Source of the DNA: Setophaga petechia
Lineage: Eukaryota > Chordata > Aves > Passeriformes > Parulidae
NCBI GenBank assembly: GCA_024362935.1
Contig: JANCRA010000004.1
Span: 21,905,121 to 21,969,120 of the forward strand
DNA: 64,000 bases
Direction of reading: 5' to 3'
This document shows positions 1 to 64,000 of the stretch, piece after piece (the stretch's first letter is position 1; every line of letters starts with the position of its first letter). The notes beneath the pieces were generated by a model. The model was not told the DNA's origin and ran no database searches. It was given only the letters and a program-made list of their open reading frames with translations. Position numbers and translations under genes: made by a program.

Positions 1-371
1 GTAAATGCAAGACTATAAGCAGAAAAGTACATTGAGATTGTAGGACAATGGATGGCAGTACTACTTCTTTGATGGAGCTTCCGTAGTATCACTACATACC
101 CATCTTCATCAAAGTGGGGAGTTAAATAGACTTGTTAACTCTTTTTTCCCCCCATCATAGTGGAGAGACTGGCTTCTTTTTAGTTCCAAGAAAACAGTGC
201 ATGATTTGGGTCACTTCTGTTTGCTACAGTAGTGCTTTGTGTTGTGCTTTCTCATTCCCTAGTTACAACATATTAAAAGTCTCACTGAAGTAGGTGTGGT
301 CTTTGTGTTCTTGAAAACTTGTTTTCAAAAAGCTAATCCTTCTCTTTTGCTTCTTTGTTTTGTTTTCAAAG
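1..371 (+). other. VPS13A intron, 3' part
   Basis: This is intron sequence ending in a pyrimidine-rich tract and the acceptor AG at 370-371. No coding sequence or repeat is visible in it. The window opens with GTAAAT, which looks like a splice donor, so the preceding exon may end immediately before base 1. That cannot be checked from this window. Confidence 0.7.
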
Positions 372-525
372 TTCTGATGTGGTGTGGGAGACAAAACCCA
401 AGAAGAAGTCAAGATGGAGACCAATGAGTGTTAAGCAAATTGATAAATTAGAACAAGAATTCAGAGATTACAGTGAGCTAAGCCCTTCAGAAAATAAGAT
501 TATTGAGTTGGAATCAAATGTTTTG
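372..525 (+). CDS. VPS13A: VPS13A coding exon w1
   Basis: Acceptor AG at 370-371 and donor GT at 526-527. The first base completes a codon begun upstream, and the exon then gives 51 full codons (for example [19 protein letters not shown]). It is a charged linker between the VAB/SHR-BD region and the APT1-like region. Confidence 0.93.
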
Positions 526-3500
526 GTAATACTGATAGTTCTCTAATTCTATTGCTTATATGTATGTGCAAGAAAAAAAATAATATATCAACTTACAGTA
601 AAATTTGAGATGATTGATTTACCTACTCCATTTGAAAACACTTCTTTATTTCTGTATTAAAAAGTGCAGGAAATATTCCACAAAGTTGATATATTGCTAC
701 AGACTTTTTGTTTTTAGTGCCTGACTTTGAAATTGAGGTGTACCATTTTTGGAGGTTGTAGTACTAAATATGCATAAAACTGCAGTGGGGAAGGTTTGCA
801 TTTGCTTCATATATTATACCAGTAAATATTAGTTTGGGGTTGATTTGTTTGTTTGTTTTAGCCTGAAATCCTGTATTTTTAAAACGGCTTGTTTTGGAAT
901 GATTTAACTGTCATTCAACCACATAAAATTGAAAAATAAATTTCAGAAATTATTCTGGAATGTAGAAGCACATTATGCTCCAAATGCTCAGTCCTTGTGT
1001 ATGGATGAGTTCTAGGCACTCATTAGAAATGTGCAGCAGGAAGATAAACACTGGATAGATAAATGATCCAATGTTTATGCCAGTCATAGTCCATTACACT
1101 GTTCAGCTTTTCTTCCAGATAGCTATGTGGTAAATGCTAGTAGCCCCCAAATAATGCACTATTTTGTAATTTTATTTCTATTTTTAATTTATGGCAAAAT
1201 TTGTTTGTTTTAAATAGAGGGAAATTATGACATCTAACTTAAAAGGTTCAGAACTTTTACTGCTAAGGTTCACAATATTGGTGAACAGTGTAAATTTTTA
1301 AGTATATGAAGCAGGATTTTAAAACACTTGGTGTACTAAATTTTCTTTAATAATACAATAGGTATGTCTAACTCCTAATGGAATGAACATGACAATTCAA
1401 CAACCAAATGAGATTCCTATCAGAAGAAATTATCTGCCAGCTTTAAAAGTGGAATACAGTTCCTCTGCACATCAGAAGTCTTTCAGAATTCAAATTTACA
1501 GGATACAAGTGAGTCATGTCAAAAAGTAGTTGTTACTTATTCTGAAGAACAACTTTTATGGAAACTTGAGTTCATTTCTAGAATTGTTTGGATTTCTCAT
1601 GTTTTCAGTTTAATAGTAATCATTGGCTTTTACATCAGTGCTTCTCAATCTTTGAAAATACTGCTTAAGTGCTTCTTGGAAAAAAAGGAAGACAAATATG
1701 ACTGTTTGGAAAAAAATATTTGGCATTCATCTTACTTGCTTTTTCTTGGAGCATTTCTGTATAACAAGCAAAAAGAGAGGTCACATTTCTAGTCTTGTTA
1801 TGCTCAATATTTTAAGAACAAATCCTTTGCAAATCTTTTGTGGACTATTTATTACTACCAATTTGAAGAGGCTTTTCTAAATTATTAGAATTTGATTATT
1901 ATATTTTGAAAATAGATATATTTTAAGTACAGTAGTGGCTTTTTTCTGCTTTTGGATTGGTGGAAGGCCACAGGTAAAGATCGTATCTCTAGAGTTTGTC
2001 CTGGTCTTAAAATATTTCACTATTGAAAAGCTAATGTGATGCACCTTGTCCTGTCCTTACCCCTACTAGATACAAAACCAGATTCCTGGAGCCATATTTC
2101 CCTTTGTGTTCTATCCTATTAAACCTCCAAAGTCCATCACCTTGGATTCAGGTTTGTTCTAGTTTAACATAATCCTTCCTTTTAAAACAAAAGATAACTT
2201 GTTTGTACTGAAGTTAATAATTTTATCAGATTTTTCACTTTTATCAGGTGAAGTCTGCATGAGCTTTCTGACTACAGACAATACAAATAATAATAGTAGA
2301 AGTAAGGAAGCAGTCACCTACAAAGAAGATAAACAGAGCACTGTTTCAACAGTTAACAATTAACAGAAAATAAGAAAATGTCTTTTATTTGTCATTATCA
2401 TACCTTTTAAGAGCATCTTTTTGGCACATTACTTAATTGATTGTGGAGAACATATGGCATGAAAGTTACTTAATAAATTTAAAAGGAGATTTTCAGTTCA
2501 AACCACCAGTAAAATTTAATGCTGACTAATATATGAGAAGACTTCTCTGCTTATAAGATAAGTTTTGGTAGTTTTGATGGTAGTGAATCTGTTGCACTCT
2601 TTCTGTGCTACTTACATTTGGAGTTTTGGGGCAGTGAGGATTCACTTGTCATCTTTAGTCTTCCACTATTTTCCTACTGCTATAGTATCATGCCGTGCAT
2701 ATCCTAGTAATCTATCTGAAGTAATCTTAGCTACCAAAAAAAGAAATGTGCCTAAGCTCAGTGTGCCTAAGTTAAGTGAGGCTTATAAGCTCTCCAGTTG
2801 GCAAATTATATTTTGTATGGTTTTTGGGTAGCTTTCCCCATTGCTTGGAGCATAGAGCATAGAGCTCAGTGTTGCTATACTACGTGATGAACTGGAGTCT
2901 TTCTTTAATTTTTTCACACTGAAGTCACTTGGAAAACCTAAGTAATATCAAAAAGGATTCTGGATAGAGACAAAGAATACTGCTTGCAATTTTGTTCAGA
3001 AGCTAGTGGAATGTCAGTTGCTCATTCTGAATATGATTGGTTTTAAGCTACACTGCATGAATCTGCAGAATTCATTTTTGTTTGTTTAGTTTACATTTTT
3101 GTATCAGCCATTGGAAAATCGTATTCCATGACTAAAGAAATGACATAAATCTAATATTATATCAATATTAATTTGCTTTTAAATGAAAATGGTGCATTTT
3201 CAGTTAAATGGCATTTTGATGTTCCATTTCATCCTTGTCTTCCTATTACTTTCTGTTCCTGCTCTTTTCCCTGTCTCAGTTGTTTACCAGTCATATCCAT
3301 TATGTAATCCTGTTGTGCAGGATTGAAAAAACCCTGAATGTATATGACATTTTCATAAAAAAACTTAGGAAGTTATGTATGTCATATAACAATCTGTGCT
3401 GATCTCTTTTTATTTGACAACTTTATAGCACCTAAACCATTTACTGACGTCAGTATTGTCATGAGAACTGCAGGACACTCACAAATATCACATATTAAGT

Positions 3501-6500
3501 AAGTATTTTGACATGTTCCATCTCTATTGCTATTGGATATGTTATCAAGCTTTAAAATTAAAAATATTACAGAGGCAAACATAATAAAAAGTAATTTTAA
3601 CACAAACTCAGTCTTGGAATCTCAGAGCATTTTAACAGAGGTGGAAAGCTTAGTGTCCTTTATTATCCACATAACTGAAGAATAAATCAAGGATTTTTAG
3701 ATGTCTTTTTAATGCGTATTTTTAGTCATCATTATTTAGAAAGGAAACTGTGTATAGTTGTGCTGTATACAGTGTTAAATGCTGCTATGTGTTTAAAATG
3801 GTTTTGGTTAATTGGAAATGTGTTTATTTTACACCTAAGTGGGAAGCCTTCTTTTCACCAGCAATGATGAATCCCTCAAAAAACCCACAAAACAAATAAA
3901 AAAAGAAAACCAACAACAAATACATGCACAAAAAACCAACACCCCAAAATAAAAACTCACACCAAAATAACCCACCAAAACCAGTATCAGAAGTTGTGTA
4001 AGTGGTCTAACCTGTACTAAACTTTGAGTGTTACATGTTTTTGTAGAACACCTTAATAATTACTTTTTGTTTCATGTGCAGGTACTTTAAGGTTCTGATT
4101 CAAGAGATGGATCTCAGGTTAGATCTTGGCTTCCTGTATGCAGTAGGTGAATTCTTTACACAGACTGATGTGCCAAGTGACCAAGAGGTAGAAACCTTTT
4201 GTTGTTTGAGGATAAATAGATTTTAAATCTGTAACAATTCAACTTGTATTAAAAAAAAAATTAAAAATTGTTTTTCTGTGTCCGTGTCAATGGTTGATAT
4301 AGTAGTATGGAACTATGAGGTTTTCATTTACTGTTACCCGAGTCATATAGTAGAATCCTTCCTTCATGCTCATCCTGTATGCTATGGAAAGAGGCCTTTA
4401 AAAGTTGTAGTACAGGGACAATGAGAGGAGTTTGTACATGGGAGTATAAGTAGTATTAGTCAATGTATTGTCAACAGTGAAAAATGACTAGTAGTTTTAT
4501 ATACTCCAAATTTTGAAGAAATATCTTTTTCAAATGCATTTACAGCTACAACTTTTCGAAAAGGATGTTGAATCTCTTCAAGAAGAGCTAATGAGTGTGT
4601 CATCAATGGATACGTCACAAATCAGCTTGTATGAATACTTCCATATCTCTCCAATTAAGGTATTCCTTTTTCATGTTATAGACTGAGTTTGCTCTCTGAA
4701 AGTTTTTGTCTTATCCAGGATAGTAGGCAGTGGAAATAAAGATTGAAACATGCTGATTAAAAGGGCCAAGAAAGTATTTTCATTGTAACCACTAACTTAC
4801 TATTGCATTCTTATGGCTTACTTTATGAGTAATTTTTTTTCATTTTATTATTTGTGAGTTCCTTTCACAATGCTCATTTGTGTACACACAGGGTATTATG
4901 GATTGGAAAATGATGTAATTTCTAAAAAACATGTATAGCAAGGGTAGGAGATTAGTGTGCAGCTAACATTATTACAACTGTGATAGGACAGTTGTTAAGA
5001 GAGTCTCTCATCTATCCATGGGAAGTAGATCAAAGAATGATTTGAGTTGCACCTCTTCGCAGTATCTTGTGAGATGTTAGAAATTATATTTGACAAGAAA
5101 AAATGCAGGGAGGAAATGGGATGGAATAAATGGGCTTGAGTTTTTACTAAGAGCTTAGTCTTTAGTGGTTATGCATTGAGTGACAATGATTCTGCAAGGT
5201 AAGCTGTGTATCACTGAAATGAGCTACAGTTAAGCTCTGTTATAACATAATGAATGTTGTGTGATATTGTCTTCAGAGAGTCAGAAACAGGCATAACTTC
5301 CTTTAATCTGATTTTGAAAATGGCTGGATAGATTTCTACCATTTTGTGCCTGAAAGCCATTTGAGCAATTTTCCTGAATGTTGTTCTTTTCTGATTTCTT
5401 TGAAACAAATGCTTTGGTTATTTCAGGTGTGCACAGATAGGATTTTTCCTGTATGCATATTCCAGTAATTATTTGGTACCTGAAAAACTTGTGTTAGTAA
5501 TTATTTGTTTTCAAGGTTTTATTTTTCATTCTTGCTTGGACTCTATGCTGTGTTGTCATTTTCTGTCTGCTTTGATTTTGGATATAACTTAGACAAACAA
5601 AATGTTTTTAAGATTAGTTAATAATCTAAATTATATTTGAAAGAATCCAGAGACCATATCTGAAAACAGAAGTAAGCAGATTCAAGTTCTTGTTTTCTTA
5701 AAGGTAGTTTAAATTCTTCACTTTGGCTTTAAATGTCAGTGGGCTTTTTTTGGCCTACATTATGTATTTGTGTACTCTGTTACAAAGTCAGACTGGTTTC
5801 AGCCAGACTAGAAATGTCCTAACTCAATTTTTAAATAATCTAAAAGATTATAAAGATAGAAATATCATACAGCTAACTAACCATGTTATTTCCCAATCTC
5901 ATTTTTATCCTTCAGTTACACCTGAGCTTTTCACTCAGTACGGGTGGAGAAGATAGTAACAAAGAAGAAAGAAAGAATGAATTGATACCATTTCAGTCCT
6001 TGAATCTCCTGCTGAAGAGTATAGGGGCCACCCTTACAGATGTACAAGATATTGTCTTTAAGTAGGTTAAAAATATGAATGTAAAAATCACTCACAAAGA
6101 TTATACCAGTATTATATATGTTGAGTTTTATTTTGTTCTGTGCAGTAAGGATTTACTTTTTCTCTTGTCTCTTTTTTTAGGTTGGCATTCTTTGAGCTCA
6201 GGTATGACTTCTGTACTACACAGCAGCTTCAATCATCAGTTGTAAAGCATTATTCAAAACAGGTGAGAATAAGAAAATGTCAACATTCTAATAAATTTTT
6301 ATTTTGAAACTGCTACTGTGCACTTTCATTCTATTAAACAAAATAAAATTTACTTTCATCCTTGTATTTATATACAAAGGTTAAATAAATGCATACAAGC
6401 CAATTACTCATTAATAGGATTTTATTACCTTGCCAGGTGGCATGGATAACAAAACAGCTTACAGGAATAGATAGGGGAAGCAAACACGATGGAGCTCTGA

Positions 6501-9500
6501 TAGAGCATGATTGGCATTAAAATGCAAATGCAATTTCTTGGACATTAGTATTATTCAAATCATAGTACCTTTTTGGCTTTTGTGTACTGTTGAAAGTCCT
6601 GTCATCCAGTGGAGAGAATCCAACAAAAATACTTTTGCATAAAAGAATTAGTCCTCTCCATCCATCATTAATAATGAGGAGCTACTGTAATGCTTTTAAG
6701 TAATGTCGTTTCTTGGCTGACATAATGTGGTTTAGTCACTGATTTTCTCATCTTTTTATTTCAACTACTTCTACTTTTCTGGACAATTTTGAGGTCTTTA
6801 TAGTGAAGTAATGTTTCTCTGTTTTAATCTGAGATACTACACTGTTTGTTTTAGTATAATTTAGGATATATTTTCTCTAATACCTCTTTTCATTTTAGGC
6901 TATTAAACAGATGTATATTCTTATTCTTGGCCTTGATGTGTTGGGTAATCCATTTGGATTCATAAGAGGCTTGTCTGAAGGAGTAGAAGCTTTTTTCTAT
7001 GAACCATATCAGGTAAAATTCTTTGCTGCCCCTTTACAAGTAGATAGATAGACTTTGTATTGAAAATCTATATTAATACCTTTTTTGTTTTAAATTTAGA
7101 TTTAGAATTGAAAATTTCAAGTAACAATGCCTGGAAAACTCAAGTGAGAGTAAAAAGGACAGAGATGTCTACTTAATTTAACTATCAAAAGGCCATTTCT
7201 TACAGTTCACACCTTAAAATAAATATTTTGCTTCTCCTTAAAATAAGCAAACTTCATGGAATTCATTATTATTTTTAAATTGTCTGTTTTTCACAGGAGC
7301 TTTTGTGGGTGCTTTCACACTGTTATCACTCAGTGTCATCCTGTTTTTCTCTTTGTTACATATAGATCCCAATAAAAATGTACGATTAAAACATATATAA
7401 GGCATACTATTCAAAGCTCATTATGAGTGTATCCTTTTTTCTCATAGGGAGCCATCCAGGGTCCTGAGGAATTTATAGAGGGAATGGCACTAGGACTTAA
7501 AGCACTGGTAGGGGGAGCTGTTGGTAAGTTTCAGTGCTGTGATGGTAGTTCGCCTAATAGTAAACAATAGAGATGAGTATTTGTAAATTGCATTAGAGTT
7601 TTAATTTGGTTTACATTCCAATAGGTGGATTAGCAGGAGCTGCCTCAAGAATCACAGGTGCTATGGCAAAAGGAGTAGCTGCAATAACTATGGATGAAGA
7701 TTACCAGCAAAAAAGGAGAGAAGCCATGAATAAACAACCCACTGGTCTGAGAGAGGGTATCACTCGTGGTGGAAAAGGATTAGTTTCTGTAAGGAGGAAA
7801 ACAAAAATTAATTAATTTTATGCAGGCAAGAGTATCATGCACTTGTTGTGTTTCCTGGAGAGTTATTGGTTTTCAATTTTTTTGAGTTAGTTTTTTGTTA
7901 GTTTCTTAATTTTAATTTTAGTTTCGCAGGTGTATAGCTGCAATTAAATTATAGTTTTATAGAAAAATGCAATAGGATAGAAAAGAAGGTAGAAACTGTG
8001 AAGCAGGTGCCTCTAATTCTGTTGGCTTGTAGTGAGTTCTAGAATACTCCCAACATATGTACTTTTAGGCTATTCACCAATGAAGTAGGAAGAAAAATGT
8101 TAAAAATGAAAAATATTATATGGAAGCATATTTGTAATGTCTGTTTTCTTTATCCTGGTAGGGTTTTGTCAGTGGCATAACAGGAATAGTTACAAAACCA
8201 ATAAGAGGTAAGTTTGGTCTTGATGCATTAACTGTTCACATAATGGTGAATTCTTGATTTTTGATGAGGTGTTGTAAATCAGAGTTATAAAACTCTTTGT
8301 CAAGATTTTATATTTCTACTGACTTACAGTTTAAATGTAGTTTACATGAACTTTGTGTGGAGACTACGTAGTTGTGTATCAAATAAGATTTGTAATTAAA
8401 TGGTTATAAAACTTGTTAAGATTTTAAGAGAAGCTCTGTGGTTTATAATGATTTACTCCTTTTAATGCTTTTAGGAGCTCAGGAAGAAGGAGCAGCCGGT
8501 TTTTTCAAAGGTGTTGGAAAAGGCTTAGTTGGAGCAGTAGCTAGGCCCACTGGTGGAATCATAGATATGGCAAGCAGCACATTTCAGGGTATTAAAAAGT
8601 AAGTAAAATAAGTGTACAGAATATCATATGGCATGAAAGAGACAATAGTAACACTAGTAGTACCTTGTGTCTTCTTATCACTTCTATGTTATTTACATAA
8701 TAAATAGGTGGCTCTTTAGCAAAATACACACTTGATATAATTTAAAAACCACAGACGCAAATCTCAGCTATTTCTAGCATTACTGAAAAAAACTATTTTA
8801 AATGTCTCAGCAATCAGACTTCCTTCAGCTGATGATTTTTAACTTTTACCTCAAATAAGCAGGAAAAAAAAGAACTTCTCAGATGTGTTCAAAGTTACTT
8901 TATATATTATTTTTCCTTTATGAAATTAGTTCCAAGGTCACTAGGTGGATGCCAGTCTCAGAACTATGTTAAGACTACATTTAAATATTGTGACAGTTAA
9001 TAAATTCATTGATGAAGATTATTCCACACTGTTATGTGCAATAAAGGAGGAGACAGTTTTGAAGAGGCACTTGATATCTTTAAATACAATTGTTCAGTGA
9101 CCCTGTTCTTAGTGAGTTGGATAATTTCTGTTACCATAAGAATGCCAGTCTCTTGTTTTCCTGTTCAAGTTTTTTGGCAGAGAAATTCAAGAAGAATATC
9201 AGAGAAATATGTACAGTTCTATTCTATATGGTACAGCAGTTCTATTCTATGTGGTACAGTTGTCTTTACTTTTGAAGTTTTGAAGTGCAGTAGTTAGACA
9301 CTAATTAGGTATTTACAGATTTGTGCTGCTCTGTGTCATCTAATTTGATAATTGTTATTCTTGAAAACCGATTTCCGTAATGTCTGTTATTATGCCAAAG
9401 TGCATGTATAGACAACAATAGCTGTTATACAAGTACTTGAATTTAATTTGTATACAAAATAATTTCGTTCCTTAGCTAAATAGTATAGTTGAGTAGAGAT

Positions 9501-12500
9501 ATTGATATGTATCTTAAATTTTCTGCTTTGTCAGGGTTGCAGATTCATCAGAAGATGTGATAAGCCTGCGACCACCTCGCTTCTTTGGTGAAGATGGAGT
9601 TATTAGACCTTACAGATTAAGAGATGGAACTGGAAGTCAAATGTTACAGGTGAAGAAAATGACAGATAAATTTTTGACATAAATTTAAACTCATCTTACA
9701 TAGAAATAAATACTTTAGAATTTTTCTCTTCCTAAATCCCCATTCACTTCTTACCTAGTAACTCAGTAGCCAAGAATTTAATTTTTTACACACGTAACCA
9801 CACTGGGGATTTGGCTGCTGTATTACAATTTTTGAGGGAGACACCATAAAGTAAATCAGTATATCTATAAAAGTTTTTGCACAGAGCATTCTGAACAAAG
9901 AAAAAGGTCTATATGTGCAAATGAAAAGTGTTATGTCTTTAAATTTTATTTTTTGTGAAAATGGTTGATAAATACACATAGTTTTTTGAGTAGTTTACGT
10001 AGCTTAAACAGTGACTTTTAAATCTCAATTTTGTGTAAAACAGCTTTTTAAAGACACTTTTAAGACACTAGAAATAGTTGTATATATGTCATACTGAAGC
10101 CTTTGAAAGAACATAACCAGTTCTGAAATTGAATAGTTTGCAGGAAGTATATACTGAACAGTCCTTACTTTTTAATGATGCATCTGCCATTGAAGCAAAT
10201 TTGACTCAAAAATTCTCCTCAGAAAAGAAAGTAATTTCAATTGTTCAAAGCTCAATTTACACAGTTTACTGAGTTTCTGTTTTTTCTTTTTGTTAGAAAT
10301 AAAACTCCTTTCTAAAAATGTTCAACCATAACAAATAAAGTAGCAATTAGTGATTGCATAAATTTAAACAGAATTTTTAAAATATGCATGGAAGGATTCA
10401 TAGTGCTACAAAAATATTGTAACAGAATAACCTTTCTGGAGAAGTAAATGAGAAGGTAGTAGCCTTTGGAGAGCATTTTATGACTAATTTTAATCATTGC
10501 TACAGCTGTTTGTTCCATGTTGAGTTCTACTCTTTTTTCGGTTTCTCCTGCATTTCATTAGTTTGTCATTCATTTTCTGGTAAAACAGGATTGATCTGTT
10601 GGGGATACCTTAGCTATGTTCATTGTTCCATTTACTGGTCATGTAGTTCAGCCAACTGTGGAAGTGCTTTGATAATAAATACTATACCTGTGCCTTTCTT
10701 GTAAATGAGATGGCTTTAACCTGTGCTCTCCAATTTATAACTGGTGTCATTAAGCCTTAACTACCCTCTGCCCTCTGGTAGTTAGAAGCTTCTACTGATG
10801 GATAACATAAATTTGTTACTAATCTTTGTCCTCTTCTTGTTAAGAAAATAAATTTTCAAACATCCCCTTGTCTGTTTTAAAGCATATTGCTAAAACAAAT
10901 GCCAGCAAACAGTCAGCTCTAATAATGAGCTGAATTTACATTGCTTCTGCTTCTTAGATTTGTACGTTTTTATATTTTGGGGTTTTTTCTGAGAAACCTT
11001 TACAAAAATCTGCCAGGTAACTTGTAATTTCAATTTTTCTGTATTGTATGGCCAAGTACAGTACCTTCCATTATAGAACTTAAAATACATTAAGGTGTGG
11101 CCTTGTGTAATGCCTTTGATATTTTGTGATAGGAGCCACCATTTGAATGTAGGTAAAACTGAAGGATTGATAGCTTCTTATTAGTTTTTGCTATTGATGA
11201 TTCTAAGGCATAATTATTCTTGAAGTTCAGAGCTTCAAGCAGAGTAGGTCTTCCTATAGGTAGTCAAATAAGAAAATAGAGATTTGCATTTTTTCCCCAG
11301 TCATTAAATTCTGCTATAGGATATTCGGTGTCTTAATTTAACCCTTAAGTATACTAATGTTTTTGGTTCTTAGTGTTTGTGGTTCTAGAGCTGTTACTTT
11401 GTTTTGCATGAGACTCAGTGTATTGCATGTCCACTATTTCAAAGAGTTTGAATAGAATAATATTTTCTTATGGATAAAAGATTTCTCTCCCCTTTTGCAA
11501 TGCTTCTTTGCATACAGGTCTGGTGACTGGTCACACTGTGGCCACTGTATTGTAGCTTTTCAACAGATTGCAGGATTAGGTTGGAATAAAACTTCTTTTG
11601 GTGATTTAGAGATTGTATATGCTGATCAAAGGAAATAGGATATTTTGTGTGCTCATACTGTGCCCTAAACTTAGGCTGTCACATCTGAATTTCTGTTTTC
11701 TGTGGTTTTATTTTGCTTTAATTAACAAACTTGCCAGGCAAACTAGTACTTTTAAACTAATACTTCTGCTTTCTTCTTCCCTTACCATGCTTTCAGAAAA
11801 GGCAGGCCTACAAAGAGTGGACTATGGCTCACAGTAGTAGTGATGATGATGACAGTTAGGATAATGTGAATTGTAACAGATATACATGGCCTTTGTCACA
11901 TTCTTTTGACCTTTAAGTTTTAAATGTTGCTGCTATAATTCCCGCTGAGAAATCGGGGTTTTGTGATACTAAATTCTTACTTTTTAAACTGTGAAAAAAA
12001 TGTGGGGATAATAAAAAGTGTGATGATGAGTGCTAGGCAAACAAGCAAATAATATAATAAAGATAGTCTTACAGATAAACCCAGACATTAGGTAAAATAG
12101 TATTGAATAATATGAAGAAATAAGTAATACCATGACTTAGAATTTATTTCCAGATGTATTTTTATCAGCTGTGTTTAATGTTTTTTTGCATTTATATAAG
12201 TGTTTAACAGGGTTTATTTACTATTGCTTTAAATGTGTTTAGTAAAACTTTACTGATTTGTACAGTCCTTATTGGTGTTAAAATACTGTTTGACTGTTTT
12301 ATTCAATTACTCTTTCAAAAGTATTTTGTCTGCTTTCTTCTAAACAATAAACATGTCTAAAGTATATCTAAAATGGATTCATCTGTTCTGTTCCAACATT
12401 ATTTCTCATGTTTCCTGGAACTAGATAGTGTAAGACCACTAAATGGCTTATAAAGATATTTAATATATAAAATACATACATTTTTCAAGAAATGTTATCA

Positions 12501-15500
12501 TAAACTTTTAGTTTCTCGTTTATCATTTGTTTTACTATAATTTTTAATACTTAATTTGTGTAGCTTTTGGTATCCTTAAGCATGTGAAATAACGGTTTAT
12601 TTTGGTTTTTATTTTGACTACAGATTATTTATTTATTTCGTAAGTCAATATTTTTATTTTCATAGCAACAGAAAAAAGTAAAAAATCTGCCCCAGAACTA
12701 AACTCTGTGTAAAAACTACAGACAGTTGTAAAAAAATACCAGAAGTTCTACAAGACATTGTGTAATAAAACATACATAATATGCAAAAGTGTTTAGTTTT
12801 TTATTTACCTAGACATTGGGGGATGAGGGAAAAGTGTGAACACTGATCAACTGCAATTTGGTATTATAAATTCTACCAACTACCTTTACAAGTTTCTGGT
12901 TTCTCTAAAAAGGTATTTATTCTATATTCACGGAAAGGCTTGCACAGTTTTCTTGTTCTTTTTTTGTGGTTTGTTACTAAATTCAGATTTTTGTGTTGCA
13001 CTTCAAAGATATCTTGTAATAGATAATTCTGAACCTGTATTATAATGCAAATTAATTCTTCTGCCACTATCTGGGCAGTTGGCATTGCTCTGAAACAGTA
13101 AGAGCTTCTGAAATGTTAGCATATTCAATGTGGTAATGTTATGTTTTTCATTGTCTCTTGGCTTTGATTTATCAAAATTCTGGGGGAAGAACCATTAAAA
13201 TTGTTAAGATTGCTTATTCTGGCACTGTGCATTCAAAAACTGCTATATAGGGTGATCTCTTGGACAGTTACCCTTTGCCCTTAATGCCACAGAGAAAAAG
13301 GGGGACAAACTAAGTTTGGGAGATGGTTTTAGCTGAAATTGCTGATGCTTATGATTGCTACAGGTCATGTGTTCCTATTTGTTTTGTAATGCTGTCGTCT
13401 CAAAAGGATGCCTTGCAGAAACAAGTGCAAGACTGTATTGCAGTGTGTTACTACCTGAAGCATTGTGGAAAGGATTTTGAATATTTCAGGTACAAATGGA
13501 TCTGCCATATTTCTTTGAAGAAAGAAATAATTTTGCTCTTCAGTTCTGAAAAAAGACACATGATGTCAAAAAGTTGAGGAAATTGTTAGGTGTAACATAA
13601 TGGAAAGGTGACATTTAATTAACTTTACTAGGTTTTGAAAATTTGGAATAATGTTACTTGTGCTGCTTTATTGTAATTTGGTTTTTTATCCTAAAAAATT
13701 GTTTTTCTTTTGTAATGACCGATCTTACTAGAAAATGCATTAGAAATGTCATAATTTTTGCCCCAAAAATTGAACTAGGTTTAAATTTTTTCACTTAAAA
13801 TCCTACAAGTTTATGCAGAACATGGAGGTAAAATTCGTACATGAATGGTAGTATTTCTGGGTCAGATATTACTAATTCAAGTTACAGTGCAGTATAAATG
13901 AGAAGAATTTGTTCTTTACTTTGCTAGATTAAAGGGTTGTAGAATGCTAAGTAAAAAAAAAAAAAAAAAAAAGCCCAACAAAACTAACAGCTTCAGCTGA
14001 AGTTGGCAAACATGATTATATGCCCTAGAATATTTTGTCTCTTTGGTATAGTTCTATTTTTCTATTTTTGAAGTTTTTGTGTTAATAGAAAATATAGTAA
14101 CTTTGTGCAAGTATTTTACTTGTTTCTCTCTTGAGTCTAGGCTTCTCTGAACATACATAGAAAAAGAAATAAATTGGATCTGTGGATATGGGGATTTGGG
14201 ATAACAAGAAATTTTACCATCTGGGATATTAGTACTTACTTTCTCTTTAGGTTATGGGATAAAAAGCTGTGAAAACTAATAGCAGAAACTCATGTTCTTT
14301 CTGGATGGAAGAATCCCTAGAACTAAAACAAAAACACTGAAACAGTTAGAGGAGGTTTGAAATATCGTGGCAAAAAAGAGAGACCACATTTTCAATTTTT
14401 TTTCTTTAATTTAAAGTATTTTAACAGTTGAACTTTTGGCTGCATAATTCCGCCATCCCGTTCCTTTTAACTGCTGAACTGAATTTGAAGTCCACACATT
14501 GCAGTGTGTCCCTGAAAATTCCTAGTCCAAGTGTCCTCCTTTTGTCTCAGATTGCTAAATTTTGTGCTGTTGACAAATTGACAATGCAGCTTTTCCCAAG
14601 AGTTCAGTTTTACTCTTACAGTGACTTGTATAACTTTCTCCTTGCTGAGGTGAATAACTGGCTGTGCTCTTTACCTTTGATGTCATCCAGTATATCCCTT
14701 TTGTTCAGACCTCTTTGGTGGTCTGGTTTTCTCAAGATGCTCTGTAGGCATAGGTCAGTGCCAGGGGATACTTTAGGCTGTTTTGGGGATCATTTAATAG
14801 ACTGTTTATGCATAAATTGTTATTAGTTATTTCCAGAAGCAACAGATGTGGGAGGTCTTGGCCTGCCAGAAAATAAAGCTGAAGGAATTGTTTTGTGCTT
14901 TTGAAGCTGAGTCATTAGCAGTTGCGCTGTGCAGTCAGTGGTTCTCTGTGTCAATGTCTACCCAACTTCAAAACATGCAAAATAGTTTTGTTATTATTAT
15001 TTTTAATTTTCTTTTATAACTAGTGAGTTTGTGATGATGCTTATACTGGGTTGTATAAGGTTGCTGCACAATTATGTTGCTTCAGAGAAGACAGTCCTTC
15101 AAAGCTGTGCTTCATTACCATATTCTCTTGTATTGGGGGTGTTCAGCTTTTGGTTTAGTGATTCTTTTTGGTCTTGAGCTTTGTATCAGGTAGGATGTTG
15201 AAGTGATTTGAGCAGCCCCTTGTTCCTCAGCATTCACACTTTGGTCTGCCAGGAAGAACATCTGAGGAGTCAGAAAAGTATGTCGCGCTAATTCTTGCTG
15301 TCTTTCCCTCACTGTTCTTGGGCTTGATTTCAAATCAAAACATAAACATCCATGTCTTGATGTACCCTAAAACTGAAGTTTCACTTTGCAAAATTACATT
15401 CTTTATGAAGTTCAAAATAACTTCATTTTTAATTGACATTGTCCAGACTCTTACCAGGTATTCATACATGCTGTCTAGCTTGCTGGTCCCTTTACTGACT

Positions 15501-18500
15501 CACAGATGTCATAATCTGTCCTGCTTTGGAAAACCTTGTTAAACCTTTCCTTTAACCTAGGTTAAAGGAAAAAGCAGGATCTTTACCACTAAAATATGCA
15601 ACATCTGGGTACTATTACATAGCCATTGCCAAATCCCTAATAGAAGACAGTTATGGGAAGCTGTCTGAAACCAGTTGACACTGATTGTTCCAGAGGAATA
15701 TGGAAGCCTACATTACTCAATTTCATTTTTACTTGATTGTGACTGAAACGTAAAGACAATATTCTTTAATTTCCCTGCTGATGAATCATGCTTCAAATGG
15801 TATTAATCCAAGAGTTTTGGTTGTATTGGCAGGAAACAGAACATCTAGATGTGGTCATCATGATGAAAGTGTAGATCAGTATAGTTTCTCCATCTCAGCT
15901 GCTCAAACAAATTCTCCTGTGTATTCAGATCAAAAATTTATTAAGATAATTCTGCCAGTCATCATAGGCAATTTATATTTCTGCTGTGAAATAGAAGTTT
16001 TGCGTTCTGAAAAAAAGCTGCTGTCCTAATTTTTATTGTCTTACTGTGGCCTTAGATTTAAATGTTAACTATGACCACAGATTTCCACTGATTTTAATAA
16101 AACCAGGTGGATTTTGGAGTTACTGTTCAGCATGGCTAAATGGAATCTGAATACAGATACTAACACATCATGGACATTGCACATTGCGTTGTGTTTTGTA
16201 TAATGACATTGCACATTAGGATAATTGAAAGAGGAAGTAGGTAAGAAAGGATTATTGGTGGTTATTATTCATAAATGATGAAAGAATTATGCATGGTGAA
16301 AAATGAATGTTTTACATGTTACTTCTTATTTAACAGTTTTTCCCCTTTTTTCACACTCATTCAGGCTACATCTATGAAGTCACTTAGGAACTGGTTAGAA
16401 CTTTTAATTGTATCTGTGAGGAAGACTGGATAGGTAATAATAATACCAGGTTAGCCTGCTGAAATTAGCATTTCTACAGCTTTTGAAAAAGTTACCTTGT
16501 AATTTGAGCTGAAAGATGCATTTAGGGTTGGAGTTTCTAGCAATGACAGTGGATTGCCTTCAGAATTCACACATTTGGACAGTAACCAGTTCATAGGGAA
16601 ATACGCTGGTATTCCAGATGAAAGTTAATTTGAACATCAAGAGACAACAGATTTCCAACCACTTTTAAAGCAGTAACAGCCTTTTCAGTATTTTTTTACA
16701 TACTATTTCATCTGAGTGAGTTCAAGAAGGTTGTCAAACATTCTGACTTAAGTATCACACATACTACTAAAATTTTTTAGAACTATTACCAATTTATTCA
16801 TAGATTTTAATTTTTGTCTCCACTACTTAATTTTGCTCTGTATTATTTCTAACTTTATCAAAGGCCTCTTGGCTTGCTTCTCTTTACATTAAGAAGGTGT
16901 GGTGTGATTAGGAGTCTCTCCAGGTGCATAGATATCACTTTTAAGACATTGAGCATATTTGCATATATATGCATAACAGATCACTTTTACTGTTAGATTA
17001 TTGCAGTGACATTTGAGTAATTGTACTGCAGGTAAGAATTTGCAAAGGAGGGGATCTCTTATTGTGTAACTTCATGCTTTACAGCATCTGGAGTGTGATT
17101 TTTTAAATAGATTTGCACATACTTAATCAGGTGATTAAAATGTTTTTAATTTGAAATACAGACATTGCATTTTAAAGATTTGTATGTGTTGTCTTCCAAT
17201 GTTGAAACTAACATTTAACAAATAATGACTGATTAATGTTACTTTTCATAGTTTTCCATCACCAAACAGTGGTCCAAGTTGCTGTCTTTCTCCAAACAAT
17301 AGCTACATACCATAAAAGTTTTAAGAACTCTTTATGCATCTGTATTGAGTGATCAATTATATATCGTTTTATGTTTGAGTGGTATAAGGCACTTTGGTAG
17401 TAGAGTGCAGTAGTGAGCTTGTTACAAGAATTGTCAGCAGTCTCCCTCTATGATGTATTCCCAACGAATAGGTAAAAGTCTAATGCTAAAAAGGATGAAG
17501 ATTGGAAATAAAAGGTAGAAAAATACAAAGGCAGAAAATTTAAAAGTAGTTACTGCTTAACATTAGCAAGTGTTTGCTCCCTTTTTAAATAGTCTGCGCA
17601 GCATTTCCTTGTGTTTTATTTCCCAGTTAACTTCTGTTTACAAAACTATAAACACAGATGGTTTATGATTTTTGACTCATAGCCAACAATGAGGGCTAGT
17701 TATCTCAGTGTATGCCACATGGCAACAATGTTTTTGTTCTCCACAAGTCACATATTTGGAAATCTTATAGAATGAAACACTTTTTGTAGAATTTGGTATA
17801 TGTTTAAATAGCTTTTGTTTAAGGTTGTTGCTTGTGCAATAATTAAGTACTGTACTTGCATAGTAATTTTCACAATTCCCAATCTGTTACCTATAAGCTG
17901 AGAAAATTACAGCAGGGGGACTTGACTAGTTGAAAATTAGCTAGCAATCTAATCAGAAAATATAAAGAGGTAACCCTCCTTTCCTAAATCCCACTTAAAG
18001 GGGATTAATATTTGAATTGAGAGCCTTACTTCTATGCTGTGCAAAGTATAAGAAGGTTACTTTCTCCAACATGGGAAATCTCCATCCTAGTAAGGCTAAA
18101 TTGCTAAATGCTTTTATGTACACTTTGAATAGAACAGAGATACTGGTTATTCTGTGTGATATTTATATATTCGGTCAGTAAGAGTAATTTGTGTCATCGT
18201 CAAAGTGTCTTGCAGTTAAGTGAAGTATATTATATACGTATTCTGAACCACCCTTGCTCTTCCTACATGTTTCTTTAAGTTCTTGTCAGTCCTCTCTTCC
18301 ATTTCCCTGTCATTCTTTCTAGGCCACTAATGAAAGGCCATCAGTGTACAGACCTAGACCAGTAGGCTGACCTGTGGATCATGTATCCTATTCATGCTGT
18401 CCATAGACTACCCATACAGCCTCCTTTGTCTTCTAACCATCCAGTGTGTTATGTACTGGAATGTAGTAGGGGCTACCTTTTAGAGAGGTTTTTTCAGTTA

Positions 18501-21500
18501 TTTATTTATGTCCAAGCTTCTAATACAAGAGGAAGGGAGAGACACATTTCAGAGGCAGAGCAACACCTTGATAAAACTTGAATAAGATGTTTACAAAAAT
18601 TTAAAAAAAAAAAAAGAAGCTTATTTTCCAAGCCCTTAGTTCCTCATTTTTTTATGCCATTCTTGTTGTGGAATTCATCCTACTCCTGACACCAGCTTTT
18701 GCAGCAATAAATGCAAGTAGCAACTTATGTAAGTAGGCGTGTGACCAATAGCTGTGATTTTGTAGCCTGAAAGAGATGGGGGAAGAGGAATAATTGGAAA
18801 TTTCTAAGAGTTTTTTCGAAAGCTCTCCTCAGGGTAACCTGCTACTCAAATATTCATGCTTTTTTAGTCACGAAAGAATCAGTATCTTTGGGGAAGAGAT
18901 AATTTTTAAAAAGGCTATGCAAGTGGAATTATCCACACAGTCAAATTTGAAGTTTTTTACACTAATTAAATATCTTCATGATTTTACTGTGTTGGGGAAC
19001 ACATATTAAAGGACTTTGCTTTAACTGTTTTCAGAACTAATCTAGATATTTTTAAAACTTATGCGTATGTATCTGAAGCTGTATATTTGTAGTTGAAACT
19101 TTATTGAATCATACTAGTTTGTTCTAATCTGGTGTTGCTTCCAAATTGTAACAGCTGGGAAACATGCAAGCAATTGTGTTGCTATTCCCAGCCAAGATGC
19201 AGCAATATTGATTTGACCACTAGTTTAATCGCTCGCTGCTCAGGAAGTCAGAAGTCCAATGGTTGCCAAGTCATGTGAGAGGTACAGGACTTCTGTTTTT
19301 AAAAAAATACTTATCTGCTGTCATCAATATTTTAAATATATTGCTCATTAGAAGTATTCTGCTACAGTATTCACATTAATTGTAGGAAATGGTTTAGTTC
19401 ATGAATAAACAAAATAATGTAGAGGAATGCTAAGTACTACCTCAAGTGCATTATTGTTAGTCCCACTGTCTACATGATAATTAATGGTGCTTATATACAG
19501 CTAGGTACAGATTTATTCTCAGGGTTAATCAGTCAGTCTTGTGGAGGCAATGCGATAAAGTAGGAAAGGAATCTTTATTTTGTTTATTGTCTCAGAAATG
19601 TATTAGTTAGCAGAAGTTCAGTGTATATCAAAAGTATGTAGAAGACGGAGTCCTGACATTTTTAGAGAAGTTATATTATTCCTTGTCAGTTTTGGCTAGG
19701 ATTGATTTTTATTTACACAGGTGGGTTAATTGCAACCAAGTAGTTATGAACATTAGCTATTACAGATGTTAGTTATATTTTGACTTAAAGAAAGTAGCCT
19801 TTTATTTAAAAGTCTATGCTTTGTGCTTTGTTGCAATTTATATTTTTGGAGCATAAATAACGTTTAAGCACAAAATTAGTACATTACTAGCATATTCAAA
19901 GCTATAAAACTTCTATCTCTTTTAGAAAATTGAAAATGGAAGATTTGCAAAACTCAGATATATTGCACATGCTATGGTCAACAGTACAGATCTGTTAATG
20001 GTAACAAAAAGGTAAACAGTTTTGACTCTGAATAATATGTAGTTAAAACAATCATAAAAATGTGCATGCCTTGATGATTGCTGATCAGTAACTGCACTGT
20101 CACCATATATGTAGACAAAATAATGGGGGAGGCATGCCTCATGTGCTGGTAATAATCTTAAACAATGTCAATGTTTGTAGTAGGAGAGTGTTCAGTGTTA
20201 TTTCTCTCCTATTTAAGAAGGGAAAGTAGTACTGTTTTTAAGATTGCTTTAGCTGAGAAGGATTTGTTATAAACTGGGTTAGGCTAAAATTACCTGATCT
20301 ATGGGATTCACTTACATAGGTGTATTGAAGGAAATAAAGGATAATATAGGAACAGGCATATCTAGCAGTGGAGTATGGGGCATTCTTCTCAAATACAGCT
20401 TGAAGTAGTGTTACAGTTTTGCTATGAGACCCAGTATTTTACATGTAAGAGGGAGTTTCAAAATTCACTCTTTTGGAAAGTGTGCTGTATAGAGATCATG
20501 AAATGAAACTTATTTTGCAATGACAAATTAATTCACTAGAGAAAGGGTAACATGACAACTTCTAAGTGTTTTTTCATTAATTTTCAAAACTACTTTTATT
20601 TTCTGGTGCCTAGTGGTGTGTTATTTGTGACAAAGGGGGCATTTGGACAGCTGACATGTGAATGGCAATACACTTATGATGAATTTACCAAAGAACCATT
20701 CATCGTTGATGGTCGAAGATTGCGCATTGAAGCCAAGGTACATTACTCTTAGCATTGTTTTGTTGTCCTTCTTTGTTACTGTTTATGAAATTGAAATTTG
20801 AGTTTCTGCTCACTCTTCTCTGAGTTCTTGATCTCCTTTGTATTTGAGATGTACTCAGAGAAAGGAGTTGAAACTTGTCATGAGTGAACTCTTCAGATAA
20901 CTAGTCTCTGACTGTTTTAAGCAGCATAGTGACTTGGTCTTTGCAGATGAGATTTTTCCTTGAGCTGTAGGAATTTTTTGTTTGTATGCCCCAGTTGATG
21001 GTGTATTCATAGTCCGAAAAATGGTGATACAACAAAAGGCTCAGAACATTGCAGAATATTTTTATTATGCTCTCTGGGGAATATGATAAAGTTTTATTGT
21101 CTTCAAAACTGACCAAAATGACATATATATTTTCCCCTCTCTCTACAAATTGAAGAATGTTGCTCTTAGTTGCAATTTTTCCTTAAAAAAAAAATCCTTA
21201 AAATTCTTTTCCCTCGTAAGCTGGCAAAGGACATAAGGAGAAAGGTGACTACTAATGGCTATTTACAGAGGCACTTTCTTAACAAAAAATCTTAAATTCT
21301 TACTGATCTGTTAACTGAACTTAGTTAACTGGACTTCATTCAGTAAGTTTCTGTGCCAGTATTTTGTTTCTGTTTTTAATAAGCTGCACATGTGCAATTA
21401 CACATATTGGTTATCAGGACAGTCTTGATGGTGCAAAAAGTCATTCAGTTTTTCACTCAGATTATTTGTTTCTATTGCAGAGAGCATGAAAGGCAGAGCC

Positions 21501-24096
21501 ATATTGGTTTGGAATCCTCCAAACTGGATTTCTGACTGCAAGTGAACTTTTACAGGATGAAATAATTCTTAGCCTTTCTGCCATTTCAGACAATGCTGAA
21601 TAACATATCCATCTTTACCCCTACACAGCAGTCATTTCAGAATCCATTAACATGTCTGCAGTATGCTCTGTATTGAAATCTATGATTGAAAACTGTATTT
21701 TGCTAATAACTCCATACGTTTTTCTTTCTGAAGCTTAAGTCGTTGTTTTCACTACCTATGTCCACTACTTGCAAGTCAGTATTGGTGGAATGTCCACTCA
21801 AGTAATGACTTGAAGGAGAAATGCAAATTAAAACCTTGGGGAGTAATGGATTTTGTTACTACATGTACATTGTCTGCCTTCCATTCCTACACACGTTTAT
21901 AGGCCCTTATCCAGGGACTCCATGGTAAAAAGGGGACTCTGTTACTGCAGGAGTGTTCACCCTACTGAGCTTTCATGCAGAAAATGGTCTCTCTCAGGGT
22001 ATGTGCATGTGATGCCAACATACTCAGATGACCTTTCTTGGTACACATGGCTGTTTGAACCATTATAGCTGCCTTGATATTAAATAGCATCGTGGTCTTA
22101 AAGCTTGAAGTATCTAATTTCAATTTTGAATTACTGTTTTGGTTTGTTTTTTTTTTGTTTGGTTTTTTTTTTTTTTTTAGGAACGAGTTAAGTCTGTCTT
22201 CCATGCCAAAGAATTTGGAAAAATTATTAATTTTAGAAGTCCAGAGGATGCTAAGGTAAAGTCAAAATACAATTCAAAATATAGTGGTAAATTTAACTTA
22301 AAAAGTGTAACAGAAATACTCTTAACCAGAAACTATGTATAGTTAAAATTCAGTATTTCCACATATCCATTACAGACATGGAAATAGCAATTATCTACTC
22401 AGTACTGAATTTCAAAAATAGTCAATTCCAACACCAGACTTTTCTCTACATAGATCTTCTGAATTACAACAGTCTGACAAAAGATTGATTAAACAGTAAT
22501 GCTAACAAAAACTAAATAAATCTAGAATATGAATTAGAATAGTACATTTTAATAGACCAAAATTGTTTGTAAATTACTCCTAGGTGGTGGGCAGGGGTGG
22601 GGTGTTACTGTTCTGTTCTTTAAAATACAGGTTTTTTTGAAGAATGAAGAAAATCCTTAACAAAAATACCAGTAGTTTATGTGCTATATGATATTGCAGC
22701 TATTTTTATAGACATTTTTGGTATAACATCTTCATTTTGACATCATTAGTTTTGACTGCAACAGACAGTAGGAGCAGTTCAGATCTGCTACCAGAAGGTA
22801 GCTACTTGTCAGAGTTCTGCCTTGTTTTTAACTAGTGTAGCTAGTAATTTTCACCAAAAAATGCATGAATTTTGAGTGTATTTCAGAGGGGTGTGGTTCC
22901 CTGGAATCATGGTTTGAGACAGCTTGCAAAAGTTGCATTCTCTTATTAATTTAAGTTGCTTTTGCATCTTCTCATCAGGTTAGGTTCTCATCAGCTTTTG
23001 TCTTTTTGAGGGTAGTTTCTAGTTACAGGTAAATGGTAGTAGTTAACTCTTACCTCAGAAAGGTAAGGGCCCTCTGCTGAATTTCTCTTGCCTCTAATCT
23101 TTGGAAGTGCTGAGGTTTATGGTTTTTTTCTTTTTGGCTGTGTGGAACGGGGGTGGGCAGTGCTGAGATCCATTAGTCTCTCCAGGAGAGGAATCCCATC
23201 TATGCCCCAGCTAAATCAGGAACTATTCCAAAAGTGAAATTAGTACACCATATTACATATACCACAAGTCTTAAGTAAGGGAAGGAAATGTAAAAAAAAA
23301 TGAATACACCTTTCACAAAAATATTGCGGTGTTTCTTTACCTAGAGTGGTAAATAAAAACACAAAACCAGCACAAATGTTCATATGAGGAGATAGAACCC
23401 GATACAGTAACAGGTTCTGATTTGTAGTAATCCAATCATCTTTCTTCAAAGCGGTATGCACGCCTTTTATGGCAGACCCTCAATATAACTTCATGTCCTA
23501 CTCTACATTTCCATCTCACTGCCCTTTCCCCCAACCCTCCTTTTTTTTTCTTTAGTACTTTTGGGAAATTAATTTCCCTTTTATATGAACATTCCTTAAA
23601 AGAAACAAGATACAGTTAAAGAAAGCTTTTTTTTTTCTAAGTAACCTATCACTCTGCTGTGACCTGTTATTGTCTTCTGTCTGTGGTGACCCTTGCTTCT
23701 CTGTTGTCGTCTGTGATTTGTATAGAGCTGTAGACAAAAGCAGAGCCAGGATGGGGGTTAAATGTTGTCTTCTTTTTTTTTTCAAATCTTACTCCTTGAA
23801 GTTCAGACCAGAAAACAAGTTCAATGTGACATGGTATCAAATGTTGAATATTGGTGCTTAAATGGCTCCATTCTCATGTTAGAAAGACAGGGGTTTTTAC
23901 TCTACAGAAGAATTTTTAACACTGTGTTAAAACTTAGGAAAAGAGCAGGTAGTAAAGACAGTGACAAAAACCAGTCCAATTTTCAGCTGCTTTGTCTGTT
24001 TTGTACCACAGAAAGATTTTAATTTTTTCTTTTTTCTTTACACAGTGGATCCTTTCCAAACTAGAAGAAGTACGAGAGAATCAGCCAAAATTGTAA
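372..24096 (+). CDS. VPS13A: VPS13A (chorein), 3' part of the gene: 18 coding exons, C-terminal 624 residues
   Basis: VPS13A is a bridge-like lipid transfer protein that channels phospholipids between membranes at ER-mitochondria, ER-lipid droplet and ER-plasma membrane contacts; loss in humans causes chorea-acanthocytosis (family knowledge). Eighteen exons joined at GT-AG borders total 1876 nt and read in one frame to TAA at 24094-24096. Residues 1-130 of the windowed part are the end of the APT1-like region ([15 protein letters not shown]). About 150-475 are the DH-like/ATG2_C-like helical region with the glycine-rich amphipathic stretch ([20 protein letters not shown]). About 480-624 are the PH-like domain ([20 protein letters not shown] onward), which in human binds XK. 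The match to remembered human VPS13A runs through every exon, including the end ([11 protein letters not shown]). Compared with a 3174-residue human protein, about 2550 residues lie upstream of the window. All splice phases agree, so the gene looks functional. Confidence 0.96.
1362..1508 (+). CDS. VPS13A: VPS13A coding exon w2
   Basis: AG at 1360-1361 and GT at 1509-1510; exactly 49 codons. The exon encodes [25 protein letters not shown] and [10 protein letters not shown], all very close to human VPS13A. It is part of the APT1-like region. Confidence 0.95.
2070..2151 (+). CDS. VPS13A: VPS13A coding exon w3
   Basis: AG at 2068-2069 and GT at 2152-2153; 27 codons plus 1 nt. It encodes [20 protein letters not shown], continuing the IQIYRIQ repeat-like beta region from the previous exon. 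Confidence 0.95.
3429..3498 (+). CDS. VPS13A: VPS13A coding exon w4
   Basis: AG at 3427-3428 and GT at 3499-3500 (donor GTAAGT). The codon split with w3 gives alanine, then [20 protein letters not shown]. The exon ends with the first two bases of a lysine codon. Confidence 0.95.
3876..3986. repeat. A/C-rich low-complexity tract
   Basis: About 110 bases consist almost only of A and C on the + strand (runs such as AAAACCAACAACAAA), lying in the intron before exon w5. It has no coding potential. Similar tracts occur at 53.5 and 57.1 kb, and a T/G-rich one at 51.5 kb. Confidence 0.75.
4082..4187 (+). CDS. VPS13A: VPS13A coding exon w5
   Basis: AG at 4080-4081 and GT at 4188-4189. It encodes [20 protein letters not shown], then a more variable acidic stretch ([12 protein letters not shown]). 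It marks the start of the VPS13_C (DH-like) region. Confidence 0.95.
4546..4659 (+). CDS. VPS13A: VPS13A coding exon w6
   Basis: AG at 4544-4545 and GT at 4660-4661; exactly 38 codons. It ends in [14 protein letters not shown], a motif matching human VPS13A nearly residue for residue. Confidence 0.95.
5916..6061 (+). CDS. VPS13A: VPS13A coding exon w7
   Basis: AG at 5914-5915 and GT at 6062-6063. It opens with [13 protein letters not shown], has a charged variable loop, and ends in [19 protein letters not shown], a helix conserved across VPS13 proteins. Confidence 0.95.
6181..6262 (+). CDS. VPS13A: VPS13A coding exon w8
   Basis: AG at 6179-6180 after a T-rich tract, and GT at 6263-6264. It encodes [10 protein letters not shown] and VVKHYSKQ of the DH-like helical region. 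Confidence 0.95.
6899..7012 (+). CDS. VPS13A: VPS13A coding exon w9
   Basis: AG at 6897-6898 and GT at 7013-7014; 38 codons. It encodes [20 protein letters not shown] and [12 protein letters not shown], the most conserved block of the VPS13_C domain. Confidence 0.96.
7448..7523 (+). CDS. VPS13A: VPS13A coding exon w10
   Basis: AG at 7446-7447 and GT at 7524-7525. It encodes [20 protein letters not shown] and begins the glycine- and alanine-rich ATG2_C-like amphipathic region. Confidence 0.95.
7625..7788 (+). CDS. VPS13A: VPS13A coding exon w11
   Basis: AG at 7623-7624 and GT at 7789-7790 (donor GTAAGG). It encodes [36 protein letters not shown] and [13 protein letters not shown]. The reading frame stays open about 20 nt into the intron by chance. 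Confidence 0.96.
8162..8207 (+). CDS. VPS13A: VPS13A coding exon w12 (46-nt microexon-like)
   Basis: AG at 8160-8161 and GT at 8208-8209. At only 46 nt it encodes [15 protein letters not shown] plus the first base of a glycine codon. It is too short for an ORF scan and was found by frame continuity and match to the family. Confidence 0.95.
8475..8598 (+). CDS. VPS13A: VPS13A coding exon w13
   Basis: AG at 8473-8474 and GT at 8599-8600. It encodes [20 protein letters not shown] and [13 protein letters not shown], the ATG2_C-like amphipathic helices implicated in lipid droplet and mitochondrial targeting in the family. Confidence 0.96.
9211..9260. repeat. Two-copy tandem repeat, unit about 25 bp
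   Basis: The phrase GTTCTATTCTAT with flanking GGTACAG occurs twice in a row in the intron before exon w14, with one or two differences. It is a minimal minisatellite. Confidence 0.6.
9535..9649 (+). CDS. VPS13A: VPS13A coding exon w14, last exon shared by both C-termini
   Basis: AG at 9533-9534 and GT at 9650-9651. It encodes [20 protein letters not shown] and [17 protein letters not shown], entering the PH-like domain. It ends on a whole codon (Q), so it can join either w15 at 19926 or the alternative exon at 11797 without a phase change. Confidence 0.96.
9650..11796 (+). other. Intron between w14 and the alternative last exon
   Basis: This AT-rich intron contains no recognised repeat or additional exon. 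It ends in the pyrimidine-rich acceptor at 11795-11796. Confidence 0.65.
11797..11859 (+). CDS. VPS13A: VPS13A alternative terminal exon (short isoform, acidic tail)
   Basis: The acceptor AG at 11795-11796 follows a T/C-rich tract. Joined in phase to exon w14, it adds 20 residues ([20 protein letters not shown]) and a TAG at 11857-11859. Human VPS13A has an alternatively spliced short isoform whose tail, as I remember it, also contains a REW-x-MTHSSSSDDDD-like segment, so the [13 protein letters not shown] here looks orthologous. The product would stop after 533 windowed residues and lack most of the PH-like domain. Candidate poly(A) signals follow at 12056 and 12346. Expression cannot be seen from sequence. 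Confidence 0.82.
   Translation, partial: KRQAYKEWTMAHSSSDDDDS
11860..12375 (+). other. VPS13A: Candidate 3' UTR of the short VPS13A isoform
   Basis: This AT-rich non-coding stretch directly follows the alternative stop. It holds two AATAAA hexamers (12056-12061 and 12346-12351). The second is followed by a T/G-rich stretch around 12375-12400 that would suit a cleavage element. Confidence 0.55.
12346..12351 (+). terminator. Poly(A) signal AATAAA, candidate for the short isoform
   Basis: A canonical hexamer about 490 bases after the alternative stop, with downstream T/G-rich sequence. An earlier AATAAA lies at 12056-12061, and either could be used. Confidence 0.5.
13953..13972. repeat. Poly(A) homopolymer, 20 bases
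   Basis: An uninterrupted run of 20 A on the + strand inside an intron. No retroposed sequence is recognisable upstream of it, so it is probably a simple repeat rather than a retrocopy tail. Confidence 0.85.
15546..15571. repeat. Perfect 26-bp palindrome without spacer
   Basis: Each 13-base arm (TTTCCTTTAACCT and its complement) meets at a central CCTAGG. Reading the two strands gives the identical sequence. It lies in the large VPS13A intron. Confidence 0.9.
19926..20011 (+). CDS. VPS13A: VPS13A coding exon w15 (long isoform)
   Basis: AG at 19924-19925 and GT at 20012-20013. It encodes [20 protein letters not shown] and TDLLMVTK, part of the PH-like beta sandwich. It begins in phase directly after the LQ of exon w14. 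Confidence 0.95.
20614..20737 (+). CDS. VPS13A: VPS13A coding exon w16
   Basis: AG at 20612-20613 and GT at 20738-20739. It encodes [20 protein letters not shown] and [21 protein letters not shown]-like strands nearly identical to human. The codon split with w15 reads serine where I recall arginine in human. Confidence 0.96.
22181..22255 (+). CDS. VPS13A: VPS13A coding exon w17
   Basis: Acceptor AG at 22179-22180 follows an exceptional poly-T tract (about 22144-22178), and GT is at 22256-22257. The 25 codons encode [18 protein letters not shown] and SPEDAK. Confidence 0.95.
24046..24096 (+). CDS. VPS13A: VPS13A last coding exon w18 with stop
   Basis: AG at 24044-24045 follows a T/C-rich tract. 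The exon encodes [16 protein letters not shown] and then TAA at 24094-24096. The WIL-x-KL-E-R pattern matches the human C-terminus; the last six residues differ. It completes the C-terminal helix of the PH-like domain. Confidence 0.94.
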   Translation, partial: WILSKLEEVRENQPKL

Positions 24097-26850
24097 TGAA
24101 TGGAGAAGCACCAAGATGAAGAACACTGACAGCTACCTTTTAATTCCTCTTTCACAAACAGAACTGTTTGAATATCATCAACAGAAGCAAAAACAGGAAG
24201 GAGGGAAGATTTATCCAATTATTTATTATGATCAGAACAGTCCATATCAGAAAAGTAGATGATGTTAGATTAAAAATTATGTAATGATAAAAAATCTGCC
24301 AAGTTTTGTCTTGGTTTGCTTGGTTTTTTAATGTAAGAATTTCAGATTTCATTTTTTATATAAACAGTATAAAGTGAGTTTGTCTTAACCTTTGATACTG
24401 AAACTGAACTCTGGAATAATTCTTATGACAGCATTTGGAGCAAGTCTTGCAGTTTTGATTTGATTGTGATAATCAGTAGTTACTTTATGTTTTGGTTTTA
24501 ATGTGACTTGAGGCTGTGTTGAAATACAAATTTCTCTGTCAAAGGCAATGTTAACTTAATCACTAGTGTTAAAACTCAAAATATAATAAGGAAGATACTG
24601 GTCAGAGAATTTGAATTGAAGTCGAAAGTGGCTGCTTAATTGACAATAATAGGGCTTTTTGTAAATGAGAGGACCAGGTCACAATTAATTTATACAGTAC
24701 AGTATGGCTTTTGGTGTAAACTTTTTTTATATCCTACTCAAGGAAATGTTGCAGCACCTCTATCAATTATTAAAATTTAACAGTTTACAAAAATGCGTAT
24801 TGGGGAGAATTAACTCTGCACTACAAATATTAGTAAAAGCCTATTAGATAGTTAGTCTTGCAACTCAAGAAGGAGTTTTTGGGGTTATAAGTGCACTGTT
24901 GCATACCAAATATAAATGCCTTGAATTACACAATATTGTGTGCTAAGCAAAAGACTAGTGGAGTCAAAATTCTATTAAATAATTAATATATGTCACAGTT
25001 ACTTTTATTAACTTTTCTTACCCAATGAAACTTCTTTGTTTCATACCCAGACAGCAGCATTTTATTAGCTTGAATGTCTGCAATTCTGTTTATTTCTTAG
25101 ATGTAGTAGTCATTTTGTTGTTGAGTGGCTGTTTACTGCAGTTGATACAAAAAGTACATGAAACAATACAGTGTTAATGAAGGTTTCCATAAATTCCGAT
25201 ATCAAAGTCTTCAAAATATCTTGTACATATAGAAAGCACCTACTGCCAAAACATTATTTCCAAACAATAGTTTGGAATATTTATAGCTACAGGATAGAAA
25301 TCTAACATTGCTGGTGATGCTTGAAGTATCCAAATTGTTCCGTTATTGTAAATCTAAAACAACTAGCATGTAACTTATATTTGCAGATGTTTAATTTACC
25401 ATAAGTCTTGCCATTGGTGTTGAGTAACCATTTAGCAGGTTACAAAATACAGGTGATCTTGCAATTTTCCCTATAAATTGTAAATGGAATCAAAATATTA
25501 TAAGGGGATTCAAAGCTATTACAATGATGGTGTTACTTCAGTCATTTTGTACACCAAGTACATACCAAGAGTATTAACTCAGGTTATATCACGCCAAACT
25601 TCCATACCTTGCCTTAGATAAGTAGTGGTTTTAGGTGCACTGAGTACCATTCTTTATCTGTCTCTTGTTTTTCATCTGTCATTTCTGTCTTAGGCATGAT
25701 AGTTCATTTAATAGCCTCATAATGTTCTTGATAAAGTGTGTGGTCTTCTCTGCATTCCCAGAATTTACAGACTACCTGCTGCAAATTTCACTTGAAATGC
25801 ATTGTGTGTGTACTTTGTACATTCCCATTTTGTGTAGCTTTTCCATTTACCTGATTCAAAATATCTTCTCTCCACAGAGCCTCTGTTTTAATTATTTCTT
25901 ACATTTATTTTGCCAACAAATTCTGATTCTCAAATCTCAGCTGGCTCTTCGGTAATGCTAAAGCAATTTAACTCTTAATGTTGAAGGATTTATTTTAAAT
26001 GTGCATATTTGTGGTTAAGCAGCTGATGTTTTGGAAAACATAACAATTCCCCCAGAATGGAATTTTTCTTACAGACTATAAAATATTTTGATCTTCTTCT
26101 AACTAAAAGCCTTAAGACAGGATCTGAAATGTCCACAAGTCAATGTGGGACTTCTCTTCCATGTCCCTTAGTTTCCACTTGTAATGAAAATATGATTTTC
26201 TATAGGTCCCTTTTCTAGCCCGTAATTTTTGTCTTTTGACTTAGTTTTTTTTAATAAAGCTTTCTCCATTCAGTCATGAAAGAATTTTGCCATTTCTTGG
26301 CAAACATCAGTTTTCTCCTTTAACTATGTATCACCCCAGAGTGAAGAGAAAGGTATTTAGACTTGTGCCATCGTGTAATTTTCTGGATTACTGCAGGTTG
26401 TATGAGATGTCTACTCTGCTGTGCCTCATTCTGTATTGCAATATGCATATTTTTTTCAACAAGAAGGCTGAATAGGTATGTTAATTTTTTTTGAAAGTGT
26501 ATATGCAACTGGAAAAGGGGATCTTGATAAACATTAAAATGTAGGCATTTGGTTCTGCCCACTGTGGTGTTTAAAAGTGTATCTTGGCCTTTACTGAAAT
26601 GCTGAAGAACTGCTCCTCTTCTATATGACTGTTATGTAAACTCAGAACATTCGAGAAATGTCATTTGGGTTCTCAGTTTGCTAAGGGTTACAATTACCTC
26701 TAAGAAATTAGTGAAACATTTATAAGTCTGATTGTTGCGCTTCCTTTTTGTTCAGCTGCATGGCTTTCATAGCATGGCTCTCTTGGTTTCCACACCTACC
26801 CTACCCCCACCTTCTTAATCTTGAATAAAGTGAAACTGAATTTTATTTGA
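24097..26850 (+). other. VPS13A: Candidate 3' UTR of full-length VPS13A
   Basis: AT-rich non-coding sequence after the main stop with no repeats. AATAAA hexamers lie at 26253-26258 and 26824-26829, the second followed by a T/G-rich stretch. ATTAAA variants occur earlier (for example near 24770). The true end cannot be fixed without transcript data. Confidence 0.5.
26824..26829 (+). terminator. Poly(A) signal AATAAA, candidate distal end of VPS13A
   Basis: A canonical hexamer followed within 30-50 bases by T-rich and TG sequence. It is the last good signal before the transposon-rich region begins at 27.2 kb. The hexamer at 26253-26258 is an alternative. Confidence 0.45.
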
Positions 26851-27186
26851 CTGAAATGTCATTATTACTTGTTTCTTTATGTACTGCTTTAATTAACAGA
26901 TAATACCATTCATTACTCAGAATTTCATAGCTCAAGTCAAATCCTGTCTCTGAGAACACATGGTCAAACTTCTTTTGCAGCCATCCTAGGAAAAGAGAAT
27001 TATGGATTTTAGAATTTACCTTTGGTTTATAATTTTAAGACAAGTTTTTAGTAACTGGATTAACACGTATCAGTTCCTTTTTAAATTTTTTTTTTAAATG
27101 TGGGGGGGTTTTGGCTCTTCATTTTGGTTGGTTTTTTCCCTCTGTGTTGCTGTATTGAAAAAGACATAACGATGTTGCCAGACAAT
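26851..27186. other. Intergenic, no feature seen
   Basis: AT-rich sequence with a G run near 27100. No gene or repeat family was recognised before the CR1 that starts at 27187. Confidence 0.5.
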
Positions 27187-27893
27187 TGAATCATGGAATG
27201 ATTTGGGTTGAAAGACATTACAGATGACCTAGTTCCAGTCCCCCTGCTCTGGGCAGGGCCACTTTCAGCTAGGCCAGGTTGTTCAGAGCCCCATCTAACC
27301 AGGCCTTGAACAGCTTCAGGGATGGGGCATACACAACTTCCTGGGGCAACCTATTGCAGTGATTCACCATCCTCACAGGAAAGAATTTCCTCCTGATATC
27401 TTGATCTAAACCTGCTCTCTTAGTCTGAAGCTGTTACCTCTTGTCCTGTCACTACATGCTCTTGTCAATAGCTCTTCCTGAGCTTTCTTGTATGCCCCCT
27501 TTAGGTTCATAAGGCTGCTACATCATCTTCCCAGAACCTTCCCCTCTCAGACTTAATCTCCTGAACTCTGCCTTCATAAAAGAGCTGCTGTAGCCCTCAG
27601 ACCATCTTCCTGGCCTTCCTCTGGACCATCTCCAACAGGTCTGTGTCTTCTACTGAAAACCACAGAGCTGGCACAGCACTTCAGGTGCACTCTATGAAAC
27701 TGGAATAGAGGGGCAGAATCCTCTCCTCACCCTGCTGGCCACACTGCTTTGGATGCAGCCCAGGATACATTTGGATTTCTGGCCTGCAAGTGCAGTTGGC
27801 TGGGTCTTCTTCCGTCTTCTCATCCAACAGCAGCCCCAAGACCTGTTCAGGGGTGCTCTCAATGCATTCTCCACTGAGCCTGTACTTGCGCTT
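27187..27893 (-). mobile_element. CR1 LINE copy, 5'-truncated
   Basis: The + strand opens with AATCATGGAATGATTTGGGT, the reverse complement of a CR1 3' end. It then follows the CR1 3' non-coding consensus (GCCCCATCTAACCAGGCCTT and so on) for about 700 bases. No reverse-transcriptase part remains, so the copy is dead. Short ORFs within it are spurious. Confidence 0.9.
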
Positions 27894-30687
27894 AGAATAA
27901 CTCCATTCTTGTGAAATCCTCTTTTCATTTTTTTTTTCTCATCATAAAGACTGTGTATGTATGCCATTATCTATTTGTTATCTTTAGCGTTTTACAAAAT
28001 TACTCTTAATGGCAGACTTGGGAATTTTCTGCCCACTATATGCAAGTACATCTATGCATCACCTTAGAGACAAAGCTTTATCTAATCTGTGCAATGATGG
28101 TCTTGGTCACAATTTTTGTTTTTGTGGCTGCAAAAATCTAAAGTTCACTGACTATGCACTCAAGATATTGTAATTTGGATTTGATTGTCTTCATGGCAAA
28201 TCTGGAACAAGAATTCTAAATATTCTTGTTATACCTCAAGGGAAGAGTAAGTTTGTTTTAAGTCTGCTCCAACAAGAAGTAAAAGAATGTTATATGTAAT
28301 TTTTTGTTTTAACTTGTCATGGTACGGCAAAGGCTGAAACATAGGGCTGCCAGAACAGGCATGATGAGGAAATACACTAAAAGGGGAGAAAAAGGAATTC
28401 TCTTGTTGCTGGATGTCTTCAAATGTTTTTTTTTATCTTTGTACATTTTCACTTCTTGTTGCATCAAGCAGATTGAGAACTATGTGCAGAGGTTTGTCTT
28501 GGTAAGCAACTTCATGTATGCTTTTGATTGTTGGTTGTGAAGTGTGACAACAAAGCAAACTTGTGCTGATGAGTCCTGCAATGCTAACAGTCTCAACATC
28601 TACAAAACTTGTACTCCAGCAAAGCCAGGCTCCCACATTCATGGTGCAAACATGCTGCTCACATACACAGCAAATCTTGACTCTCAGAGAAAACCTCTGA
28701 GAGTTTAAACATATTTTTCTGGAAGTTCCAGGGGGCTCAAAACTAGATCAAGCAGTCAAGGCATTTGGGCATTTTATATGCCTTCTTCTAATAAATCTGC
28801 TGCCCTAGAAAAGTATTTCATTGATGTCTTTTCATGTGACTGGAATTTTTAAAGTAAAACTCCATTGTCTACAGATCTTATGACAAGAATTGCTTTTGAA
28901 TTCTCTGAGCAACAATGGTTAATTTATGACAGTAGGTTTAAGTACTTCTTTCAATACTTCTAAAGGAGGATTCAGATGACATGTTGGATGACATGGATGT
29001 AATATCCAACATGTTACTCACACAGGATGATACACAGATGGGCTGTTGCATAGCGTGCTTTCCACCACCCCCCTTTGGCTGCCTCTCCTTCAGCAAGTAG
29101 ATTTGTGTCCTGTGCCTCATCCTCAGGTGCTCTCACTGTTCCCTCAGCATAGAGAACTGCCATTCACTAATATGGACACAGTGTTACAGGTCAGTGTCCT
29201 TCACTTCCTTTAAAACATAAAAGCATTGTTAAGAAGGGGCTTCTGATTTCCAGCACTAAAGAAAAAGTAGATTAGTCAAACATTACAGACTGTTTTCTTC
29301 TGGAAACACTACTTTTTCTGTATTTCAGGGGAAAAAAGGAACTGTGTTGTTTAATATGTGAAACTGCAAACATCTTTTATGAGCAGGGAAAGGTCAGGGT
29401 GTGCTTTTCCCAGGACTGAGCTGTGAGAGCTGTCACCTGGTGGCATACACAAGAGCACTAACTACTCACACTGAAAAGTCAGTAGAACTTTTTTATTTTT
29501 ATATGCGGCACAGAAATTGTTATTTTATGCCAATAGTAAAAGCTATTGCTATATTACTTTCCCTTAGAAATATGGCATTTTGATGTATTTAAGTATAGGA
29601 GAAACTTGGCACATCTTTTGAGGTTAATTACTGCTATTATGAGGCTGTTCTACTAACATGCTGTACTCACCAGTGTTGCTGGGAGAGCTGATAAGTGCCA
29701 GTAACCTCTGCAAGTTTTGCATGGTAAGAACAGCTTTCAAAATTGCCCTCATGTTCTTTATTATTTTGTCTGAGAATTGTTGCCACAGTGAAGGAGAACT
29801 GAATGTGCTGTTAGTGGTGTTGCCATTTTTCGTGGAGGGGTTTGTAGTTGGGCAGAAAATGTGGGAGGTAGGAAAATGGCTGGAAATCTTCTAAAGAATG
29901 ACCATTACAGCTCTCTAAACCATGGAAAACTACCCATGAAGCTTAATAGCAAGGGGAATGCAACATGCAAAAACCAGATTATGTTAGTGACTTGGAGGAA
30001 TTTAAGGCCTAGTTAATCACAAGTACCTGTGGATAATCTTTCAGCTCCCATGGCAGTGAATGCTGGTAACATTTGTTAAGTGCCTTGCTCTCCAAGAAAA
30101 GTGTTGTAAAGCATTTGAACAAAAATGTAGTGATATGCAAGAGTCACCAGTAATTAATAGATTGTAATTACTATTGGAACATCCAAGGACTTTGTCTATC
30201 AAGAGTACAGAGAGGTACTTCTGTAAAACATAATAGGCTTACCCTAGTCTTTCATTGACATTGCTCAGAAAAAGAATATAAAAATATCTAGCACCCTAAA
30301 AAACTCTAACTTGTTATTTTTAGGGCACTACTGTTTCAAATTTTATAAGCTATGATTGTAAATACTAAATTTTAAAAAATCTGAAGAAAATACCAACTGA
30401 AGAGCAATGTAGCTATGTACAACCTTCTAAATACACCTGATTATATAGCTGTCAAAAAATAACTCACAGGCAAAAATGAGATGGGAAATATAAACACAAT
30501 ATTTTGAATGTATGAATTGTGAAAATTAATTCTTTAAAACTCTTTTAATCCATATTTCTTCAGTAAATATAAATCCCTCTTCCATTTCTGTAAACAGTAT
30601 TTCAAGAGGCGCCCTTTTTAAAATGAACACAGGCTGTATTATGAGCAAGCCACTGCAAGTTGTGGCTGCAACTATGCTTTTCTTTAA
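27894..30687. other. Intergenic/decayed sequence without gene
   Basis: No intact gene or recognised transposon. Two short inverted repeats were noticed: 28681-28703 with 9-base arms and a 5-base loop, and 28979-29014 with 11-base arms. The stretch probably includes the former 3' flank of the GNA14 relic. Confidence 0.5.
28979..29014. repeat. Inverted repeat, 11-base perfect arms
   Basis: ACATGTTGGAT and its exact complement ATCCAACATGT flank a 14-base loop. It may form a hairpin; no function is suggested by the surroundings. Confidence 0.8.
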
Positions 30688-30850
30688 AATAGAACAAACT
30701 CGCTCAGGTTCAGTGGACTTGACAACAGCAAAGACAAAATGAGTATTTTCTGTCTGAGGCCCAAGCAGAAAAGATTATCTTCTTGCCTGGATACTGATCC
30801 TGATACAGCTCCAAAATGAAGTCTCTGACAGCTTTGACTTCTTGTTTAAA
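30688..30850 (-). pseudogene. GNA14: GNA14 exon 7 relic (C-terminal exon)
   Basis: Read on the - strand from 30850, the frame gives KQEVKAVRDFILELYQDQ, aligning to GNA14 KQDVRAARDFILKLYQDQ. It continues as PGKKIIFS, after which the frame breaks. In a shifted frame NTHFVFAVVKST follows, matching NIRFVFAAVKDT just before the C-terminus. About nine bases of the terminal receptor-contact helix are missing, and the remaining NL-x-EF codons run on without the normal stop. At least two indels are therefore needed, and the acceptor AG is not preserved. Confidence 0.85.
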
Positions 30851-31149
30851 TCATAGTTCAAAGCACAATTTTTGGTTTTGAACAGTTAAAAGCTATGGGT
30901 TAAGGAAGAAAAATGTGGACAGCATCAAAACAGGCTAATATTGTATTTAAATATCAAATTACCATAAAGACAAAGTCCCCTGTTAGGTTTTTTTCATTCA
31001 TCTGTTAGTGGAATAAAAGCTGTTTGCAACATTACTTTCTGAAATGTGTGGAGTATGCTTTTTTCAAAGGTAAACATTACAGGTCAACCATTTTTTTTCC
31101 AAAAGTCCACTGAAATTATGCAGCATATATTAATAGTTCACCACACTGT

Positions 31150-31245
31150 CGTAGTTTGTCAATAACCATGAAAGAAATTAATTTTTTTAAAACACACAGA
31201 GTAAATAGGATTCTCTTTTGCTAAGAAGGGAACATGTGTTTCCTC
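31150..31245 (-). pseudogene. GNA14: Possible GNA14 exon 6 trace
   Basis: The - strand reads VPFLAKENP and, a few residues later, YS. This sits where GNA14 has VILFLNKKDLL and YSHLISYF (the NKKD guanine-specificity motif). NKKD would be degraded to AKEN. The match is short and rests mainly on correct order between exons 5 and 7. A CR1 starts about 40 bases away and may have cut the 5' half. Confidence 0.3.
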
Positions 31246-31284
31246 TATTGCTAATAAATTAATACAACATTTCTAATTTCTGAT

Positions 31285-31470
31285 CATAGGATTCAGCATA
31301 GAATCCAAGGAATCATTTCGGTTAGAAAAGACCTCCAAGATCATCAAATCCAACCATCAAATCCATTGTCAACCAGAACATGCCACATCCAGTTGTTTTT
31401 GAGTACACCTCCAGAGATGCTGACTTCACCCACCACATCCGTGGCAGCCTGTTCCTGAAGCTCTCCTGGT
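31285..31470 (-). mobile_element. CR1 LINE fragment (3' end)
   Basis: The + strand carries TTAGAAAAGACCTCCAAGAT and TTTTTGAGTACACCTCCAGA, the reverse complement of a CR1 3' end. It lies between the possible exon 6 and exon 5 traces of the GNA14 relic. Confidence 0.85.
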
Positions 31471-31629
31471 GTAGGTTGAAGCTTTATACATGTCTTGTAG
31501 AATATAAGCCTGTACTATGTAATAGGATACCTCATCTTTTTGGTGATGTAAAGCATCAGTAACATTTGTTAAGGAAAGTTATTCAGGCTGTTTTTATAAC
31601 TTGGACTTTTTCTCTCAAATCCATTGAAC

Positions 31630-31760
31630 AAAATTTTTCTTTTAATTATTTCTATTATGTGGTAGGAAGAACAGAAGCATCTACTGTTGTGACCCTTTGC
31701 TTTTTTAGTTCCCTGTCCTCCTTCTCTCAGTGTCTCCAGCTTGCTTCCATAACTTTATCT
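31630..31760 (-). pseudogene. GNA14: Possible GNA14 exon 5 trace
   Basis: On the - strand an ATGG start is followed 57 bases later by GGGTCACA. Gq-family exon 5 has ATG (of MVDVGGQ) 60 bases before the GTCACA of ESVTS. Between them, purine-rich bases resemble the RSERRKW codons. In-frame stops are present. The DxxGQ switch II motif is not recognisable. Support is weak, mainly spacing and order. Confidence 0.35.
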
Positions 31761-32171
31761 AACTGGATGTTGTAAACATACTTTAGGGGGGCCCTCTCTT
31801 CCAAACAGCTACAGTCAGGAGACAAACTGTTAGCTCTAAATGGAATTAAACTACACTGCAATAGGAGCACTCCAGTTACTGCAAACACCTTTTCTCTGCA
31901 CCTCCCCCATCCAAAACTTAATTAAATAGTAGTTCAGCATGCACAGTAATCAGGCTGCTTGAATTGGAAAGCTTTTTTCATGTAACATAAATCTTCTAAA
32001 ACCATGTGTTGAAACACCATTCACGTTACTGTGTTAACTTTGGAAAATAAAAGGAATGGAAACACATATATCCAACACTCATTGAATGCAAAAGCTTAAA
32101 GGATCATAGAAGGAAAGTTGCAGCAGTTACTTTCACAATTGTATCCTGAATCATTTGGCAGGTCATCTTAC

Positions 32172-32301
32172 CTAAATGCAATATTTTCAAATAAAAAGGA
32201 CACTCAGTAATTCCTGTAGTTGGCACCAGTATTCTAAGAATATCTTGACAAGTTGGCACAAATGAGGACATAACAATACTACCAAGGTCACCCAACAAAA
32301 A
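32172..32301 (-). pseudogene. GNA14: GNA14 exon 4 relic (switch I exon) with intact splice donor
   Basis: The 130-base - strand segment encodes SSFVPTCQDILRILVPTTGI then TECPFYL. This aligns with GNA14 [20 protein letters not shown] then IEYPFDL. The length equals that of Gq-family exon 4, and the donor (TTTAG followed by GTAAGA at 32171-32166) is perfect. The acceptor AG is gone: TG precedes the first codon. The arginine finger (R183 in GNAQ numbering) is leucine, while the Mg-binding threonine survives. The segment sits in a 113-codon open frame (32104-32445), which is chance extension into introns. Confidence 0.87.
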
Positions 32302-33774
32302 CAAGATGAAGGTATTATCATAAATGAACCACACAGACTCAAACACAGAGTAGTAATCAGCAATCATGAAAGTGTTCCCACAGAAGCAGCTAAATAGAAT
32401 CCGTTTGTACATGGCCTTAGCCCAGTTGTTGCTGACATAAAACAATAAAACCCTTTAACTTTTGTTTGAATAATCTTTGCTATTACCCCAAAATAAACAT
32501 AAGGATTAAGATCTGAAGACAAATATAAATATCAGTCTAGTTATAGTGTTTACCAACACCAGTCTCTTAATCTGTGGTATTTATATAGCACAGTAAAATG
32601 AAAGTTTGTAAACAAGAATGCTTCAGACTTAAACATGAGACTTAATGAAGAGGCATTTCATTTCTCGTCTGACTGTGCAGTTATTCTTAACCTTACTCTT
32701 CCTAGCTCCACAAGTCTTATAGTTTTAATGGTTGGGTTTAAATTTTAGGAGGACATTTTCTGTGCCTTGGTATAATGTGTCTGTGTGTCAGCAGGGCAGG
32801 ATTGCTCTCTGCAATCTACCTTCCCACCACTAGACGTCAACGTTAGATCATCCAAAACCCTAAGAAGGGTAGAAGTCCTAGGAGGGTTAGAACAAAAGAT
32901 AGGAGGTGTATTCTAAATCCTACACCATGGTTGTAGCACAAACCTTCCTTTATTTAAGCACTAGTTTCTCTCTCTCTTTTCCTTTCATGGAAAAACAAGG
33001 ACTTCTATGCATTCTTCCCTTGCTGCTCCAGCATCCCTCACATTTGGACTTCAGAATAAAAAACACTTACAAGGTAACCACTTGCTCAGAGGATGAATTT
33101 TTTTATTCTCTCAAGAGTAAGAAAACTCATCCTTTTCAGTGAGGTAGCAAACTATTGTTGAGATTTCATCTATAAGTAACAGCAAAAGGAAAATTTAATA
33201 AAATTGAAAATAAAACTAATTACTGATTGTGACTGATTTCTTAGAAAATGAGGCTATAGTACACTGTTAAATGACATCCTTTTTCTTCAGTGTAAGATTA
33301 TTTAAGGAAAACGCAGACAAACATGTGACAAGAATGGTAATGCTTGACACACAGGAGCAGATTGCCTATGTGTAACTGCTCTGAGTTAAATTTTACCATA
33401 AATGCATAATCTAAATATTCCTTGCTGAAATTTAACTCTATTACTTCTCAGCCTTGGCAGAAATAGAAATGTAATTCTTCTGTTATCAGAATAAAGCTCT
33501 CCCTGCTCCATCTTCTCCCCTCACCAATTAAATTATTTGAAAACTGGGGGAGAAACTTATCTTCATTCTTATTTATATGCAAAACATTTCATATAACTGA
33601 ACTCTCTGATCTGCCTGCTTGTTGCTAGTATATTTTGTAGAGCTGTTTTTCATTATTTTCCCCAAGGGAAATTCAGTTATGTACAAGCTGTGTTGACCTC
33701 AGAATTGGAGGAAGAATGTTTAGAATGCCTAAAATTAGTTAGTTTCATCTTTCCAGCTTAAAACTTGTTGTATA

Positions 33775-34445
33775 CCACTGAGAGGTACCTCAGCATAGAG
33801 ACAGGTATAACTAATAAAATCAGAGCATGTGCCCAGGTGGCCAAGGCCAAAGGCATTCCGGCTTGAAGCATGGATGACAGGGCCAGGAAAGGGACTGACA
33901 GCTGTGCTCGACATTGTGAAGGCCACACCTTGAATCCCGTGCTCAGTTTTGGGCCCCTCACTCACTACAGGAAGGACAGTGAGCATGTCCAGAGAAGGGG
34001 AACAGAGCAGGTAAAGGGTCTGGAGCACAAATCCTGTGAGGGGTGAAGGGTCTGAGCACAAATCCAGCTTTCTACCAGGCTGTCTAGCCTGGAAGAAAGG
34101 AGGCTCAGGGGATATCTTCCCTATTGCAGTCTACATCCCTTTGAATGAGGCTGTAGTGAGGTGTGGGTTGGCCTCTTCTTCCAAGTAAAAAGTGACAGGA
34201 CGAGACAAAATTGCCTTAATTTGCACCAAGGGAGATAAAAATTGGATTTAAGGAAAAAATTATTAACCGAAAGTGTTTTCAGAGCACAGGCTGCCCAAAG
34301 GAGTTGTTGAGTCACCATCCCTGCAGATGTTTGAATGTTGTGCAGAAGTGGCACCTTGAGACATGGTTTAGTGGTGGACTTGGTAGTGTTAGGTTAAAGG
34401 TTGGATGTGATGATCTTAAGGGTATTTTCAAAATGAAACAATTCT
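33775..34445 (+). mobile_element. CR1 LINE copy, 5'-truncated
   Basis: It follows the CR1 3' region (GTGCCCAGGTGGCCAAGGCC, GAGTCACCATCCCTGCAGAT, GGATGTGATGATCTTAAGGG) down to an ATTCTATTATT tail. It contains a short internal duplication around CTGAGCACAAATCC (34025-34065). Confidence 0.9.
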
Positions 34446-34554
34446 ATTATTAACTTCTCTAAGTCTTATTTGTTGCTGTAATTAGGCATGGTCATTACTG
34501 CTTACATGAATCTAAGAGATGCTATTCCCTCTGTCTCTTGTAGAATTCCTGAAT

Positions 34555-34795
34555 TCACAGAATCATTAAAAATGTTTGGGAATTTATAGATGTGTTAGTT
34601 TCAACACCCCTACCATGGGCAGGAACATCTTCCAACCGACCCAGCTGCTCAGACATCCTCCAGCCTGTCCTTGAAGGCCAGGCACAGGAGTTGCACAAAC
34701 TACTCAGCAATTTCTTTCTTTTATCAAGTCTAAATCTACTTTCTTTAAAGCTGTTTAAAGAAAGTTTAAAGCTGCTTCCTCCATCCTAGTCCAAA
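34555..34795 (-). mobile_element. CR1 LINE fragment
   Basis: The + strand carries TCACAGAATCATTAAAAATG, then CCCCTACCATGGGCAGGAAC, the reverse complement of a CR1 3' end. It is old and diverged. Confidence 0.75.
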
Positions 34796-35149
34796 TTCCT
34801 GAATCTCTCCAGAATTCCTTGATTGCCACAACTTGTCTTTCCAACAATGTCACTTTATTCTTTCATCATCTAGTCAATTAAATTATTACACAACCGTAAG
34901 AAAGGATTGCTATTGGCACGCAATGCAGCACGTTTCCCCCTTTCTTATTATATTCTCCCATCAATGAGCCTAGGCATCACAAAGGAACCTAGGAGAAATC
35001 CAGCAGTTTCAATCCTTGAATGCCTTTAGTTTCAAGCAAATGAGTGCTATTGAATGTGGCAGTGTGTTTTTTGATTGTAATGCATTTCTAGCAGTCGGTT
35101 TTATAATATTTCCTATTTCGTATTGTTACAGCATATTTTATTACTGATG

Positions 35150-35690
35150 GATTGTTCCTTTCCCCCCAGGGTTGTTGGTTTTGCCCTAGCTGTCCATCTC
35201 CCCAAAGATCTGCCCCTCTGTTCCCTGTTCCTCCACCTATTGAATGTCAATCCCTCCCCATGCCTGCCCCTTTCTCTAGAAACTTCCCTATCAATTTTGT
35301 GTCCTTCAAAACCCCATTGGTTTGTTTAAGTTATTCTCCTCCCCTGCAGTCTCCTATTGGTTTAAACATTGTATTCCCCACCTTGTGTTCCACCCCCAAT
35401 TTCTCCCAATTGGTCAAAGGTTGTATCCTCCCCTGGACCTCCTCCCTCTTACAAGTTGAGTTTGCCTTTGTTGTCCCGGAACCTTTGGGGGTAAACTCTT
35501 TTGGAAACCGTACAGAGGGCCTCTCCCTGATCCTTATCCCTACCCTTGGCACAGTTCTGCAGCCCACCTGAGCCGTAGAGCTGCCGTTCCCTGCAGCTGC
35601 ACCCTGGATCGGGCAGCTTTCTGCGGGCAGCCCACCTGTGCTCTTGGTGTCGGGAGCTGGTCGGGGAGAAGAAATCCGGCACCGCAGCAG
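35150..35690. mobile_element. Probable ERV solo LTR (family uncertain)
   Basis: A C/T-rich block very different from its AT-rich flanks. ATTGGT (inverted CCAAT box) occurs three times (35316, 35356, 35409), then GC-rich sequence ending near GGCACCGCAGCA. This looks like a U3-R-U5 order of an avian LTR, and the start near GGGTTGTTGGTTTTG resembles songbird LTRs I remember. No target duplication or internal viral sequence was identified, so orientation and borders are approximate. Confidence 0.55.
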
Positions 35691-35704
35691 TTGAATGTTT
35701 GAAC

Positions 35705-36295
35705 CTCTCAAATTTCAACAATGACAAATGTGAGGGCCTGCACCTGGCTTGGGGCAGTCTCCTACGTCGATATAGACGCGGGGACAAAACACAGAGAGGG
35801 CAGCCCTGAGGAGAGGACTACTGGGGATACTGGAAGATGACTAAGTATGAGCCAGGAGCGTGTGCTTGCAGCCCAGAAAAAGCTACATCCGACTGACCAG
35901 TGTGGCCAACAGGTTGAGAGAGATCTCTTGAGATCCTGTCCTGGTATACTCCATACAGCTCTGGAATCCCGAGTGCAAGAAAGACCTACTGGAGTGAATC
36001 CAGTGAACAGACTTTTTCCAGGGGTCTGTAGAGGAAGGACAAGGACCAATGACTTTATGCTGAAAGTGTGTAGATTTAGCTTGGACATAAGGGAGAAATG
36101 TTTTATGTTGAGGGTGGTGAGAAACAGGAACAGGTTGCCCAGAGAATCCGTGGATACCCTGTCGCTGGAAGTGTTTAAGGTCATGCTGGATGAGGCTCTG
36201 TTCAACCTGGTCTAGTAAAAAGTGCCGCCATAGTAGGATGTTGAACTAGAGGATCTTTAAAGGTGCCTTCCAAACCAAACCATTCTGTGATTGGA
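35705..36295 (+). mobile_element. CR1 LINE copy, 5'-truncated
   Basis: It opens with CTCAAATTTCAACAATGACA, GGGCCTGCACCTGGCTTGGG, and ends with GTGCCTTCCAAACCAAACCA plus the ATTCTGTGATTG tail. It directly abuts the LTR-like block at its 5' side. Confidence 0.9.
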
Positions 36296-36821
36296 ACCAT
36301 TGTTCTCTGTAACTGTTGAACTGGTAAATACTGATGTTTGCCAGTACCCCTAGGAGTCAGCAAAAGAATTGTTCTAAAATTAATTCATATTTTAATAAGT
36401 TATTTAGCAGGTGGAATATAAATTGGTTACAGTAAATTCAGCTGGCCTACATTTTTCCCAGTACACTGATAGATATCAAAACCTTTTAACTTAGATCCAA
36501 TGTAAAAATGAAATAAGCTGTCCTGCCTACCTCTTATTGAGGACACAAATGGTAGTGCTGCATGCAGATTTGGTCTGGATCTGGAGCAGTGAATTCCTGG
36601 GTCTGTGGAGGACTGGGCATAACCGTCTTGTTTCTCAAACATTCTGACTGTTGTAACAGGACAGTTGTGCTTAGAAGAGAGTGTCTTGCAGAGCTGGGAT
36701 GGCACTGTGCTGAGCCAACTTATTTTTCTGCCTTGAGACTCCTGCTCAATCCATCCCCTCTGCCAACAACTTACCTCCTAGAGGAGAGTCCCAAAGGGCT
36801 GGCTGTGCGTGTGTGAGCAAA

Positions 36822-37325
36822 ATGGTGTGAAATACCTACTTTATATAAGAGGTGCACACCATACAACCACTCACTCACTTCCCTACTAGGGCGACTGGGG
36901 AGAAAATTGGAAAGGTAAAAAGTAGAAAACAGTTTGAGAGAAAGACAGATTAATAGGAAAAGCAAAAGCCATGCACACAAGAAAAGCAAACCAAGGAATT
37001 AATTCTCTGCTCCTGTGGGCAGACAGGGGTTCAGCCATCCCCAGGAGAGCAGGGTCCCTTGTTACAGTGACCCGGGAAGATAAATGCCATCACTCCAAAC
37101 AACTGCCCCTTCCTCCTTTCCCCCCCAAATTTAGAAAATGACATGGTACTGTATGTTTGGAGCATCCCCTTGGTCAGGTGGGGCCACCTGTCCTGGTGGT
37201 GTCTTCTTCCAGCCTCCCAACTGCCTTGCCAGTGTGGGGGTATGGGAAGCAGAAAAGGCCCTGTCTCTGTGTAAAACCTGCTCAGCAGTAACAAAACCAT
37301 CTCTTACATCAGCACTGATTAGAAA
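36822..37325 (-). mobile_element. ERVL-type LTR fragment, songbird family, 5' end missing
   Basis: On the - strand it matches the same LTR family as at 61.5 kb: TTACACAGAGACAGGGCCTT, GGAGTGATGGCATTTATCTT, CTCCTGGGGATGGCTGAAC, GGCTTTTGCTTTTCCTATTA. It ends near the 3' border around 36822. The first 100 or so bases, with the TGTGCTGG start, are absent. Confidence 0.8.
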
Positions 37326-40097
37326 GGCTAGAGACCCTGTGTCCTGACCGTACACTTTCTCTGTATTTTCAACCTTACCAGTGGAAAGATGTGCAGAGTA
37401 ATTTTGTTTATGAATTACTGTTCCATCAATTTACTGAAGACACAGAACAGACATCTTTTTGTAGAGAAAATAAAGGGCAATGTCATGAAAAGGCACATTC
37501 ACAGCATTTTGACTGTGGGTTTATTCTGGCTTCATTGTAATTGCAGCTGCAAAACTAGCTTTGTTATCAGGGTCTTGTGAGAAGAATTATTTCATAAGCA
37601 TCTGCATCTGCAAACCTCAGTCACCTGATGTGGCCAAGTACCACATAACGTCAGGATTAACTATCAATTTGACAGAGTATAAAAAAAGGAGTTTGACAGA
37701 GACAGCTAGTCTCATGCTATAATTCAAAGAAAAGCAAAGTCTTACAACGAAGCGAAACATTACTTAAACCACAAAGTGATTGTAGTATAAAGCTGTGGGC
37801 ATATCTTCCTCATTCTCAGTAAACAAGCATGTTGCTAATAAAAAATACTTATGGTGTGGATTATGGTGGATAACATGATATGAAAGCAAGGTACAGGAAT
37901 TTTTATGTTCCTTGAAATGCAGTTCTCAGGATAAATTAGTATGCCTAACACTAGGAGACAGCCTACAATAACCCAGCCAGGATCTGATAGAAGAGGGGAT
38001 TAACATGAAACACAGTCTAAAGTGTTCTTAGAAGCAGCGGAAAGTCCTTCAAACTGGACAGCCAGAGAGTCCTGTAGTTTTTTTATACTGGAAAATATCA
38101 GCATTTTAACAAAGAGGCAGGTGTCACAGGGCTTTGTTTGAGTGCTTGTGTTTGTGTTCTTATGTTTGTGATGATTTACTACAAACAAGAAGCATTCATT
38201 GTAAGACCAGTGCAATACCAGCTGATTCGGCCTGACTGAATCAGCCAATGATTGAAAGAAATTATTTTTCTAGAAAATTGTGTTGGCAGGCTAGAAAAGA
38301 TCAGTGAAAAATAGGATTATAATTGGAAATTGATTGTTTGTTTTAGATCTAGTTTTAAATAAAATTTATTATCAGACTTTGATAAAAGTTTCAACTGAGT
38401 TACAGATTTTCTGTATTGCATTCATGGTCAAGACAAATAATTGCAACTGAACTGAAAAATCTCTAAACCATTGGAAAATTAAGTAAACACCCGAGCTGTA
38501 TTCACAGCTCCTGCAGTATATAAGAACCAATTCTGCTAACCAATTCTTTTTTAAACATTGTTGTATCTCTCCCACTGAAGGGTTTTTGAGGATTATTGTG
38601 AATAGGTGGACTTTGAATCAATAGCTCTAGCTATTACTGTGGCTATAGCTCTTTAGGCTAGTCTGATAAAATGCTTAAATGTTCTCCCACACCCTCCCCC
38701 CGCCTTGTTAAATACTCTAAAGGGTTACTGAATGAGATAAGATACCCCACAACGCTTGCAGGCTTTTTGCTATTTTGCTGTAGAATCTTAAAACTAAGAA
38801 ATCTAGAAAAGGGTTATTTAATCTTGTCAGCACTTTGTAATAACATAAATTTACATTTAACAAATATCTTTTGGCATTTCTGACTGTGTATCATGAAAGG
38901 AGTGAAAACATCCTGAAAATTTACATCAAGATTGGATTTTTATAGGAGTTACACCACTAAGAAGTTAGCCCAAGAGACAAAATGGAAATATGCAACTGTA
39001 AACACATGAGCAGTAGCTGCTCTACGGAAAGAACAGAAAGAGTTCAAAGAGTTCAAAAACTTCATAATCATTAGAGAGCAAACTAAGGAACAAAGAAGGA
39101 AAATACAAAACATCACAAGTCCATGATAATGTTGCTTCTTGGCAGAAAATTTTGTTCATGAAATACAAGTCACAAATTAAATCCAGAATTCACTCTTCAT
39201 TGAAATACATAGAATATATCATGTTCTCTGTAAACAGAGTATGAGCAGGAACAGCAAGAGTTACATGTAACTTGCTATAAAATTTTGATACTCGATATGT
39301 CCATGCCAAAGTTGCCTTACTTCAGGCTGATTTTTTACTTTTTTGTAGAGCTCTACTTTTCCATGACATGGTGCATGGTGCAGAAGACAAAATAAGGGTA
39401 AATAGTTTTGAATACACAGAAGTAGGAGAATATACTTGTCCCATTAAAAATAAAAAACACACGAGAAACAAAACTAGACCAAAATCCTCAAAACCTATAG
39501 TCCTGGAAGGAAAACTGATCATGTATAATAAAGACAGTGGCAAAATCATTTAACAAAAAAACCTCAAAACATCTATCTAACTTCAAGTGAATACTAAAAA
39601 TCTATTACTTTCTTTAAAATGTGTTATATTACTGTCCAGTGGGAATCAAATTTAATTCTTTAATAAAAGGGCAATTGGTGAATAAGAGGCGCCACTGCAA
39701 GGTCCCGTTAATCAAAAAGTGATATAAAAAAGAAATAAAATAATCAGGAGAGATCTTGAGTATTTATTTTTCACTTCAATCAGTAATAGCACTAGGTAGA
39801 AGCAGCCTTCCCCTGTTTCATGAAAGTGACAAGAAAGAGGGAGAAATGCCAGGTGAATGAGTATATGGGATACAACCCATAGTAAAAACAAATATTTGTC
39901 AGGCAACAAATGGATAACACCGCAAGTAAAAAATAATTTTTTGAAGATATATGAATAAATTTTTTTCTCCAGCTGTTGCATGTAATGCTATTATTTCAGT
40001 AAACCTTCTCTTTTGGAGGGTTTGGATCTCCATGCTTGGAAACAAATAGTATCTGCTTTGATACTTTGCACCTCTATCCTATTTCCTAGGAAACGAA
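37326..40097. other. Non-coding stretch, probable relic-gene intron
   Basis: AT-rich with no recognised repeat or exon. It lies between relic exons 3 and 4 of GNA14, so it is probably former intron. Confidence 0.5.
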
Positions 40098-40534
40098 ATA
40101 TTAAATAGAACCCCAAGCAGTGCTAAAGGCTGAAGGCAGAGTGGCTGGAAAGCTGTCCAGAAGAAAAGGACCTGGGAGTGCTTGTTGACAGTGGTCGAAT
40201 ATGAGCCACTGTGTGCCCAGCTGGCCAAGAAGTCCAGTGGCATCCTGGCCTGCACCAGCAACAGTGTGGCCAGCAGGACCAGGGAAGGGATCATTGCCCT
40301 GTGCCCGGCACTGACAGTGCCACACCTCAAATCCTGTGCTCAGTTCTGGACCCCTCACTGCAGGACAGCGGGGGTAGAGAGTGTCCAGAGAAGGGCAGCA
40401 GAGCTGGGGAAGTGTCTGACACACAAATCCTGTGAGGAATGGCTGAAGGAGCTGGGGTTGTTTATCCTGGAGAGGCTCAGGAGAGCCCTTAGTCTTTACA
40501 GCTATTGAATGGAGGGTGTAAAAGGGTGGCACAG
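40098..40534 (+). mobile_element. CR1 LINE fragment, truncated at both ends
   Basis: CR1 consensus is clear (GTGCCCAGCTGGCCAAGAAG, GGAGAGGCTCAGGAGAGCCC). It stops at about 40534, where LTR sequence begins, so the LTR probably inserted into it or replaced its 3' end. The 178-codon open frame on the opposite strand is a by-product. Confidence 0.88.
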
Positions 40535-40974
40535 CATCAGCCATATCTCTACATTGTGCCCCATCAGCAGGCTGGGGTGGTCCTGGCAGGGGATGCAACT
40601 TGGCCAGCTGACCCAAACCGACCAAAGGGAACTCCATACCATGTGATGTCTCTCAGATATAAAACTAACGGAAAAAGGAGAAAGGGAGGCATTTGTTATT
40701 TACAATATTTATCTTCTGGAGCAACCTCTACTCATGTTGGAACCCTGCATCCTGAGAAGGGGCTGAACACTGAACATCATTTCCTAATGGCAAATAACGG
40801 AAAATAATTATTTTTTTGTTTTGATTATGTGCATGCAAACTTCGCTTTTGCTTTAATAAGCTGCCTTATCTCAACTTATGAGTTGTTTTTCATCTGATTT
40901 TCCCTCCCCTGTTCAGCTGTGGAACAGTAGAGAGGCTTGGTGGTCACCTGGTATCCTGCCAAGGTCAACCCTCC
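40535..40974 (+). mobile_element. ERVL-type LTR fragment, same family as 61.5 kb
   Basis: Shared landmarks are CCCATCAGCAGGCTGGGGTG, CTGACCCAAACCGACCAAAG, CTTTTGCTTTAATAAGCTGC and CTCAACTTATGAG. The 5' third is missing, and the poly(A) signal region reads TTTAATAAGC. Confidence 0.75.
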
Positions 40975-41289
40975 ACACCTGTCTAGTCAGCATCAGATGT
41001 AATAGTACTGAAAAAGCACAAAAAGGATGTTTCCTATCATTGACCAATGCCAAACACTGGCATTCTTACAAGATATTCTGCTTGAATTAGGTTAGTTTTT
41101 ACTCTGCTGCCACTGTGTTTTTGCAATAGTGGAAATGTGGAGGTATCAAGTGTTATTTTGACTACACATCAGTTAATACTGTTTCAACTGCTAAATAACT
41201 CATATTAAAAAAAAAAGACTCCTTCTTTAGTACAGATTTGCTCACAAGTAAGGAATTTAGCAGATTCTGATAGAAATAAAGATAAAAGA

Positions 41290-42025
41290 TAGAATCATAG
41301 AATATCCTGAGTCAGAAAGGACCCACAAGGATCATCATTGAAGTCCAGCTCCCAGTTCTGCAAAGGACAGCCTGAAGAGTTACACCATGAGCCTGATGAT
41401 GTTGTCCAAACACTTCCTGAGCTCTGTCAGGCTGATGCTGTAACCATTTCTCCAGGGACCTGCTCCAGTGCCCAACCACCGTCTGGGGAATTCCTAATAG
41501 CCAACCTAAACCTCCCCTTCAGGCCATTGTCACAACTTCAGGCCATTCCCTGGTCACCATAGAGGAGAGATCAGTGTCTGCCCCTCCTCTTCCCCTCACA
41601 TGCAAGTTGTAACTACAGTAAGATCTGTCCTCAGTCTCCTCCAGGCTGAACAGACCAAGTGACCTCAGTTGCTCCTCACACAGCTTCCCTCAAGGCCCTT
41701 CACCATCCTTGTTGCCTTCCTGTAAATGCTCTCGAACAGTTTAATGTGTAATATTGTGGCCCCCAAACCAGCCCCCAGCTCTCGAGGTGAGGCTGCCCCA
41801 GCTCAGAGCAGAGCAGGACAATCCCCTCCCTTGCCTGGCTGGCAATGCTGTGCCTGATGCACCCTCAGGACAGGGTTGGCCCTCCTGGCTACCAGGGCAC
41901 TGCTGACCCATGTTCAACTTGCCAGGACCCCCAGGTTTGTTTCTATGGCACTGCTTTCCAGATTCTCCTTCCACAGTCTGTCCATCCAGGGTTGCCCCAT
42001 CCCAGGTGCAGAATCTGACAGATGT
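41290..42025 (-). mobile_element. CR1 LINE copy, different subfamily
   Basis: The + strand begins ATAGAATCATAGAATATCCT, then GGACCCACAAGGATCATCAT, and follows a CR1 subfamily distinct from the copies at 27.2 and 47 kb (landmark GTTGTCCAAACACTTCCTGA). It is about 735 bases and 5'-truncated. Confidence 0.9.
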
Positions 42026-43039
42026 CATTCATCTAGTAATGCCACATCTTTTCTCAAGAGCATGCAGCTTTCACAAGGAGAGAAATAGTGTTTTATTGAA
42101 AGGTCACGATATGTCACATGTGCCATTTCACATTAATATTATCTATTCATATTGTGCGTAAATATTTGAGGAATTTGTTCCATAGTTTTTACCCTCAGAA
42201 ACATCTCTGACATTCCCAGATAGTCTGTTCTCTGATTCCAGTTGAGCGCATTCCAGCAATTTCAAGTAGTGATATGTCAAGAAGATGTCAACTACTTGAG
42301 AAGGTTCTATTCAGGAATATTTGTGTCTGTGATGCCAAAGTCTGTAATTGAATTTGATAACTTATGTTAGACAATGATGATAAGAAGAATCAATTTCATA
42401 TGTCTATATCCTATTTGTATTAAAGCTTTCTAGAGAGATAACTTTATCTTCCATTCCTTTTGCATTTGCTCTTTATGGATGGCTTCCAGAAAATCAGAAG
42501 AAAGACATGTTAAAAAGTTACACATTCTGATAATCCTTATTCTTACTTTTATTCTAGTTAGAATGGCCCTAGCAAATTTCAGCAGTAATACAGACTTCAA
42601 TCCATGCTCTTTCAAAACCTAGCAAAAAAACCCAACATAGGAATAACCATATATAGTAAGCAATGCAGTAACATAATATTGCTGAGTCAACAGACATGAA
42701 AAAATTAAAGGGATTATTTTTCTATCTTTTTTTTTCTAGCAGTGCTTAAAAAAATGAATGAAATGGAATTTTCATACTCTTATAACATATAAGTACACAT
42801 ATACATAACAGTAACTGTCTCTATTCCTGAATAAATTATTCTAATTATCTAACCCTGGAATGTAGGCTGATTTCTAGTCACAGAATTTAATCCAGCTAAT
42901 CCCCTGCCTAGCTTCTGGTTTTCTTACAGTATACTATGAGGAAATGCAACCAAGTTTAGTGAAGATAGGAATTAATGTTTATAATTTTTTCAAAAGTTAA
43001 ATCAGAGAAATAGGTCTAGGCATGCAAAAACTATGTCTG
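42026..43039. other. Non-coding stretch, nothing recognised
   Basis: AT-rich sequence between a CR1 and the GNA14 exon 3 relic; no repeat family or exon is seen. Confidence 0.5.
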
Positions 43040-43163
43040 TTTTGTTCTTGTCACTTCCTTTTCCTTCACCAATACACTTTCAATAATTTTATCACAAAAT
43101 CTGCCAGAACTTCATCACGTTTGACATCTCTCTCCTCTGTAACTTTGTCAATGCATTTAAAAC
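43040..43163 (-). pseudogene. GNA14: GNA14 exon 3 relic
   Basis: A good acceptor (CTTTGTAG, AG at 43165-43164) opens a frame with CIDKVTEERDVKRDEV. It aligns at VDKVS of Gq-family exon 3, then TTCTGGCAGAT matches the codons for LWQD. After a one-base frame change, TGTATTGGTGAAGGAAAAGG resembles the ECYDRRRE codons. The first 20 or so bases of the exon are lost. Correct strand and order between exons 2 and 4 support the call. Alone it would be doubtful. Confidence 0.55.
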
Positions 43164-46100
43164 CTACAAAGAGTGAAGGAAGGCAGTCATGCACAGTGTG
43201 ATCACAGAATATTTCTTGTTTAAGGAACTAGACTTAATACGTATTACATTTATTCTGGCCTTACATAACAATAGAAAAACCTCATTTTAATTAGTCACAG
43301 TCCATTAAAGAAAAATTGTATGAAGAAAAGAAAACATGTTTCCAAGTAACAATATTCACTAAGTATGTACTCAAATCAGGGAGAAATTTTCTAGTGTGTT
43401 TTCTGACTTGGTTTGTACTTGTATCCCATCACTGACTGTAATGGAATTCTTTCAGATTCATAGTGAATCGGGATAAACATGAATAGGTCTCTGAAGGTAC
43501 AATATGTGTAGATTCCGGAAAGGAAGGAAACAAATTCAGGGAGAAAAAAAAATGTGATTAGATAACATTCATATCAAATTGAAACAAACCACAAAAATGC
43601 AGCTGGCTAGGAATAGGAAATTCGTCCATGCCTTGATTTCCTTCCTTGAAAGTAACAAGGTTCACAGGCCCAAAAGCCTCCATGTACAGCCCTATGTGTG
43701 GAGCAGACTTTTCAAGCGGGAGAACAGGGGCACTCTGGGCACTCCACTACTTGGAAATTTCCTAGACTGAGGAAGAGATTCAATTAGTGAATTCAGAGTC
43801 AGGAAAGGAAAATAAAACAAAATGCAAGAATTAAGATGAAAAAGAATTATCTTCTGACAAGGCAACAAATTAAAATATTATTCAGAAAAAACAAAGAGTT
43901 GGACAGAGCTTGCACATAATTTCATACTTCTGGGTGTAATTTTTACAGTGGAAACTAGCTGGTGTAGCACAAAAGTGACATTAAGAAGCTTTTAAATATG
44001 TGATTATTATATAAGTAAGAGCTACTGAAGTCATAAAGAGGTTCTTTAGCCAGGTGAAGCTACACGTACACACATACACACACAGAAAAAGGAAAAAAAA
44101 TAGAAAAGGATAAGAATGGGGATGTCTAACTTCTACAGTTTGGTGCAAATTCTCTAGATTTCCTCTTTTCTGTCAAAACAACAGACCTTTCCACCTATTA
44201 AAATGTCAAATTTCTGCAGGAGTCAACACTGATACTGCAGGATTCATTTCCTCTCAGTTAATTCTGTAGTTGTATAAGCAAATACCTCAATCTCTTGGAA
44301 ACAGAAAATTCTTCAACTTTAGAGAATGAGAATGCATTGTGAAAAGGAGCTTATGCAGTCAATAATTGGAAATAACTATTTCAGATATTTGCACCAAAAT
44401 TTCAGGAATTCATTCATGCATTCTATCTCCATCTTCTTAAATGACTGTATAGAGGTTCTGCATTACGGGCAGTTGAAGACAACATTCAAATAATTTAGAC
44501 TGTACCACGGAACCAGGAAAAACTCGAAAGATGAAAGTCTCTCTTTCCTAGGACTGTGTCATAGAAAGAAAATATACATGGGAAACCAAGAGCTATTGGT
44601 TATCTATTCTCAAACAGCTCTAGACAGAGGAGCAGTTTTGTCTCTGCACCATTGAAGGACTAAGAGTGTCAATAAAATGAGCCCTCCTTGAAAACTAATT
44701 ACTGTCCTGGAATGAAATTGTCTCAGTTGGTCTCATACAGAGTTTCCCATCCCTGGTGATTTTTACTTTTGTCTTCATTACTTCTGACACAAGAAATCCT
44801 GATCTGAATAAAGAAAACATAGGACATCTCTTGACATCAGCAACCATATGACATGAAATTACATACTGTCTTATTTTTTAAGAAACTTATGAACATCAGA
44901 ATTGAAAATAACAAGAAATACACCGTATCCTTGGAGACTCCATGTTAAGAGCATCTGAAGAAAATTAAATTTCTGGCCACCTTAAGTTTTTGCAATATAC
45001 CACAGGAGAAAAAGAGGCAAATACAGTACAGTTCCACTGATTCCTTTCAGGACACAATGCTGCATCTTCATTATTACCCAGTACTTTAAAACAGTATAAC
45101 ATTTACCTAACACTTTCTGCAAAGTTTTTGGTATTCTTTTTAGAATAGAGATAGACATGTCAAAGGTATTTCACAGGTCACACCACCTCTCAAGAATTAA
45201 CTCTCTGGCAGCCTTGCTAGTATATTTACTGTATAAAAACTTATTGCAGAGAAGGTTTTGGATTATGGACATTGTTTTTGAGTGTGTGCATTAAGATGTA
45301 TAAGAGCTTCATCAAGTAGAGATGATCCAGAATTTTCCCCTGCTGGCTGACCAGTGAAGACTGATGCAAAGAAGGGTATCTCAGGGGTATCTCAGCCTTC
45401 TCAGCCACTTCTACTGCAAGTGTACATGTTCTGTTCAGTAGAATGCCCAGACATCATGTATTAAATACTTCTGTTAATTCAGTGTACAAAGATATGTGAA
45501 AATACATCTTCAAGAATATTTAGGCCTCAACTGAAAATAATCTGAATAGATGTTAGGTGATTCCCCAGAATATATTAGTTTATGAGATTAACATTTCACA
45601 CTTGAGTGTTAACAGTTACACTGCACTGCATGTTAGACTGATTCTTCCAAACATTCCCCATCTTCTTTTCAAAAATAATAAATTTTCCATCACTTTGAAG
45701 TAACCAATGACTTGAATTTCTAAAATGGTTTAAGCACAGAAAATTCCATATATCTAACAATATCTAACAATCTGCTTTGCCATATTTCCAGTTTGTATCT
45801 GTAGACATAATTAGTTTAGCTGCCATTGCTATCTAAACTAAAATGAACTCTCAAGTTTTTTGATGTTCACCCATTAATAAGGACTGGTTTTAGGGACAAT
45901 GTCCTTGAAAGTGGATGCTTTCCCAGTGTGCCAAGCTACTCAGATGTCTAATTTCCTTGCTAAGTGAATTCCTTGGATGTTATCTTATGTAGGATTGTAA
46001 GGGTGTATCATGTTGTACAGAAAGTGAATGCTGCCAAATATAGCCTGACCTTGCCCTGAGAGACTACATTCTAAACACACTTCAGATACCTCACAGCACA

Positions 46101-46642
46101 GCTCAAGTAAATATGGCTTTGGATACATACAAGTCAGAAATAATTTCTCCTTTTGCCTTCAACCTATGTAGGGTACCAGATATGCTATTTGTTTCAGTAC
46201 CCAGAAGAAAAGAAAGTGATGATGAATGTAAAACACACATGTCATTATTATTTTTCCATATTAAAAAATATCTCTGTATTCTCAAACATGGATAAGGAGA
46301 ATCCTTTGCTAGACTTCTGTTGAAACATCTCTCCTCAAGCTCTGAATATTTTGCATTATCAGCTTCTGTTTAATTCACTAATTTATCAGTTTAAGTACTG
46401 AATAGACCCAAAGAATTGTACTTAAGAAGTTAACTTCACATTTTGATGAATGCAATTTCCTTATTTCTTCTTCATTACTCTGAGCTTCTTAAAATCCACA
46501 GACGCAAAAGCCTTTTCTCTCATGTGTTGAAACATAGGGAAGCAGACCACTCTGTATTTTGGTTTTAACCACAGAAAGACAAAAGGAAAGAAATTATATA
46601 AACTGTCATTGGCTTGCTAAGTAGTGACAACCTCTAAGCAAA
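43164..46642. other. Non-coding stretch, probable relic-gene intron
   Basis: AT-rich with a short CA-rich tract at 44064-44085. No exon or repeat family was recognised. It is probably the intron between relic exons 2 and 3 of GNA14. Confidence 0.5.
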
Positions 46643-46980
46643 TCATAGAATCACAGAATGATAGAAACATAGAACCATGCAATAACCTGCATTGGAAGGG
46701 ACCTTAAATATAACCTGCTTCCAGCTTCCCTGTGATGAGCAAGGACATGTTCCACCAGACCAGGTTGCTCAGAGCCCCATCCAACCTTGCCTTGAACACT
46801 TCTAAGAATGGGGCAATCACAGATTCCTTGGATGACCTGTGCCATGGCATTCCTTACCATGCTCACGGTAAAGAATTTCTGCCTAAAATCTAAATATAAA
46901 ATATAAACCCACCCTTTTCCAGTATGAAGCCATTCCCCCTTGTCCTATCACTCTATGACATTGCCAGAAGTCTTTGTCCA
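46643..46980 (-). mobile_element. CR1 LINE copy, 3' half, split by an LTR
   Basis: The + strand carries GGAAGGGACCTTAAATATAA and CAGAGCCCCATCCAACCTTG, the reverse complement of a CR1 3' end. It is interrupted exactly at 46980/46981 by an LTR and resumes at 47627. Confidence 0.92.
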
Positions 46981-47626
46981 TGTCCTAGGCTGGACATGAT
47001 GCTTTTATCCCCAATCGTCTTGTTCTGTTTATGCTGTATAATAAGTTTTGCACCTTTAAGACTTGTTGCAGAGAGTGAAGAGGGGAGAGAAGAAGTGCAC
47101 AGTTTGTTTTCAGACACTGCACTCACTCCTCCACATTCCTGCTCCTGGACTATGGTGTCTGTGGATGGACAGACAGCAGGACAGAGCTCTCCCTTGCTTT
47201 TAGTTAGTTTAGCCAGCTGAGGCAAAGAAGTTCCCTGGACTGTGGGGGTTTTTTTCCCTTTTCTTTAGACCTGTTTAAACCTGCTCTGGACTGAATACCC
47301 AGGGGAGCACCCACAGCTCACACCTCTGGCCCACCGGGCCGGGCCTGGGCCGCGGCAATTCCAGTGCCCGAGGGACTGACCAGAGACTGAGTGAGCTGAG
47401 CTGCAGCCCGAGGAGGGGACTTTCTCAGTTTGTCATCTCTTTTGGAGCAGCAAGGGGTTTTATTGTTTAATGTTTAGGTTTTATTGTTTAATAAACAGTT
47501 TTTTTCCACTTTTCTCTAAGGAGTTATTTTCTCCCAGACCAGTTGTGAGGAGGGGGCAATTGAATCTGCTCTCCTAGAGGAGCCCCTTTGGGAGGGTCTC
47601 TTCAAAATTTGCCCTGAACCAGGACA
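46981..47626 (+). mobile_element. Complete solo LTR (ERV), 646 bp, nested in a CR1
   Basis: It starts TGTCCTAGGC and ends CCAGGACA (inverted TGTCCT/AGGACA termini). It is flanked by the 5-bp direct duplication GTCCA (46976-46980 and 47627-47631). AATAAA lies at 47490-47495. A GTTTTATTGTTTAAT unit is duplicated just before it. No internal retroviral sequence remains, so it arose by LTR-LTR recombination. A 5-bp duplication suits ERVL-class integration. Confidence 0.93.
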
Positions 47627-48050
47627 GTCCAGTCTTCCTGTAGAGATTCTTTAGGTAGTGCTCCAATGTCTCCCTTGAGCCTTCTTTCCTCCAGCCTGAA
47701 CAACTGCAACTGTCTAAGCCTGTCTTCTGAGGAGAGCTGCTCCAGCTCTTGAATCATCTTCCCGGCCCTCTGGTTAACAGGTTGAAGTCTTCGTTATGTA
47801 GGGGACCCCAGAGCCGGATGCAGGGTTCCAGGTGGGCTCTCACCAGAGCAGAGCAGAGGGGCAGAATCCCCTCCCTGGCCCTGCTGCCCACGCTGCTTTG
47901 GATGCAGCCCAGGACACGTTTGGCTGTCTGGGCTGGGAGTGCCCATGGCTGGGTCATGTCCAGCCTCTCATCCACCTGCTCTCTCAAGTCCTTCTTGGCA
48001 GGGCTGCTCTCCATTCCAGCCTGTGTTTGTGCTTGGGATTGCCCTGACAC
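47627..48050 (-). mobile_element. CR1 LINE copy, 5' half of the split element
   Basis: It continues the CR1 consensus exactly where the copy at 46643-46980 stops (TCTTCCTGTAGAGATTCTTT, CTGAACAACTGCAACTGTCT, GATGCAGCCCAGGACACGTT). It ends near TTTGTGCTTGGGATTGCCC. The two parts plus one copy of GTCCA restore one CR1. Confidence 0.92.
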
Positions 48051-49184
48051 GACCGATATGCCAAGACAGAAGATGCATCTTAAATGCCTGTCCAGTTTAG
48101 TACTGAATTATGTCAACAAGGAATCTAAGAAAACCCATTTGCCTCTACCCTGTAGATAACTGTTACTTTTAAAGTGATAAAAAACAAATGGAAAAACCAG
48201 CTCCCCAAAATTTTAGCTTGTAAGTTCTGATGTATTCCTGTTGGCATTTTTTTCCAAGCACTCCATATACACCGGGACAGGAGATGGAGAGTGAATGAAT
48301 ATTTATTTGTCATACAAATCAGCTTTGTCAAAGGCATTGCAAATACTAGGTGTGGGTTTTCTAATTTTGTTATGACTCAGATGTGTGAAAGAAATGAGCC
48401 TGTGTTCTGGTGCTGTAAACCTTTCCAGAAAAATGGTTAAAAAACATTTCACAAGGAACGTACATGACAACTTTTTATGTTTTCTCTGCTGAACTTTTTA
48501 TGTTTTCTATGCTGTTCTCTGGGTTCACGTAGTAAACTTTACCTCTTTCATTTTGCATATTAATGTGAATAATATGTTGTTTGTGATAGAGGTCATTACT
48601 TACAATTTATTGCTTAAAACCCTGTATTTACATTTACATTTACCGTATGATACTTTTTTCCTTTTAAAATAACTTATTACAAATGTCATCAAAATGAATG
48701 ACATCCAATTTTAAACCAAAGAGTTGTTTCCACTTATGAGAACAGTACCATATTTGAATAGCAGAATACCATGTTGATCAGTATTTTCAGAGTATATAAT
48801 TTTATTTTCAATCTGTGAATACTCTGCACCTGCAAGATTTGGTGTCTACAGTTCAGACCCTCTTTTTATCCTCTTTGCCTCTGCTACCTTAGATATGAAA
48901 AGAAAAAAATGGTAAATGCTGCTAAAAATGAAATGAAATTTTATGAAATGCATTTCATAAAAATGAAAATGCCATACAAATGCCTTCTAAAGAATTCTGC
49001 AGGACAATTGGCTGTGTTTCATGATTCATTTATTACTTATCAGTGATTCAATTTTGCTTTAAGAATGAGAAGACACCATCATAGAACTTTACATCTGAGA
49101 GCAGTGGTAGTAGTAAAATAGAAAAATCCACAGCCTTCTAATAAATATGGTTTACACAACCTGCCTAAGGTAGGACTTTTTTTT
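48051..49184. other. Non-coding stretch, nothing recognised
   Basis: AT-rich. A short phrase (ACTTTTTATGTTTTCT) is repeated near 48470-48510. No exon or repeat family was recognised. Confidence 0.5.
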
Positions 49185-49795
49185 GATAGAATGGTGGGAG
49201 CAGTGGCCAGAGGGCCAGACTGCCCTTCAGAAGGGCCTTGACAGGGTGGAGAGAGGGGCAGAGAAGAACTGCCTGAAATTCAACAAAGGCAAATGCAGGG
49301 TCCTGCACCTGGGGAGGAAGAACCCCAGGCACCAGCACAGGCTGGGGTCTGATCTTCTGGAAAGCAGCTCTGAGGAGAAGGGCCTGGGGTTCCTGGTGTA
49401 CAGCAAGCTGTCCATGAGCCAGCAGTGTGTCCTGGTGGCCAAGAAGGGCAATGGTGTCCTGGGGTGCATTGGGAAGAGCAGTGCCAGCAGGCTGGGGGAG
49501 GTGATCCTGCCCCTCTACTCAGCCCTGGCGAGGCACAGCTGGAGTGCTGTGTCCAGTTCTGGGCTCCTCAGAAACAGAGAGACACAGAGCTGCTGGAGCA
49601 GGTCCAGTGGAGGGGACAAAGATGATGGGGGGACAGGAACATCTCTCGTGGGAGGAAACGCTGAGGGAGCTGGGCCTGCTCAGGCTTGAGCAGAGATGAC
49701 TGAGAGGGGACCTCATCAGTGTCTGTGAGTATCTGGAGGGAGAGTGTCAAGAGGATGGAGCCAGGCTCGGCTTGGTGTTGCCAATGGAAATTGGG
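49185..49795 (+). mobile_element. CR1 LINE copy, truncated at both ends
   Basis: Consensus landmarks are AAATTCAACAAAGGCAAATG, GGTCCTGCACCTGGGGAGGA and GTCCTGGTGGCCAAGAAGGG. The copy stops at about 49795 without the usual tail. It is relatively GC-rich and less diverged, which explains the 168-codon open frame in it; that frame is CR1 3' non-coding sequence, not a gene. Confidence 0.92.
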
Positions 49796-50505
49796 AAAAA
49801 GCTAGCTTAGCCAGTCAGCTCTTGATTTTTATCCTTCACCATGAAGAAACTTGGAACTGATACTGTTTAAAGGGCTGGAGCCATGCCTAATGTATGTCTT
49901 CATGAGAACTGAAACTTTTAAGGGATCAAAGAGAATAAGCATGAGTAACTTAATCACACAAAGTGTAGAACAGAAAGTAACAGATGACTTTTCAAGATAA
50001 CCAACAAATATGTAACAATTTCCACACATCAAAAGTGGAACCTTGGCATGGAACAGAACAAGGCAAACTTTCCACCCATTCCTATGCGAATAACCTATCA
50101 CTGGAATATTTTACCAGGAGCTGAAATTAATTTACTATTATAATGGCTCTCATTTTATTTTTAATTGGAGCATAGCTTTTAGAAAAACAGACAAACTGGG
50201 ATGAAAGGAAGTCCTTATGGTCTGTGTTGTACAGGAAATTAGACCAGAAATTTGCAGCAGCATCTCTCTAGTCCTTATGCTAATCTATAATGCATTTTTG
50301 TTCCGGGCAATCTTGGGGCTTATTGACATGGTATAACAAAAGAATTGCTGCCAGCTTTTGAGAGACTTCTAAGAAATGTTATCTCTTGAAATTCAGAGTA
50401 ATGTGTGCTACGTTCCATTTATTTAATTTGATTTGTCGCTAACAGGAACATAGAGCAGAAGCCAGCTGAGCAGGGAAATTGCATGCAGGGAAATATGCAT
50501 ATCCA
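49796..50505. other. Non-coding stretch, nothing recognised
   Basis: AT-rich sequence between a CR1 and the SINE; no feature was recognised. Confidence 0.5.
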
Positions 50506-50634
50506 GCATCAAAGCGTGGTGGTAAGAACGCCAAGGTTACAGGTTCGATGCCTGTACAGGACATTCACTGCAGAGTTTGACTCAATGATCCTGGTGAGCT
50601 CCTTCCAACTCACAATATTTTGAAATTCTGTGAA
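50506..50634 (+). mobile_element. tRNA-derived SINE with CR1-like 3' tail (TguSINE1-like)
   Basis: The left part is tRNA-like: AAAGCGTGGTGGTAAGAACG, CCAAGGTTACA, and a B box GGTTCGATGCC at 50542-50552. The right part (TTTGACTCAATGATCCTGGT, CTCCTTCCAACTCACAATAT, ATTCTGTGA) is a CR1 3' end, the tail needed for mobilisation by CR1. This tRNA(Ile)-head plus CR1-tail structure is that of the passerine TguSINE1 as I remember it. The 5' end with the A box is eroded, so it is not a functional tRNA gene. Confidence 0.85.
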
Positions 50635-51419
50635 AAGGAAAAGGAAATAAACATGAATTTAACAGAGGAAAACTAGGAATAAAATACTAACTCATACAAT
50701 ACTAAGTTTTACTTTGAGTTCCTACTCCACTTTCCAGCTCACTATTTGTCCCTGTTTCATTTGAGCTTCCTACAGCTTTATATTTTGGTTTCTGATCCCT
50801 TATCCCAAATAGGGTTTTTTGCACCAGAATGCTGTAACATACCCTTTGGTCAAAGGGGTTATAATTGAAAAATTCCTTAGTTCCTCTACTGTGACTTCGG
50901 GGGAAAAAAGAAAATAAAGAATGTTGTCATTCTAGTCTTTCTACTAATAATCAATTTTATTTTTCTACAGGTAAAGCAGAAAGAAGCTCTTAACTTTCAG
51001 TTTTCTTTTTGTTACACCACAGCATCTGTAGCCCTTAATTACCTAGGTTCTGCTCATCAGACAAAAATTGCCCCTTTAAGTAAAAGGAAAAGAATTGAAA
51101 GAAAACAAGGTAAAAGCCTGGTGTTTTGGTAAATCTCTGTCGAGTCTCTTTCAGACTAACAAACTGAATGCTAGATATTCCTAGCTTTGCTGTGCTCTTA
51201 ACTAACACAGGCCTCATGATCTCATGGCTCACAGCTATGAAGAAGGTCAGGACTCCAGCTACCAAAAAGACCTCTCAGATATCTGCTCAAAACCTCACTA
51301 AAGCTGTAGATCTCCTATGGGCCTTCTTTTCCCACTGTCTACCTCCCAGACTACATCTTCCCACACTGCCCCAGGGACTGTGCCCTCTCTGTGGTCTGTC
51401 TATCATCATTCCTGTAGGG
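50635..51419. other. Non-coding stretch, nothing recognised
   Basis: No gene or repeat was recognised between the SINE and the small CR1 tail fragment. Confidence 0.5.
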
Positions 51420-51475
51420 ATCACAGAGCTACAGAATGGTTGAGGTTGGAAGAGATCTGTGGAGGTCACCCAGAT
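51420..51475 (-). mobile_element. CR1 3'-end fragment
   Basis: The + strand carries ACAGAATGGTTGAGGTTGGA and GATCTGTGGAGGTCAC, the reverse complement of the last 50 or so bases of a CR1. Confidence 0.8.
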
Positions 51476-51535
51476 TAAGGAAGCTGAATTCTATTCTCTT
51501 TTATTCCATTAGCCGTCAACTGCTTATCCCATAAA

Positions 51536-51705
51536 TGTGTGTGGGGGGGTTGTTTTTTGTCTTTTTGTGGTTTTGTCTTTTTTAGTTTTTTGTCTTTTTA
51601 TTATTGTTGATTTTTGGTGGTTTTTTTGGTTTGGGTTGGGTTTTTTTTGTTGTTGTTGTTGTTTTGGTTTGGGTTTTTCTCTTCTCTTAATTTTTTTTTT
51701 TCCAG
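51536..51705. repeat. T/G-rich low-complexity tract
   Basis: About 170 bases of almost pure T and G, including a GTTGTTGTTGTTGTT stretch. Its complement resembles the A/C-rich tract at 53.5 kb in composition. The frames across it (Q- and K-rich) are not genes. Confidence 0.8.
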
Positions 51706-52534
51706 AGTACAGCTTGAACTCATGGTAGTGCGAATGTTTTGAGCACATAAGCGAAGTGCTGAGGTATCTCAGACACTGGTGGGCCAGTACGAGTGTTTAT
51801 GTGGAATTCTGGCAGGGTAGCTGCCCTCTAGCACATGTGGCAGAAGGCTTGGAAGATGGTCAGGGTGTTTCCACTGCCACAATGTGAATGGATAAGTAGT
51901 GTGAGTGTGAAGTTTGTATCTGTTCTCTTCCACTAATAATGCCATAATGGTTAATATTACTTGAGCTCCTCTCCCAAGAAAGTCTTGATGCACACAGTTC
52001 TTTCTTTCGACACTTAGGCTTAGATTTCTGCTTTAAAAGAGTGCTTGTCAACATCCAAGAAATTTCACACAAGGTATCTTAGGCAACGTATTCAGAAACT
52101 TGCAAATTACAAAAATTCTCTAAGACATTAAAAATTTCAGATTTGCTTAATTTTTTTTTCTCAGCCACTAAGCAATAGAAGAATAAAAGAAGAAAAATCA
52201 GCAGCACAAAGTCATAAAAAACAGAGCAGGAGAGAAACATACCAGCCATAAAACATACAATTACTCTGTTTTTTACTGCAATGCTTATCATTAGTTCTCA
52301 AGTTCAGAAATGTCTGTGTAAATTAATACTGACTTCCTTCAGAATAATATATTTGCCACTCAGATATACTTATGTTCCAAGACAGACAATAAACTTGAGA
52401 GAGGAATTCAGAGGGACTGACCTGTTTATTTAAGAAACAAAATAACCAAGTGGAAAAAAAAAAAAAAAACAGCGAAATTAGTTTAATTCCAAAATAAAAA
52501 TGAATTTTCTTCCAAATTTACAGCTTTTCACATC
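51706..52534. other. Non-coding stretch, nothing recognised
   Basis: It includes an A run near 52455-52471. No gene or repeat family was identified. Confidence 0.5.
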
Positions 52535-52675
52535 CTCTTTGAAGGCCAGGTTGGATGGGGCCCTGGGCACCTGCTACAGTGGGTGGCAGGGAGGCCACTC
52601 CATGGCACAGACGGTGGAACTAGATGCCAGACTTTAAGGCAGCTTCCAACCCAAGCTATTGTGTGATTCTATGGT
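52535..52675 (+). mobile_element. CR1 3'-end fragment
   Basis: GAAGGCCAGGTTGGATGGGG, GGCAGCTTCCAACCCAAGCT and the ATTCTATGGTTTTATGATG tail are a CR1 3' end in + orientation. Confidence 0.85.
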
Positions 52676-53535
52676 TTTATGATGTGATCTTTTTCCTCTT
52701 TGATGTGAATTGCCTATCTTTGGTTTATTCTGTTTCTTCAATTAAATTTCTTGCACATGCTAGTCTAGGGGCAAATTAGACCACTTTTCCCATCCGTTTT
52801 TAAATAGCATTATATAAATACTTGAAAACTGTGAGATATACTCTTTAATGTCACGATATACTAATTTAATGTTGTGTGTATAACTTACTATTTACTTCCA
52901 AGAAATACAGTTTTTCATGGTACAGCAAGAATTGAAAAAATTAATTCAGTATTTCTTCACTGTATCTTACATGCAGATAGAATGTATTCTATCTGGAAAT
53001 AGGGTAAATTATCAGTAAAGGTGTTAAGAATCAAGAGACAGAAGGGAAAATACTTTGTTTAAAGGATACAAAATTTTGTTGAAGCTTCTTTTTCCTGTGA
53101 TGGGCTGCTGCTCTCAGCTCTGCAGGTTTTTTCCCTACAGGTCTACCACACATTCTCCTCAAAGCCAATATTCACCAGTGAGTGCTAACAATACAATTTG
53201 ATGAAGCACAGTGAATAAGGTTTGCACATCAAATTCTATCTTTCCTTAACTTGCTCTATTCTTGATGGTCTATAGATGACTTGATAAACACTGCTGTAAA
53301 TGTCAAAGCCATTGAAATCCATATTTTTTTGCAAGTAAACAGGGCCTTTGTAGGCTCTACTAGACAGCTACTGACCACAACACCTACTCAGAGCCCTTGC
53401 AAATAGCACCATGATCACTGCTAGTGTAGAGGGACTTCCTTTCTGTGTTGGCAGCGTGGCCTCTAGGCAGCAAGCAGGCATGTCTTCATGCCTCTGAATT
53501 AATCTCCCAGTCAAACAAGATGTGGAAATGGCTTG

Positions 53536-53690
53536 CAAAAAAATCCCCAAAGAAACAAACAAACAACAACAACCAAACAAAAACAAACAAAAATCCACAC
53601 AAAGATACCCCATCACAAACAAAACCCAAAGCAAACAAAACAAACAAAAAACTCCAAATGAAACTAAAAAACCCCCACAAAATGCAAAGA
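53536..53690. repeat. A/C-rich low-complexity tract
   Basis: About 150 bases of AAC/AAAC-type repeats on the + strand (AAACAAACAAACAACAACAA). It is non-coding, although open frames cross it. Confidence 0.8.
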
Positions 53691-56600
53691 GAAATCCAGC
53701 ATGAGAGTTTCATTTTTTTGCCCTGCAAAATGCTCTGCATCCTTCCAAGAAAGATGCTCAGATTTGCTGACCAACATCAATATAATGGCCTTTAGAGTCT
53801 CTTCACATGTTGCAAGAATATCTAAACCAAATTCATGAAAAGAATGGTGTACATCATGTTTCAATACACATACAGGAGTGGAAAATAGGAGTGTTAAAAT
53901 GGAACCATGGCATTTGATAGGAAATAGATTAACACTAAAAACACTTTCTAAATTTTTTTTCCGAACACTGTCTGAATTTGCCAGATTTTTTTTTTCTTCA
54001 TTGTGGAAAATTCACTTCAAACAGTAATTTTGTTGGCAGATCATAAATCCATAAAATGTGTCACAGGCTCTAGCACTAAGGAAAGAGCAGGCCTAGAGGA
54101 GCTTTCCAGCTGGTTCTCTTTCTGAAGTGGCCTTTTCATTTTTAACATGACACCAGATGCTGATATAAATGATTTTGGCTGAGTTGCTACTAATTGGTCT
54201 TTTCATATGCAATTAATTTCTTTGTTTCTTATTCACTAAGGGATTTAATTGCTGCAAAATAGAAATTTGCCAATTTTCCTTTAGAGAAATGCACATTAAA
54301 CTTTCCATTAAAATAAAATCCTCAGATCTTCCATTGCAAGGAGTTGTTCAGGTATTACTGTAAATGTCTGTAAAATAGTATGTTTCTCTTCTAAGAATAA
54401 AGATTTTTCAGCTGTACATATTCACTCATTTCTACCTTAAAGATGATGTATGCAAGCAAGACTGTGCAAGAAAACCTAATGACCTGGAAAAACTTATCAG
54501 TGATAGCAGTCACATGGTTTTCACACAGAGAGCATGTGTTTCATACAGCCAATTGTATGCAGGTATCAAAACTCTCTAGCTGCAACACACATTTACAAGT
54601 ACCTTCCTCTCAGGACTGATTCAACCTCTGACTCCTCATGCCAAATCTAAAACCACAGACTTTTGTCTTTTGTTGTTTTAAACTTTATTTTCTTAGAGCC
54701 TTTGATGAATAATTTTTAAATTATATTTTGAAATTTTTTCTTGCCTTCTGATTAGGTTTTTTTTCTTATTCTGCTGACAAAGGTCTCTGAGAGATGTACT
54801 CTGGTTAATTTTGTTGTGACTACTACAGATGTGAATTTGCCAGATTGAACCCAGACAACAGAACCAGGGGCATATGCTTCCATCCAGATTCTGGTGCAGA
54901 AGCATCAAGTTCTGGTAGAGAAGTTGGGTGAAAAAATATATTCAGCCACAGCTGTCTCTGTACAGTGACTTTATTTTAGTCTCTATAGCAAAGTTTTGAC
55001 ACTTTAAATCTCCTCAAGCCACAGCTCAGAGAATGATTGGACTTTGTTCCATCTTCTGCACCCTTAGGGGATTTGTTTTTCAAGCTTCCCTTTGCCAATA
55101 AATCATTCTTTTGCAGCAACAAAGGCAGCAACGCAATTATTCACTTACTACAAAGGAAGGAACACGGGGAAGAGAAAGGATATTTGGTCTGCAGTACATT
55201 GAAGTCTGTTCTGAAAAGCCAGAAAATATTCACCACTTGTACATATCCTTCTAATGTGAACCGTTACATGCAATCCTCCACTTCCAAGTACAGCACTAAT
55301 TCTGGAATCCTCACTTACAAGCTCTACATCATTAATGATTTTTCCCATCACTACTGTCCTCCCTTTTCAGTATCAGATCACATGTCTATATGTACTATTT
55401 ATGCCACTAATAACATGGCAAAGTAAGAGGAGAACAATTTGCAATAAATCCACTGCTGGCTGAAGGGCTTCCTCCCAGTCATTCCTAATGCACTAAACCC
55501 AAGCCTTGGGTTACTGTGTGCTGTGTGCTTGTGTAACTTTGTGTGTTATGTTAATGCTACATAGAAATAGCAACGATAAAGTCAGAACATTTCAGATGAA
55601 AGGCCATATAAAGTGAAAAATATATATCTATATCCAGGAGATATAAATATGACATTTTGTGGAGAAAGGCTAACAAGGTATCAGCTCTGGTGAGTACCTC
55701 AGAGCTGAATTTGGTACATTTATGGGTGTACCTCTCCTCAAATGTTTCTATTTATGAATACATAGGTGATATTGAGCAGGAAAAAACCCACAATTTTCAC
55801 CCATTGCCTCAGTATTCACCAGTATTTACTTTTCTTAAGAACAGTCCAGCCTAAAGAATGAGTGCCCTTCATAGTATTTTTTGAGAAAAAAATGCTCCTT
55901 CCAAATAAGGAATTATGAACCTACCTCAAAGATATGGGCATGTAAGAAATTAAAAATCACCACTATCACAAAGGCAACTTAGTTTAGAGGCTCAAGTAAG
56001 CCAGTTCAGTTCAACCTTTCTTCAAAATCCTATATATATATATAAATATATTTAGACCAGTCCTTCTACCATCTTTTATTTTTCTGTGAGAAACCATAGA
56101 AGTGTACACTTTTTAAGACCTACTTTTTCCTCCTTTCTGCTCTTCCCCTTGTGATATTGTTCCAGTTACAGTTTTTTATGTTATTTTTTTCCCAGAAGCA
56201 TCTAAAAGTCAGTTATAATTAGTTGAAATAACTCGAAGGGTTAACTCTGTTTCTAGTAAGCTGAACTGTCTCCCCTAGTGCCAAAGAACCAAAGCAAAAT
56301 GAAAATGTATGTAACATAATATTTTACTTAAAGAGCAGTATAAAGCCCAAAGAACCAAAAAAAACCCCACAAAATAAAGCAAAACAGGCCTATCCCTCAA
56401 ACAAAATAACATGAAGATGACACAAAACTTGGAATTAATTCGTAAGTGAGGAAGAAAACTCTGTAACATTTTTGGTAGCTCTGATATTTTATAACGTAGA
56501 GAAAAACCTACAGGTTTCTAACCAACAGTCACCTGTTTTGAAGAACAAATTAATTCAGCAATTCTGCTAGAAAACAAGTAAGTGGGTAGTTGGAACTTAT

Positions 56601-59535
56601 ATGCTAAGAAAACAAGAAAACCCCTGTTACTATTGCTTTTGCATCTGGATATGTCTAGAAACTGTTTAAGAAGGAGGACTACCAGAAGCCCATTACTCTG
56701 AATTTACCAAAGAAGAAGTAAAAAAGCAACTCTAAACCCAGCCTGTCATATTTATTTAAATTCAGTGGAGTAATGCAAAGAGTGACGCAACAACCCCTCC
56801 AGTATTGGCAGCAATAAGATGAAATAGATCCCAGTACTCAGTCTTGTCAACAACATGGCATAGTAGGGAAACTTGAAGTCATTGAAGTAAAAGGAAGTGG
56901 TCCATGTATTTACAAAACTGTACAGACTCTTACAGGTCTCTTAATAATAATTAGTAACTAGTATTATGTCTTATAAACACACAATTTTACTATGACATGC
57001 CAGAAAAGAACTTCATCATTTGAAGCAGTGGCATTACTGGAAACAGTGCCATTAAGAGTCTGGTAATTTTTAAATACAATAGGACATTCTGATGAATAAG
57101 ACCATTAAAAAGCACAAAACAAAAAAACCCGAACTAAAACAAATTCAACATAAAATCAGCAAAAAAAGACTCCCAACACATCCTTAACAAGTCCCACATA
57201 TTCTAATACCAACAAACATGTCCCAGCTGGGCACGTCCGTATTGCTTGTGTGGCAGGGAAGGTTGCCATTTAAGAAGTGGACAATTTCCTTCCTGACTTC
57301 CATGTAGAGTCCTATTAACTCACTTGCATGGCATTTTATACTTGGTCATGTAAAGCAGCAAAAAAATTTAAGCCCCCAAAGTGGATACTGAATCACTTTG
57401 CTCTGAAAGGAGGCCAATGTTCTCTCTCAAAATAAAAGCTTATAAAACAAAAAAGAACAACTATGCCCTTCCTGGAAGGAAGCAGAAGATCTGATGTTGT
57501 GTGCCCAAGTCTCTAAGGATATGGTGCTACGTGCTACATTGTGTGACTGAATGAACACAGCTCCTTCTCCTGGTGCTTTGAAAAGAGCCTCTCCTCTGCT
57601 GACTCATTGCTTTTATTGCAATTGGGTTGCTTTGAGAAGCTTTCTCCTTTCTCTTATTTATAACCATCCAGCAGCACTAAATTCTCTGAAGCAAAGAACT
57701 TCAGGTTTCTACCTTCAACCTCTTTGAGGAGATCAGCTAAAATCACAAAAGATCCAAAGACAGATACAATTAGTCTGTTCACATAAGTCTCATTTCCTTG
57801 GAAAATCAAGTTGAGACCTCTGTTTAGGAGTGCCTAGACCCATACTTTGTGCATTGGCCAATAACTAAATGTTTATTATGAAGCAGGGTATAATATATTT
57901 TGGAATGCTTTGAATTAGAGTCTCTATAAAACAAACTTCTACAATACATCTAGACTGTCCATAAATTTCATCCCTTTATCAGCTGAATTAGTGCCAGCCC
58001 AATGAAAATCAGTTTAAAAAGGATTGTGTCTTTTAGCTAAGTTTAATTGCAAGGAAAAATCCTTTTAAAAGCACAAAATAAAATTATTACCATCAGATTA
58101 CTTTTAAAACAAAGCATCTGCTATAAGAAATGGTTTCTCTCCTAAGGTTTAAAATAATGAAGGGAAAAAATGACTGTGTTATATAATTTTCCAAATCTTC
58201 AAATGCCTACATGCAAGGAAATCCACCAATGCCTCTTTGCTATGTTTTCCATTTGTCCACACTACATGGGTTCCCTGTGTACTTCCCAAACTTGATCTTG
58301 CTATACTTGTCTTTTTTGCATTCCCCTTTTCTGACATAACCTGTTTACCTATCCCATAACATTGATTTGGCATTATAGTGCTTTCTTAAAAAAAAAATAG
58401 TTCTGCTGACACAGTCATGCTGGGGCAACTTTGCAAGAATAAAGGACACTAGATTATCATTTACTGAAAGTCAGAAACATTTTGGAGAAATGCATTTTTC
58501 ACAGTATTCTGTTTTACTCCCTAGGAAAAAACCAATTGTTCAGACTGCCAAAAAGAATTGTTAATTGCAGACATATGCCCTGTCATTTCACATGTGCATG
58601 TATAAACCAAACCAACCCACAACAACAGGACTGAATTCCTTTTCTATGATCCCCATCCCAGACAACTATATAAAAACCTCTTCATAGCTGGCTAAATGTA
58701 CACATTTAGAAGTTTAGTTCTCTTTTCTTCAATGCAAGTAAATTGAAATTTCTAATGTCATCCAAAGTGGAGAGGGGAAAGAGTGATTTTCCTGCAATAT
58801 AGGCTATATTTTAATTTGGAAGATGAGGGAGAAGTTTTGTTGAACTAGTATTTTAAAATCTCTGTTGCATCCCTAGTATCTTTATATGAGTAGCAAGAGC
58901 AAAAACTAATGTAATTCAACAAGCTATGACTGGCTGGCAGAAACAAACACCCAAGAATATATCTGAAAATTATCCTTTTAAGACGGATAGATACAAGCAG
59001 AATGGTATATTTCACTTCCTCCATCTCAACTTATTTTTTTGTCTACAATGTTTGAAATTTAATTTCCTACAATTTGACTTTGATAAAAAAAATTTGGTAC
59101 AGTGAGAAAGGGCTTTCACTATTTCAGTTGTCAATGACTTGCTGTCAAATGATTTTTCATTTCTCTGTGCCTCACCTGTACAGTTCATCTTTCATTTACA
59201 TATACTAGTAGTCACAGTTACTCAAGCACTGTTTCTCAAAGAAGCCATTAACTTTCAACTTGCTTTTTAGAAATCTGTATTCTCACAAGAGGTGTTTGTA
59301 AAAGTAGTTAATACAAGCTGTCACACAAAAGCACTATCCTCAGATTCTAAATTATGTTGTACTGTAAAGGACTATTCAACCAACACTCAATTTACCAATT
59401 CCTACTCTGTGGTACTGAAAAAAATGTGATCTATAGAATATTAATAACAATTCCTCCACCCCACCCCCTCAATGAGTTCACGTCTAGCAGGAAATTTTAC
59501 AGTGGTTATAACAAGAAAACAAACAAACAATCAAC

Positions 59536-59558
59536 GCTTCTCTCCAACAAGCGTAAAA
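59536..59558 (+). repeat. 23-base dispersed direct repeat, copy 1
   Basis: Identical to 60645-60667. It begins GCTTCTCTCCAACAAG and runs to an AAAA. The flanks differ. Confidence 0.9.
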
Positions 59559-60644
59559 AATGCAAACGAACAAAAAAAAAAGGAGGAAAAAGCCCTAACC
59601 AAACAGCCCTTCCAGAACTGTACAGTTTAGAGGGTAGTATAATCATGTCTTATATTATTTATGAACTGTAGGATTCCTAAACATCTGCAGGATCTTCATC
59701 TAAAATGTACACAAAACATGCTATGACACCTTTTAATTTCAAGTTGAGGTCTAGAAAAAATATCCCAAAGAATACACAATCTGAAATAAAGTAAAAATTG
59801 CTTTCTCAGTTAAAGGTCAAGCATGACTATAGTACATAACTACTTCATCCAAGAAAAAACCCTTACCCTCTCATTTCAGCATCTATTGTGGAAAATAAAT
59901 AACTACAGCTGAAAACAGCAATAAGAAACCTCATTCAATACCATCTGTAAATTGCTTTTATTTCTGAAGGTTAACAAGTCCTTTTGATATTCTACCCATA
60001 CAGGAGTTACAGATTTTCAGATACGTTACACTCACAAAGAGACACAGCATAGAACAATCTGTTCTCTGCTACAAAAGCTCTAAAGACAGATATTCAGCAA
60101 CCAGAGAATTCATGGGCCCTGACTTGGTCAAAGCACAAACCTGAATAAAAGAAAAATAAAAATGCAAACAGATAAACAAAATTGATAAAGTGCCATAGGA
60201 AAACAAATATTTCAGAGAAAACAAGTCATGCCATGGAAAAGGCAGGCATGGTGTAAAGTGGGGGACCATGCATGGTGATTTCTTCCTTGTCACTGGATTC
60301 ACCTTTGCAATACATTATGACAGCAGAATCACAATTGCCGTGTTCATTACTGTTGTTGACAATTGTTTTTCATTACAGGCCTAAGTTCCATTAATGTACG
60401 ACAATTACAAGACTAACAGTACTTTGCATTATATTCAGTACCTAATGAAAGATCAAAATGCAGTAGTCTTCTGCAAAGTGGCTGGAGTGATGCCTGGTTA
60501 TTTTCATGTTGTCTCTCAGGGGTTTCTCTGTGTGTAAGCAAAAGGGATTTTGCTTTCTCCATGTCACTGAAGCTGGCCTTGCCAAACTCTTCTTATCACT
60601 TAGTGCTTTGTTACCTCTGATAAAGAGCCAGAACACTACATTTT

Positions 60645-60667
60645 GCTTCTCTCCAACAAGCGTAAAA
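60645..60667 (+). repeat. 23-base dispersed direct repeat, copy 2
   Basis: The second perfect copy, 1109 bases downstream of the first. No recognised transposon lies at either place. Confidence 0.9.
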
Positions 60668-60929
60668 TAGCATTATAATCTTCAGAATCTGAAGATACTG
60701 CCAGCACAGCTATCATCAAGAACTAAATTTTGGCAGAATAATGTGTTATGGAAATGCATCCAGCTCAGTTCTCAGTGCTCAGAATAAAAAAACCTTTGTT
60801 AGTTTATTAAGTCTTTGTATATTTTTTTAATGGGAAGGAAGGAACCCAAATCCAAACATGAAATTCAGTAAGAGAGAGTGCAAAATAGACTCCTTTAAAT
60901 AGATTCTGATGGTCATAGGTTTTCATCAA

Positions 60930-61105
60930 AATAAACACATATGAATCAAGATAAAGTATATTCTCAATCATATTAGCTGCTTCTGTAACTGTTGCCTTCT
61001 TGAGGACCCAAAGGTGTTTTACAAATGATTTACTAACCCTCAAAATAGTTTCTCATGTGTGAAAGAGTAACCCTAGTTTCTCCAGTCTATGAAGTCCAAA
61101 ATTCG
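60930..61105 (-). pseudogene. GNA14: GNA14 exon 2 relic (P-loop exon)
   Basis: On the - strand GACTGGAGAAACTAGG matches the codons of G-T-G-E-S-G with TGE intact. CACATGAGAAACTATT follows, matching KQMRII codons, then AGTAAATCATTTGTAAAA matching RKGFTK. The end reads ATGATTGAGAAT and TTCATATGTGT, matching AMIRAM and QYVC codons. The total length of about 176 bases approaches the 185 of Gq-family exon 2. The GKST part of the P-loop is destroyed and several indels and stops are needed. Similarity is at DNA level and moderate. Confidence 0.55.
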
Positions 61106-61515
61106 TTTTTGTTGACACCATGTGCTCTTCTGTGACAAAAAATAAAAGAATTTTAATTTACCAGTTTTTTATGCTTCTTCTCTATAATCCTAATGAGAAA
61201 AAATAACATAAACCAATTTAAATAATGAGAAGTCTGATAATTATTTTTGTATTCGTATCACTCATATGCAATCATATTTTTTGAATGAAAAGTAAGCTAC
61301 CGATTGTATTTTGTTCATATAGTGCTTCAGTGAATAAATTCATAAATTCTACAGAATTTTTTTTCTGTCTTGATTCTCCCTACAGGGTATCCCCTTGAAT
61401 GGCAATTAATTTCCCAAAGCCAACTCCTTTGTGCCCGTAATGAAAATGGGTAAGTGTCTTTATCTTGATCCATGAATTTTTTCACCATGTTTTCTTCTTG
61501 GCCCTGTTAAGAAGA
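61106..61515. other. Non-coding stretch, nothing recognised
   Basis: AT-rich sequence between the exon 2 relic and the LTR; it would be former intron 1 of the relic. Confidence 0.45.
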
Positions 61516-62052
61516 TGTGCTGGTTTTGGCTGGGAAGGAGTTAATTTTCTTCAGAGTAGCTACTGTAGGTCTGCACTTTGAATTTGAGCTGGAAACAGTA
61601 CTGATAACTCAGGGTGGTTTATTCAAGGCAAGACCTTTTCTGCTCCTCACTCCACCCCACCAGCAAGAAGGCTGGGAATGCACAAGGATTTGGGAGGAGA
61701 CACAGCCAGAACAGGTCCCCCCCAAGTGACAAAAGAGATATCCCAGATCTTATGGCATCATGGTCAGCCTATAGAGATGAGGGAAGTAGAAATGATTGTG
61801 CTTGTCTTTCAAGGTCACTGTTATGCTTGATTGTGCCCTGCATTCCTGGGCATGTCTGAACACCTGCCTGTCCATGGCAAGCGGTAAATTAATTTCTTGT
61901 TTTGCTTTGCTTATGTGGACAGTTTTTGCTTTACCTATTAAACTAGCCTTAACTCAACTCATGAGTTTTCCAGCTGTTACTCTGCTGGTTCACTTCATCC
62001 TGCTGCAGGGGAGTGAGTGAGCAGCTGGATGAGGCTTGGTTAAACCATGATG
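61516..62052 (+). mobile_element. Near-complete solo LTR, songbird ERVL-type family
   Basis: It starts TGTGCTGGTTTTGGCTGGGA and continues with GGAGTTAATTTTCTTCAGAG, CTGGAAACAGTACTGATAAC and TTTTGCTTTACCTATTAAAC (poly(A) signal ATTAAA). The ending near GGTTAAACCATGATG corresponds to a consensus end in ACCACGACA. No internal retroviral region follows. Flanking GAAGA and GGAGG are similar but not identical, so the target duplication is unproven. Confidence 0.88.
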
Positions 62053-62384
62053 GGAGGGGAAATGACAGAGAAATGTGGTGGGCTCAAGAAAGTCAAAAAA
62101 GGACAACACGTATTTACCTTCTGCTGTATTTTCCTCTACTGATGGTTTCTAACCAGGTAATTTCAGTTCTCTGGTGGAAAACACTCCAAACCTTGATCAT
62201 CCCTAAGGCTCATATTGAAATTTTATCAGTTCTGTTTACCTCTGAGATATACTTGAAGTACCAAAATGTCAAAAATGTGCTGACAAAAATTAGATTTATG
62301 AAGTGACATCATTGTCTTATCTGCACTGTAAGCAATTGAAAGAAAGAGGGAGAGCATGTGCTATACATTTATTCTCCATCTGCA

Positions 62385-62600
62385 TTACTTTATACTGATC
62401 TACAATTAACTTTACCTGCTGTTTCGCTGCTTACTCTCACAATATCCTTCTGAAACTTTCAGTCATCCTTACCAATTTCATTAATACTCAACAGAAAAAT
62501 TTCTTGTGGCAGCTCAGCCTCTTTCCCACAATATCTTTCTCTGTATTTCCTGTTATTCAGCACCAGTGTGATGTGGCTGAATGAATCCATTCCTGTCCCA
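62385..62600. mobile_element. Possible ancient CR1/L3-like relic
   Basis: The run CATCTGCATTACTTTATACT, then CTGCTTACTCTCACAATATC and CTTCTGAAACTTTCAGTCAT resembles an old amniote LINE sequence from memory. Divergence is high. Confidence 0.25.
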
Positions 62601-63833
62601 AAGAGCTTTAAAATAAGAGGGACATGGACAGCCTCTTCTTGCTCTTCCCCGACTGGAGGATGGTACGGCAGCAAAATAATACCTGTTATAATTTCTTCTT
62701 AAAACATTGACTGTAATTTTTTTAAAGTTTAACAATTGACTCCATTCTATCTGAGTTTACTATTTGCTTAATTTCTTTACTAAGCAGTTACTGCTGGTAA
62801 AGTAGTATTCCCATTAATAAACCTTCAGTAATTTATACTTTGTACCACTAGGTGTCGAAAATATGTCAACACCAAGAGGGAAGATTTTCTCTGAATGTCA
62901 TATCTTCAGATGTAGCAAAGGAAGAAAACGCTGTGACTGACCACCTCATCACACTGCATGTCAGTACTGTGGCAGAACATACCATCACATTAATGAACAA
63001 TCACCCAGCTGCAGGGCTCCTAATATTACCAGTAAGAGCAGGAAAACCCAGGTAACTTAGGAAAGTGCAGTATGGTATGTATCATTTTATATCACGGCCA
63101 TTTTTCTAAAATATTTATTACTGTCATCAATTCTTGCTCTATGACTTTTTTTTTTTTTTTGGTATTTGCATCATCCTTTGGGGATTTCCTTTCAAAGTTA
63201 CCATCAGTCCCTTATTCAAGCCTGTACTGTTCAACAGCCCCTCTTGAGGCCATTGCTGGCACAGCTCTGCTCTCCAGGTAATGTGACCATCAGAGGAAGA
63301 CTGAAGCAGTTTTTTAGACAAGAAATAAGTAATATTTCCTATTTTTGTATGTAAAAAAGATAATACAGCCATTCTTTCAACATATTTTTTTGATTTCTCA
63401 AATTTTGGTGTTGTACTGGTTTACTGGAAAGAAATATGAAATATGATAAAAAATAAGATGGAACATATGCCAAACAAATTTTGGGAGGAATTTGTTCTAG
63501 TAAAGTGCTGATGTTACAAGGTACACCATGGCCCTCAGGAAGGCAGTTCTGATATGTCATCTTTCAGAAGTCAACAAAAGCACAATGCAATTACAATTCA
63601 GTTTTAAAAACCCATCAAAAAATCCCACCACTAACTTTTTTCACTGCCAGTGAAACCCTTATATTTCAGAGGAAGACTACCTAAAGTACACTTAATTTCT
63701 GGCCAAAATTTTATAAACTCAAAATAAACAGCCCTATCACATAACAGCAGTGCCCTCTAGCTTGAATTAAAGAAAAAGCATTATGTGACTGTCAGAATTA
63801 TAAAACTGCTGTGAAATAAACAGCCCCTCATCA

Positions 63834-63849
63834 CCCCCCCCCCCCCCCC
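63834..63849. repeat. Poly(C) homopolymer, 16 bases
   Basis: An uninterrupted run of 16 C. Length is prone to sequencing error and polymorphism. Confidence 0.85.
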
Positions 63850-63947
63850 ATTTCAGTTTTGAAAGGAAGATATTTTTTTCCCAAGTCCCACAAGCACCAA
63901 AGGCAGATGGAGCCAGGTCCTAGTCTATAGTGCAAACTGGAATTGAC

Positions 63948-64000
63948 AGAATCACAGAATGAACTGGGTCAGAAAAGACCTTTAAGATCATAGGGTTCAA
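63948..64000 (-). mobile_element. CR1 LINE 3' end, cut by the window edge
   Basis: The + strand carries ACAGAATCACAGAATGAACT, GGGTCAGAAAAGACCTTTAA, the reverse complement of a CR1 3' terminus. The element continues beyond base 64000. Confidence 0.85.

Follow-up and report, generated by a model that had tools for sequence, protein, structure and literature searches.

An apparently ancient, unprocessed GNA14 pseudogene beside VPS13A in a probably neoavian bird

The window, a stretch of 64,000 nucleotides, contains coding exons of VPS13A on the plus strand and, beyond them on the minus strand, the remnants of exons 3, 4 and 7 of GNA14, which lie in order and retain their introns, while their reading frames are broken. 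The features are given below; the borders of the GNA14 exons were placed where similarity ends and according to the general structure of Galpha genes.

372..9649, plus strand: VPS13A in 14 coding exons, each bordered by AG/GT; joined, they give 513 codons without a stop
20614..20737, plus strand: later exon of VPS13A (PDB VPS13A, E 2e-20; PF25037 below cut-off)
22181..22255 and 24046..24096, plus strand: later exons, the second ending in the stop codon, found by reading frame and splice sites, which we take to belong to VPS13A
30684..30850, minus strand: exon 7 remnant of GNA14, residues 293-354 and the terminal stop codon
30860..32160, minus strand: 1.3-kb interval expected to hold exons 5 and 6, neither of which is detectable
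32172..32301, minus strand: exon 4 remnant, residues 154-197
34501..34551, minus strand: second part of the exon 3 remnant, covering residues 137-153; codon 146 is an in-frame TAG
34552..34793, minus strand: insert of 242 nt that splits exon 3
34794..34859, minus strand: first part of the exon 3 remnant, covering residues 114-136 of bird GNA14; codon 122 is lacking

The 513-codon frame of VPS13A aligned over residues 1-513 to the VPS13A of PDB 9yg5 (E 2e-272). A splice model without exons 2070-2151 and 3429-3498 ran into stops, as did one to which only 3429-3498 had been added, and the frame opened once both were included. When eight frames of the VPS13A region were compared with Pfam, three gave matches, all below the cut-off and one of them to VPS13_C. 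By comparison with the 9yg5 chain, the 11-kb gap between 9649 and 20614 should hold about 30 residues. VPS13A reaches its stop at 24096 on the plus strand and the stop of GNA14 exon 7 lies at 30684 on the minus strand, a tail-to-tail layout that is also the mammalian arrangement; other birds, too, have GNA14 beside VPS13A, and the block continues with GNAQ. Indeed, the initial annotation had placed the relic beside VPS13A, where mammals keep GNA14, and the positions of the VPS13A end (24096, plus strand) and of the relic (30684-34859, minus strand) bear this out.

Which parts of the gene can still be recognised? With nine bird and turtle GNA14 proteins as tblastn queries against the 64-kb window, every reference (9/9) found exon 4 (32301-32185, for one reference from 32289; E 5e-9 to 4e-8), exon 7 (30847-30712; E 8e-8 to 2e-7) and the first part of exon 3 (34859-34794; E 0.002 to 0.04), and all nine also aligned to the second part of exon 3, which by itself is a weak match (34554-34501; E 1.0). 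A frameshift-tolerant profile built from 28 bird proteins scored 68, 130 and 132 for exons 3, 4 and 7, vs maxima of 47, 48 and 53 among 60 dinucleotide shuffles of 24200-64000, none of which (0/60 for each exon) reached these scores. The frame of exon 4 matched the G-alpha family PF00503 with an E of 6e-6, under the curated cut-off, and in the PDB it matched Galpha-q (E 8e-7), with Galpha-i chains also among the matches. Several Gq-class alpha exons in order on the minus strand, with introns, had been proposed, and for exons 3, 4 and 7 this holds by tblastn and profile, the two methods also agreeing that exons 4 and 7 align to G-alpha. The extent of 30 kb (30688-61105) originally assigned to the relic shrinks to a block of 4.2 kb (30684-34859), exons 1, 2, 5 and 6 being undetected.

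The DVGGQ segment, which includes the catalytic glutamine, and NKKD, the motif for guanine specificity, should presumably lie in exons 5 and 6. The profile found neither of these exons in the 1.3-kb gap, where their best scores were reached by 42/200 and 130/200 shuffles, nor in 24200-64000, where the corresponding counts were 21/40 and 19/40. The best match to exon 2 in 34860-64000 (54932-54891) scored below the shuffle mean, 42 of 60 shuffles reaching its score, and was discarded, its order relative to the exon 1 candidate being wrong as well. The best match to exon 1 (54792-54708) was counted as chance because two of 60 shuffles reach its score and because it falls on the wrong side of the exon 2-like match. 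By eye, the minus strand of 60701-61500 contained no Galpha-like frame. Rfam gave no match in the window, and six of seven open frames elsewhere in the window had no match in Pfam at E 0.1, the seventh matching PF13006 (E 0.017, below cut-off).

The assignment of the relic to GNA14 and not to GNAQ or GNA11 is firm on residue comparison. Of its 135 aligned residues, 89 are identical to flamingo GNA14, as against 68 for GNAQ and 70 for GNA11. In a diagnostic comparison that covered GNA14, GNAQ and GNA11 and left out GNA15, 24 columns separate GNA14 from the other two, and at these the relic is GNA14-like in 18, GNAQ/GNA11-like in one and like neither in five. Exons 4 and 7 had first been read as GNA14 over GNAQ from the motifs SFVPT and RDFIL-x-LYQDQ; both motifs are present and the diagnostic columns agree with this reading. 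The relic thus matches amniote GNA14 in exon order, in diagnostic residues and, going by the mammalian arrangement, in its neighbour VPS13A, but differs from it in that exons 5 and 6 are undetectable and the remainder is disabled.

The broken reading frame reported at the outset was confirmed in all three exons, in the form of an insert, a stop codon and frameshifts. Exon 3 lacks codon 122, is interrupted after codon 136 by the insert and carries the TAG at codon 146; its donor is displaced, no GT following the exon directly and the nearest one (GTAATG) lying 2 nt on. Exon 4 has lost its acceptor AG and 1 nt at codon 192 and retains the donor GTAAGA. In exon 7, the acceptor AG is missing and deletions of 3, 6, 2 and 11 nt have accumulated.

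The 3' half of the exon 3 insert includes about 100 nt of a repeat family that has two more copies in the window, at 46796-46698 (E 4e-8) and 27310-27218 (E 3e-5) under permissive scoring; under default scoring, only the copy at 46796-46698 matches the insert (E 8e-5). We take the tail of the insert to resemble that of a CR1 element, and presumably a further CR1-like tail lies at about 31500-31280, inside the exon 5-6 interval. With this label, CR1-like retroposon tails would occur at 34552-34793, 46698-46796, 27218-27310 and 31280-31500, and the one within exon 3 would mark the age of the loss. The insert is flanked by an 11-nt direct repeat, which we rejected as a target-site duplication because the Pro-Gly-Ile and Ile-Gln-Glu codons expected there would give a near-repeat in the intact exon already; only 3-4 nt could be claimed.

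How long has the gene been decaying? Other bird GNA14 proteins (27 compared) retain 127-135 of the same 135 residues, and the identity of 89/135 therefore indicates that constraint has been lost. At non-degenerate sites, where the amino acid dictates the ancestral base, 46 of 243 positions differ (K2P 0.22 with a standard error of about 0.03), which makes the decay old and apparently neutral. At 1.9e-9 to 3.3e-9 substitutions per site and year, this corresponds to 67-117 million years, or 47-152 with sampling error, an estimate that is rough and somewhat too high with the flamingo protein substituting for the ancestor. Neoaves date back about 67 million years, and the fastest rate used, 3.3e-9, is the passerine rate. 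The point estimate fits the age of Neoaves only at this fastest rate, and 2.7e-9 also fits within sampling error.

The residues preserved in the relic also bear on its lineage. At residue 159 it has Leu, which among the GNA14 proteins compared (those of 354 or 355 residues) is found in 23, all neoavian; Val occurs in a single neoavian protein (P0079), and Ile in all others. Leu159 suggests a neoavian origin, this being one site at which GNAQ also has Leu. Identity to the relic amounts to 86-90/135 for 24 Neoaves vs 84-88/135 for 23 others, a small margin. The matches listed (120 of 7,983, 1,601 and 1,308) name many bird orders, including seriema, cuckoo-roller and owls, and among these listed matches there is no name from Passeriformes, Psittaciformes or Falconiformes. 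The protein lists name cluster representatives only, and some of their rows are nameless. We read the absence of Passeriformes as suggestive, because the names are those of cluster representatives and cluster P0170 alone has 159 members; a strict reading as absence of the taxon is ruled out by the nameless rows, the representative-only names and the listing of 120 of 7,983, 1,601 and 1,308 matches. The sequence points as far as Neoaves; that the bird is a songbird, as first proposed, is plausible and perhaps likely.

Is the relic the bird's own GNA14 or a copy of it? There is good support for an unprocessed GNA14 pseudogene of great age that occupies the ancestral locus in a neoavian bird, and we are rather confident that it is the ancestral gene itself, which lost its function long ago and has been decaying where it stood. 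The main competitor is a partial tandem duplicate, in which exons 3-7 were copied beside VPS13A and decayed there, with an intact GNA14 between the window and GNAQ. Indeed, the window ends (64000) before GNAQ, exons 1 and 2 were undetected within it, and exon 7 has a further, weak match on the minus strand at 40068-39947 (score 57, several frame jumps needed). The score of this match was reached by one of 300 shuffles of 34900-64000, the best of ten shuffles in an earlier set having scored 53; we regard it as borderline, either chance or the trace of a partial duplication, because many exons and strands were tried. On account of this match, we slightly lowered our confidence in the ancestral gene and raised that in the duplicate. 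However, it is the relic itself that sits where the ancestral gene would be, and in the same orientation, relative to VPS13A, as judged from the mammalian arrangement, and no Passeriformes name appears among the protein matches listed (120 of 7,983, 1,601 and 1,308) while other orders are named, a point of little weight. We consider a partial duplicate unlikely.

Two further explanations are very improbable. In birds, the block with VPS13A and GNAQ lies on the Z chromosome and its W counterparts decay, and the relic could accordingly belong to a degenerate W-chromosome copy of this region, the gene on Z being intact; but the 14 VPS13A exons are open with canonical borders and 513 of 513 residues align, and since W decay would hardly spare VPS13A, we give this explanation very little credit. 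With equally slim prospects, the remnants might still be in use, perhaps as a noncoding RNA exon or a short peptide: exon 4 has kept its donor GTAAGA and the stop-to-stop frame around it spans 116 codons, yet its acceptor is lost, the constraint on the protein is gone and no Rfam family was found in the window. Hardly worth entertaining is an origin from GNAQ, GNA11 or some other Galpha gene, or by processing: although exon 4 is alike across Galpha proteins (Galpha-q and Galpha-i chains match it) and GNAQ is the next gene, GNAQ or GNA11 accounts for just one of the 24 diagnostic columns that set GNA14 apart from these two, and processing is ruled out because 2.2 kb separate exon 3 from exon 4 and 1.3 kb exon 4 from exon 7.

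If the relic is the ancestral GNA14, it would probably be the sole copy in the genome, a unitary pseudogene as first proposed, and the lineage would probably have lost one calcium-signalling switch. The locus would yield no working G protein even with exons 1 and 2 surviving outside the window. Our search of the open-access literature, subscription journals being largely outside it, found no report of a GNA14 loss in birds among the papers listed. An earlier study states that the four Gq-class genes, GNA14 included, were present in all Vertebrata, and reports the loss of GNA15 in Neoaves, of which six species were sampled (PMC5896119). That loss resembles the relic in that a Gq-class alpha gene disappeared in birds, but concerns another paralogue and another locus (PMC5896119). 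With GNA15 reported lost in Neoaves, the bird would rely on GNAQ and GNA11 for coupling to phospholipase C-beta. Another gene, cornulin (CRNN), was described as lost in songbirds, where it was scored together with its neighbour genes (PMC7759463); like the relic it would be a lineage-specific loss in perching birds, if the relic belongs there, but CRNN is a gene of another kind, the relic being that of a signalling G protein (PMC7759463).

What would the loss mean for the bird? If the loss goes back to one founding event that related birds share, the exon 3 insertion and the loss of exons 5 and 6 would be the obvious candidates. Perching birds make up more than half of bird species. We speculate, with somewhat less than even confidence, that GNA14 was lost once near their base, through the exon 3 insertion or the loss of exons 5 and 6 and on top of the older loss of GNA15, which would leave only GNAQ and GNA11, that other landbirds such as owls would be losing GNA14 independently, and that receptors preferring G14, such as OPN5m, would signal differently. 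OPN5m, a UV sensor, prefers G14 in cell assays, and the genes of OPN5m and G14 are co-expressed in a subset of scleral chondrocytes in chicken and medaka (PMC10432815). Birds without GNA14, if the loss is true, would reveal whether the OPN5m-G14 pathway is dispensable, and Gq-class signalling in chicken should not be carried over to the lineage of the relic. If the loss is moreover common to a large clade, it would constitute a natural GNA14 knockout and contradict the published statement that all Vertebrata have GNA14 (PMC5896119).

Some of the other bird GNA14 proteins look unusual in their own right. The two owl models, P0171 (Otus sunia) and P0177 (Strix occidentalis), have 88% identity to flamingo, vs 97-98% for eagle, seriema and cuckoo-roller. 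Neither has a normal exon 1, the damage in exon 6 differs between them, and they have gaps in common, of one residue before EDRKGF and of two before LSYFPEY. Both models look decayed, and an independent loss of GNA14 may be under way in owls. The gannet protein P0166 (Morus bassanus), labelled LOW QUALITY PROTEIN, lacks a residue in LYQDQ and has a C-terminal extension and unusual substitutions; it is possibly another decaying copy.
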